Origin: Halichondria panicea
Taxonomy: Eukaryota > Porifera > Demospongiae > Suberitida > Halichondriidae
Length of the DNA stretch: 64,000 nucleotides
Assembly: GCF_963675165.1 (NCBI RefSeq)
Contig: NC_087386.1
Coordinates: forward strand, 980,931-1,044,930
Direction: 5' to 3'
The position numbers and the translations under genes were made by a program. The notes under the pieces are model-generated. The model made no database searches, was not told where the DNA came from, and saw only the letters and a list, made by a program, of their open reading frames with translations. This document shows, piece by piece, positions 1-64,000 of the stretch (position 1 is the first letter of the stretch; every line of letters begins with the position of its first letter).

Positions 1-3000
1 GCGATGGCAAACTTGTTTACCTCATCCAGTAGGATACTCGCCTCAGCTTCATTCACATTGTCGTCCACTTGCGTTACGACCTGATCTATACTAGAGCACA
101 CAAACACAAGGGGGTAGGGGTACAAGGGGTGTAGGGATGGGGGGTCACGATCAGACGGTGATATCAGGGGGGTATCGTAAAACAAGGACGAGGGGAGCTC
201 AAAGATGTCCGGATGAGATCGATAGTTGGTTACAAGCGTGGAGATGTAGAATTCTTGTCGGAGTCGCTTGTACGATGAGTGCAGTCGCTCTAGTAACGAA
301 GTAGCAAGACTGTACGATGATGGGACCTCTCCAAACACAAGCATCGCTGGACCAACCTGTATAATTATAGAGGAAGAGTTAGACATCAAAAATGCAATGC
401 CACAGAAACTGGATTATTACGTTTTGCATATGTGCTAATGGGGTCAAGCAGAGTTCTATATGCTTATATTCGAGGATGCGCATGCATGCAGTTATTTTCG
501 AGCCCCACCCAGTAACTGAATGTTTCTGTGACGAGGGATGACTCATTAGCTAGCTAGAAAGTGAGCGAGCTAGGCAAGCAGGCGATCCTGACTATAGATC
601 TATAATTATCATACATAATACAGTTCATTTGACCATGCAAGAACTGGAAAAAAATTGGTCTAAGTCCACCTCCGATTCAAGTCTCACATTCTCTCATTTA
701 ACAGCGTGCTCAAAGACCTTCCAGATGGATATCACCAGCTATATTGCTACCATGCACTGTACAAGCTATGGTTCATAGATAAACGTAATTAGCTGAATCA
801 ATTCTTTTTGAAAAGCGCTTCATTCTGAGTACAAAAACCTAGAGTTGAGCATGAGCGCTAATAATCCAGTTTATACAATACCAAAGTTAATTCCATGTAA
901 TTTTAGTTTCAATAAACCTCTAGTTAATTGATTTATGCGACATAGTAGTCGCTCGCATAGTTAGTACAGGAGCCCATAAAGGAAAGAGCATCTAACTCGA
1001 GGCTTACGTTTCGTAATTGCCGATAAAATAGCATTTCCTGATATGGAAGGACACTAAGCGCTAGTTAGTATCATGCATAAATTTCTAGACGATACCTTGA
1101 ACGCTATACCTTCTAAATATATTTTTCGGCACTTATATTTCGTGGAATGGCCTCTAAAGCATTTCTTTTTGCATAGCCATAATATTCGTGGGTTGACTGC
1201 TTACCAGAAGCCACACCTTTATTCTTTGCATGTTATACTAATTTTTCGGGGACTTAATTTTCATGTAGGATTGCTAACCCACAAAAACAACGAAAATTAA
1301 ACCCCTAGAAAATTTCGTACTACACGGTACATCCAGAATAGGCAATTTTCATCATGCACAAATACTACATACTGACTGACACACAAATCCTAAATGTATA
1401 TACCTGCTGATCTCCAGCAATCACAATCTTGGTTGTATCAGGATGAGCCAGAGAGAGGGGGGCAATAGCCTCAGGCTCCCGCATCTGGGCCCCCTCATCA
1501 ATCAGAATATGAGTGAAGAATCGATCACCAATATCTTTAACCAGCTTAGGACGTACCATCATGCATGTCGACATCACAAGATGATTTTGTTGCATGTCTA
1601 GAAATTGTCGGTATAAGAGAAAGCTTTTAATCGTTTTGTAGACACTATGCTTGAAGTCATGATCCCTCAGAATAATCACTTCAACATCATCCTCTTTGCC
1701 AGTCATCAAATTTTGATAGTGGTCATAGAAGTTATCCACAGACTCTCGCTGTTGAGTGCACACTAGAATACGAGCGGGTTGCTGTTTGATACGAGCTTCA
1801 GCAAAGAAGCAGCTGGCAGCCATTGCTAGGAGACGGGTCTTCCCAGAACCAAACGGCCCAACTATGATATTAGGTGGGCCTCGGGGGGAGCAGGTTAGAA
1901 TGGATTCTAATGCAGCAAATTGATCAGGAGAACAGAGGCTTTCAAAAGGCTTAAGATCGATTCTAATATCAATTGGCTCTTGGCTGAATAAACGAGGAGT
2001 AGGCAAAATTTTCTGGATCATAGGTATAACAGTTTTTGATACACACGACTTAAGATGTTTGAAATATGATTGATTTAACTCAAACTTCACCAAAATTCGT
2101 GTAAGATCCTTGCTTCCTGTCTCTGGAAGTCCAAGCTGTAATTTCTGCTCCTCTTGCGGTTCAAGCCCAATATACATGTACAGCTTCTCCGCAGTATGGC
2201 TGTAGTCGTCTCTAAGGATATGAGCTTTACAGATATTCACCTGGCCGCGGTTGAGGATACAAATTGATCCTTGACTGGCTTGTGTTGCATATGCCACTTG
2301 ATCTTCACTGATGGCTTTCAGGTAGCCATAGCGACAATATCGATCATCGGGTGGTCGTCTCAGAGCTGACGGTTTAAATTCATTCTGATAAAGAAACAAA
2401 TCATACTCTCCATTGCACCTGTGGGAGTTATAGTCAAACAATGATGGCCTATTTGGCAATACTGAAGATAATACAGAACTACATTATTATTATTATTTGG
2501 TGTGACTCTTGACCGTGTTAAAATAACTTACTTTTCATCAAGCACCCTTTTACGCTCAATTTTGTCCAGCTTGAGTAGTTCAGTGAACTTGATCTTATAG
2601 TTCTCCGCAGATAAGGGGGGGTGTACAACATCCCCACTAGAGGGAGAACGTGGGTCAGGCTGGACACACTTGGAGTTGGGGGATGGGGACATTTGGGACT
2701 GACTATCAGGATAAGCAAACTGGGAGGGAGTGGAGATTGAGTGTAATACAAGAATAGAGATGATTTGTGATAAGTGATTTCACTGTTGTTCAGCTCTGCA
2801 TAAATAATATATACGTACCTAATTAATATACTGCAAAAAAGTGTAAAAGGAGCTGCTACAAATATTCTAGTACCTTAGGAGTTGATACTCTACGATCTTG
2901 TTGATAGTCCACTGAGCTTTCAGAATGCGATACACTCAGACTTCGATAACCTCTTCCCCATTGAGCTGTTAATGGTGGGACCTGTTGCTGTGAACCGATT

Positions 3001-4352
3001 TGGTGTCTCAAAGGGGACGCTTGTCTCCTTGGTCGCATAGCTTCTGAGTCGGAAACAACAGTGAGAGTGTTGACACCCATAGAAAGGGAGCATATCAACC
3101 AATGTCAACTATAACCAGATATATAGAAACTCACCTTCACTTATACTGTCATCCTCAGATTCTGCTAACTGAGCATTCCAAGAATCTTGCTCCGCCTTGC
3201 TGTGAGCATATGTACAATTGTCTCCATGACGACACGACCCATCTGCATTCTTACAGATGGAAAACTTTTTCCCTGGGGGTAGCCTGTTCGGCATTGGTCT
3301 GATTGGTTCAAACACCCAGTCATGACTGAATTCTACATATCGATCTATAAGTATACAACTGCAGAGACGATTAGTTATGGAAAACTCACCTTCACTTATA
3401 CTGTCATCCTCAGATTCTGCTAACTGAGCATTCCAAGAATCTTGCTCTGCCTTGCTGTGAGCATATGTACAATTGTCTCCATGACAACACGACCCATCTG
3501 CATTCTTACAGATGGAAAACTTTTTCCCTGGGGGTAGCTTGTTCGGCATTGGTCTGATTGGTTCAAACATCCAGTCATCACTGAATTCTACATGTAGATC
3601 TATAAGTATACAACTGTATGATTGGTTATACGAAATTCACCTTCACTTTTACTGTCATCCTCAGATTTTTCCCCGGGGGGTAGCCTGTTCGGCATTGGTC
3701 TGATTGGTTCAACCATCAAGTCATCACTGAATTCTACATGTAGATCTATAAGTATACAACTGCAGAGACGATTAGTTATAGAAACCTCACCTTCAGTTAT
3801 ACTGTCATCCTCAGATTCTGCTAACTGAGCATTCCAAGAATCTTGCTCCGCCTTGCTGTGAGCATATGTACACCAGCCTCTACGACAACACGATCCATCT
3901 GCTTTCTTACAGAGGGAAAACCTCTTCCATGGGGGTATCTTTTTCGGCATTGGTCTGATTGCTACATATGCAAGCACAACTTTAGAAAGCTTTGTGGGAC
4001 GATTGGTTATACGAAACTCACCTTTACTTTTTCTGTCATCCTCTAACTGAGCGTTCCAAGCCTTCTGCTCCGCCTTGCTGTGAGCATATGTACATCTGTT
4101 TCTATGACGACACGACCCATCTGCATTCTGACAGAGGGAAAACTTATTCCATGGGGGTATCTTTTTCGGCAGTGATCTGATTGGTTCCAACATCAAGTCA
4201 TCACTGATGGCTACACAAACAAGCTCTTCTGTGAGGTGGGCCTGAGGAAATGAGCATTCTGTAGTCAGGAGATCAGTGTTCCAGGGGTTGACTTCAAGAC
4301 AATCCTTACAGACCCAACCATAGAAAGGAACTTGTCTGGATCTTCTAGCCAT
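1..4352 (-). CDS. Unit E: CCCH zinc-finger / HELZ-type helicase protein (3' part beyond left edge)
   Basis: Minus-strand gene starting at the ATG at 4352. Exon 1 encodes the family's N-terminal module (FYGWVCKDCLEVNPWNTDLL, then a Cys) and a CCCH finger of form C-x6-C-x5-C-x3-H. Further finger exons follow at about 3780-3960, 3380-3570 and 3118-3300. A Ser-rich linker (about 2870-3040) and an exon with the conserved KFTELLKL motif (about 2530-2720) precede the helicase exon at about 1404-2418. That exon has Walker A GPFGSGKT, Walker B ILIDEGAQ and motif III VIAGDQQ. The next helicase exon, with the [12 protein letters not shown] motif, lies at 1-356 and runs off the window. The intron at 357-1403 is about 1 kb, against roughly 180 bp in unit A. 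By analogy with units A, B and D a kinase domain should follow outside the window; that is not seen. Confidence 0.8.
1020..1330. repeat. Degenerate inverted-repeat element in the unit E intron
   Basis: The segment has the phrases typical of a repeat family seen elsewhere in the window (ATTTTCGTGG-like and AAATTTTCG-like words, an ACGGTA-like tip near 1325). It lies inside the enlarged unit E intron (357-1403). The short plus-strand reading frame in it has no recognisable protein similarity. Ends are approximate. Nothing else is recognised in that intron. Confidence 0.35.
3118..4200 (-). repeat. Tandemly duplicated CCCH zinc-finger exons in unit E
   Basis: Five zinc-finger-derived modules lie in tandem. 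The copies at about 3118-3310 and 3380-3575 are nearly identical over roughly 200 bp, including intron sequence, with a period of about 265 bp, so this duplication is recent. A middle copy (about 3640-3735) has lost the CCCH finger itself: its sequence jumps from the PNRLPPG segment to the acidic SEDDSKSEG tail. The other two copies, with CRHRNRC and CCRRGWC cores, are more diverged. Confidence 0.8.
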
Positions 4353-4499
4353 TTGTAATGATTCTAACGGCTGTTGTTGTGCTCGATCCCAACCAGCCCC
4401 ACCCTCTTTTCTCTGCATATGCCAAAAAATGTGGGTGGGGCTGGTTGAATTATTATACCACAAATTGATATACAGACTCGTACATGTACATCTAGCAAT

Positions 4500-4919
4500 T
4501 TCAGGGAGGACCAATAGAAGCTGCTGCTCTTCATGTTTTCTTGGGAGAATTGAAAGGTGCAGCAATTATTCGAGTGGATAGCATTGAGAAAGAGAGGCTG
4601 TTTGAGTTGACACTATCTCTACAACAACGTGATTGGACTTGTGCAATGACAAAGCTGTAAATGCTGAAACAGAACTGTGCGTAATCTGAGACAACGCTAC
4701 TCGAACTCTAGTAAAGACAAGACAAAGACCACCTCTGTAGGGGAGCTTGAAGAGAGATTGGAGATTACAAAGGATGAGAATGAAGTTCTCAAGGAGACAT
4801 TGGAGGCTACCAAACAAGAGAAGCTAGCAGACATTAAACTACTCCAGGAGCTTATTAGAGAAACTAAGTCTATGTTTGTAGACAGTGTTAGGAAATTATG
4901 TGCTGTGCAAAGTTCATAA
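4500..4919 (+). pseudogene. Decayed coiled-coil gene copy 1, intergenic between units D and E
   Basis: Plus-strand remnant converging on the 3' end of unit D, whose stop is at 5121. It encodes a heptad-rich coiled coil with the phrases GELEERLEITKD, EVLKETLEATKQEK and LLQELIRETKSMFVDSVRKL, ending at 4919. The segment upstream of 4677 is out of frame with the rest: extra bases near 4632 and 4678, relative to the copy at 14368-15001, break the reading frame. The family is not recognised beyond being a coiled-coil protein. Related copies lie at 14368-15001 and about 21058-21115. Confidence 0.6.
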
Positions 4920-5120
4920 TACATCATGTACATGTGCACGGGAACATTTTTTTAAAACTGCTATAAACAGATACATAAGATATAATTAGATCTATATTAT
5001 ATAGCACAGTCACATGTACCAGCTAGTAACTAATAATTTTGACACTACTAACTCACACTGAAAATGAAGCTAACAAGCTATAAGTTGTATAGAAACTTAA
5101 GAATGTACATTGTAATAATA

Positions 5121-10531
<5,411 letters not shown>

Positions 10532-12022
10532 TCTGTATTGTCAAGAGTATATTATGTCTATGAGAGTATCGAACGTACAGTCAGATGGCCAGCGTCGTTT
10601 ATATTTTTTCTACTTCCTGTTTAGTTTATCTTGCAGAAGTAAGGTCCCGTTTTTCTGAGCTGACTTCTAGCTTGTTTATCTTTCTTGCTGCGAGAGTTAT
10701 GATGTTCTAAACAGCTCCAAAGTGCTTTTCAGTCTTCCAGGAGTCGAATGATACTAATAAAGTATATAGTTTTGCTAGCTGCTTGCCTCTAATCTAGCCC
10801 CATTTTTATACATACTGCACAATGAATCACCAGCAGTGCACGTGTGTTGGCACTGTTTAAAATCCCATGCCACAAAATTCAAAGATATTATTTATATATA
10901 CAAACCAAAAGATCCTCGCGTAGGATTATGACGCATTACCTATAGATCGCAATCATCTACTAATGCGCATGCATGCACAGAAAAAAGTGATATGTAGAAA
11001 TAACAAAGCTTGTTACAATAACATATAATCAATGTTACAACATTGTGTAGATATAGCAAGAACATGTGATATACACACATAGTTGATGCAGTTTAAACAC
11101 ATGCCATGTAATAATTACTGTACAACATGTACTTATGACATACATTGTTCAATTCAGCACTAACATGTAATAATAACAAGTCAAGATGTAGTTACTACTC
11201 AATAAATGTAAATACAACATTAAATGCTACAGTGACGCTTTAAATGTAGGAATAGCAAAATGGATCGTAGTTGTAACAAATGCCATGTAATAATTACTGT
11301 ACAACATGTACTTATGAGATACATTGTTCTAACTCTTCAATCTATGGTTCAATTCAGCACTAACATGTAATAATAACAAGTGTATATGTATTAATAAAAC
11401 ATGTATTAATGACAAGTTTAGTATGTAGTTAATACACAAATCAATGTAAATTGAATCAAACCATAGATCTACACAAAGGTTAGTAACTGTATTAGCTATA
11501 CAAGTGTTTATAGTATGGTGGCCTTGAGGGATCATGGTGATCAGTGAACTTTCCATGTGTTGCATATGAACTTTTGTGAGCTGAGCACATTGCCTGACTA
11601 GACTGTGTAGTGTTATGGCTGGTGAACAGGTGAGATTTAATTATAATGATGTATGCATGAGACATTAACTGATCCACACATTCATTATATAGAAAATGGA
11701 TTATTATGTGCTACATTTCACCTTTCACTTTGGCCAACTGTTCTTTCTTGTTCTCTGTTGTGGTGAAGACGACGACGACGACGAGGTGTGCTTCTTTCAC
11801 GCAATACATTTATTTCATACAAATCCTATTCTCAAATTACAAAGCTTTGAAACAATTTTGTCCTTTGTACTATCCTAGACTATACTCTCAAATTAGCGTG
11901 CTAATCAACAATTTTAACAGTGTACATGTATACGTAATAATAATTATTGTGATATCAATAATAATATAAGATTATTCATGGTTCGTTCAGAAATGATCGT
12001 TGAGCAATGCATGCATGAGGTG
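10532..12022. other. Intergenic region upstream of unit D
   Basis: No gene recognised. Two diverged direct repeats sharing the phrases ATGTAATAATTACTGTAC and CACTAACATGTAATAATAAC lie at about 11104-11180 and 11283-11400. A short GAC/GACGAC run lies near 11768. The immediate 5' flank of unit D lacks the GGGAGGGGCTGG-type promoter motif seen before units A, F and G. Confidence 0.4.
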
Positions 12023-12723
12023 TTACATTCTTATAACATAAGAGCGCATGGCAATATAAAGCCCTCTGTCACCTATGTATGTATGGGCAGTGAGAGGATG
12101 AGGATCAATTAGATGAGATACACATACAACAAATGTTTGATAGGTATGCTCAATCAAATAGCACTGAAGGTGATTGTTAATGCCACACGTTGTAAACCTT
12201 TCAGCAACTAGTATTGGGGTTTCAACCATTACTAAAATATCTTTAATCTTCGCAAACTGGGGTAAATCATCATCTTGCCAGCCAACAATGACAAAATCAT
12301 TCTGGTAGTACTGCTCGCCGTGAATTTTAATCCAGTTAGGCCTAAAAAGTAAGTTAAGTCATTGAATAACAACGAACAGCTGTAATTTCATGACTATACC
12401 TACCGTGACACAGCTGTTTCTAGATGTACATTTGGTAAAGCAATCAGTATTTCATGTAGAAGTGGCTCATCAGACAACACAATTGACATGTTACATGTGT
12501 GTCAGTAAAAGCAAGAGTTTATAAGTTAATGGTACTTACATGGTCCACATTCAAGTTCATCGTAAGAAAAGAACCTTCCTTGCAGATGTGCAGCCATTAA
12601 CTTCTGGTGGCGTTTAGCAACGGAATATGGCACATTCTTAAAGTTTCCAATTCTACCAGCTTTCTTGAAGTAATTATTTTTTGCCTCCATTCTCATACAC
12701 CAAGCAGTTTGGAGAGGGCCCAT
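12023..12723 (-). CDS. 3' part of an unrecognised protein, probably transposon-associated
   Basis: Three exons join in frame on the minus strand: about 12540-12723 (LQTAWCMRMEAKNNYFKKAG, then a KNVPYSVAKRHQKLMAAHL segment), about 12405-12492 (LSDEPLLHEILIALPNVHLE), and 12023-12342 (RPNWIKIHGEQYYQNDFVIV onward to the stop). The phrase W-M-R-EAK-YFK followed by a KRHQ motif recurs in many invertebrate proteins that seem to be mobile-element derived; that association is from memory. No upstream exons were found. The intact splice joins suggest recent function or recent arrival. Confidence 0.45.
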
Positions 12724-12820
12724 CCTGTAATTGTAATAATAGACATGATCATAAATAAAAGTCTAGACCAGTTTAGCAATTAAAATTAACGTACATGTTA
12801 ATTTGAAATTGAAATTCTAA

Positions 12821-13705
12821 AATTTCAACTGTTTTATGAAAGCTTAGAAGGAATAGCATGCTCAAATCTCATATTTGGAACAGGCCTTCTCATTTTAAAA
12901 TACAAAGATCTAGATCAACGATACACCACTGTTTCGCATGTATTTTTTTTATTAACATCGATGTATAAAATCATAGCTCTGTGAACTGGGCAGGGAACTC
13001 CAGATGGCTGCGCAGAGCTGTGAGCACCTGTGAGGATGTGTGGGTGGTGGGGGTGTGAGTGGTGGATGGGGGTGTGTGTGTGTGGGTGTAGGTGGTTTTA
13101 GGTTTTAGTGTAATAAACGTACATTGTAGCATGGAAAGGAATACAGAATGAAGGAATTTTCGTGTGAACTACCCTTAATATTCGTATAGCTGACCTATTT
13201 GCACATCGGTAATTTTTCTAGTGATGCTCTCTACAATACGGAAATTTCAATCATACGTTGCTGGTTTTGATACCCAAAAAGCAATCATGTACTTTGTATC
13301 TTTTCTAAGTCTTGAAAAAATAGAAGAACTCAAATAAGATGACCCCAAGAGCAAACATGTCCGACTCCTTGTCTCCTCTCCCCTCCATTGCCTGCTCTGG
13401 ACTCTGGTACAGGAACGCCTCCCCCGTCCCCTCCGTCCCGAGACCTGTACAAGGGTTGGAATTGTTCACTTACAATCTTTCTTCCTTAGCCTCAATCCAC
13501 TGGACAGGTACTAAAGGTTGCATGCCTTATTGTAATCACAACGATAAAAAACTATAAAAGTTAATGGCTGTTAATAAAAAAAATACATGCGAAACAGTGG
13601 TGTATCGTTGATCTAGATCTTTGTATTTTAAAATGAGAAGGCCTGTTCCAAATATGAGATTTGAGCATGCTATTCCTTCTAAGCTTTCATAAAACAGTTG
13701 AAATT
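12821..13705. repeat. Perfect 137-bp inverted repeats flanking kinase fragments
   Basis: Arm 1 is 12821-12957 and arm 2 is 13569-13705. By eye they are exact reverse complements over 137 bp, beginning AATTTCAACTGTTTTATG. The 611 bp between them hold remnants of the last two kinase exons of unit H, so the arms interrupt that gene remnant. They could be the long terminal inverted repeats of one element, or two opposite insertions of one short element. No clear target-site duplication was found. Confidence 0.8.
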
Positions 13706-14350
13706 GGACCATCATAAATCTAAAAACGGCCTACTCTAATACTCTAAAAATGTTGGGCAGAGACGACCACATAATTGTTTCGTCCACCGAAATATTATTA
13801 GAACAGCTACGCACCAATTATTAGCTCTATATACTAACCTTAATTTCCTGTTGCATCACCATTAATTTTCATTAGTTGCCAGACCAAAGCCTCACTCACC
13901 ATCACGAGAGAAAAACACATTTGACGGGTTCAGGTCACGATGTACGAAGCCCTCCGCATGAATGTACATCAGTGCTTCCAGGATCTGTGTGCAGTACATT
14001 GATTTGTCAAATTTCATTTCATACAGCAAAAGTAGACGAATGAAGTGAAAGTTTTGTCAATGTACCGTATAGCGGGTATATTTCGAGGGTATAAATTTTC
14101 GCGGAAATGCCTTTAGAAACGTTTTCGGATTAAATTTTCGTGGAATAGCGCCTTTTTGCAGCGTGCATGCATGCGATACTAAGTTTGCGGTACATGCCTA
14201 ATCCACGAAAACCACAAACATTTTATACCCTTGAAATATACACGCTATATACGGTATATCACACACACATAGACATGTAGATCTATATCTAGCTGTACAC
14301 AAACTCACCTTGTGGAGGTGGCGTGGGCGTCCAGATGAGTATCATCTGAC
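12975..14350 (-). pseudogene. Unit H: decayed kinase tail related to unit A
   Basis: Fragments matching unit A occur in the expected minus-strand order. About 14306-14350 matches the end of unit A exon 8 ([11 protein letters not shown]-like). About 13895-13985 carries a catalytic-loop exon with [15 protein letters not shown], sharing unit A's unusual Asn after HRDL. About 13325-13447 matches the [19 protein letters not shown] exon, and 12977-13030 the start of the last exon. Intron sequence is also conserved with unit A (for example around 13085-13180), so the duplication is fairly young. The Gly-rich-loop, beta-3 and SPKEQ exons are absent and inverted repeats interrupt it. No helicase or zinc-finger remnant is attached. 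Confidence 0.75.
14063..14256. repeat. Short inverted-repeat element (TACCGTATAGCGGG family), copy 1
   Basis: Begins TACCGTATAGCGGGTATATT and ends with an imperfect reverse complement (TATACACGCTATATACGGTA). About 194 bp, no coding capacity. Related copies are at 17503-17745, 50236-50508 and, more diverged, 54484-54700; a partial one lies near 28598. These look like miniature non-autonomous DNA transposons. Confidence 0.75.
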
Positions 14351-14367
14351 ACTATAGGATAGAGCCA

Positions 14368-15001
14368 TTGTTACATACACACCTCGATTATGTCTTGTCT
14401 CTGTGGCCATCTTTCAATTCTCGATCAGAGTTTTGTAGTAGAAATCAGGGATTGCAAACGCAGTTAACGAAGTGTCTAAGTGAACTTAAATCGCTCAAAG
14501 AGAATGGATGTTTAGTACCTGCACCTAGGCAACCAAAAAGTGCCCCATTACCACCACTTGCTCCTAATAGAACTAGAGGTGGTGGAACACGCTTAGTAAC
14601 CAGGAAAATGGCGTTAGTTGGAGAACAACAATACTCCGATGTTGAAAAGGATGCTTTAACTCGAGTGGATCACATTGAGAAAGAGAGACTGTTTGAGTTG
14701 ACTATCTCTACAACAACGATTGGACTTGTGCAATGACAAAGTTGTAAATGCTGAAACAGAACTGCGTAATCTGAGACAACACATCTCTAATAAAGACAAG
14801 ACAAAGACCACCTCCTCTGTAGGGGAGCTTGAAGAGAGACTGGAAATTACAAAGGACAAGAATGAAGTTCTCAAAGAGACGTTGGAGGCTACCAGACAAG
14901 AGAAGCTAGCAGACATTAAACTACTCCAGGAGCTTATTAGAGAAACTAAATCTATGTTTGTGGACAGTGTTAGGCAATTATGTGCTACAGACATTTCCTA
15001 A
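14368..15001 (+). pseudogene. Coiled-coil gene copy 2 (frameshifted), convergent to unit C
   Basis: Plus-strand copy of the coiled-coil gene also seen at 4500-4919. The upstream part reads NQGLQTQLTKCLSELKSL, a Pro-rich stretch, and DALTRVDHIEKERLFELT. The downstream part is DLCNDKVVNAETELRNLRQ, then GELEERLEITKDKNEVLKET and ETKSMFVDSVRQL, with its stop at 14999-15001. A 2-base deficit near 14700, relative to the copy at 4600, puts the halves in different frames. A splice between the halves is not excluded. The family is not recognised. Confidence 0.6.
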
Positions 15002-15330
15002 CGTTTGTTATTATGAGGTCATTCTAATGTTGGTTTTTTATTTTTATCATGACTGCCAAGCTAAAGCTACTAATAGCTTATTATAATAATCATGATGAAC
15101 ATTTTGGCATTAGCTGCATGCATCAATCCAGGAACAGGGAACTCGGGTAATGATCGACCATGATTGTTGTTAAAAACGATGCCAAAAATTCAAGGCTATG
15201 ATAATCATTGTGTTATAAAGACTGGATATAGAATGTGCATAAAAAAATATTAACAGACATAGATCGAGTTATTATAGTGCACACCAGTGTCAGAACACGA
15301 GGTTTGTATAAATTATAACGTATATATACA

Positions 15331-18300
15331 CTACAATACAGGAACCAAAGCTCTCTGCTTCTTGTTCACTTTCTTTGAGAGATTCCGAAGAGAACTATTC
15401 TTAGTTAACTCATTAGCAGTTGGTCTCTCGGCAGGGTTTGTTTCCAGCAAGAGCTTCACAATTCTCGTCACATTGAGAAAGTTATCCTCAAATTTGGAAG
15501 GGAATTTTAGCTTGCGCAAAGCTGACAGCACCTGTACAGTCGTGTGTGTGTGTGTGAGAGTGGGTGTATGTAGCGAATACAGTTGTGTTAAGGGGTATCA
15601 CTGGTATGTATATTTAAAGGGGGGGGGTATACGCAAGGTCTGACAATAAAACAATGCTATACAACTACACAACAAACTGGTAGTACCTGGTTTCTGGCCT
15701 CCATGGTAATATAATAGTGGAGCTCAAACAAGATGATGCCCAGAGCAAACATGTCTGACTTCTCATCACACTTTTCTCCTTTGACTTGCTCTGGACTCAT
15801 GTACAGAAAGGTTCCAGCCTGCATACTGCCTTTAGAGTGGCTATCTGCTGAACCGTGGTTGATAGTGTCTACACCTGTGGGGGCTGAATACCAAATATAG
15901 GCAGTACTCTTCAAAGGGTTGGCATGTACATGCGTGAAAGTGGCTATATAATTGTTAAATCTTTATACTGATTATAATTATGGCCCGTTGTTTTACGAAC
16001 CTCCATTTGGCATGGCCACTGTTCTCACTAAACCAAAATCTCCAATTTTTAAACCGTCCTCAGTACGAGAGAAAAAAACATTCGATGGCTTTAGGTCTCG
16101 ATGTACAAAGCCCTTCTTATGAATGCACACTAGTGCTTCCAGGATCTGTTATAATTATATAGTACAATTCTTTCAAGTTACACAAAAGCAGAATGTAAGT
16201 ATCGATCCTAACCTGTTTGAAAAAGCTCAGAACTTGGCTCTTAGTTCGGCTCTCTTCCTCACAAGTTTCATGGAGCCAGGTGTGCAATGTGCCCCTTTTA
16301 CAGAGCTCTGTCTGAATAAACAAGCAGGTTGGAGGATCAAGTGGAAGCGTTGGTTGGAGCGTAGCAACTTTTAATATCTTGAACTGAGAGGAGCCAGATG
16401 GAGGGTCGGCACCGTCACTGTGAAATGGAATTAGAACACCAATTAAGGACGAGCGTGTGATGTACATAAATTATATACTTCCAACAATTATATTGTGGTC
16501 TTTAAATTACCGACTTGAGACTACTGAGTCAGCAGTGTGAGAGCTCGCCTCATGGTCAGCAGAAACAACACGTGTGTTGGTGGAAGTTGTGGGTAATGTA
16601 TCTGTTCTGAAGAATAGGTGGAATGATACACAAACATCTGTTATAGCATCTTTGAGCACAAACTACTTAATCAGGAATATAACGTACTTGTACTCCATTG
16701 ACGATGAATCACTACTCTTCAGCTTAGACCACACCTTTTTCTCTCTCCACCCATCTGGAGCTTTTTCCATCCACGAATTGAAGTAGCGTACAATATGGGA
16801 GTGGTTCAGCTGAGCTAAGGTGGTAACTTCTCCCAACACCTTTTTTTGCTGCTTAGGGCTGTAAAAGGAGGCAAAAGTTACGAAGAGCATGTGCACATTG
16901 AAATTTTGATTCTGTATTGAACTTGAAAAATATTGTTTGTGTTAAAAGCACCACTATGCACAAGCTACAGCATTGATGAGTCGCTCACTTATCTGAGAGC
17001 CTGATTATCTTCAGTGCATAATCTGCCTGGTCCACCTTGTGTTTCACATGAAACACCACACCAAAACCTCCTTCGCCAATCTGCTTTGCATCATCAACAT
17101 ATTCGTCCAATCTATTGGTAGAATAATAAGTAACAAATGAAAAATCTGTCTTGCCCAGCCTGTTGCAATGCAATACTATCGATAGAAACTAGTGATTGCT
17201 CACCTGCTAGCAGCCTTTGCTCCAATACTACTGCTAGTCTAAAGAGGGTATTTACACACACTAGTCAAAACACATGCAGCCAAACATACAATGTAGTTTA
17301 CCTGTTTATTCAATGAGGGTAGAATTGAATCATCTGTACGTGTAAAAATGCGGAAAGTACCTATTCTCTTTGCCGATTCTCTTTCCTGCTGTCTTCTGAC
17401 AAACTCACGAAGATGGGGTGGTGTGGTAATCCTCTCTAAAGTTGTATCATTGACTGTAAAACAGAGTATATAGAGTATAATCATTGCGTCTAACCAAAGG
17501 CTTACCGTATAGCGTGAAATTTTCGTGGGGTGCAAAATGTTGCGTTTTTCGAGGGCAGAGCAGTTAACGTGAAAATTAAATCCAGGATAAACTCCAACGG
17601 ACCGGTATTTCATATGCAAAGCTATTGGTGGGTGTGGTTTTCTGGCAATAAAACGCGAATATTAGAACCCACGAACATTTCTGCTGAGGGCTCTGGAGCC
17701 AAATAGCGAAAATTTGTACCCGCGAAACTTTCCCGCTATACGGTATCATAATTATTATACTTACCAAATATATCTCCGAAACCAGGCACTAGCATCGTGG
17801 AGGAGTCCTCTGCCACAACCATAGATTGAATAGGAACCATAGGAAGGCGATTGGGAATGACCAGGCCTCCCTGTGTAAATGGTTGAAACACTCCGCGTTA
17901 TGATTTCGCGCTCGCGATTATTTTTGTTTTGACCGTACTCTGATTGTATTTCAACTGTTTCTAGCTTTCCTATGCACTAGCGATCACTCAGAGGCTGGGA
18001 GGTTACTCTAGAAAAGTAAGTTTACACCACTGACAAGCTCTAACTTGTCTAAGTCCGCTGTCTTTACTCTGTTTTTAGTTTTTGTTGAGTATAGCTTGAA
18101 TTACTCCATGTCAACTTTTCTCTTTCCCTGCTGCGAAGCCTAAACAGCAAAAGACATTGCTTGACTTGGTTATTATGTATCTAAGTGCTATATAGAATGG
18201 TTTCATGCCATGGATAAGCTTTACTGTTCATAAACGTTTGCAGTATAGTCCTTCAAACTGCTTTAGTATACTTTTAGACACACCACGGGCCTTGACCTCT

Positions 18301-19780
18301 CACGACTTCATAGTAAGGGCTATTCCTTCTTTTATAGCATTTATTTGTTTAGTGATAGTGGTTGCGTTGCTTAGTCGACCTTTTAGAGCCATATTCTCTT
18401 TACTTTTTAGAATATTCAACATTAAAAGTGATCAATTTCACCATTTCTATGTACAGCACATTGTATGGCAGCCAAGACAGGTAATGAGCATGCTGATTAT
18501 AAAATAATCCTTTGTAGTTTTAGCCACGCCCTATAACGCGGAGTGTTTCACGCACAAATTTTCGTTTCTAATCCATGCCTCAACACATTCAGAATATGTT
18601 CCATTCTGAGATGATAGTGAGTTGGTGGTACCTGAGTCGCTGGTACTTGAGTCGCTTATTTTATGTTGTCTAGCAGCCGTATGAGGAGAGTTCACTTGGT
18701 TTTGTGGGATTCTAGCTTTTTCCTATGCAAAAGGTAATAGTTGAGACATGCAATGCAGCAGGTAATGGAACAAAATGTGTACATCAAATCAATACAAATA
18801 CTTAAAATCTACATAATAGTCAGACACTGTTTTGGAGGTGTGTATGGCAGCCCAAAGGCACTGCAAAACAGTGCGCATGCGGAAACCTTGCCCTCGAGGC
18901 TTGACTACAATACAACAACTTGACAACGGGATACTAGGTAAGTTGCAGGTATACTAAGTCCCATAGTATACCTGCTCTGAGGCATTTTTCCCATGTACTT
19001 CCCATGTAGATCTTATCAACTAGTGTAAAAGATCTCACGCACATGGATAGGCCCTGGCAAATTATGCTCTTTTTCTGCCTATGCTTTTGAGCACTGCCCC
19101 AAATTCAGCCTATTATGCTTGTCAGAAGAACCCATTATGCTGGCATAATTGGGGCATATTAGGTGAATTTGATCAGTTTTGTGCAAATCCAATTATGGTC
19201 CTCTGCCACTGCTGAACATGTTTAAACCTACGTCTAGAAGCTATGTTGAATCTTCAGTTTTGTTACAAACGTTACAACAAGAGATAATTTTTGGTTACTA
19301 TAAGTACTGCTGAAAATATTTTATTGACGTCATGGAAAATGCTAACTTTTAGCTGGTTGGAGCTTACCAGCTCTACAGCATATTGATAGAAGCGCTTTTT
19401 AACAAGGAATCCAATGATATATGAAACTTTGAAGTATGACAAATTTATGACAACTTTATGAAGGTCAAACTCAACACAAATAGACTTTAAATTAATGGCT
19501 GCAAGTCAGCAGAGCCTTGCAGCTCTCTTCTCACTCTTGCAGATACCAATAGCTAGCGTTCTAGTGCAGAGCTAACTATTAAGTAGAGAAGCAACACTCG
19601 GTGAACAAGTTTTGCTACGGACTCTTCTGAAAAGGCTGCAATGGCATTCCAAGTAAGCAAAACTAGGCATAACTCGAAAACGAAGCTTTATTTTGCAAAT
19701 CCACAAATAGCAAGCCAAGAAAACATGACTAGAAGCCTATAGAAACTATTACTTGCACTTCATTGATCCTTGAGCGCGTG

Positions 19781-19820
<40 letters not shown>

Positions 19821-20583
19821 ACCGTATACCTTGCTTGCGCATGCGCACCGAGGCATAATTTGCCAGGGCCTACCTGTGAATGATCGTGTAGATCATTGTA
19901 TTGGACAGGGGAGGTGAACATCACTTCAGAATCAGAATCAGAATCAGAATCAGAATCTGACACGTGCGTATTCTGTTTTGGTTCAGACAACACTTTATAA
20001 AGGGAAAAAATAATTGGTTAAACAAAAAATGAAGTGTTATAACAGATAAGATATAGTTACACTCATGCTGTCACCTTCAGTTTCCTCTTGCTCCGCCTCT
20101 ATGTAAGCATACGTACAATTGTCTCCTTGATAAAACACTGGGGGTAACCTGTTTGGCAGTGGTACTGGTCTGATTGGTGTTCGCATCCAGATTTCTACAT
20201 GTACATTACCACTCTCGAGATGTTGTGAGACAATCAAATATAAGAAACTCACTTTCACTCTTGCCGTCATCTTCTGATTCTGCTAACTGAGCATTCCAAG
20301 CGTTCAGCTCGGCCTTACTGTGAGCATATGTACAGTGGTTCCCACGAGAACACGACTTACAACAGATAAACTTCTTCCCCGGGGGTATCTTCTTCGGCAG
20401 TGGTCTAATTCTTTCCAGCATCCCATCACTGATTGCTACATGTACATGCTCTAACATGGTGGGTGTGTGGGTCTGTGAGCACTTTGTGGTGAGGAGATTG
20501 ATGTTCTTGGGGTTGGCTTCAAGACAAACTTTACAGACAAAACCATAGAAAGGTTCTAATCTCCTAGCCTCGCTCCTAGCCAT
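15331..20583 (-). CDS. Unit C: CCCH-type finger and PERK-type kinase, no helicase
   Basis: Start ATG at 20583 ([20 protein letters not shown]). Exon 1 (20253-20583) carries the Cys-rich module and a finger whose first Cys spacing is shortened ([17 protein letters not shown]). A second, degenerate finger exon (about 20055-20215) has Tyr where the His should be. Ser-rich linker exons follow at about 19875-19993, 18580-18725, 17770-17872 and 17340-17457. The kinase follows directly: [11 protein letters not shown] and YALKIIRL (16985-17110), [16 protein letters not shown] (16690-16860), [17 protein letters not shown] (about 16213-16420), [11 protein letters not shown] and [12 protein letters not shown] (16000-16150), [13 protein letters not shown] (15690-15890), and the final exon with stop at 15331. 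No helicase exon is recognised anywhere between 17.5 and 20.6 kb. Catalytic residues are present. Linker exon borders are approximate. Confidence 0.75.
17503..17745. repeat. Short inverted-repeat element, copy 3 (unit C intron)
   Basis: Starts TACCGTATAGCGTGAAATTT and ends with TTTCCCGCTATACGGTA, the reverse complement of the family tip. It is 243 bp and lies between two unit C linker exons. Confidence 0.7.
17884..18550. mobile_element. 667-bp element with 18-bp perfect terminal inverted repeats
   Basis: Left end TGAAACACTCCGCGTTAT (17884-17901) and its exact reverse complement at 18533-18550. It lies in an intron of unit C. A 100-codon plus-strand frame inside (18205-18507) is hydrophobic in part but not recognisable. 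Target-site duplication not obvious. Probably a non-autonomous DNA transposon. Confidence 0.7.
19049..19871. mobile_element. 823-bp element with AGGCCCTGGCAAATTATG termini
   Basis: Left end AGGCCCTGGCAAATTATGC at 19049. The right end is the near-exact reverse complement, GGCATAATTTGCCAGGGCCT, ending at 19871. It includes a short CA-dinucleotide run near 19788-19812. No transposase frame is seen, so it is likely non-autonomous. It lies in the unit C linker region. Confidence 0.65.
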
Positions 20584-20653
20584 CTTGTACTGGCCACAGA
20601 GAGATCTACCACTGCACTTGCACTCAAACAAGGCCCAGTGCGGCATGTGCGGC

Positions 20654-20733
20654 CTGGAATCTAGTCTCATGAATCAGCCGCCGTTTTTTTTCCAAAAGAA
20701 CGGCGGCTGATTCATGAGACTACCTGGAATCTA
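20654..20733. repeat. Perfect 24-bp hairpin flanked by direct repeats, upstream of unit C
   Basis: Arms at 20662-20685 and 20699-20722 are exact reverse complements (core TCATGAATCAGCCGCCG) around a 13-base loop. The word CCTGGAATCTAG occurs on both sides (about 20653-20664 and 20723-20734), as if a foldback sequence had inserted and duplicated its target. It lies about 80 bp upstream of the unit C start codon. Confidence 0.75.
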
Positions 20734-20734
20734 G

Positions 20735-21234
20735 GCTAATCAAACACACGCGGCTAGACATTACGTACAGTACAGAGGTCTAGGACAAACCTGATCTATC
20801 CACTTGACGATCATTGCCAAGTAGTCTACACTTTCATGAACATTTTCATGATTTTTCTACTATAAGCTTTCATAGCTGACGTCAGTAAATCATCCATTAC
20901 AGCATAGATACACTAGTATCTATGATTACAGTATCTAGCTCCTGGTATCATCTATGGCACTTTGAAGAAACCACTGCACCACAAACACGCTGGAAATCGA
21001 GACTACACTTGAACGCACCTGTACATGTACGTATAATTATAGTACCAACAAGACAAGATGAGAGTTTTGGAACAGAGAAATCAGAGATTGCAAACACAGC
21101 TAGTGCACAAAAGAATATTACTATAAAAAAAAGATAAATATAATTGTAATGTTAGCACACACCAGTACCTGAAAAACTACAGGGAGAGAGAGAGAGAGGG
21201 GGGGGGGAGTGGAGGGTATGACAGTGAACAATAA
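20735..21234 (+). pseudogene. Intergenic gap with fragment of the coiled-coil gene (copy 3)
   Basis: About 21058-21115 encodes EQRNQRLQTQLVHKR on the plus strand, matching the NQGLQTQLTK start of the copy at 14368-15001. The rest of that gene is missing. A GA-rich, G-rich run is at 21181-21210. Otherwise nothing recognised between unit C and the 3' end of unit B. Confidence 0.45.
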
Positions 21235-21446
21235 CTACAACCTAGGAATGTAGTCATCTATGGACACTTCTATCAAAAGGTTCTGAAAAAACTCGTTCTC
21301 AGCTAAATTGTGACATGTTGGTCTCTCAGCAGGATCTGTTGCAAGTAATAACTTCACAACTTTCGTCACATTCGGAAAGATATCCTCAAAATTAGAAGGG
21401 AATTCCAGATTGCGCAAAGCTGATAGCACCTGTACAGTCTGTACAG

Positions 21447-21491
<45 letters not shown>

Positions 21492-21504
21492 TGTGTGTGT
21501 GTGT

Positions 21505-21537
<33 letters not shown>

Positions 21538-23140
21538 ATGTGTGGGTACATATGCATGCAGTGGGGATGAGTGTGAGAGTTTAGTTAAGGGGTGTGTATA
21601 GTGGGGGAGTTTCACAAAACGTCTGACTAAGGATGGAGATCGATGACAGCTGTACCTGGTTTCTGGTCTCCATGATATAGTGAAGTTCAAACAAGATGAT
21701 GCCCAGAGCAAACACATCTGACTTCTCATCATACTTTTCTCCTTTACGCTGTTCTGGGCTCATGTACAGAAGAGTTCCAGCCTGCATACTGCCTTTAGAG
21801 TAGCTATCTGCCGAGTCGTGTTTGGTAGTGTCTACACCTGTGGGGGCTGAATACCAAATAGAAGTTCAAAGGGTTAGGGTTAGGGTACATCATAAAGTGT
21901 ATTGACTTGTGCTCTAGGTATTAAAAATGTGGTTGATTTACGAACCTCCAAGTGGCATGGCCACCGTTCTTGCCAGACCAAAATCTCCAATTTTTAAACG
22001 CCCCTCACCACGAGAAAAAAAAATGTTAGACGGCTTTAGGTCTCGATGTACAAAGCTCTCCCCATGAATGTACACCAGTGCTTCCAGGATCTGTACAGCA
22101 ACGACATTATAATAAGAAAACTACTACTACATGTAAGTACCCTAACCTGTTTGAAGAAGCTCATAACTTGACTCTTAGCTCGGCTCTTCTCCTCACAGTT
22201 CTTGCCGAGCCAGGTGTGTAATGTGTCCCTCTGACATAGCTCTGTCTGAATAAACAGGCAAATTGGAGGATCAAGTGGAGGGGCAGGTTCGATCTTAGCA
22301 GTTTCTAACGTAGCAGCAGATTCTATTTCTAATATCTCGAACTGAGGGCGGCCAGATTGAGAGTCGACACTACTATCACTGTGAAATTATTATTATTAAC
22401 ATACATTTTTTTAAACAATTGTACGTAGTGTAAATTACCGAAACGAGACTACTGAGGTCAGTCCAAAAGCACCTTGCGAGAAGTCAGCGGAGACAACATG
22501 TGTGCTGGTGGAGGTATTTGTTGTATGAGGAGAGCTGGAAGTTGTGGATGTAGACCCCCTTGCAGTCGTTACTGGGATCAGTGCTGTTGGCCTGAAGAAG
22601 AGGTGGTACATATAATAAACTGTAATACTGTATGACTTCGCAAAAATAAAATTGCTATACTTGTACGTGTATGGCATCACGATCTTTGCTAGAACGCAAA
22701 CATTTTCTACTAATAATATAGTTACATGCAGGCAGACATCTTAGAGCATAACTATGAGATACTCACAATGAATCAGTACTCTTTAGCATAGACCAGAACT
22801 CCGTCTCTGCCCATTCATACGGAGCTCTCTCTTTCCATGAATTGTAGTAACGTACGATGTTGGGGTGGCTCAGCTTAGCCAGGGTGGTAGCTTCTTTCAC
22901 CACCTTGTCTTGCTTCTTAGGGCTGTAAGGTAGCAAGAACGGGTCAAAAGACATCCATAGACACATTCAATTCTATGCTGTAATTTTTGGCTACAATAAC
23001 TATTTGTTTACTTCACTCACATTTCAGAGAGCTTGATTATCTTCAGTGCATAATCCATCTCGTCCACCTTGTGTTTCACATGAAACACCACACCAAAGCC
23101 TCCCTTGCCAATCCGATCTTTTCTCTCATATTCATTCCAT
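21235..23140 (-). other. PERK-type kinase domain of unit B
   Basis: Exons: 23021-23140 ([24 protein letters not shown]), 22767-22922 ([24 protein letters not shown]), about 22440-22590 (Ser/Thr-rich insert), about 22148-22379 ([17 protein letters not shown]), 21948-22091 ([27 protein letters not shown]), 21657-21840 ([29 protein letters not shown]) and 21235-21430 ([15 protein letters not shown]). The long GT microsatellite at 21448-21537 lies in the last intron. All catalytic residues expected of an active Ser/Thr kinase are present. Confidence 0.8.
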
Positions 23141-26100
23141 CTACTGGTAGAAGACTGATATACATAATTATCACTACGCAACACAACTAAAAAAATTTGA
23201 TGCCAAGTTAACTCAGTCAGCTGTAATACTAATTATAAACTCTACGCTTGCTCACCTGCTAGCAGACATTGCTCTAGTACCACTGACGACACTCTAAAGA
23301 GGATATTTATACATTAAATACAGCCAATAGTTCAGTGACATAGTGTGTTCACCTGTGTACTTAATGAAGATGGAGAATGTTGAATAACATCACCTGCATG
23401 AAACAATAATCTCACTTACAAGACAGCACACATGACTACAAGGATTTTCCAATTGTTGATTAAATTGTGTTAGAGGAGCTCACCTTGTGGAGGAGGTGGC
23501 TGCAGTGGAAAGTCACTTTCATTGTTCATACCATCAGCATCGTTACTTGTACCATCGGGGACAGCTTCATCGTCAAGTGTATCGTCAAGTTCATCCTCAA
23601 GTGCATCCTCAAGCAGCAACCGAATAACTTTCTCTTTCCTTTTGGTCACGTTCAAAGATAAGGGGATAATGAAAGTATCGTTCTCGAGGCATCTCTTGAG
23701 AAAGTTGCTCCAAACTTCCCCTTTCTTTCCGTATTTCTCAATCATAGTTTTCTCTGTCTTGAGTAGTAGGAAGGGGTTGCCAATAGCAACTACGAGCGAT
23801 AGGGCTCGACTAACAGCTGTGTTAAAGATGTGAGGATCGCAGAAGCTTTTGGTGGGATTTCGAGATGAAGCATCAGAGTTGGTCTGCTCACAAGTGCTAA
23901 GGAACAGAGCTCGGAACTCCCTACCTGTAAGCATCAAAAAAGGAAGTAATTTGTGTACACTTGCACATAGACATAATTATGTATAGAGGCAACTCCAAGT
24001 AATCCAAAATTTGAGTTAAATAACAATATACTATCACAATCACCTTCCATGTCATACGTGGGTAGTCTCTGTACAGTCTTCAGTTTTCCAGACAATCTCT
24101 TCTTAGGAATCAACTGGTTGATCATCGTTAGCTACAGAGAATCAGTATATGCAAGCATCGAGACAGATGAAGACACTTCACACATTACATTAAATACACA
24201 GTCTATTTGAGGAGAGCATGCATGTATACACATACCTGTGATCTTGATGTACTCATGATACAGGTCTGAGACATGACCCTATCCTGAGCACCCCAGCTAG
24301 TAGTGGGCCAACTCTTAGCAATGGCAAACTTGTTGACCTCATCCAGCAGGATTTCTGCCTCGACCTTATTTACATTGTCGTCAACCTGTATTACAGGCTG
24401 GTCTACATCTTTGTTGGAGCACAAAAACACCAGGGGGTAGGGGTACAGGGGGTGTAAGGATGGGGGGTCAGGATTAATTACAATCAGGGGGGGCTTGTAA
24501 AACAAGGACGAGGGGAGCTCAAAGATGGCTGGGTGAGATCGATAGTTGGTTATAAGTGTGGAGATGTAGAATTCTTGTTGGAGACGCTTGTATGATGAGT
24601 GTAGTCGCTCTAGTAACGAAGTGGCAAGACCACCCGATGATGGGACCTCTCCAAACACAAGCATTGCTGGACCAATCTGTAAGAGGGAGAGCAGAATGGA
24701 GATATCAAAAATGCAGTACCTAAAAATCATTGAGTTTACAGAATTTAGCTCCAATAGGCACAGGTCTCAAGTTCACTACTCGTACTGCATGACACCCACC
24801 CACCATACCTGATGCTGATCTCCAGCGATCACAATCTTGGTTGTATCAGGATGAGCCAGAGAGAGGGGGGCAATAGCCTCAGGCTCCCGCATCTGGGCCC
24901 CCTCATCAATCAGAATATGAGTGAAGAATCGATCACCAAGATCTCTAACCAGCTCACGTACCATCATGCATGTTGACATCACAAGATAATTTTGTTGAAC
25001 ATCAAGAAATCTTTGAACTGTTTTGTAGTCTTCTGTACCGATACGTTTGAAGCCACGATCCCTCAAAATAATCACTTCAACATCATCCTCTTTGCCAGTC
25101 ATAACATTTTGATAGTGGTCATAGAATTTATCCACCGACTCTCGCTGTTGAGTGCTCACTAGAATACGAGCAGGTTGGTGTTTGATGCGAGCTTCAGCAA
25201 AGAAGCAGCTGGCAGCCATTGCTAGAAGACGCGTCTTCCCAGAACCAGACGGCCCCACAATTATATTAGGTGGACCTCGGGGGGAGCAGGTTAGAATGGA
25301 TTCTAATGCAGCAAGCTGATCAGGAGAACAGAGGCTATCAAAAGGCTTAAGAGGATCGATTCCAATATCAACTGGCTCTGGGATGAACGAATGAATTTTA
25401 GTAGGTACAATTTTCTGGATAATAGGTGCTGCTTTTGTTACACAAGACTTGAGATTTTGGAAATACGAATGCTTTAACATGAACTTCACGACAACGCTTA
25501 TTCGTGTAAGATTCCTGCTTCCCGCTGCTGGAAACCCATGTTGTAATTTCTGCTCCTCTTGGGCTTCAAAGCCAATATACAGCTTCTCCTCAGCATGGCT
25601 GTAGTTGTCTCGAAGGATATCAGCTTTACAGATATTCACCTGGCCGAGGTTGAGGACATAAATCGAGCCTTGGCTGGCTTGTGTTGCATATGCAACTTGG
25701 TCTCCGCTGATGTTTTCCAGGTAGCCATAGCGACGATATTGATCATCGGGCGGTCGTCTCAGAGCTGGTGGTTTAGTCCCGTCCTGGTAGAGAAACAGAT
25801 CATACTCTCCATTACATCTGTAGGAGTGGCCAAACAATGACAATGTGTATGACAATTATGTGTATGACAATTATGTATTAAAACGGAACACTTTTCAACT
25901 TACTTTTCTTTAAGCACTCTAATTTGCTCCTTTTCCTCCAGCTTGAGTAGTTCAGTGAACTTGCTCTTATAGTTATCCGCAGATAGGGGGGCGTGTACTA
26001 CGTCTGAAATTCGAACACCCTGAGGCTCACTGGCTGGAGAATGTAGGTGAGGCTGGACATACTTGGGGTTGGGGGGTGACGACATTTGGGGCTTACTACC

Positions 26101-27502
26101 AGAATGAGCAACCTGTCGAAAAATTATGAGGAATGTACTAATACCAGTCCTGAGCAAACGAAAAAAACGAGCATACACCTAGGTACTCAGTGATGTGCCC
26201 AGAATTTTCAAGTGGTGGCTATAATTTTCCTATGTAGATAGGCCTGGCCAGGAGTAAATTTTTGTAGCGCTGGTTTTTTGGGTCAAAAAGTGGTTAGTAT
26301 ACACACACCACCGACCATGCAGTGTGGGCACATCCCTGCCATTATTATACATGCGTGCAGGATCCACTGTAATGGTCATGGGGGGTGGGACTCACAGGAG
26401 GGGGTCGAGGCGGTACTTGTTGAGGAAAACCAGTAGCAGGCCTGTTTTTGATATTGTGGGATGGAGACACACGTATTTGTCGCTGAGCTTCAACAGCTCT
26501 TTGTTGCTGAATTGGTTGATTGTGCGTTATAAATTGTGACTGATGCAAATATTATCGTACCTTAGGAGTTGATACTTTACGCTCTTGTTGATAGTCACCA
26601 CCCACTGATTCAGAATGAGTTGAGCTTTCAGAATGCGACCGACTCTCACTCCTGGAACGTGGATAACCTCTCCCTTGAGACTGCTGCTGTGGGCTGACTT
26701 GGCGCCTGAAACGGGGGGGTGGTTTCTTTGGCCACGTGGCTTGTGCGGGCGATGAGCCGGAAACAGCAGAAGTTGGTGTGTTGACAACTACATATGAAAA
26801 GGGGTTATCAGCAGTACATGTACACCTGATAAAACTCAGGGTTTCATCCAATGGGAGGGGGGGGGGGGGGGCAGAGGTTAAGTGCTTAACTCAACTACAA
26901 ACAGTTTAATTTTCCAATTATCTGCGACTACACATTTTTTGCGATTTTACTCTCATTCCCAAAAATAGCAGAAATTAATACCTGTGAAAATATATCACCT
27001 TATCAGCAAAATTAATAAGCAGAAATTCAATTTGCTTTTGGGAAGGATCGTGATGTCCTCCTACAAGGTCTTTGTGATTATATTTTGCCAAGCCGTTAGC
27101 ACTCACAAAGTTCAATGCTCGCAAATAATACGTACATCTACATGTATATAACTCACTTCCAATCTTGCTGCCACTTAACTGGGCATTCCAAGCCTTCTGC
27201 TCTGCCTTGCCGTGTGCATACGTACACTTGTCCCCTCGATAACACGATCCGTCCGCATTCTTACATAAGACAAACCCTTTCCCTGGGGGTGACTTCTTTG
27301 GCAATGGTCTGATTTTTTCCAGCATATCCTCATCATTGACTGCTACATGAATTAGATCTTTTACCGTGGAGGATTTGTGAGATGGTGAGCACTGGCACTG
27401 TGTGTTCAGGAGTTTTGTGTTCTTGGGGTAGTCTTCAAAACAATCCTTACAGACCAAACCATAGAAAGGCAAAGGTGCTTGTTTTGATCTTCTACGAGCC
27501 AT
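21235..27502 (-). CDS. Unit B: CCCH finger / HELZ-type helicase / PERK-type kinase
   Basis: Start ATG at 27502. Exon 1 (27157-27502) holds the Cys-rich module and a CCCH finger ([18 protein letters not shown]). An RS-rich linker exon is at 26561-26787, and an exon ending in the KFTELLKL motif at 25904-26112. A Pro-rich exon at 26396-26539, homologous to part of unit A exon 2, lies only about 21 bp from the previous one, so its use is uncertain. Helicase exons: 24809-25817 ([24 protein letters not shown]), 24236-24676 ([12 protein letters not shown]), 24044-24131, and 23484-23924 ([28 protein letters not shown]). Linker exons at 23353-23393 and 23256-23293 lead to a kinase spanning 21235-23140. 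It keeps GKGGFGVV, the beta-3 Lys in [19 protein letters not shown] and YMSPEQ. Looks intact; expected cytoplasmic, with no signal peptide or membrane segment seen. Confidence 0.85.
21448..21537. repeat. GT-dinucleotide microsatellite
   Basis: About 90 bp of nearly pure GT with a few GGGTGT interruptions, in the last intron of unit B. A shorter GT tract sits at the same place in unit C (about 15544-15556), so the tract predates their duplication and has expanded here. Confidence 0.9.
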
Positions 27503-28161
27503 GATCGATCTAATGCCGCCTTTAGTTTTGTGGCTCTGCTGGCACAGCAGAAAGTATCCAGCTGCGCTGGCACTTAGAGTGGTAAGGGTATTCCCGATCA
27601 GACCCTCCCCCGCTCCTGGATCTAAACAAAAATGTGGGTGGAGCTGGTCATTATTGCATCTCGGTAAATTTCATCTGTAATTCAAGTTGGGTGAAAACAC
27701 TACAGATCCCTTTACAAAGATTATGACATGGGGCTAAAATAAAAGGAGAACATCAACACAAAATACACAAACCAGTAGCAAAAAATAATTAATAGGTTGT
27801 TAAGTTTTTACACAGTCTTGTAGAATCACCAAAAATTACATAAATTAATGTAAAAGAAGCTGAAATATAATGTGAAAGCTGGGGAGAACACACGATCGAT
27901 CATAGCTATACACACCAACATTTGAACAAAAACTACACTACATTGAAATGAAGAAGCAACACTGCATGTGCATGAACATGTGTTTAAGTGCATTTAAGAT
28001 CTTCTATGGAATGAGTGTGACGACGCTGCAGTAGTAGTCAATTCTTAACCTGCATGACAAAAGTAAAATTAATGACCAAAGGGGTTATGCTGTGAATTGA
28101 TGGCCAATAGTGAAACTATTTTTTGTCGGTTTTTTCAATACAGTCACTTAATTAACGTATA
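27503..28161. promoter_or_regulatory. Upstream region of unit B
   Basis: No gene recognised. A diverged form of the shared upstream block (GGGGGAGGGTCTGATCGGGA, then AATACCCTTACC, on the minus strand) lies at about 27580-27612, some 80-110 bp before the unit B start. Confidence 0.4.
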
Positions 28162-28583
28162 CAGTAGACTCTCGCTATTCTGGCTCTCTGAAATGCGGCC
28201 ACCTCGATATACCGGCCATTTGGTTTGGCACGGAATGCTAGCTATATGTTTTCTGCACAAAACTCGACCTGAAGTACGGCCACCTCGCTATTCCGTTTAC
28301 CGGCCAGTGCTGTCTGTCCCAAACAAGGTTTTCAATGTAATTTTATACGTATATTACGGTCGCATATGACGTTTTGGGTGTGGTTTAGCAAATAAAATTG
28401 AATTACACTTAAATAGAGAACAGAATGATTCATTATCCTACATTATCCTCGAGACAAGAACCGCAAAAGTAGTCATTAGATTCGAGGTAATTTAAGCCAC
28501 GGCTATTTCCTGAGCTGCAGCCACCTCGCTATTCCGGCCAAGCTGCAGGTCCCAAGGGTGACCGGATTAACGAGAGTCTACTG
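28162..28583. mobile_element. 422-bp pogo/Tigger-like inverted-repeat element with TA target duplication
   Basis: Left tip CAGTAGACTCTCGCTATTC and right tip GAATTAACGAGAGTCTACTG-like are inverted copies, flanked by TA on both sides (28160-28161 and 28584-28585). Internal CCGG-containing words (CACCTCGCTATTCCGGCC) recur. CAGT-starting termini with TA target sites are typical of pogo/Tigger-group Tc1/mariner elements. No transposase is seen. Confidence 0.65.
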
Positions 28584-28969
28584 TATTAAACTACTGTATA
28601 GCGTGACTGTATATTTCGAGGGTATAAAACGGTTTTTGCTGATCATGCAAGCATGTACCGCAAACATTTTTTACTTAATATTGCATGCATGCACTGCAGA
28701 AAGGCTACTATTTCGCGAAAATTAAATCTGCAAAGACCTTTTCTAACAGTCATTCCCAAAAGTTTCCTACAAATAATTATATCCGTATATATGCACAACT
28801 GCACCTTCAAATATTGGTATGGAGGTTTGTACTGTGTTGTAGGAGAGTCATCCTTTGCAGGGAACTTCTGCTTTGGTTGAAACGAGGCTTTTAAGACCGC
28901 TGCACAGACATGGACAAAATATAGAGCAGCTGATCATACAAGAATTTGAATGGCCAAATAAAAGACAGC

Positions 28970-31539
28970 TTACTTCTAAATTTTCTGTCAATTTCATCCT
29001 CTGCTAACTGAGCGTTCCAAGCCTTCAGCTCCACCATGCTGTGAGCATTACATGCAATCGTCACCATAACGTACGGCAAATCCAGTCTTCTTCATTCCGA
29101 TATACATGTAGACAAAACTTTATCCCTGGAGGTGGAAGCCTTTTTGGCAGTGGTCTGATTCGTTCCAGCATCCCGTTTTCATTGATAGACGCATGAACAA
29201 GCAATGTTTTGGAGAAACTGTGAGCTGATGAACACTTTTTGATCACGAGATCTTTGTTCCAGGGATTTAATATAAGACAAACCTCACAGACCAAACCATA
29301 GAAAGGCAGCTGTTTTGCATAGGCTATAAATTAGATTATGGTAACTGTTAGCATGTGACGTCATTTTAAATAACTCACTAATCTTCCAGTCGCCCTCAGG
29401 ATCTACTAATTGAGCATTCCAGGCATCTTGCTCCGCTCTGCTGTGCAAGTGTCCCCATCAGGACAATACTTAGTCCTACCACCTTTCTTACATAGGTTAA
29501 ACCATGTCCCTGGGGATAACCTTATCGGCAGTGGTCTGATTCGTTCCAGCACCCCCTTATCATTAACTGCCGCATGCACAAGCAATACTGTGTTGGATTT
29601 GTGAGACGATGAACATTTTGTGGTCAGGAGTTTGGTGTTCTTGTGGTCGGCTTTAAGACAATGCTCACAGACCAAACCATATAATCGTGCTTTCCTTGCA
29701 ATGACTATAGGAAAACAAATAATGGCAATAATTATTCTAGCTCACTATATGCATCAGCACTGAAAAATGCTAATTTTAGAACTCACTTCCAGCCTCTGCT
29801 AACTGGGCATTCCAAGCCTTCAGCTCCACCCTGTTGTGAGCATACCTACAAGTATGCCCAAAAGAACAAAACCCATCTAGATACCTACATTGGATAAACC
29901 TTCTCCACAGTACTTTCGCTGCTTTCACACATGGTTTCGCTATAGTAAATGGACATATTTGGCTCGAACCACCCCAGGCATTGCTAACCTCCTTAATTAA
30001 GCCACTAGAAGAAACAATAAGGACAGTCTTTTTGCCAAAATTGACTGGACAGAATGCCTTTGGTGATCTGGAAAGACAGATAATGGCACTCCCAGCCCGC
30101 CATGGGGGACTTGGTATAGCAAACCCGTGTGAAACAAGCCCTGGTCAGTTCACGATGAGCATGTCAATCTCAGCACCACTAGTCAGCCTGATACTTGACC
30201 AATCCGATATATACGAACCTACAATGAAGCAAGAGCAAGCCAGACTGAGGAACAATGCCAAAAAATTCCGCCGACAGATGGAAGCCAGGACAGCAAGTGA
30301 GCTAAATGAAGAACTACCAAACAATTTGAAAAAAATGGTTGGAATATGCTCAGAGAAAGGTACCTCAAGCTGGATAACAGCGCTGCCTATTGCAGAGCAT
30401 GGTTTCATGCTACACAAGGGAGCCTTCAGAGATGCTCTTTGCCTCAGGTACGGCTGGCGGCCTCAGAACCTACCCTCTCACTGTGTCTGTGGACTTCACT
30501 TCACAGTAGAGCATGCACTCAGCTGCTCTAGGGGAGGATTTCCAACAATAAGACATAATGAAATACGCAACATCACAGCAAATCTTATGAGCGAAGTATG
30601 TCCAGATGTGGGTATTGAACCAACCTTACAGCCTGTGACGGAAGAGCAGTTCCAACTTAGGACAACCAACCGCGAGGATGGGGCTCGCCTTGATGTTGTG
30701 GCCCAGAACTTCTGGAGCAACGATAGACAGAGTGCATTTTTTGATGTCAGGGTCTTCAACCCGTACGCACCTACCTATCGCCGCTCCACCATGGCCCAGA
30801 GCTACAGAAGAAACGAGATGGAGAAGAAGAGAGCTTATGAACAGCGTGTAAGAGAAGTCGAACATGGATCGTTTACGCCTTTGGTTTTCTCTGCTGCTGG
30901 AGGTATGGGTCCGGCTGCAGATATTGTCTACAAGAAACTAGCTTCAATGCTGGCAGAGAAACAGGACAAAACATACAGCACAACTCTGAATTGGATGAGG
31001 TGTAGGCTAAATTTCTCCCTCATAAGATCAGAGATTATGTGCATCAGAGGCTCTAGGAAGTCATTCACCACCACCACACCATGGAAGGCCTTAGACACTG
31101 GCACTATTGACCTAGCAACTCAAGAAGGCCGGGTGCTATCGGTCTGAAACATGTGTTTTCACCCAGGAACTTTATAAAATTATGTCACATGTTTTTGTTG
31201 TTTTTTCTTGGTTTGTTTTTTTGTTTTGTCTTTTGTCTTTTGTCTTCTCACTTGCAATAAGTATTATATTATCAGGAAAAAAAAAATAAAATAAAAAAAA
31301 TAAAATAAAATAAACCTTCTCCCTGGAGGAAATATCTTTGGCAGTGGTCTGATTTGTTCCAGCATCTTTTTATCATAATTGATTGCAACACGTACCAGGT
31401 TTTCTACAGAGATTTCGTGATATGGATCCTGTGAGCACTTCGTGGTCAGGAGTTCGGTGTTCTTGGGGTTGGCTTCAAAACATTCTTTACAGACTAATAA
31501 ACCATACAAAGGAATTCGTTTGGAAATTCTTTTAGCCAT
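28970..31539 (-). pseudogene. Unit G: zinc-finger pseudogene with three modules, split by a retrotransposon
   Basis: Start ATG at 31539 (MAKRISKRIPLYGLLVCKEC). The first module's finger is cut after IFPPGRRF by the insertion at 29907-31309. It resumes at 29906 as FIQCRYLDGFCSFGHTCRYAH and continues to a donor-like site near 29786. A second module (about 29406-29675, LYGLVCEHCLKADHKNTKLL) has an altered finger (CPDGDTC, then no His). A third (about 28970-29320, [20 protein letters not shown]) is out of frame within its finger region. No linker, helicase or kinase exon follows before unit B. The gene was a multi-finger sibling of unit F and is now broken. Confidence 0.75.
29907..31309 (+). mobile_element. 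5'-truncated non-LTR retrotransposon inserted in unit G
   Basis: Flanked by a 13-bp target-site duplication, ATAAACCTTCTCC, at 29894-29906 and 31310-31322. The 3' end is an A-rich (AAATAAAA)n tail. One open frame runs from about 29915 to the stop at 31145-31147. It is the C-terminal part of a reverse-transcriptase polyprotein: LTGQNAFGDLERQIMALPAR, then HGGLGIANP; a Cys/His cluster CVCGLHFTVEHALSC; then REDGARLDVVAQNFW and AFFDVRVFNP, which resemble a restriction-like endonuclease fold. This terminal domain is common in animal LINE polyproteins. The RT catalytic core is missing. The long open frame suggests a recent insertion. Confidence 0.85.
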
Positions 31540-31700
31540 TACTGCTAGGAGTGCTAGCTCCTGAAATGGCCTTTCTTGTGGACTGTACTCCTATAGGACC
31601 AGCCCCTCCCTTTGTTTACTGCAAAACACTGCATGAAGCCCATTACGTAACTACTCTCTCTTGCGCATGCGCTGCACTAGCCACTTTTCTCTCTGACTGA
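31540..31700 (-). promoter_or_regulatory. Upstream region of unit G with shared motifs
   Basis: On the minus strand this holds GGGAGGGGCTGGT (about 31593-31606) and, further upstream, GCGCATGCGC next to a TTACGTAA palindrome (about 31644-31672). The same block lies upstream of unit F (34036-34107). TGCGCATGCGC matches the NRF-1 consensus and TTACGTAA a bZIP-type site; both readings are from established vertebrate motifs, so use in this organism is inferred. Confidence 0.5.
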
Positions 31701-31849
31701 CCCGTAGATCACAACCATATAGATTATAGACTGACCATAGATAGTAAGGGAAGCTCATACTGTGAACTTTAATATCTATGATAATATCTATGGTCAAAAC
31801 ACATAGAAGGAATGTGCAGAAATGCCTGCAAGCAGGTTGGTATAATTTA

Positions 31850-32285
31850 CCGACAGTTCTATGGCCACTCGTCACTATAATGTTTAAGACAACTCTACAT
31901 CTCACTTTGTGAGATCAAAACTGAAATATGCTGCCCCTGTTTGGGATCCACACCAAAAAATAAATTCTCACAAAATAGAAAAAGTACGAAAGTTTGCCCA
32001 AGAAGATTGTACCTGAAACTATCATACCTTTACCAGGTAATAAATGGTAACTTTAAATTCCCTGATCCACCGCTGGAAAGAAGAGTATGCCCTCTCAATC
32101 TAAGAAGCACAAAAATATACAGTTTGAAAAACCAATTTGCAGGACAAATGCATATGCGAACTCTTTTTTCCCAAAAGCAATATCTATATGGAATGAACTA
32201 CCACTGGAGCTGCAGGAAAGTACATCGATTTTGTCATTTAAGAAAAATGTACTCTGTCACTTGCATTAGTATAATATTAGTCTTT
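31850..32285 (+). mobile_element. Decayed 3' end of a CR1/L2-like LINE
   Basis: Pieces in different frames encode VRSKLKYAAPVWDPHQK, then SHKIEKVRKFAQ, then NAYANSFFPKAISIWNELPL and QESTSILSFKKN. These match the typical end of LINE reverse-transcriptase proteins (LEYAS-VWDP, then F-P-I-WN-LP, then LE-FK). At least two frame breaks. Probably old. Confidence 0.65.
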
Positions 32286-32499
32286 ATCTTTAATTTGTAC
32301 ACGCTATTGTAAGTACTATATACAGGGCACACATTAGGTTAGCATAATATGCTACTAGTGTATCCATGCATTTTGCAGAACTATTAATAACTTATCATGT
32401 TTGCCATAAATACTGCAATTTGATTGGATATAGGAAATGTTCTATCCAACGTACTAGTTAGAAGATCATGTACTTTCATGTAGCAAAGATTAGGTAACT

Positions 32500-32640
32500 A
32501 CAAACACACACCGATCATCCCCAGTTCTGATATTCACTCAGGGAGAGATACTAAAAGAAGGCCCCAATCTCATGCCAATGGTGTTGCCCGAGAAAGTTGA
32601 CCTACAAAAGTACATGATATTAGATTAGTGACTTTGTGGA
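32500..32640 (+). pseudogene. Possible cytochrome c exon-2 remnant
   Basis: CACTCAGGGAGAGAT followed by GAAGGCCCCAATCTC resembles the intron-exon 2 start of the cytochrome c gene at 42871-42905, including the splice acceptor and the EGPNL codons. After about 35 bp the similarity is weak and out of frame. Its position past the 3' end of unit F suggests it travelled with a block duplication. The gap between this and 32924 shows nothing else recognised. Confidence 0.4.
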
Positions 32641-32924
32641 CAGAGTTAAGCTGTGCTGTGCACGGTGCAACACATTTCAGTTTACAAGTCTCATTGAGTT
32701 CTTCGTAATAATATGGGCATCTGTCTTTTCATATTAACATAAGAATTAATCATAAATCGTATCACAAAAGAGAAATAAGTGAAGGCAGGATGATCTAGGA
32801 GAGAATGCACCAAGAATAATATATCATAGCTAGCTTCTTTCTACAGTACAGGAACCAAATGGTACTACTTATAAGCATCAGCAGGAGCTATCTGTTTAGT
32901 ACAACGTGGGAATGTAATGTTTCT

Positions 32925-33995
32925 TTAGACTTTCTTCTCATTTTTTGGAAACATATCCAAGTAGAGAGCCATTAAATCATGAGTTGTTAGTGTATCGGCA
33001 TTTGGATCACTTCCCCATAGAAATGGTGGGAACCACTTCTGGAGAACGGCTTGGTGTCTGAAAGGGCAAGCCTGTACGTGTCTTTTTGGTCGCCTTGTCT
33101 TTGTTCGCGTCACTTGTGCATATGAAACAGCAGTAGTGGGTGTCAATGTGGAGGGGGAGATGGGTCTAAAGGGAGGGATTTCATTTTGCGCAGAAACTTT
33201 TTTAAAACCGAATTTGAAGGCACCTGGATGGACGTACTATAAATATACTGATAGAACAGATAGAATGACTCACTTCTCCCCCCTTGCTTCATTAACTGAA
33301 AGTTCCAAGCCTCCTGCTCTGTCTTGCTGTGAGCAAGTGTACAATCAAATGCATCACAACCCCCAGCTCCATTCTTACATACGAGAAACTTGTTCCCTTT
33401 ACATTGCCCACTCCTTGAAAATGGTCTGATCTCCTCCAGACTCATCAACCTTCCCTCATAATTGATTGCCACGTATATCAGCACTACTGTGGTGGATTTG
33501 TGGGACGGCGAGCACTTTGTGATCAGGAGATCAGTGTTGCAGGGATCGGCATAAAAGCAATCCTCACAGACCCAACCATAGAAAGGCAAGCACCTTGTAT
33601 ACACTAGAAAAATAGTGTGATAACAATATATTTGGATTAAGAGATAACTCACTACCTCTCTTCCAGTCAACCTCAGGCCGACGTAACTGAGTATTCCAAA
33701 CCTTCTGCTCCAACCTGCTGTGAGCATAAGTACAACTGCCCCCTCGATTACATGACCCACGTGCATTCATACACATGGAAAACCTCTTCCCTGGGGATAA
33801 TCTCTTAGGTAGTGGTCTGATTCGTTCCAGCATCCCCTCATCATTGACTGCTACATGTATGAGTAATACAATGGTGCATTTTTGAGACTGTGAGCACTTT
33901 GTAGTCAGGAGTTTGATGTTCTTGTAGTCGGCTTCAAAACAATCCTTACAGACCAAACCAAAGAAAAGAGGTATTCTTAAGTCGCTTCTATCCAT
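32925..33995 (-). CDS. Unit F: short two-finger protein of the array family
   Basis: Start ATG at 33995 (MDRSDLRIPLFFGLVCKDC). Exon 1 (33653-33995) has the Cys-rich module and CCCH finger CMNARGSCNRGGSCTYAH. Exon 2 (33274-33603) repeats both ([37 protein letters not shown]). Exon 3 (about 32925-33146) resembles the start of unit A exon 2 (TPTTAVSYAQ versus [13 protein letters not shown]) and ends in a stop at 32925. That gives roughly 300 aa of fingers plus linker, without helicase or kinase. The open frames suggest a functional short paralogue, perhaps an RNA-binding partner or competitor of the full-length proteins; that is inference. Confidence 0.65.
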
Positions 33996-34474
33996 CTACA
34001 ATCAGAATGTATTAACGACTCCTTCAAAATTGTATGACCAGCCCCTCCCTCTATTTACCACAAACACTGTAGAAGCCCATTACGTAACTACTCTCCTGCG
34101 CATGCGCAATGCATGGGTTTTGTGAATGATGTTCTGGTCTCCGTCTGCAGAACACAGCAGAGTCAGTGCACACTGGAAGGTTACACCATAATGTACAGCT
34201 AGTGTGGGAGGTAATTGAACACAACAAATTGAGTCAAATGTTTTACTTTCTATACACCAGTCCTGTTTATCTATTGTTGGAGAATTATGAAGCATGTACG
34301 TAATGGAAGCATAAGAACTGATAGCTGTAGCAGTAACAAGGAGATAAAAACAGGGGATAATAAATGAACACAACACAACAATGTAGCTAGCTAGAGAGAT
34401 ATAATCTCTGAATAAAATACTTGACTTCCAATGACAATGGATAAATGAATTGAACACAAAAAACAATGTTCAGA
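33996..34474 (-). promoter_or_regulatory. Region between unit A stop and unit F start
   Basis: On the minus strand GGGAGGGGCTGGT lies at about 34036-34049, within 55 bp of the unit F start. GCGCATGCGC plus TTACGTAA lie at 34078-34107, in the same order and spacing as before unit G. The remaining sequence up to the unit A stop at 34475 shows nothing recognisable. Confidence 0.5.
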
Positions 34475-36611
34475 CTAGAATACAGGAATGTACTCTCTCT
34501 TGGACTTTCTCACTTTCTTCTCGAGACTCTGAAGAGTCTTGAGTGTCGTCATCTCCAGAGCTGTAGGCCTCTTGGTCGGGTCTGTCGCCAGTAGCAATCT
34601 CACAATGCTCACCACCTCGTTAGGTAGTCTCTCTGTGAACTGGGCAGGGAACTCGAGCTGGCTGCGCAGAGCTGTGAGCACCTGTGAGGGTGTGTGTGAG
34701 GTGTGAGTGTGTGTGAACAAAAGTGTGTGGGAGGTTTTAGATTTTAGTGTCATAAGCGTACACTGTAGTATGGAAAGGAATACCGAATTGGTGCAAATTT
34801 TCGTGTGAACTACCTTAGAATAGTGATTGCATTGATAATTTCGATGATGCTTTACAATACAAAAAATATGAATAATTATGTCAATCATACGAAAATAACC
34901 CACTATATGGTAGTCAGTAATCACACATACAGAAACTAAAGTTATTATTGCTCGTTTCGTACTAACCAACAAAAAGCAATCATGTACATGTGTCTGCATC
35001 AACGTACTTTGTATCTTTTCTCAGTCTTGAAGAAATAAAAGAACTCAAATAAGATGACCCCAAGAGCAAACATGTCCGACTCCTTGTCCCCTCTCCCCTC
35101 CATTGCCTGCTCTGGACTCTGGTACAGGAACGTCTCCGCTCCATCCGTCCCAAGACCTGTACAAGGGTTGGATTTTAGCAAACCATCTGAAAGAGCTCGT
35201 TCTAAGCTTCATAAATCATAAAATTGTTGGAATTCAGAACTCTATTAAAAAGCCGACTCTAGAATTCTAAAAATGTTGGGGACCAAGCGAAGACTACCAC
35301 ATAAGTACACACGTTCAATAATAATACATACTAACCTTCCTGTGACATCACCAGTCCATTTGTTGTGAGACCAAAGCCGCCAAGTTTGAGACGTCCATCA
35401 CCACGAGAGAAAAACACGTTTGACGGGTTCAGGTCTCGATGTACGAAGCCCTCCCCATGAATGTACACCAGTGCCTCCAAGATCTGTAGATAGTATAAAA
35501 GAGCAACTACTGAAAATCGTAATTATAGCAAAGTTAGGCTTCCTTTATCAGGGTTTGTAAAATGTAACAGGAATACATTTCCGGCTCAGGCAGTACCTAT
35601 AGGCAATGGATACGACACGAGTACCTCGATTAGGCTTGCTTGGTCATGTGCAAAATTCAACGTAAAAATCATTGTTGCATGTGACTAATTAGCCTAATCG
35701 GGGTACTCGTGTCTGACCTCCTCCTCTGGGTTATGGACATTCCATTCAGAGATGAATTGAGTCAGCAAATACGTTACGACAATAACAAAGAAGCAAATCT
35801 AACGATACCTGTTTGAAGAAGTCGAGTACTTGACTCTTCTTCCTACTCTTCTCCTCGCAGTGCTCTAGTAACCAGGTGTGGAGTGTGTCTGTCCTACAGA
35901 GCTCCGTGGGGATGAACAGGAACGTTGGGAGAGGGCCAGAGCTCTCACTGCACGAGAGCATATAGACACAATGAATGCTAATCTCCAAATATAATATCTT
36001 GAAGGTCCGAAATACGTAATTTCAGCATTATTTTTGTGATACAGAAAACCCATTATTTTTATAAGGCCTGAAGTGGACATGTTATAATTATTATTGCAGA
36101 AGAACAAACATGTGTGTACAGTACGATCGTATTATAGAGACTCACATAGAATGATTGCTCTTGAGCACTGACCACACCCATTTCTCGTCACACCCTTCAT
36201 TAGCTCTCTCCGTCCAGGGGGTGTGGTAGCGTACAATGTTGGGGTGGTTCTGCAGTGTCACCAACCCCTTCACTTCCCGTAGTACTGCCTCTTGCTCCTT
36301 AGGACTGTGAAATATTGAAAGTAATTTTTTAAAAGCAGGAAAACTACATGCACATGTACTCGTACTAACCTTGTGAAATTGTACTTGCAATGACACACTA
36401 AATATGCACAGTACATGATTGTACACTAGCTGGCCAGGAGTTTGGGGGGATTGTCCTACAATGGCTACTTACAGCAGGCAAAAACACACTGACTCACTTG
36501 TCAGAGAGTCTGAGTGCTCTCAGAGCGTAGTCCTCCTTGGCACGATACACATGGAACAACACACCGACACCACCACTGCCTATCAGGTTCTTCACTTCGT
36601 AGTCATCCAGT
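34475..36611 (-). other. Kinase-fold domain of unit A with inactivating substitutions
   Basis: The Gly-rich loop is [12 protein letters not shown]. The beta-3 strand reads DYALRALRL, with Arg where siblings have Lys (YALKIIRL). The catalytic loop is [11 protein letters not shown], with Asn for the usual Lys. The DFG motif is replaced by LKLGGFGL, so the Mg-binding Asp is Gly. The activation-loop end QSPEQAMEG, the [15 protein letters not shown] helix and the [12 protein letters not shown] tail are kept. The Ser/Thr-rich insert exon of the siblings is absent. The frame is fully open, so this looks like a selected pseudokinase rather than decay. Loss of phosphotransfer is inferred from established kinase residue rules. 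Confidence 0.8.
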
Positions 36612-36970
36612 CTACAGGGGAAGGAATGGATGGGTTAGTGTTTACAGAACACCAATACAAACACACCAATACAAACACATCACATCTCCTACGGAGCTCT
36701 GACATACACCTGTGGTACTACAAACCATTCTTTATGCTTACCTGCACTCAGGAGTGATATCTTTAGGTGTAGCAACAATGGCTCTCTATAAAAAAGAAAT
36801 AGTCAATTTTATGCGATTCACATTCCAGAAATTGTTCGTACCTTTGATGTGCTGTCTGAAGCCAATGAAACAGATTGTTCAATCATGTCACCTGTAACGT
36901 AATACATAGTGAATAAATTAATATCACACGCACGCACACACACACACGCACGCGCGCGCACACACACACA

Positions 36971-37049
<79 letters not shown>

Positions 37050-40000
37050 AGAGCTGTAACTCACCTTGTGGAGGTGGTGTGGGCGTCCTTCTATGAGTAT
37101 CATTGCTAATAGAGCCTGTAAAACAAATCGAATCAGAGCCGACCGCTGCAAACACACCTCGATGATCAAGTCTTGTCTCCATTCCATTCAGGTGACCATC
37201 TGTCAATTCCCGAACCGGGGACACTCTCATCTCCCCTCCGCTCCACACACCAGACGAGGGGGGCGTGAAATTAAAAATAGCCACAACTTCGCTATCGGTG
37301 TCTGAGTACAAACGTTGTTTTCGTTTTCTCTGAGATGTTACATTTTGTCCGTTTTCATTTGTTGACGAGGCATTGTTTGCTTGAGGCGAGCGCAACATCG
37401 GTGGTGTTTTCATTACAGAACTATACGACTGGTGAGAAGGCGGTGGTTGCTGAGGAGGTGCGGCTTCTTGGTTTAGTTTACTCTCTGAGTGACCTTGTGG
37501 TACAGCTGCTGGCAGTGAGCGGACTGAAACAGGTTGAGCAGGATGATTGCTTCGTAGAACAACACTCACCGACTGTACTGGTTGAGAAGGATGATCGCTT
37601 CGTGGAACAACACTCACCGACTGTACTGGTTGAGAAGGATGATCGCTTTGTGGAACAACACTCACTGACTGTACTGGTTCAGAAGGATGATCGCTTCGTG
37701 GAACAACACTCCCCAACTGTACTGGTTGAGCAGGACAATCGCTTCGTGGACTATCCATTTGAGAGGCCGGTGGATGGAGTTCCTCGCCATGGAGATATTG
37801 AGATACGGTAGGTACTGTCGGTGTAGACGGCAATTGCTCTGAATAAACCGTTGTCATTGGCTGTGTTAGCTGAGAAGAAGCTGCCATTTTATAGACCTGA
37901 GCTGGTGCTTGTGAGGAATGCTGTTGGCTTGGTGTAGAGCTTCCAAAAAGGGCTGGAAATAATCGTTGTATTTCGTCCAGATCTTGATTGCTTTGCTGCA
38001 TTGGAGGTGCACTGTTCGGTGTACTAGGAACAACTTGAGTGAAAGCTGTCGACTGTTGATTTTGAAAGCTGTGCCCAATCTGAGTGGTTTGAGATATCTG
38101 AGAAGGAGGGGCAGATTGAGGATAGTGCTCTACTTGGTTTTCATATATGGAGGGCGTGGGCGGATTATGCACTCTATTCGTTGGTGTAGTGGCTGGTGGC
38201 GAAACTAGTAGAGGGAAATCATCTTCATTGGGCATACCAGCAGCTTCACTATCAGAGGTAGAGTCCTCTTCATGTGTACGTTCAAGCACAAGTGCTCTGA
38301 GCTTCGACTTAATAGATTTCGCTTTCTTTTTGGTCACGTTTAAAGATGGAGGGATAAAAAAAGAACCGTGCTCGAGACATCTCTTGAGATAGTTACTCCA
38401 AACTTTTCCTTTCTTTCCGTATTTCTCCATCATGGTTTGCTCCGTCTTGAGTAGTAGGAAAGGGTTACCAATGGCAACAACGAGTGATTGGGCTCGAGTG
38501 AGAGCTGTGTTGAATATGTGTCTATCGCAGAGGCTCTTAGTGGGGTTACAGGTTGAGGCATCAGAGTGGGTCGGCTCAGAGGTGCTTAGGAACAGAGCTC
38601 GGAACTCCCTACCTGTAAGGGAAATCAATTGTCTCAACTTGTGGAATCTACATAGATAGTAGACATTCCGAGAAGCTACATTGCAAACGTTTTTTTTTGT
38701 AGGGCTTTAAGTAAAGGTATGCAGTTTTATAATGAGAATCAATTATCTAAGCATTAGCGGGGTATAAATATTGACATGAACAGCATAACTACGTGTATCA
38801 CAGTTACCTTGCATGTCATACGTGGGTAGTCTCCGTACAGTCTTCAGTTTGCCAGACAATCTTTTCTCAAAAATCAGTTGGTTGGCTGTCGTTAGCTACA
38901 TAGAGAGAATGGTGTCCGCGAGTTAAAATTAACAACAAATACACTTGTAACTCATTCGGTAGTTGCGTGACAATTTCCAATTCTAATTTTTTCGTTTTCT
39001 TTGGGTATAACAACCACTCTAAATGCCAACAAATAACATTTTATACCACGTACCCCTCCAAAATTATTCTATTCTCACACACATAAAGTAATAGTTTACA
39101 CACACTTTCTAACCTGTGGTCTTGATGGACTCATGATGCAAGCTTGAGAGAGGTCCACAGGCCCCCAGCTAGCGGTAGGCCAACTCTTGGCAAACTTGTT
39201 CACCTCATCCAGCAGGATACTCGCCTCAGCTTCATTCACATTGTCGTCCACTTGCGTAATATCCTGATCTATATTGGAGCACACAAACACGAGGGGGTAG
39301 GGGTACAGGGGGTGTAGAGATGGGGGGTCACGATCAGACGGTGATATCAGGGGGGTATCGTAAAATAGGGACGACGGGAGCTCAAATATGTCCGGATGAG
39401 ATCGATAGTTGGTTACAAGCGTGGAGATGTAGGATTCTTGTCGGAGTCGCTTGTACGAGAAATGTAGTCGCTCTAGTAACGAAGTAGCAAGACCACACGA
39501 TGATGGGACCTCTCCAAACACAAGCATCGCTGGACCAACCTGTAGGGGGAAAGAAAGGAAGTACAGTAGTTAAAAATGCAGTAGTACAAATAAATCCAAC
39601 TATGGTAAGGTAAGGGAGTCTTGTGTTTTAACATTTCACATCCGGTAAATTTAGATTGCTTTGGTCACATTAATACTGACATGTACTACGGATCAGGCAA
39701 AGGTCATCACACCTACCATACCTGATGCTGATCTCCAGCGATCACAATCTTGGTCGTATCAGGATTAGCCAGAGAGAGGGGGGCAATAGCCTCAGGCTCC
39801 CGCATCTGGGCCCCCTCATCAATCAGAATATGAGTGAAGAATCGATCACCAAGATCTCTAACCAGCTCACGTACCATCATGCATGTTGACATCACAAGAT
39901 GATTTTGTTGCACGTTGAGAAATCTTTGGTAAGAAAGAAAGCTTTGAATCGTTTTGTAGACATTCTTTTCTTCTGTCCCGATATGCTTGAAGCCACGATC

Positions 40001-42282
40001 CCTCAGAATAATCACTTCAACATCATCCTCTTTGCCAGTCATCAAATTTTGATAGTGGTCATAGAAATTATCCACAGACTCTCGCTGTTGAGTGCACACT
40101 AGAATACGAGCAGGTTGCTGTTTGATACGAGCTTCAGTAAAGAAGCAGCTGGCAGCCATTGCTAGGATACGTGTCTTTCCCGTACCAAATGGCCCTACGA
40201 TTATATTAGGGGGACCTCGGGGGGAGCAGGTTAGAATGGATTCTAATGCAGCAAGCTGATCAGGAGAACAGAGGCTTTCAAAAGGCTTAAGATCGATTCG
40301 AATATCAACTGGCTCTTGGCTGAACGTACGAGGAGTAGGCACAATTTTCTGGATAATATGTACGGCTGCTTTCGATACACAAGACTTGAGATTTCGGAAA
40401 TACGAATGCTTTAACATGAACTTCACAACAACACTTATTCGTGTAAGATTCCTGCTTCCCGCTGCTGGAAATCCATGCTGTAATTTCTGCTCCTCTTGGG
40501 CTTCAAAGCCAATATACAGCTTCTCCTCAGTATGGCTGTAGTTGTCTCGAAGGATATCAGCTTTACAGATATTCACTTGGCCGAGGTTGTGAATATAAAT
40601 CGAGCCTTGACTGGCTTGTGTTGCATATGCCACTTGGTCTCCGCTGATGTCTTCCAGGTAGCCATAGCGACGATATTGAACATCGGGTGGTCGTCTCAGA
40701 GCTGGTGGTTTAGTCCCGTACTGGTAGAGAAACAAATCATATTCTCCATTGCATCTGTGGAAGTGGTCAAACAATGACAATGTCACATAACATACTTGGC
40801 AGTAGCACTAATAATTATAGTTTTATGCTACTATTTGCTAAGAATTCTCCAACTTACTTTTCTTCCAGCACTTTCTTATGCTCAATTTCCTCCAGTTTGA
40901 GCAGTTCAGTGAACTTGCTCTTATAGTTCTTCGTAGACAAGGGGGCATGTATAACGTCAGGATTACCCCCCCTACTGGACGATTGGGGGGTCTCTGGACT
41001 GGGAAGGGGGGGCGGGAGACGTAGGTGTGTACCCCCCCTACTGGACGAATGGGGGGTCACTGGACTGGGGAGAGGGGGCGGGAGACGTAGGCGTGGCTGG
41101 ACATGTTTAGTGGAGGGTGGTGACATTGATGGCCATTCCTCAGACTGAAGAGAGAACAGGGAAAGTTTTCATACTAAAATATTACACAACAGTTATTGTG
41201 ATGTGTCAAGACTACAGAGATAAAATGCTGAACACAGATGTCTGCATTACCACAACACATTCATTATCTAGTGACGGCCAAAAAAATCATATAATGCAAA
41301 CCTGCTGCTGTTGTGGAGCATATACATTGTGACCAGTATTAATTGTTGGCATGGAGATAGCGGCTGGAGGGGGGTAGTGGTAGAGAGGGGGTCTCTGTGG
41401 CTGACCACCAGGATGGGCAACCTGGGGTATAAGTGGAGTATGTGCTCGAAATTAGGGTGTGTGACTTTCAGTTTGGACTTCAAAGAAATAACTTTAGTAA
41501 TGAATCTACTTAAAATGACTATTCTACACACGCAGTTGTACCTGTGGATGTCCGTATGGGGGCTTGTAATGACTGTGGGGGGTAGGAATCATGGGAGGGG
41601 GTCGAGGCATACCAAACTGTTGATGAAGTATATGTTGAGGATTACTGAAAACAGGTCTGTTTTGCTGATTGTGAAGTTGTCGCTGAACTTCAAACGGTGG
41701 GAACTGTTGTTGCTGTGGTCTGATTTGTTGCCTGAAAGGAGGAGCCTGTCTCCTTGGTCGCATAGCTTGTGCGTATGAAAAGCCAGACAGAGCGGTAGTG
41801 GGTGTGAAGGGAGAGATGGGACTGAGGACAGGGAACTCTTCCTGTGTAGGGACCTTCTGCTTCCGTGGCGATGGGAGGACTTTGATGGGACCTGTATAAA
41901 CAGGGACAAATTGAAAATGATAAGAATTTGAACCACAAATGGGATATAGAAACTCACTTCCTATCTTGCTGACACCTTCAGTGTCTAACTGAGCGTTCCA
42001 GGCCTCTTGCTCCGCCTTGCTGTGAGCATACGTACAGTGGTTCCCACGATAACACGACCCGTCCCCATTCTTACACAAGATGAACCTCCCTGAGGGTAAG
42101 CTCCTGGGCAATGGTCGTATTCGCTCCAACACTTCCTCATCATTGATAGCCACTTCTACAGGCACTACCACAGGGCATGAACATTCTGTGGTCAGGAGTT
42201 GTGTGTTCCAGGGGCTGACTTCAAGACAATACTCGCAGACCCAACCATAGAAAGGAACTTGTCTGGATCTTCTAGTAGCCAT
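34475..42282 (-). CDS. Unit A: CCCH finger / HELZ-type helicase / PERK-type pseudokinase fusion
   Basis: Sixteen exons join in frame to about 1,728 aa: 41958-42282, 41542-41891, 41302-41421, 40858-41144, 39722-40754, 39114-39539, 38808-38895, 37065-38612, 36842-36891, 36742-36785, 36498-36611, 36146-36304, 35809-35947, 35336-35483, 35008-35156, 34475-34681. Order: Cys-rich module and CCCH finger ([18 protein letters not shown]); Pro/Gln linker with [10 protein letters not shown]1 helicase with [47 protein letters not shown] and [17 protein letters not shown], very like HELZ; a long Ser/Pro/Gln linker with 16-aa repeats; a kinase domain. HELZ proteins are CCCH-finger RNA helicases; the kinase addition is not part of any family I know. 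The kinase lacks key residues (see next entry). No signal peptide or membrane segment seen. Expression as one transcript is inferred from frame and order. Confidence 0.85.
35614..35713. repeat. 100-bp foldback element in a unit A intron
   Basis: GACACGAGTACCTCGATTAG at 35614 pairs with its reverse complement ending at 35713, with one mismatch over 23 bp and a loop of about 54 bases. It lies between kinase exons 13 and 14. Probably a miniature inverted-repeat element. Confidence 0.7.
36925..37046. repeat. CA-dinucleotide microsatellite in a unit A intron
   Basis: About 120 bp of CA with CG and TC interruptions, in the intron between exons 8 and 9. Open frames through it on either strand are artefacts of the repeat. 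Confidence 0.9.
37505..37760 (-). repeat. 48-bp coding minisatellite in the unit A linker
   Basis: Four to five tandem 48-bp units encode the 16-residue repeat [16 protein letters not shown] with small changes. It keeps the frame. It lies in the Ser/Pro/Gln-rich linker between helicase and kinase-like domain; units B and D have no equivalent. Confidence 0.85.
40955..41095 (-). repeat. 66-bp tandem duplication in unit A exon 4
   Basis: The exon encodes [20 protein letters not shown] and then [20 protein letters not shown], an in-frame 22-residue duplication in the Pro-rich linker before KFTELLKL. Confidence 0.8.
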
Positions 42283-42617
42283 TGATTCTCTTTGAGCGCC
42301 GGGCTTTCTCTAGTTTCTCTGTTTTTATTTTACCAGGTGCTGGCACAGCAGAAATTAAGTCACGTACGTAAGGTAAGGGTATTTCCAGCCAGCCCCTCCC
42401 TTCTTTTCTTGCTGCAGCATGTTTCCAAAGCGATTTTTATTTAACAGAACGGATGATAAATATATCATGCTGTGTTCTATTAAAGAAAGATCGGCTCACA
42501 ATCAAGGCGACTGAACCTCGGGGTCAGACCGCGGATTACCAAACTGGGAACCGCTCTTTACCTATAAAAATAAATAAACAGTTACTTTGTGCTCCAGATA
42601 GCTTCTCTTCTTGAAAA
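42283..42617. promoter_or_regulatory. 335-bp divergent intergenic region: unit A and cytochrome c
   Basis: The two start codons (42282 minus, 42618 plus) face away from each other. The region holds the family block GGGAGGGGCTGGCTGGAAAT followed by ACCCTTACC on the minus strand (about 42373-42415) and a CACGTACGTAA word (about 42363). A bidirectional promoter is likely but inferred; no TATA box in a convincing place. Confidence 0.5.
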
Positions 42618-43445
42618 ATGAGTAAAGGAGCTACTAGAAGTGATGATATGTCAAAAGGGGCTCTTATCTTTCGACAAAGATGTGAGAGCTGCCACACTTT
42701 TGTGCCTGTGAGTCTATAATTATAAATACCAATGACAATGTATAAACCAAAATTAACATACTCTCATAGTTTAGAGGTACGTATAAACCAAACTTCCCAT
42801 TGTAGTATATATACAGAGGTAACTCTCTGATTGAAGGTAGAGACAGGTCTCCCCCACACACGTACACACACTCAGGGACAGATGACACGAGAAGGTCCCA
42901 ATCTTCACGGTGTTTTTGGACGAAAGGTAGCGGAAGATACCAGCTATTTAAAATACTCTTTAGCGTCAATGTATAAAGACATCACCTGGAACGAAGACAA
43001 CCTAATGCAGTTCCTAGAAGACCCTAAGAAATTTATCCCCGGCACTAAAATGTTATTTAAAGGTCTAAAGAGCGTGGAACAGAGAAAAGGTAACACTCAT
43101 GCACAACCATCATTGTCTTCACATGTGCGTGAAGATCGTGTGTAAGATCGTGTGTATGCTTAGACTTATCATAATTATGGCCTTGCATTGCTAGAGTCAT
43201 ATTTGATCTCAATAATTTGAGGTGCACTTAGAGCACTCTAGGCCGGCATCTGGATTCATTGAGATTTCATAGGGATATCAATCGCATGCAGCATTTCACT
43301 GCCTCCATATTGATGGTGCGTGGTACAGTAACGTACTAGGCAGGTTCTACGCTGATGCTTGTACCCTGATCTCTATTCCTCCGCTAATGTAATGAATTTC
43401 CATATTACAGATTTGATATCGTACCTGAAGGATGTCACCAAATAA
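42618..43445 (+). CDS. Cytochrome c
   Basis: Three exons join in frame: 42618-42707, 42876-43089, 43411-43445, about 112 aa. The haem site is CESCH (CXXCH) in exon 1. GPNLHGVFGRK, KDITWNEDNLMQFLEDPKKF and IPGTKMLFKGLKS (with the distal Met ligand) follow in exon 2, and exon 3 ends DLISYLKDVTK. Length and order match mitochondrial cytochrome c, the intermembrane-space electron carrier between complexes III and IV, which in many animals also acts in apoptosis. AATAAA (43444-43449) overlaps the stop. The N-terminus is slightly longer than usual; the second Met (codon 11) fits the family start as well. Confidence 0.93.
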
Positions 43446-44310
43446 TAAACTCAAACTCTAATTATTGTAAATGTACCCTTTTTATATTTTTAGTTTTTGT
43501 ACCATCAACCTGACTTCCAACCTAGAGATAGACTTACAGCCAATGAATTTTAATTTATCGATATTACTACCTTTTATGGTAAATTCTATATATATATTGG
43601 AATTGATGAAGTATTTTTAGTTTGTGGCATTGCCAACTTTGAATAGCCAGTAAGCCAGTTATGTAAAGATGGCAATTTAGCTAAAGTATGTAAAGTTAAA
43701 GTTTCGTATCTGTTGAATACTAACGCAGTATAATAATTACTGAGTACATGTTAGGTAGTATGATATATTATTACCTCTACATCTGTAGGTTGATTGTGCA
43801 TAATATAAAAGTGTAGCTGTAAATAATTGTGTTGGACCAGGCTATAATCACCCAGACACTACCAGATGGGCTCAAGGCACTCACACAAGGTACAGTAACT
43901 GACTGTGTGTATATATCAGTCAGTTGAATCTGTTTTGCTATGCCTTTTATATTACCGCATTGGACCCCCCCAACTTCCTGGGGGGCAATTGCAGAAATTA
44001 GTGCCAAACCCCCACACATGTCATGTGGCATTCTCATACATTTCCTCTCTTCAGCCTATTAAAAGATTCAGCCAGACCTAGCTTTAGTACAGTTGTTTTA
44101 TATTACTAAAAAAGATAAGACTCGTCACTTAGAATCTAATTTTACAAATGTAAGTAACTCAACTAGTCACAGTGCAGTAATAGTGCATGATTGCAGTACA
44201 GTGTTAGTACACTGTTGCATAGCTAGCTAGCTAGCTACAATATAAATACAGGCATTGTAGATTGTGCAGAACTTTTTGTTTCACTAAATTACATTTGTAT
44301 ATCTGTCCAG
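43446..44310 (+). other. Gap between cytochrome c and TRAF gene 1
   Basis: No certain exon. A plus-strand stretch at about 43832-43890 (LDQAIITQTLPDGLKALTQ, followed by a GTACAG donor-like site) may be a 5' exon of TRAF gene 1, but its phase does not fit the next candidate. Two CTAG-rich palindromic runs lie near 44220. Confidence 0.35.
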
Positions 44311-46965
44311 GGCCCAAGCTAAACAAGAACCTTCAGAGACATGCAGTCCCAGAGCAATTAGTGAAGTGAGTCTCTTCAGCATGCAGTATAAATGATGCAA
44401 ATCTGAGCTCAACAAAAAAATTCAGTTGTGATTTTTTGTGAAATTTTCTGCAGACCCAGTGTCCTGATAATGACTGCGAATATATCAGTGAGGTACCACT
44501 ACAGCCCTCAGTTGAGGTAATTCATGCAAACTGGACTCTGTTGTTGCGGCAATTGTTTTGTGTGTGAAATGTATCTCGATGTTGTAGAATGTATCAATGT
44601 GTCTAGCTATGTTATCTTTTTATTTTGTAATACAGGCCACTCACGACGGTGGGTCATCAGCTGCAGTATATCCCTCTCTGAGACAACCCACCACAGAGTG
44701 CCCTAACCTCAACCCTCATGCACTGGTTGTGCAGTCACTGGGAATCAGTACCTCTATGCAACTAGTGGACTCATCATCGGAGCACTTTGTAAGTTTGTGT
44801 ATAATACATTTTAGCAAACGTCTGAATTCAGAGTTTGCATTAGAGCTGGGCCCAGATCAATTGCACATGACACTTTCTAGATTTTAGTGACAGACATTAA
44901 TTTTACTTTCTATATGAACTTTATTTTAACACCTGCAGGTTTACTTAATACATATTTTACATTCCTTTAATTGTGACTAAAATTATGATTATCCCATTTT
45001 TAGGTATCTCAGGTTGATTGTCCTCCCCTCCCGGACTTGGATTGCTCATACTCTGTACAGGAGAGTCAAGAAGTAGGTTGTGTATCATAATTATAGCTAG
45101 GGTCAACAACATCAAATGATGTATTGTATTGTCAAATCCCTCAACATGTTGTGCATACATGTTGGTGCCCATAGTAACGTACTCTTAATATTTGGCCAGT
45201 ACACAGTTTACAAACAAGCCATTCTTGCATAACCAATATCCTTTCTCTTTTCTTAATAGGGAATGTCAGGAACCAGTAGGATCGTGGTGTCTACTGATGG
45301 CTTTACCTTCAACTATGAGCAAGTGGAGCTTCAAGAGAGGCATGTTTGGGTACGTCTTTTCTGACTTTAGTGGTTGTTTGTGTTTCTAAGTGGTCAAGGT
45401 GAAATGTGGGAGTAAGCTGATACTACATTGGCCACTTGTATGTCTTTTCTGTTGAGTAGACTTTAGTGGTTGTTTGTGCTTCTAAGTGGTCAAGGTGAAA
45501 TTGTGTACAACTGTAAGGTCAAGTCCATGCAGCCACTGGGAGTAAGCTGATACTGCTTGGCCACTTGGGTATACTCCATACAATCTTTGGTCAACTAACG
45601 CTAGTGTTGTCTAGGGGAATCTACCCCAGCAATAACACACACAGGGAATCTCCAGTGGGAAACCACCAAAGATAAATTTTATACATGTGATTTCAATTAT
45701 GGGCAAGTGTTTGTAACCAGCAAAAAGACTTTGTATACCCAAATAAACAATTAAGGTATGTGTTTCAACCACTGATGAAAGTCTGGATACATGTTGAAGT
45801 CAGCTACGTGTATATATGCTTAGCCCATTTTGAATACACATGATTGTCATAATTATATTTATGTTCCCCCAGATCTCGGAAGATGATATTACGAGAGACC
45901 CACAACCAATGGAGGACCAACCATCTCCACCCAAGCATACCTGCACAGGAGAGCTTGAGTTAAAGGCTGTCACCTCCAACGGCACAGTTATTTGGAAGAT
46001 TCCCGACATCACCAGACAAAGGAGTGAGGCCATTGAGGGGAAGACACAGTGTCTATACAGTCCATACTTCCATACTGAATGGTGAGTGTAGTATGCATGG
46101 GGTAATGGTGGATCAATGTTGAGATCATTGAGGCTAATGGCATTCAAGGAATGGTTTGAGCATTTATTTTCTAGCACCTGGTGCCCTGGTATAATGTCTA
46201 GAGCAATCATTGGGTGTTTCCTAGTAATAGTTCCCATTCCATACAGTTGTGTGTACTTGATTGTATAAATAATCAATATTCACACATCTCTCTCACGTAC
46301 AGTGGCTGCAAAGTTTGTTTGCGGCTGTATCTCAATGGAGATGGCACGGGGAAGGGAACTCACATCTCCTTGTTCATTGATTGTGACCGCCCACGAAGAC
46401 AGTCATTTAAAAGGAAGATTTTACTTACCCTGATTGGTAAGTGCATGTGCATAGTTATACTGTCATTATGGAAAGCCAAAGTGGACAAAATTGTATGTAA
46501 AGAGGCCAGGAATATCGATCAAGCAACAACATTGTTGTGAATATCCCTGGCATATTTACAATTTTGTCCACCACATGTAGTGATGGTTTGTTTGCAGTAG
46601 TGCCTCTTCTTGCATGTTAGATACACAGGGTTTATATAACTGATAGGGAGGTTAAAGCCTTTAATTCTATGACCAGGGGGCAGATGACACAATTCATGCA
46701 CTGTTGTGTACATATTGCCCATGCCATTGGACAACGTTTTAGTTTCAAGATCAATATTAATTGTTGTGTTTCTTTCCTTGCAGACCAAAAACAGAGAAAG
46801 CGCAATATCTCTCAAGTGCTCAAGCCTGCTGCTCAGCAAATGGACAACTCTCAGTCTGAAATGAACATTGCATCTGGCTTTCCCATGTTTGCTAAGCAGG
46901 GCGCTCTTGACTCTAACTCGTATCTCCATAACGATTGCATGTATCTGAAGTGTAGTGCATCATAG
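44311..46965 (+). CDS. TRAF-type MATH-domain protein 1 (5' end unresolved)
   Basis: Exons 44311-44365, 44454-44516, 44636-44788, 45004-45072, 45260-45349, 45873-46081, 46303-46436 and 46784-46965 join in frame to the stop at 46963-46965. The last three form a TRAF C-terminal (MATH) domain: TVIWKIPDITRQRSEAIEGK, LYSPYFHTECGCKVCLRLYL, NGDGTGKGTHISLFIDCDRP, then MNIASGFPMFAKQGAL and DCMYLKC. TRAF MATH domains trimerise and bind receptor tails in immune and death signalling. The N-terminal part is a low-complexity linker of small, mostly phase-0 exons. No RING or TRAF zinc fingers were found upstream. It could be a MATH-only adaptor, or the catalytic N-terminus may be missed. Confidence 0.85.
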
Positions 46966-47557
46966 CTAGTTACGTATACTTAATTAGGTTTCAGCGTTTT
47001 TGTTCATATTTAATGTCGTCTTGTTTATAATAATTATGTGGTATTTCTGATCATGTGATCCACTGACAAGTATTTGGGTGAGGTCAGATTCATAATTATC
47101 TGTCCAAGTCAAAAAAGAGCACCAGTAGTCAGGTCAGTTAACAAACCTGTTTGACAGGGTGCTGTGAAGGTGTGTACATGGGGCCTACCAACCCTATGGA
47201 GAGGGGCGTGACCTGATTCACCCAGTGTAAGTTTAATAGGTGTTAGCTTGCTAGCTACCCTGCCTACTGTAAGGCTTTTTTGCATGCAAATATACAGCGC
47301 ACAAACAAGTTAAGGTTGTAGCAAGAGTACATGTGGTTGTAGTCTACAGTGCAAGTGCAAGCGTACTTGATAAAATAACTATCCCAGTCATTTAAAAACT
47401 AACCACGATATCGCGGGGGTGGCTGCAGATGAGATCTAACTGACTCCTGTGGGGGGTTGGACCTGTGGAGGAAACCCTCTCACACTATTAGGAAGATACA
47501 CAGCCTAGTCTACGAGCAGTGGCTGCACTATTACTAAAGAATCAACTACTGGTATCA
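46966..47557. other. Gap between TRAF genes
   Basis: No exon recognised. Possible promoter of the second TRAF gene. No TATA box or CpG-rich block stands out. Confidence 0.3.
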
Positions 47558-49919
47558 ATGACAATGTAAGCAGTAGAATGCATTGTTTAATATGAGCTAG
47601 ATCTATATGTTCAATATGATACAGGGCTGAGAGGCTTCCTTTGAATGATAGCTGTGACTCGTACTCAGACGTGAGCTCATTATTTTTCTTCTGTTTTAAA
47701 TTCTCATCTACTGATTGATCATTAGTTGCATTCATTTCTTACATGTCTAGGAGGAAGAATCGTTTGCAAGCGTTTTTTCTCCGCCTTCAGCAGAGCAGGT
47801 ATGTATAACCTACAGTATTTATAATCTATTAGCTAAGGTTGAATGCTAAATTTGTGACTGACTGCATGTAATTCATTGCATTAAATAATTACATGCAATG
47901 GTTTGTTAGTTTTTTTTGCTTGCTCGTTTTTGTTTCTGTTCTTTTTATTTTGTCGTTTGTTGTTTGTCTCATTTGTTGGGGAGTACAACTATAGGCCACA
48001 TGTGCCTTCTGTACAACCCTTTCTCTCCTTTTGAGAGATTCAATTCAATGCTAAAAATTGATTGCATGTAGGCACATGGACCTCATGGTGGTGAGCTTGC
48101 TTTGGGTGAAGTTAATGTCCCTCCTGCTGTATACAACGGCAACCTGGTACCACCTCCGGCTCCGGCAATGCCACCAGTTGTGCGACCCTTCCGAGTTAAC
48201 ATCGAACACAATGTGAGATAATAATATCTTTAGAGTTCCTTGTGCTTATCTGTTTGCATAGGTTCCCGCTGAACATGTGGCGGGTGTAGCTGGTATGGGA
48301 GACATTGCCATGGTAAGATTTCTTTGTGTACCACATGTCCAGTAATTAAAATTGCACTCTTTCTCACATTCAGCCGGAGCAAGAAACCATTGAGGTCAGT
48401 TAGAGTGTTTATGGTTCACAAGAAAATAATATTATGGTTTCAGTGTCTTTGTTCTTGTTATAGGATTCCAGTCGACCTGCTGCCCTGATTGTAGGCCATC
48501 ATGTACACCCATTGCAACATCCCCCTCTATTGCCGAGACATGTGCACAATCAGGTGAGCAGCCAACATTTTCAGTTTTGCTATAATTGTTTGGATGTTGT
48601 TTGTTTAGCAGAAGTAAATACCACATTTTAAGCATTTTGCTTATTATGTTTTGTTTAGCATGGAATATAACTCTTGTCTTTTCTGTTGTATCCCTACAGG
48701 CAAATGTTGCACCTCACATTCCTCAGCAAGAGAGTCAAGAGGTGAGTTTCCGTTTCACAATAAGTTGCTTGATAGTTTTATTATTCTGCTCTCAGGGCCG
48801 CGATGGACCGGATGAGCTGGTGGTGGGCCAGCTGCTCCGAGGATGGTTAAATCATCATCACAATATTCGTAGGGTAAGTGAACGAGTAGCTAGCTTGTGT
48901 AAGACTCGTTAATTTGTTGCATTTCAAAGTGAAAGATTTAATGAACTAAGCAACTTACCATTGTGCATCACTTTGGGTTAATCCTTATTAGACATGCATG
49001 ACTGGCTCTCCTACATGTTTTTAGTGGTCTCAAATAATTGTTACAGGGTGAATCATGTTTAGTAGGAGATATTCAGGTCAGTATACTATTTACATTAGGA
49101 GCATAGGAGAGCATGGATGTTTATGTTGGAGAGCATGGCTGTACCATTTTTAAAGCACTAAAATTAATTTCCTTGTGTACAAAAAGAATGTGGGGATTGC
49201 CAATCCAACAATGATTCAGTCCGTACATTGACCAATTTGTAGATTTAATAATATACTGGTGCCATTGAGTTTTGTAAACTTCCCAGGGTGCACAACGACC
49301 CAGACAAAGATACTGCTATCCCATAAGAAGACAACGTCGGCCCCAGCAAGCTGATTATGGTAGCTCATGTCTTCTCCGAGTGGGAAATGTCAGGATGTTA
49401 AAGGAGAAAGCTCGCCAAGGGATTGGAGTGTGTCTAACCTATCCACCATTCTATATCAAAGGGTAAGTTGCCACTTTGATTATCTATAGAAATGCACCGT
49501 ATGTTAAGTTAGAGCACCGAGGTGCATTCAGTAACCCCCCACCACTTACTCTGTAACAAGGAACCTGTAAGTCTGTCTGGCCATGTGTACACTTATTTAA
49601 CAGATCGAATACAACATAATTATGTAATTACTGCTTTCTCTCATACACACAGTTATCGGGTGTGTGTGCGAGTGTACCTGGATGCAGATGGTATTGGGAG
49701 AGGTACTCATCTCTCTATTGTCTTAGTACTGATGCGTGGGGAGTATGACACCCAACTGCAATCGCCATTCAGACAACAAGTCACTGTAAGACTTCAAGGT
49801 GGGTTATTGCATTGTACACGTCAAGGGTGAATTGGTACTTTCATAGTTTCACATGAGCAAGTGTGAGTATACCATGTTGTGTTTCCTGGTTAGATGTAAA
49901 CCACATCAATTCACAATAG
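47558..49919 (+). CDS. TRAF-type MATH-domain protein 2, C-terminally short
   Basis: Thirteen exons keep one frame: 47558-47565, 47625-47670, 47751-47798, 48072-48212, 48262-48312, 48374-48394, 48464-48553, 48700-48741, 48796-48873, 49047-49076, 49287-49462, 49653-49798, 49894-49919, giving about 300 aa. The N-terminal two thirds is a Pro/His-rich linker made of phase-0 exons of 21-141 bp. The C-terminus is a MATH domain (LLRVGNVRMLKEKARQGIGV, YPPFYIKGYRVCVRVYL, DADGIGRGTHLSIVLVLMRG, FRQQVTVRL). It stops at DVNHINSQ, so the last strands (the MNIASG region of TRAF 1) are missing. It may be a truncated adaptor or an early pseudogene. The 8-bp first exon is the weakest part. Confidence 0.75.
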
Positions 49920-50235
49920 TTGACTGTGGTATATATACATACTATACGTAGCTTGTCTGTTTATGGAATTCAGCTGTGTTTATGGCTTTGTGCTTTCTGA
50001 TAGTAAGAATACGAATAGATTGGAATTGGCAGTCAAAAAAACAGTTATTGTAGTAAAGATTATGCGATCATTACGAAAATCCGTCGCTAAAAGATCAATA
50101 TTCATTGTTTTGTTACTAATTGGCTAGCTATATCGTGGGTGGACTGTTACTTTATTCACAGTTCACCTTTTAATTGTTTTTCTAAGCCCCATGGGAGTCT
50201 ACTTCCTACGCCTTTCATTACCAACTACATGTAGC
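49920..50235. other. Gap after TRAF gene 2
   Basis: No gene recognised. No further MATH-domain exon was found here or further right, which supports the truncation of TRAF gene 2. Confidence 0.35.
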
Positions 50236-50508
50236 TACCGTATAGCGGGTATATTTCGAGGGTATAAATGTTCGCGGTTTTCGCGGATTGAGCCTGTACC
50301 GCGAAAATTTATACCCACGAAAATTTCTAATAGTAGGCGTGTTCAGTATTATGAATTCGAGGCTAACGGCGTGGAGGTACAGCTGCATGTTGATGTGCGC
50401 ATGCGCCAAAAGGCTGAAACTCGACCACAAAAATAAAATCCGCGAAATCCTTTTGTAATGGTCCATCCGCTAAAATTTATACCCTCGAAATATACCCGCT
50501 ATACGGTA
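50236..50508. repeat. Short inverted-repeat element, copy 2
   Basis: Begins TACCGTATAGCGGGTATATT and ends with the exact reverse complement AATATACCCGCTATACGGTA, apart from minor differences. It is 273 bp with no coding capacity. This is the cleanest copy of the family in the window. Confidence 0.85.
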
Positions 50509-51131
50509 TTGACACATGCAATGTGTGGGTGTAGGTGGGTATTGTGCAATGATGATAATCTTTATCCCCCCCACACACGTACACGTACACACAGACCTGC
50601 AGTCTGACCATGATACACTCTTCTTGAGGGTCACACTGCGATGAACTGACACATTTTGCACGGATTAACATGTGAATAAGTGAACCATGGCAATAATTAT
50701 ATTCAAACAAGTGTGCTATAGTTTTGTGTAATGTCAATTTTGTCACTTATCACATCTTTATATTTATATCACCCCCCCAATCATCGACACAGGTGTATAG
50801 TACCCCACTCCACCACTTAAGCATTTTTCTGTCTCTCTTAAATCTGTGGTTCAATAATTTATATCATTTTGCTGAAATTAGATACAGTACATGAGCATGC
50901 CAATTATAAATACCATAATTAGTATTGAACCGTTGGGACCAATACAGTTCAAGCATTTGCATCCGGGAAATGGTGACCTGCAGTGAATGCATTATCAGTA
51001 GTTCATTGGATGTGATTATAGATATAACATTCAAGGTATGACATTCAACTTACTGAATACATATCCCATAAGCACAGTTTACATCTAATGTGCCATGAAT
51101 AGAAAAGTTAAGAGGGACTTCAACAACTTAC

Positions 51132-51235
51132 GGATTCTCACGCAGCAATCTCTGATGAGAGAACAGCACTGAGAAGTGGCTCTCGCTGCAGATCACCCAT
51201 ATAGGATAGACAGGGTCCTTGTAATTACTCCCAAC
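51132..51235 (-). CDS. Orphan MINDY4-like exon
   Basis: A 104-bp minus-strand segment bounded by a CACAG acceptor and a GTAAGT donor encodes [20 protein letters not shown] and [15 protein letters not shown]. This closely resembles the WVVCSESHFSILFSL segment near the C-terminus of MINDY4 (FAM188B), a Lys48-ubiquitin hydrolase. No neighbouring MINDY exon was found between 49.9 and 51.8 kb, so this is a gene fragment or an exon with distant partners. Confidence 0.55.
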
Positions 51236-51807
51236 CTGTGGCCAAGCCATGCATGCTACACCGCCTCGTGCAATTACTATCCTTCCTTGCCAGTGCTTGT
51301 AAGGTGTTTAAACTGAACACGAAACTGTTCACAATGCATTCCTATAACATAGCTTAATTAATATCAGCAGTGTGTCGTTATGAGCCCGTGGTTTTACTAG
51401 CTAGGGTAGCCAATCTACATAATAATTATACAGCAATTATAAATGCAATTAATGTACAGTATAATTCCTATCTATGCATATAAATCACTCCCAAGAAGCT
51501 AATAATTATGCCCTTGTATTAGGCATGGGGCATAATTAAACTTCAACAAACAACAAAGAATAACTACACTAATGTTATGTTAGTTCCCATGTTAGTGTTT
51601 CTGTTTCCAGGATCCGGAGTGCATATGAATTTTCATGCAATCCTGATGTTATATACGCAGCATGCATCATAAGTTTCCCACGCTTGGCACGCTCAAATAA
51701 ACCCAATGTGTACAGTCATGTAGACAAACAGAAGTAGACAAACACAAATATTTATCAAGAACATACTTGTAAAAATCAGCACAAAACACACACATAATTC
51801 TGACTAA

Positions 51808-54800
51808 TCAGAGTCCAGATAAGTCAGATAAGAACGAGTCATCAAACATTCCGCTACTAGTGTCCTTAAAACCCAACTGAACAGAGAGTCTTTTTCGTAG
51901 CGGTAGGTTTCTCAGATGTGAGTTAAGCAGTTTCTTAATGTTGGTTGTCATATCAAAAGTCTTCTCTGTGTCTCTCATGTACCTGGGGTGGGAACGTTAG
52001 TCGACAATATTAGGGCAATCAATTAGGTTTTGTTTATACTAAACAATGCATGTATTTGAGTGTGTTTTGAAAAGAGAAGATCTGATCAATTAGTCACATT
52101 ACAGCGATGGTGATAGCCTGCTATGGCCACCTGTACATCTTACTTAACCACAATAGACCTTTTAACTACATTACACTAACCGAGGGGAAGGTGGGGGGAA
52201 GGTGGGAGTAAGCCGGCTTGTACAGATTCTACACATACCACCATGACAAACATACCACCATGACAAACATACCACCATGACAACAATAACAATCAGACAA
52301 CAACGTGTCCAAACCAGCAGTAGACAGGAAATACAGTGAAGCCTTGGAATAAAGGACACGTTGAGAGTAGCTACATTATATTATTATATAGAGGCTGCAG
52401 AAAGACTCACTTGTTGCACAGATCCTGCACCATGGAGGGGGCAAGGGAGTAAGATGACTGGAAGTCAGACAAGTATCTGAGAAAATAAAACACACGCATA
52501 AACAACAGGAAGGTCTAAAAACAATCCAAAGCGAGTTATGCACAGGAAACTGAATAATAGTTGCAGCAGTTATCTCACTTGAAGTCTCCTTTAACCACGA
52601 CCTTCTCTTGTAGATGGTGTTGACCCAGTCAGCATGGATACAGTGACGATAAGCCTCACTCACTATTAAGGCCTGTAATGAGAACGAGGGTCGATAATTA
52701 TAGTCAAAACATTGTGTATATACATGTACGTACAATAATTGTGACATAATGATATTGTTTAATGATCTGTAGACACTTGTACACTTGTGTCGAAAGCCAA
52801 CACATGTATACAGATGCCAGACAAGTTCATTAGGTATACCTATACAAGCCTCTTAGAAAGCCGTACAAAACCCGAATGTTTCCAATGTACATTCTATATG
52901 TACCTACATATTATGTATACCTCAGAGAAGGGCTCTGTCTCCATGTACTGCAGCACGTTCCTGGCACTGAGGTTGATCACTTGCTTCCGCTGTTGTAACA
53001 GAGAGAGTTGTAGTGCTACCAGTCTAGCCTGGGTCGTGCAGTACTCTGCCTTGCTCAATATGTCCTCCTATAGAGAAGAATTAACACACGGTACAACTGC
53101 AGCCAACTGTTATAATTGGAGTCAAACAATTGAAACCAAGCCACACCATTTTAAGGGAAGTACGTACATACGCTTCAATTAAGGAAATATATGCAAACTT
53201 GAAAGCAGAGTGCAGTATACATTCCAGTTACTTTCCTAGGATTCGTAACTATGCCAGAACCCAAACAGAACATGGGAATTAAGAATCTCCTAGCTAAATT
53301 CAAGGAACTCAGACGATATTAATCAGAATTGATATATGGGGAAGTTTTGTTGGGTCGAAGAGGATACTAGTCTAAGAGTTGTTGTACACATGCACGCTCA
53401 GGATACAGCATGCGTATCCGTACATAGTGACAATACATGCACACATCAAATGAGATGCTGAGGGTACAGGAAGAATACATATAAAAATATCCTCTATTAC
53501 ACGTAGATCATCAAAATAGCAAAATAGACAAAACATATCAACAAAATAATACCTAATATGATGATAATACATGTACATCCTATATACATCCTCCCAATTA
53601 ACGTGTGTCTGATGATTTACAACATGCAGACAATGCCTTTGATACTGTTTCATTCATAACACATCAAAGCAGCCAATATACCTCTCTCCCTGTACTACTA
53701 TGCATGGCCCCCTACTAGTACCTATTTAGGCTAGAGTCCTTTATTGCTGCTTTGCATATTCTATCATTATCCAACCCCTACTTGTGTCTCAAGATATAAC
53801 TTAATTAATGTGCCTTTGATCAATGTCACTTCAAAGAATGCTGGCCAGGCTCAAATTACTGCACCTGGTTGTGCCTACACTGAGGAGAGTCCTAGGTGGT
53901 ACTGATCAAAGAGGGCTAATCTGATTATACTGCATGTTTACATGGGGAGATAAAAATTATCTAAGCAGGAAATAATGATAAGCAGGCTATAATTATATGA
54001 GCTGAGCTGAAACAAGCAAACTTCAGGCCAAACTTCAGGACACACTGGCCTACCCACCAACTCACCTGAGCGTAGGTTTTAGCAGCTGCCTTGTAGCCGT
54101 CGAATGCACTCTTCAGTCGCTTGACAGTGTCGGAATTGCTGGCCACTAAAGCAGAGGAGAATTACGGCATGGTTAAATCTATATATAAACACCAAAATAG
54201 ATTAGCTAATAGAGACAGATCAATAGAAACCATATACAGAGTGTGACTGTTCCTAAACTTATTGACCTCAACAAAAGATGACTTCTATTACATATGTACA
54301 TGAGCAGGATGTGTGGCTGAAAGTGTAACCATCAATTGGAAAATTCTTCCCAAAATCAGAAGCTACCGGTCACAGCTCACAGCTTGCTACCGGTCACAGC
54401 TCATGCACAGCTTGCTACTGGTCACAGCTCACAGCTTATGCAAGAGATACATGTGGTCAATAAAACCTTATTACATACGTTGTTACCGTATTACTAGAAT
54501 TTTGCGGGTGAAAACCTTTGCGGATCAGCCAAATCGGCAGAAATTTGACCTTTTGCGATCTAACTATTGCATTCTGGCAAGGATCGTGTGTGTTTACTAG
54601 TAATAATTCAGGTTTTACGATTTTGTTGTTGCGAATTGATCAACCCTCGCAAAGTTCACATATGTTTGATGCTCGTAAAACATTCTAGTAATATACGGTA
54701 TGTTAACCTTCTATCCATGCATGCACTTACCGAGCATCTTTGGCCTCAAGCTCTTCACTTCCTGCTCTGCTTGTTCTTGTCTGGTCTTGGCTAACTCATG

Positions 54801-57800
54801 AAACATGGCAAACTTCAACGCTACCATCTGTATCATCTCGGGGTTGTTGCCATGGCTACGTAGGTAATCCAGCAAGGCCACTCGTAGTTGCTCCTCCTAT
54901 AGACACAAACCACAGAGTTATATTCACGTATGCTGACCAGTGTGCTATCAGGGTTCTATATAGTGGGGGCCCAGAAACAGACATGTATAGCTACACCATT
55001 CCTGTCCGAAAAATCATGGGATTTTGCATTTCTATAGCTTTGTTGTTGAGGGAAGTGCTGTTTGTGTATTTACTGTTTGCATGTGTATTTGCATAACTGG
55101 TACAAGTTGCATTAGCTATCGGGAAATCATTTTGTTGACTCGATCATCGTCTGATAACCCAATAAAAACATACACATCCCTCGAGGAAGAATAAAGCTAT
55201 TTCTATGGGTACATCACACTTGTTGACCTGCCAGTAGCTAGGAATCATTACTAGTACATTGGAAACTTATACTGTTGACTCTATACAATGATGACTTGCA
55301 TGGCGGCCTGAGGCATTCCAAAATAAGGAGGAGAGAAAGACATACACAACATCTTCAGGGAACAAACAAGTGACTTGTAGGGACTCTATGCATTGGACTA
55401 TACGTAAGATGTATAAAGAAGGTTTTAGCTGCAGTTGCTCAATTAGGAGCTAATTAACCTTTAAAGGTACTCAATACGTGTGCCAGGCAACAGAACAGTC
55501 TCAACAAATATATATTATAGTCCATATCTACATGTACATGCATAATTATATAGTCTATTCCAGAAATAACACCTATTTATACCAGACAGTGGGTACTATC
55601 TACAACTACTAAACAGTCCACAAACCCACCTCCACTTTCCACAAAATAGTAACTAAGCTTTAGAGCAGACCTCAAGGGGCAATTACTGGCAGATACCCAG
55701 ACCCACTGAGTACTACAGCTAGACCTCTACTACATGTGAGCCAGCTGAACAAATGTGGCATGATTAAAATAGTCCCTATAAGGGGTAATCAATGTTCTTA
55801 GGTCATTTCCACGCTGTCTAGTGTCTTCTGGTTATTCTTTCTTGCCTCTCTCTTGTTGCTTGAAACTTATGTTCAGGTGAATCAAAGTTTAGGAATGGTA
55901 TATAACAACTTTATCCCTATATAATAGCACGAATGAAAATATAGTGAACAACGAGTACATATTATATACATTAGTACAGCAAATCGAGTTATACATAATT
56001 ATAGTACAGCCAGCATTTGTATTTGCATGAGAACCTTGATTGTATATACACACATTAGAACTGTAGCCATTGCACACCCGTTTATCTACACTAGCTACAT
56101 CATACAATTGTGTGTTATCTAATATACTGTTACAAAACACTCGCTGAAATGAGTACGACCAATATAAGACGTGCAATTGGTTGCCTTATATGTATACCAA
56201 ATTGAAGACAAGACATTTGAACAAACACCTGATTCAGAAGCAGTAAACATGTTTTTACCAACTTTAATTGAATTAGCAATCACATGATTGCTTACAATAC
56301 AGGGTGGTGGGCAATAAATATCATGAATATCATTTAATGCTGTCATTATTGTCACCCAAAACTCTAAACACATCAGAAGCTCCTCTTTATCGCTACAAAC
56401 AAATAAGCCCCCCCCCCCCCCCTCCCCACAAGCAGCACTTGGTGGTGAGAGCTGTGGGAATGCAGTCACATGCAGGATGGATAACACCTATATAGTTGCA
56501 GTATTATATAGTCTCACTAAATGCACTTCAAAGAATTGATCACGACAGGTTTAGCAATAGTGTGTGCAACAACACACTCGAGCTATTAAGTTGTAAGGCA
56601 TCTCGATTCATGGAGACAGTGTACACAATGGGCACACAGCCAAAGAATATGTACATACAGTGAATTGCAACCTGTGCCATATAATTATTGTATAATTATT
56701 GATGATCAATAACTAATTGAGGCACTTGCAATGAATGCACACATACAACATAACTTAGCTAAGGACTTGGCACATAACTTAGCTAAGGACTTGGCACATA
56801 ACTTAGCTAAGGACTTGGCACATAACTTAGCTAGATTATTGTGTGTACAAGTAGCATGTCTCCCAGAACCCCCCCCCCCTCTAGATTATTGTGTGTACAA
56901 GTAGCATGTCTCCCAGAACCCCCCCCCCCTCTAGATTATTGTGTGTACAGGTAGCATGTCTCCCAGAACCCCCCCCCCCTCTAGATTATTGTGTGTACAG
57001 GTAGCATGTCTCCCAGAACCCCCCCCCCCTCTAGATTATTGTGTGTACAGGTAGCATGTCTCCCAGAACCCCCCCCCCCTCTAGATTATTGTGTGTACAG
57101 GTAGCATATCTCCCAGAACCCCCCCCCCCCTCTAAATTGTACAGGTAGCATATCTCTCAGAACCCCCCCTCCCTATCCCAGAACCCCCCTCCTTAGATTA
57201 CTGTGTGTACAGGTAGCATATCTCCCAGAACCCCCCCTCCATAGATTACTGCGTGTACAGGTAGCATGTCTCCCAGAACCCCCCTCCTTAGATTACTGTG
57301 TGTACAGGTAGCATATCTCCCAGAACCCCCCCCTCCATAGATTACTGTGTGTACAGGTAGCATATCTCCCAGAACCCCCCCTCCCTAGATTACTGCGTGT
57401 ACAGGTAGCATGTCTCCCAGAACCCCCCTCCTTAGATTACTGTGTGTACAGGTAGCATATCTCCCAGAACCCCCCCTCCATAGATTACTGTGTGTACAGG
57501 TAGCATGTCTCCCAGAACCCCCCCTCCCTAGATTACTGTGTGCATGTCTCCCAGAACCCCCCCTCCCTAGATCACTGTGTGCATGTCTCCCAGAACCCCC
57601 CCTCCCTAGATCACTGTGTGCATGTCTCCCAGAACCCCCCCTCCCTAGATTACTGTGTGCATGTCTCCCAGAACCCCCCCTCCCTAGATTACTGTGTGCA
57701 TGTCTCCCAGAACCCCCCTCCCTAGATTACTGTGTGTACAGGTAGCATGTCTCCCAGAACCCCCCCTCCCTAGATTACTGTGTGTACAGGTAGCATGTCT

Positions 57801-60800
57801 CCCAGAACCCCCCCCTCCCTAGATTACTGTGTGTACAGGTAGCATATCTCACAGAACCCCCCCTCCATAGATGACTGTGTGTACAGGTAGCATGTCTCCC
57901 AGAACCCCCCCTCCCTAGATTACTGAGTGCATGTCTCCCAGAACCCCCCCTCCCTAGATTACTGAGTGCATGTCTCCCAGAACCCCCCCTCCCTAGATTA
58001 CTGTGTGCATGTCTCCCAGAACCCCCCCTCCCTAGATTACTGTGTGCATGTCTCCCAGAACCCCCCCTCCCTAGATTACTGTGTGCATGTCTCCCAGAAC
58101 CCCCCTCCCTAGATTACTGTGTGTACAGGTAGCATGTCTCCCAGAACCCCCCCTCCCTAGATTACTGTGTGTACAGGTAGCATGTCTCCCAGAACCCCCC
58201 CCCCCTCCCTAGATTACTGTGTGTACAGGTAGCATATCTCCCAGAACCCCCCCTCCATAGATTACTGTGTGTACAGGTAGCATGTCTCCCAGAACCCCCC
58301 CTCCCTAGATTACTGTGTGCATGTCTCCCAGAACCCCCCCCCCTAGATTACTGAGTGCATGTCTCCCAGAACCCCCCCTCCCTAGATTACTGTGTGCATG
58401 TCTCCCAGAACCCCCCCTCCCTAGATTACTGAGTGCATGTCTCCCAGAACCCCCCCTCCCTAGATTACTGTGTGCATGTCTCCCAGAACCCCCCCCCTCC
58501 CTAGATTACTGAGTGCATGTCTCCCAGAACCCCCCTCCCTAGATTACTGAGTGCATGTCTCCCAGAACCCCCCCTCCCTAGATTACTGAGTGCATGTCTC
58601 CCAGAACCCTCCCCCTCCCTAGATTACTGAGTGCATGTCTCCCAGAACCCCCCCTCCCTAGATTACTGTGTGCATGTCTCCCAGAACCCCCCCTCCCTAG
58701 ATTACTGTGTGCATGTCTCCCAGAACCCCCCCTCCCTAGATTACTGTGTGCATGTCTCCCAGAACCCCTCCTCCCTAGATTACTGTGTGTACAGGTAGCA
58801 TGTCTCCCAGAACCCCTCCTCCCTAGATTACTGTGTGTACAGGTAGCATGTCTCCCAGAACCCCCCCTCCCTAGATTACTGTGTGTACAGGCACGTACAC
58901 ATAGTGGGGGATTCCCCCTCCTATAAATCATATTTTACTCCACCCAAGCCCTTTTTGTAATACCAGTATCTAATGTTGCTATAGCTACAGATACAGATAC
59001 AGTACATTGCACAATGAAACAACCATGCTTGAATTGGGAGCACTCACTTTCTCTACACCGGTGTGAACCAGCCTCTCAAACTCATCAGCCTTGATGAGCA
59101 GCCCTATCATCTTATTGTATCTGCTGATGCCAGTCAGCATTCTCACCTGCATGACATGAAGTAAAGAGCATGCTCATACACACAACATACAGTACAATTA
59201 ACACATGTACAGTATCGCTTACATTATAAGGGCGGAAAAATATTTGGTTTTCCTGTAAGCAAAACAAAAGCAATAATATGCAGCACGCTGGGACGATCAG
59301 ACCACTGCAACTGTTCTGGTAATGATAATTATATGTTCCCAGGGCTGTGAATAGCCTCAGTCTAACCAGTGCACACTCCTGGTGATTATATTGATACTCC
59401 CCTTGGAAACACACCTCATGCACACGTCCGTGGTGATTATATTGATACTCTCCTTGGAAACACACCTCATGCACACGTCCGTGGTGATTATTCATACCCC
59501 CTTGGAAACACACTTTAATCTGATACTCGCCTTGGAAACACCCCTCAAGCTGACACTCTCCTTAGAAATACACTTCGATCTGACACTCCCCTAGGAAACA
59601 CAAGCAGAGGGGAAGAACCTACAAGTGTCCCCTATAACGAGCACTAAAGCCCTAGCTTGCAACAGCTGATTATTGTGGGCAAACATTGAAGCCTATTGAC
59701 AAACTGATCCCATTATTTGTTAACAGATATCCCCATAATATACACAATGGTTATCTTACAATAATTATAACTGCAGGGTAGCTTTTAAGAGAATAACTCT
59801 GTTATTGCTCATTGGAATGGTCTCATTGGAACAGCCTTAATAATACGTACATGTACATAGTATACAAGTCTTGGACATAGTGCTGATAAAACCAATCTGC
59901 TAATAAAACCAATCTATAGAATTCACTTTTTCTGGAATGTGCACGTATATAAGAATCAAAATGAGTTCTTATGTAACACTTAATTAAGCATTATAGCTAT
60001 TAGGAAGTTTTCTTTACTGTTATTACAAGTCTATGCATGGTTGCATGGTTGCATGCACAATACATAGAATATGTGACTAGGGACAGTTGCAAGGGTACAA
60101 GGTACAGTGAAGGGGACTAGAGCAGAGCATGCATGACTTGGCAATGACTTGGCATCAGCTGATTCCAACCATATTGGTTGCCAAGATATCTAGCTATGAG
60201 TCTAGGAATGTGTAACCAGGAAGCTACTGCGTATTGTGTGGTTCTGTGGGTTTGTATCATTCTCCAAATTTAGGAAATTGTAGTTAAAGCCTTACCTTGA
60301 CTTGGTGTGTCTACAGAGCCGAGTAACTTTGCCATTGAGAGGAGACCGTTGCTGAGGTGGGTGTGGTCTTGGATGAGGTGTGCTATCATGGCCTGGAAGT
60401 CACGACTGGTGGTGTGAGGGTGGTACACAGAGGCCTTGGGGGAGTCTCGGCCATTGCCTGTGTGTGTGAGTGTGGAGGGGGGCAATATTGTATGAAATAA
60501 AAGCACACAGCTACTGCAATTCTACAACCCATTCTACTGTATTGTACTTTTTCTGTATTCTACCCATTAATTCCACAACGATTCTACTGTTTCTACTGAC
60601 ATTCTCATTGTATTGTAATTGTACAACCCATTCGATCTACTGTGACTAAACTGACTGCATTATGCTCACAAGGTCCAATCACATATATTGTGTGGGTGTA
60701 GCTGAGCATGTGTGTGTACAGAGATGGTTGCCTATAGGTTGCTAAGAATGCAAATTGTGGTGGCCACAATGAGAGGTGAGGTAAGCTGTTGTTTTGAAAC

Positions 60801-61818
60801 TTGATGCATGTCTAATGTTCAGTGCAGGTGCTGTGTTCACTATAATTGTTTTACAACCCCTCACAGCTATAGCCTGAAGCACATGATTATCATGGCTGTT
60901 CAAATTACCTTACAAGGAAATTCTAAGAGACTGCTACTAGTCATAACAGTGTCATCCAACTATAGGCTATGGGAAAGATAAATTACCTCTAAAATTGTTT
61001 TATTGATACTAAGGAAACCATAAAACTTTTAATAATTTTAATATGCATATGTTGTATGTACTGTAGCCATATAACTCACTCTTCTCTGCCAGCCCATATT
61101 GGCCAAGTATCCCACAACCTGCAGACAACACAGACAATGACATCATCACTGTGTTTGACAACATAATACGTACACACACACTTATTCTAATGGGCCAGCT
61201 GGGAAGTTATGACTACAGTAAACAGTAGAGGCCATTATTGCCTTTGCTGTTGGTAAGCAACTGATAGGTAGCCATGGGTACTATTGGATTAGGCCATGAG
61301 TACAACATTCCATTCACTATAATGCAGGCTGGGGGTCATTATGTGTCAGCAGTGTAATTCACATAATTCACATAATCCTATTAATCATTAATTGTAGTCA
61401 AATCACGGATGTAATAACAATCAGACAAAGTTTTGTAAACTGTTATTGAATATCTCCAAGGGCAACATAATCACAGTATACGATATCAGACACTAATTGA
61501 GACCATAGTGAGAGAAAATATAAAACATGCCTGAAATTGCATAACAAACGTAACAGCATTTTACATACACGAGCAATAAATATGTCAACTATACCAAATC
61601 CATATATTGACATGAAGTACACACACTCAGCTAACTAGCTGGGGCTCCAGGTTGCACAGCCTATATAGACATGGACTCACCAGCTGGGGCTCCAGGTTGC
61701 GCACTTTAATGAACTGTCCAGCGAGGTTGTTCTTCTCAGGAAGGCTCTTTGAGAGGATAATGGTGAGAGTGTCGAATGGATCTCTGTTGACAATCGAGGC
61801 ATAAGGTGTACGCAGAGC
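51808..61818 (-). CDS. SPG11: Spatacsin (SPG11) homologue, C-terminal exons
   Basis: Minus-strand exons with good splice signals: 61681-61818 (NRDPFDTLTIILSKSLPEKN), 61080-61118, 60296-60457, 59048-59146 (VRMLTGISRYNKMIGLLIKA), 54731-54896 (EEQLRVALLDYLRSHGNNPE), 54066-54145 (KSAFDGYKAAAKTYAQ), 52921-53067 (EDILSKAEYCTTQARLVALQ), 52579-52672 (ALIVSEAYRHCIHADWVNTI), 52411-52476 (KYLSDFQSSYSLAPSMVQ), 51808-51982 (ends DSFLSDLSGL, stop). The order matches the end of human spatacsin (LLTGIGRYNEM, TALLDYI, AEAYDFVPDW, LKGDFNYLEEF). Spatacsin is a very large lysosome-associated protein that works with spastizin and AP-5 in autophagic lysosome reformation. The 5' part lies right of the window or beyond exons I could not find. 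Exon 52579-52672 is one base short for the frame. The joins around 61080-61118 and 60296-60457 to 59146 are unresolved. Confidence 0.85.
52230..52285. repeat. Short tandem repeat, about 17-18 bp x 3
   Basis: Three copies of CATACCACCATGACAAA in a spatacsin intron. Confidence 0.8.
54355..54440. repeat. Tandem repeat, about 27 bp x 3
   Basis: Three copies of a unit starting CTACCGGTCACAGCTCA, in a spatacsin intron next to a short inverted-repeat element. Confidence 0.75.
54484..54700. repeat. Diverged inverted-repeat element (TACCGTATTACTAGAAT termini)
   Basis: Left TACCGTATTACTAGAAT, right ATTCTAGTAATATACGGTA. About 217 bp. The tip matches the TACCGTAT family while the inside differs, so it is a related subfamily. 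Confidence 0.65.
56748..56833. repeat. 24-bp tandem repeat, about 3.5 copies
   Basis: Near-identical copies of CATAACTTAGCTAAGGACTT plus GGCA, immediately left of the C-rich minisatellite. Confidence 0.85.
56835..58895. repeat. C-rich minisatellite of about 2 kb in a spatacsin intron
   Basis: Roughly 45-50 tandem units. A long unit (about 48 bp) contains GTGTACAGGTAGCATGTCTC, CCAGAACC and a run of 6-11 C. A short unit (about 39 bp) lacks the TACAGGTAG segment. The first six units have long pure C runs followed by TCTAGATTATT. Later ones carry CCCTCCCTAGATTACT. Long and short units alternate in blocks, and a block of several hundred bases recurs (57720-58140 against 58110-58330 and beyond). 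Lengths divisible by 3 create long spurious frames on both strands. The G-rich strand could form quadruplexes. Confidence 0.95.
59375..59600. repeat. Tandem repeats of about 52 and 29 bp
   Basis: Three copies of a unit with GGTGATTATATTGATACTCC and CTTGGAAACACACCTCATGC, then three copies of a shorter CTGACACTC-CTTGGAAACAC unit. Lies between spatacsin exons. Confidence 0.85.
61627..61700 (-). repeat. 54-bp tandem duplication across a spatacsin exon end
   Basis: The exon's 3' end (AACCTGGAGCCCCAGCTG) and its donor are followed 54 bases on by a second copy with a CTAGTTAGC donor. Reading through the first donor stays in frame and would add 18 residues. The first donor (GTGAGT) is stronger. Confidence 0.6.
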
Positions 61819-61819
61819 C

Positions 61820-62974
61820 TGTGGGTGTGTGGTGTGTGATGATAGTGTGTGGTGTGAGTGTGTGGTGTGGTTGTGGTGTGTGTGTGTGTGTGTGATAGTG
61901 GGTGTCGATAGTGTGTGGTGTGTGATGTGTGTGCATGGTGATAAGAGTGTGGTGTATGCATGTACATGTACATGTATGTACACTACTGCATCTGGTTTTT
62001 GGAATGACAATGCATTATTAGGGATACTACAAGACTGTAAGTTGATCCCTTCACACATCCCATAACTCGAGGGGGTGATAGACCTAAGGAAGAGCCCCAA
62101 GGAAGAGCATATCATGTGCAGTTGATATATTGTATTACTCAACATCCTGACACATGCTGACACAGTAGGGCATAATACAGGCGTAACGTTGTGTGTACAA
62201 ACAATGGACAAGATATGATCCTAACTATATATCATTACAAACAATCCACTAGCCGTGGTGTCTAGTGTCATAACAAACACAGCTACTACGCCCGAGAGAG
62301 GAAATTCAATCACAATCGGTTTACTAGCTCAGCGAATAATCACGAAAACAAAGCTGATTTTCCAGTTTGAGGGCTTCGAAAACCAATCAAATGCTCAGAA
62401 ACAGGAACAAATAGCAGACCTTTAGACGCCATTTAGTCTACTAGTAGGCAAGCAAGCTAGGAAATAGTGTCATGAATGTTCTTCCTAGGAATGCTAGCTG
62501 TGTTTACATGCATAATTATCATTACCGAAAATGTATTTTGTGGACTTTTGGAATTTTGTAACACTGAATAGTTATATATACTTTAATCAGCGCAAATATC
62601 TCAGCTCGGTAATTACAGCCTTTAACTAAATACAAACATAGAGGAAACTGACAAACAAGATTTACATAGCTATAAATAGAAACATACGATCTGTCCTAAA
62701 AAAAGGTTTTCTTACGGCGTTTCAGTCAGTTGCTTCATAAAAGGCCTCAGGGGACTGCCTCACTAATTGGGCACACTTATGACTACCTATGACTACCAAC
62801 ACCTGCAGAGGTAATTGGCCTGTAATTACTGCACACGTTGGATGCCACACTATACACCACCGCCCCCTTACAACTGCTACAGCAAAATAGTCTATACATG
62901 GTGTTATTGAAGTCATTTAGTCATAAAGACTAATCTGGTGTGTCTCTGTTCTGTCTCTTTTTCTTAATAGCCAA
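61820..62974. other. Region right of the last recognised spatacsin exon
   Basis: A GT-rich simple repeat is at 61820-61945. The minus-strand frame at 62722-62916 has no recognisable similarity. No further spatacsin exon is identified, so the rest of the gene is either outside the window or in exons too short or diverged to see. Confidence 0.35.
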
Positions 62975-63160
62975 TAAAGTCTTTCATGTCACAATATCGC
63001 CGTTACCAATGTTGTATAATTATGACACCACAATGTGATATCCATATAAGGAATGCTTTACTTATTTCAAAGATTCTGCAAAACCCTGTAAGGGCAGCGA
63101 TATTGACATGAAAGACTTTATGTTTATACGTACGTATACGTTTCATGTCAATATCGCCAG
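62975..63160. repeat. Short inverted-repeat element with TAAAGTCTTTCATGTCA ends
   Basis: TAAAGTCTTTCATGTCACAA at 62975 is mirrored by TTGACATGAAAGACTTTA ending at 63120, giving about 146 bp. A third partial copy, TTTCATGTCAATATCGCC, follows at 63141-63159, hinting at nested or repeated insertion. Confidence 0.7.
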
Positions 63161-63434
63161 CTCAAAACCAGAGACAGTATATACATGTATGTAGTCTACA
63201 GAAGCCAAATGATGCATTACATGTACTTTGAAGACATTATGAATATATGCGTTAGACAATCATATCAGAACTGAACTAGGATACACATACACATAGGCAA
63301 TTCAGTGCAGGGTCTGCTGTAAATAAGAATGCTGAACGGACAAGGCACAATGAATAGAAAGCACTTGATCATCTCATTATACCCCCACACTAAATGAATG
63401 TCATTGCAACACTGGCATGTGTTTACTCTCTACA

Positions 63435-63572
63435 AAAACTGTGGGAAAATAGCACACACATTTAGACATGAGGGGCCATTGTAGCAGCAGAAGTTACTAA
63501 ACTGTGGGAAAATAGTACACACATTCAGATACACGCAGACATGAGGGGCCATTGTAGCAGCAGAGGTTACTG
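63435..63572. repeat. Tandem duplication of about 66-70 bp
   Basis: Two copies of a unit starting ACTGTGGGAAAATAG and including CATGAGGGGCCATTGTAGCA lie head to tail. The second copy has an extra ATACACGCA. Nothing else recognised between 63161 and 64000. Confidence 0.85.
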
Positions 63573-64000
63573 TAAAGGTCAAATATAAATAACAAAACAG
63601 TGTTCACAAGAGTATTCCTAATGCCCTAGCTACATGGTAAACAAAAGAAACCTCAGCTGTTAAAAGTCAGCTTTTATATATATAGACCAGTGGTGTTAAT
63701 GTTATGTGGTCTATCCCTTAGCTACTAAAATTCATTTCTCAGTGTACCCTGTCAGGTACACAGTGAGCCTTCTGTTCTAGTGATGTCACACTAGTCACAG
63801 TATTACTTAATTACAATTCTTATTATCTATTTATAAATGAGGGATTTATAATGATGGGAAAAAGGGAAATCAATGCCTTTATGTTGATAAGGAAAGCCAT
63901 AAGAAGAATGACAATATTATGGGTGTCAAAAAACCACTTGACACCCGATGACCCTGAGTGGGAAAAGATTAATAATAATCCCATTTCAACAAGAGTGGGC

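Follow-up and report, generated by a model that had tools for sequence, protein, structure and literature searches.

Along the minus strand of a stretch of DNA from the sponge Halichondria panicea, exons for CCCH-type fingers, a helicase and a protein kinase succeed one another in the same order several times over, which raises the questions of whether these modules form single proteins, from which known proteins they come, and what such proteins would do. The stretch analysed, hereafter the window, comprises 64,000 nucleotides (C10:980,931-1,044,930, C10 being contig NC_087386.1), and the genome searched comprises 131.5 Mb in 39 contigs. Unless a contig is named, positions are window coordinates, obtained by subtracting 980,930 from the C10 position; those below zero refer to flanking sequence on the left of the window. 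Using the array's own exons as tblastn queries, we recovered on the minus strand between -15,938 and 42,282 five CCCH-helicase-kinase units (D, B, A3, A4 and A5), in all of which the three modules are collinear, and one CCCH-kinase unit (C). A sequence-only reading of the window had reported three such units, A (our A3), B and D. The tblastn map confirmed their collinearity, and position 42,282, at which that reading bounded the array, proved to be the start codon of the D model; the count itself was too low, as A4 and A5 bring the complete units to five and the helicase-less C comes in addition. We propose that every unit codes for a single protein, consisting of a HELZ2-like N-terminal half, linkers and a cytosolic PERK-like eIF2-alpha kinase, which would be RNA-directed and work like PKR, and we give this proposal a probability of about 0.58. 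The architecture is well supported; the function is what we infer from the sequence of a single genome.

The tblastn spans of the units are 42,279-34,478 (D), 27,499-21,238 (B), 10,525-5,124 (A3), 4,349 to -3,885 (A4, a complete unit that crosses the left window edge) and -8,126 to -15,935 (A5, also complete and entirely left of the window). Unit C matched with its CCCH module at 20,562-20,218 and its kinase at 16,941-15,334, and tblastn gave no helicase match between the two. Two weak kinase matches, at -28.6 and -38.4 kb (44% over 32 aa), were all that the 34 kb of the left flank gave, and none was seen in the 32 kb of the right flank. Between A4 and A5 the contig contains 200 Ns in a row (-6961 to -6762), which represent a gap or a withheld stretch. 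A 192-bp repeat occurs in two copies, 91% identical, just downstream of A3 (4728-4919) and of C (14810-15001). Further to the right, 56904-58891 is occupied by a tandem repeat of about 39 bp inside a 387-bp higher-order unit, C-rich on the plus strand with a GC skew of about -0.29.

Spliced models of all six units were curated by hand. All of them are open, without an internal stop, and their introns are GT-AG in 88 of 88 cases (15 of 15 in D). They comprise 16 exons and 1,433 aa in A5, 19 and 1,588 in A4, 16 and 1,220 in A3, 14 and 1,150 in B, 13 and 683 in C, and 16 and 1,728 in D; the B model omits the CCCH exon and runs from the helicase on, starting at 26112. The 16 phase-compatible exons previously claimed for unit A do give an A3 protein without a stop, but only since the model exits the CCCH exon early. 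Pfam recognizes in the A5 protein the domains Pkinase (E 4.2e-44), AAA_12 (4.4e-19) and AAA_11 (7.3e-15), all far beyond chance.

The D gene (34475..42282, minus strand like all that follow unless marked) encodes CCCH, helicase, linker and pseudokinase segments. Its CCCH exon (41958..42282, including the start codon) has the pattern C-x6-C-x5-C-x3-H, with Pfam zf-CCCH_4 at E 0.012, below gathering. Four helicase exons (40754-39722, 39539-39114, 38895-38808 and 38612-37065) with a HELZ2 helicase 1-like exon structure follow, two of which have open frames matching AAA_11 at 4.7e-17 and AAA_12 at 4e-12; then come linker exons of 50 bp (36891-36842) and 44 bp (36785-36742) in phases 1-0-2 and the pseudokinase exons (34475..36611; Pkinase 5.9e-36). 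CCCH-only modules lie between D and B (29157..33995), with tblastn matches at 33989-33645, 33598-33281, 31536-31318, 29901-29779, 29699-29427, 29451-29341 and 29318-29157. Among them, on the plus strand, is a 435-aa open frame (29840-31147) with zero Pfam matches, which we take to resemble the end of a retrotransposon protein. Unit B (21235..27502) has its CCCH exon at 27499-27134 by tblastn, its helicase part in an open model at 26112-23484, linkers at 23393-23353 and 23293-23256, and an active-type kinase at 23143-21235. Unit C (15331..20646) combines a CCCH-like exon, linker exon 2 (17238-17204) and an active-type kinase, without a helicase. A remnant of a further D-class pseudokinase with the motif HRDLN lies at 12971..14017. 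Unit A3 (5121..10531) has its CCCH exon, as modelled, at 10531-10275, its helicase at 9457-7284, linkers at 7232-7192 and 7129-7095, and an active-type kinase at 6976-5121. The part of A4 inside the window (1..4418) holds CCCH exons with four motifs (4418-3135) and helicase exons (2418-1404 and 356-1), and the unit extends leftwards to its kinase near -3.9 kb.

Against solved structures the A4 kinase gave 55 matches at E up to 1e-20, and the best 19 are eIF2-alpha kinases: 17 are named as such, and the other two, 1zxe and 9bf3, bear general names and were taken by us as GCN2. PERK scores 219.5 bits, GCN2 162.7, HRI 146.7 and PKR 144.5; the weakest of the 19 reaches 133.7 bits, and the next structure, NEK1, 98.6. 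The A5 kinase has the identical 19 structures on top, and then NEK1. A motif scan found YALK, HRDLK and DFG kept in five of the six kinases (A3, A4, A5, B and C). Members of the eIF2-alpha kinase family carry an insert between beta4 and beta5, which measures 73-127 aa in these five and 14 aa in D. All three catalytic motifs of D are changed (to YALR, HRDLN and GGFG), and we class it by sequence as a pseudokinase. An eIF2-alpha-kinase-like domain had been read in each of A, B and D: the catalytic motifs are intact in A3 and B, and D is without the catalytic residues.

We also built a kinase tree of 13 rows, which included PERK, GCN2 and, as outgroup, three kinases from the sponge's own genome, HRI and PKR being left out. 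The array kinases form one clade (96/98), and array, PERK and GCN2 group against the three other kinases (96/94), with PERK, GCN2 and the array not separated from one another. The genome has a separate PERK-like kinase on contig C2 (3,170,220-3,170,636; 44% identity), the best non-array full-exon match, whose gene has a phase 0 intron after FFEQ; the array has one after FFKQ, likewise in phase 0. Judged by scores and this small tree, the array kinase is a member of the eIF2-alpha kinase family, as had been proposed, and a placement outside that family was not seen. The narrower label of a PERK-type kinase stands as far as the family and the best score are concerned, and the tree leaves PERK and GCN2 unseparated, so that an ancestry from PERK rather than GCN2 is suggested by bit scores and one common intron, not by the tree.

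An eIF2-alpha kinase domain could nonetheless have been put to another use: the fusion may be real and yet act on another substrate or as a scaffold, with the array engaged in ordinary RNA turnover or in the handling of microbes. That D is a predicted pseudokinase would fit this alternative, as would the behavior of two HELZ2-annotated transcripts of the sponge Dysidea avara, which are reported to be lower on exposure to symbionts than on exposure to seawater microbes (PMC11229196). We regard it as unlikely, though worth serious attention, given the catalytic motifs and insert kept in five of the six kinases and the wide margin by which both queried kinases, A4 and A5, match the eIF2-alpha kinases.

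The N-terminal half leads to a different protein. Helicase motifs II-VI are present in all five helicases, with the variants EGREF and SRAL in B, and Walker A (GKT) is legible in the helicase alignments. Related loci occur on contigs C3, C5 and C17 of the sponge's own genome, and tblastn found no kinase match in 50 kb at C3, 20 kb at C5 and 20 kb at C17. The predicted genes on C5 and C17 have the order CCCH, helicase 1, RNB, helicase 2, and the CCCH exon of the array matches both in tblastn (4e-10 and 2e-8, respectively). The C3 locus (4,476,091-4,483,195), which possibly represents one or two genes, contains two tandem helicase-1 units followed by one RNB and one helicase 2, and gave no CCCH match in tblastn. 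Pfam detects RNB at all three loci (C3 2.6e-57, C5 2.2e-52, C17 2.9e-57), AAA_11 in each helicase 2, and OB_HELZ2 in C3 at 1.2e-06, slightly under the cut-off.

The helicase 1 exons of A5 measure 1,033, 429 and 88 bp, as compared with 922-1,043, 414-426 and 79-91 bp in the C3, C5 and C17 genes. The exon that follows is of 408 bp in A5; it reads into RNB in the second C3 unit, where it has 3,628 bp, and in C5, where it has 3,478 bp, and the models split it at 901 bp in C17 and at 855 bp in the first C3 unit. A helicase tree of 12 rows groups the array with helicase 1 and sets helicase 2 apart (100/100). By these sequence criteria the array helicase is HELZ2 helicase 1, which narrows the HELZ-like assignment made earlier, and the kinase occupies the place of RNB and helicase 2. 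Taken together, exon structure and tree therefore suggest that the array resembles a HELZ2 gene severed past helicase 1 and spliced onto exons of a kinase. Searches with the helicase alignment yielded 63 pattern matches in a prokaryote genome collection and 113 in IMG/VR, with zero confirmed relatives in either.

In all five units two short exons, the linkers, connect helicase and kinase, and their phases (1-0-2) are the same throughout. In A5, A4, A3, B and D, respectively, linker exon 1 measures 41, 41, 41, 41 and 50 bp and linker exon 2 measures 35, 35, 35, 38 and 44 bp, the differences being multiples of three. The intron before linker 1 is, in the same order, of 87, 84, 51, 90 and 173 bp, and a promoter plus start exon would therefore have little room. 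None of the five helicase exons is closed by a stop ahead of the used donor. Linker exon 1 has to be entered in phase 1, the phase provided by the helicase exon 51-173 bp upstream; in A3 the usual donor is deleted, and linker 1 is reached in frame from a donor further upstream. Linker exon 2 is without methionine in A3, A5 and D, and in-frame ATGs are found in linker exon 2 of A4 and B and in linker exon 1 of D. As the methionine positions differ among the units, there is no private kinase start common to them. Poly(A) signals between helicase and kinase are absent from four of the five units, with two in the 902-bp intron of A5, and are uninformative because they are equally absent within 600 bp past the kinase stop in four of five. 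Over 14 pairs the linkers have a mean dN/dS of 0.90, a value that does not demonstrate constraint on them.

As a second approach we used a simple dynamic-programming gene finder, written for this analysis and trained on the array's domain exons to the exclusion of the linker exons (34 blocks, of which two had no open frame and were dropped and the others contributed the first frame that was open, giving 4,605 codons). Initial penalties of 7 for a start, 2 for a stop and 9 for an intron merged the 60-kb region into two genes and were then reset to 4.5, 2.4 and 11, values chosen by a rough prior calculation, which gave ten genes; all break costs refer to this setting. The helicase was never separated from the kinase in any unit. 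The predicted gene ends at the kinase stop in B, C, A3 and A5, runs on into the following CCCH exons in D and runs past its own kinase in A4, and the genes of B and A3 begin further upstream than the CCCH exons of these units. Separating helicase from kinase costs at least 8.8 in D, 2.3 in B, 6.1 in A3, 6.0 in A4 and 3.8 in A5. Over the 15 junction introns the cost is 2.3-16.7, as compared with 1.5-18.4 at 44 introns within helicase or kinase, which served as positive control. A break after the kinase costs 0.0 in B, C, A3 and A4 and 1.5 in D, and because the value for D touches the lowest within-domain cost (1.5) the break costs are supportive only. The open models, the linker phases and the break costs favor a single gene spanning the modules, in line with the earlier proposal of one gene, and most firmly so for helicase and kinase.

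The alternative would be two interleaved tandem families, namely a CCCH-helicase gene followed head to tail by a separate kinase gene, which were duplicated together and never made a fusion protein. The distance that separates a kinase from the CCCH exon following it is also short in three of five cases (489, 676 and 775 bp, the other two exceeding 4 kb), which, along with the in-frame ATGs in the linkers of A4, B and D and a linker dN/dS near 0.9, can be cited in favor of separate genes. This arrangement is nevertheless improbable, as it has to contend with helicase exons that no stop closes and that supply phase 1 so close upstream, with the lack of a start codon common to the units, and with a junction break cost as high as that within domains.

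The attachment of the CCCH module to the helicase varies among the units. Motif scans detected the CCCH pattern in A5, A4 and D, and visual inspection of the A3 and B ORFs showed it there as well; the finger of unit C has a shorter first spacing and departs from the motif pattern. In Pfam the A4 finger passes gathering (zf-CCCH at 1.3e-06 on two of its modules), and those of D and A5 score below it. The gene finder put the cost of a CCCH/helicase break at 7.1 in D, 5.9 in B, 0.1 in A3, 6.4 in A4 and 5.5 in A5, and that of a CCCH/kinase break in C at 2.2. The A3 finger is readable (ORF 10540-10256), with the frame broken right after it by one TAA, and given a break cost of only 0.1 it is not securely attached. 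At its exon 2 acceptor B has an insertion of 2 bases when compared with A5, on account of which its CCCH-helicase link is left unproven. The predicted link is thus weak in A3 and B, and doubtful for B.

Pairwise dN/dS was computed with unit C left out of the helicase set and B out of the CCCH set, omitting pairs of fewer than 8 codons and the infinite linker dS of the pair C-D. The means are 0.44 for CCCH (10 pairs), 0.28 for the helicase (10 pairs, all within 0.22-0.33), 0.31 for the kinase N-lobe (15 pairs) and 0.23 for the C-lobe (15 pairs, all within 0.13-0.31). Helicase and kinase are under purifying selection. The description of the cluster as fast-evolving is not borne out by the coding ratios (helicase 0.28, kinase 0.23-0.31); it is the module content that varies, in CCCH number, in the absence of the helicase from C and in the pseudokinase of D. 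Between D and the other units dS is 0.29-0.30 for the helicase and 1.3-2.4 for the kinase, and helicase dS is uniform across the 10 pairs (0.29-0.37); this disparity and uniformity point to exchange or gene conversion between modules. A broken D-class pseudokinase copy and a CCCH exon lie at C10:1,220,582-1,222,759, some 200 kb away from the array, and a copy of a kinase exon, 76% identical and interrupted by a stop, is dispersed to C1:8,583,980-8,584,162. As HRDLN recurs at 14.0-13.9 kb, within the remnant, and again in the broken copy at C10:1222 kb, the pseudokinase class probably predates D. That the fusion was multiplied by unequal crossing-over into an array that is by now mostly non-functional is very unlikely, since the remnant at 14.0-13.0 kb, the missing helicase of C, the N-terminal lesions in B and A3 and the broken copies on C10 (1222 kb) and C1 (8584 kb) are outweighed by the low dN/dS in 10 of 10 helicase and 15 of 15 kinase C-lobe pairs and by six open models of 683-1,728 aa.

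If each unit does encode one protein with a HELZ2-like half and an eIF2-alpha kinase, one transcript would be produced per unit, and the CCCH-helicase 1 half would be the RNA trigger, which binds foreign or transposon RNA and thereby gathers kinase domains. These would dimerise, autophosphorylate and phosphorylate eIF2-alpha, upon which translation would stop, a PKR-like working assembled from different parts. The variants in the array (differing CCCH number, the helicase-less C and the pseudokinase D) may heterodimerise or differ in their targets. According to one study, HELZ2 is interferon-stimulated, reduces LINE-1 RNA by means in which helicase activity counts more than RNase, and recognizes either the sequence or a structure of the L1 5'UTR (PMC9839780). 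A second source has eIF2-alpha kinases activated as factors bound to their regulatory domains favor the active kinase dimer, and states that vertebrates possess four of these kinases and no more, PKR being found only in vertebrates (PMC5025754). The joint reading of an RNA trigger with translation shut-off is one that we infer by combining the behavior of HELZ2 (PMC9839780) with that of the eIF2-alpha kinases (PMC5025754).

It is conceivable, at somewhat less than even odds, that an animal presumably lacking PKR built an RNA-triggered eIF2-alpha kinase by swapping the nuclease half of HELZ2, an antiviral and antitransposon helicase, for a PERK-type kinase, the array of active and pseudokinase variants being an independent, helicase-gated equivalent of PKR. 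Were this true, RNA recognition would have been coupled to translation shut-off more than once, here starting from the LINE-1-restricting HELZ2, and a further, helicase-gated architecture of animal eIF2-alpha kinase would be added to the four reported in vertebrates. The combination of modules had been thought undescribed, and no description of a helicase-eIF2-alpha-kinase fusion was found among the matches listed in open PMC full texts, a scope outside which lie subscription papers, preprints and animal sequence databases; a sponge paper (PMC8242945) leaves helicase and eIF2 unmentioned in the portion consulted.

Among the known systems, GCN2 belongs to the same eIF2-alpha kinase family (162.7 bits with A4); the HisRS-like and RWD domains are GCN2 domains, and neither had a Pfam match in A5. 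PERK, which has a membrane segment, is the closest solved kinase (219.5 bits with A4), and is comparable in the beta4-beta5 insert and, through the PERK-like gene on C2, in one common intron. For an ER luminal domain or a membrane segment A5 gave no match at E up to 1 in a search by Pfam alone. PERK carries an ER luminal sensor (PMC5025754) where the array has CCCH and helicase modules. With PKR the array likely has a logic in common, that of an RNA-binding half joined to an eIF2-alpha kinase, whereas the PKR kinase scores lower (144.5 bits with A4) and the dsRNA-binding domain that is a feature of PKR had no Pfam match in A5 at E up to 1. RNB likewise had no Pfam match in A5 at E up to 1, and each unit has one helicase in map and models, confirmed by Pfam for A5, as against two in HELZ2. 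HELZ2 and the array are alike in the CCCH module and in helicase 1, which has the exon structure of the C3, C5 and C17 genes; what follows is an RNB nuclease with helicase 2 in HELZ2 and an eIF2-alpha kinase in the array. The array may be viewed as a natural domain swap, in which a nuclease effector would have given way to a translation brake behind one RNA-reading half.
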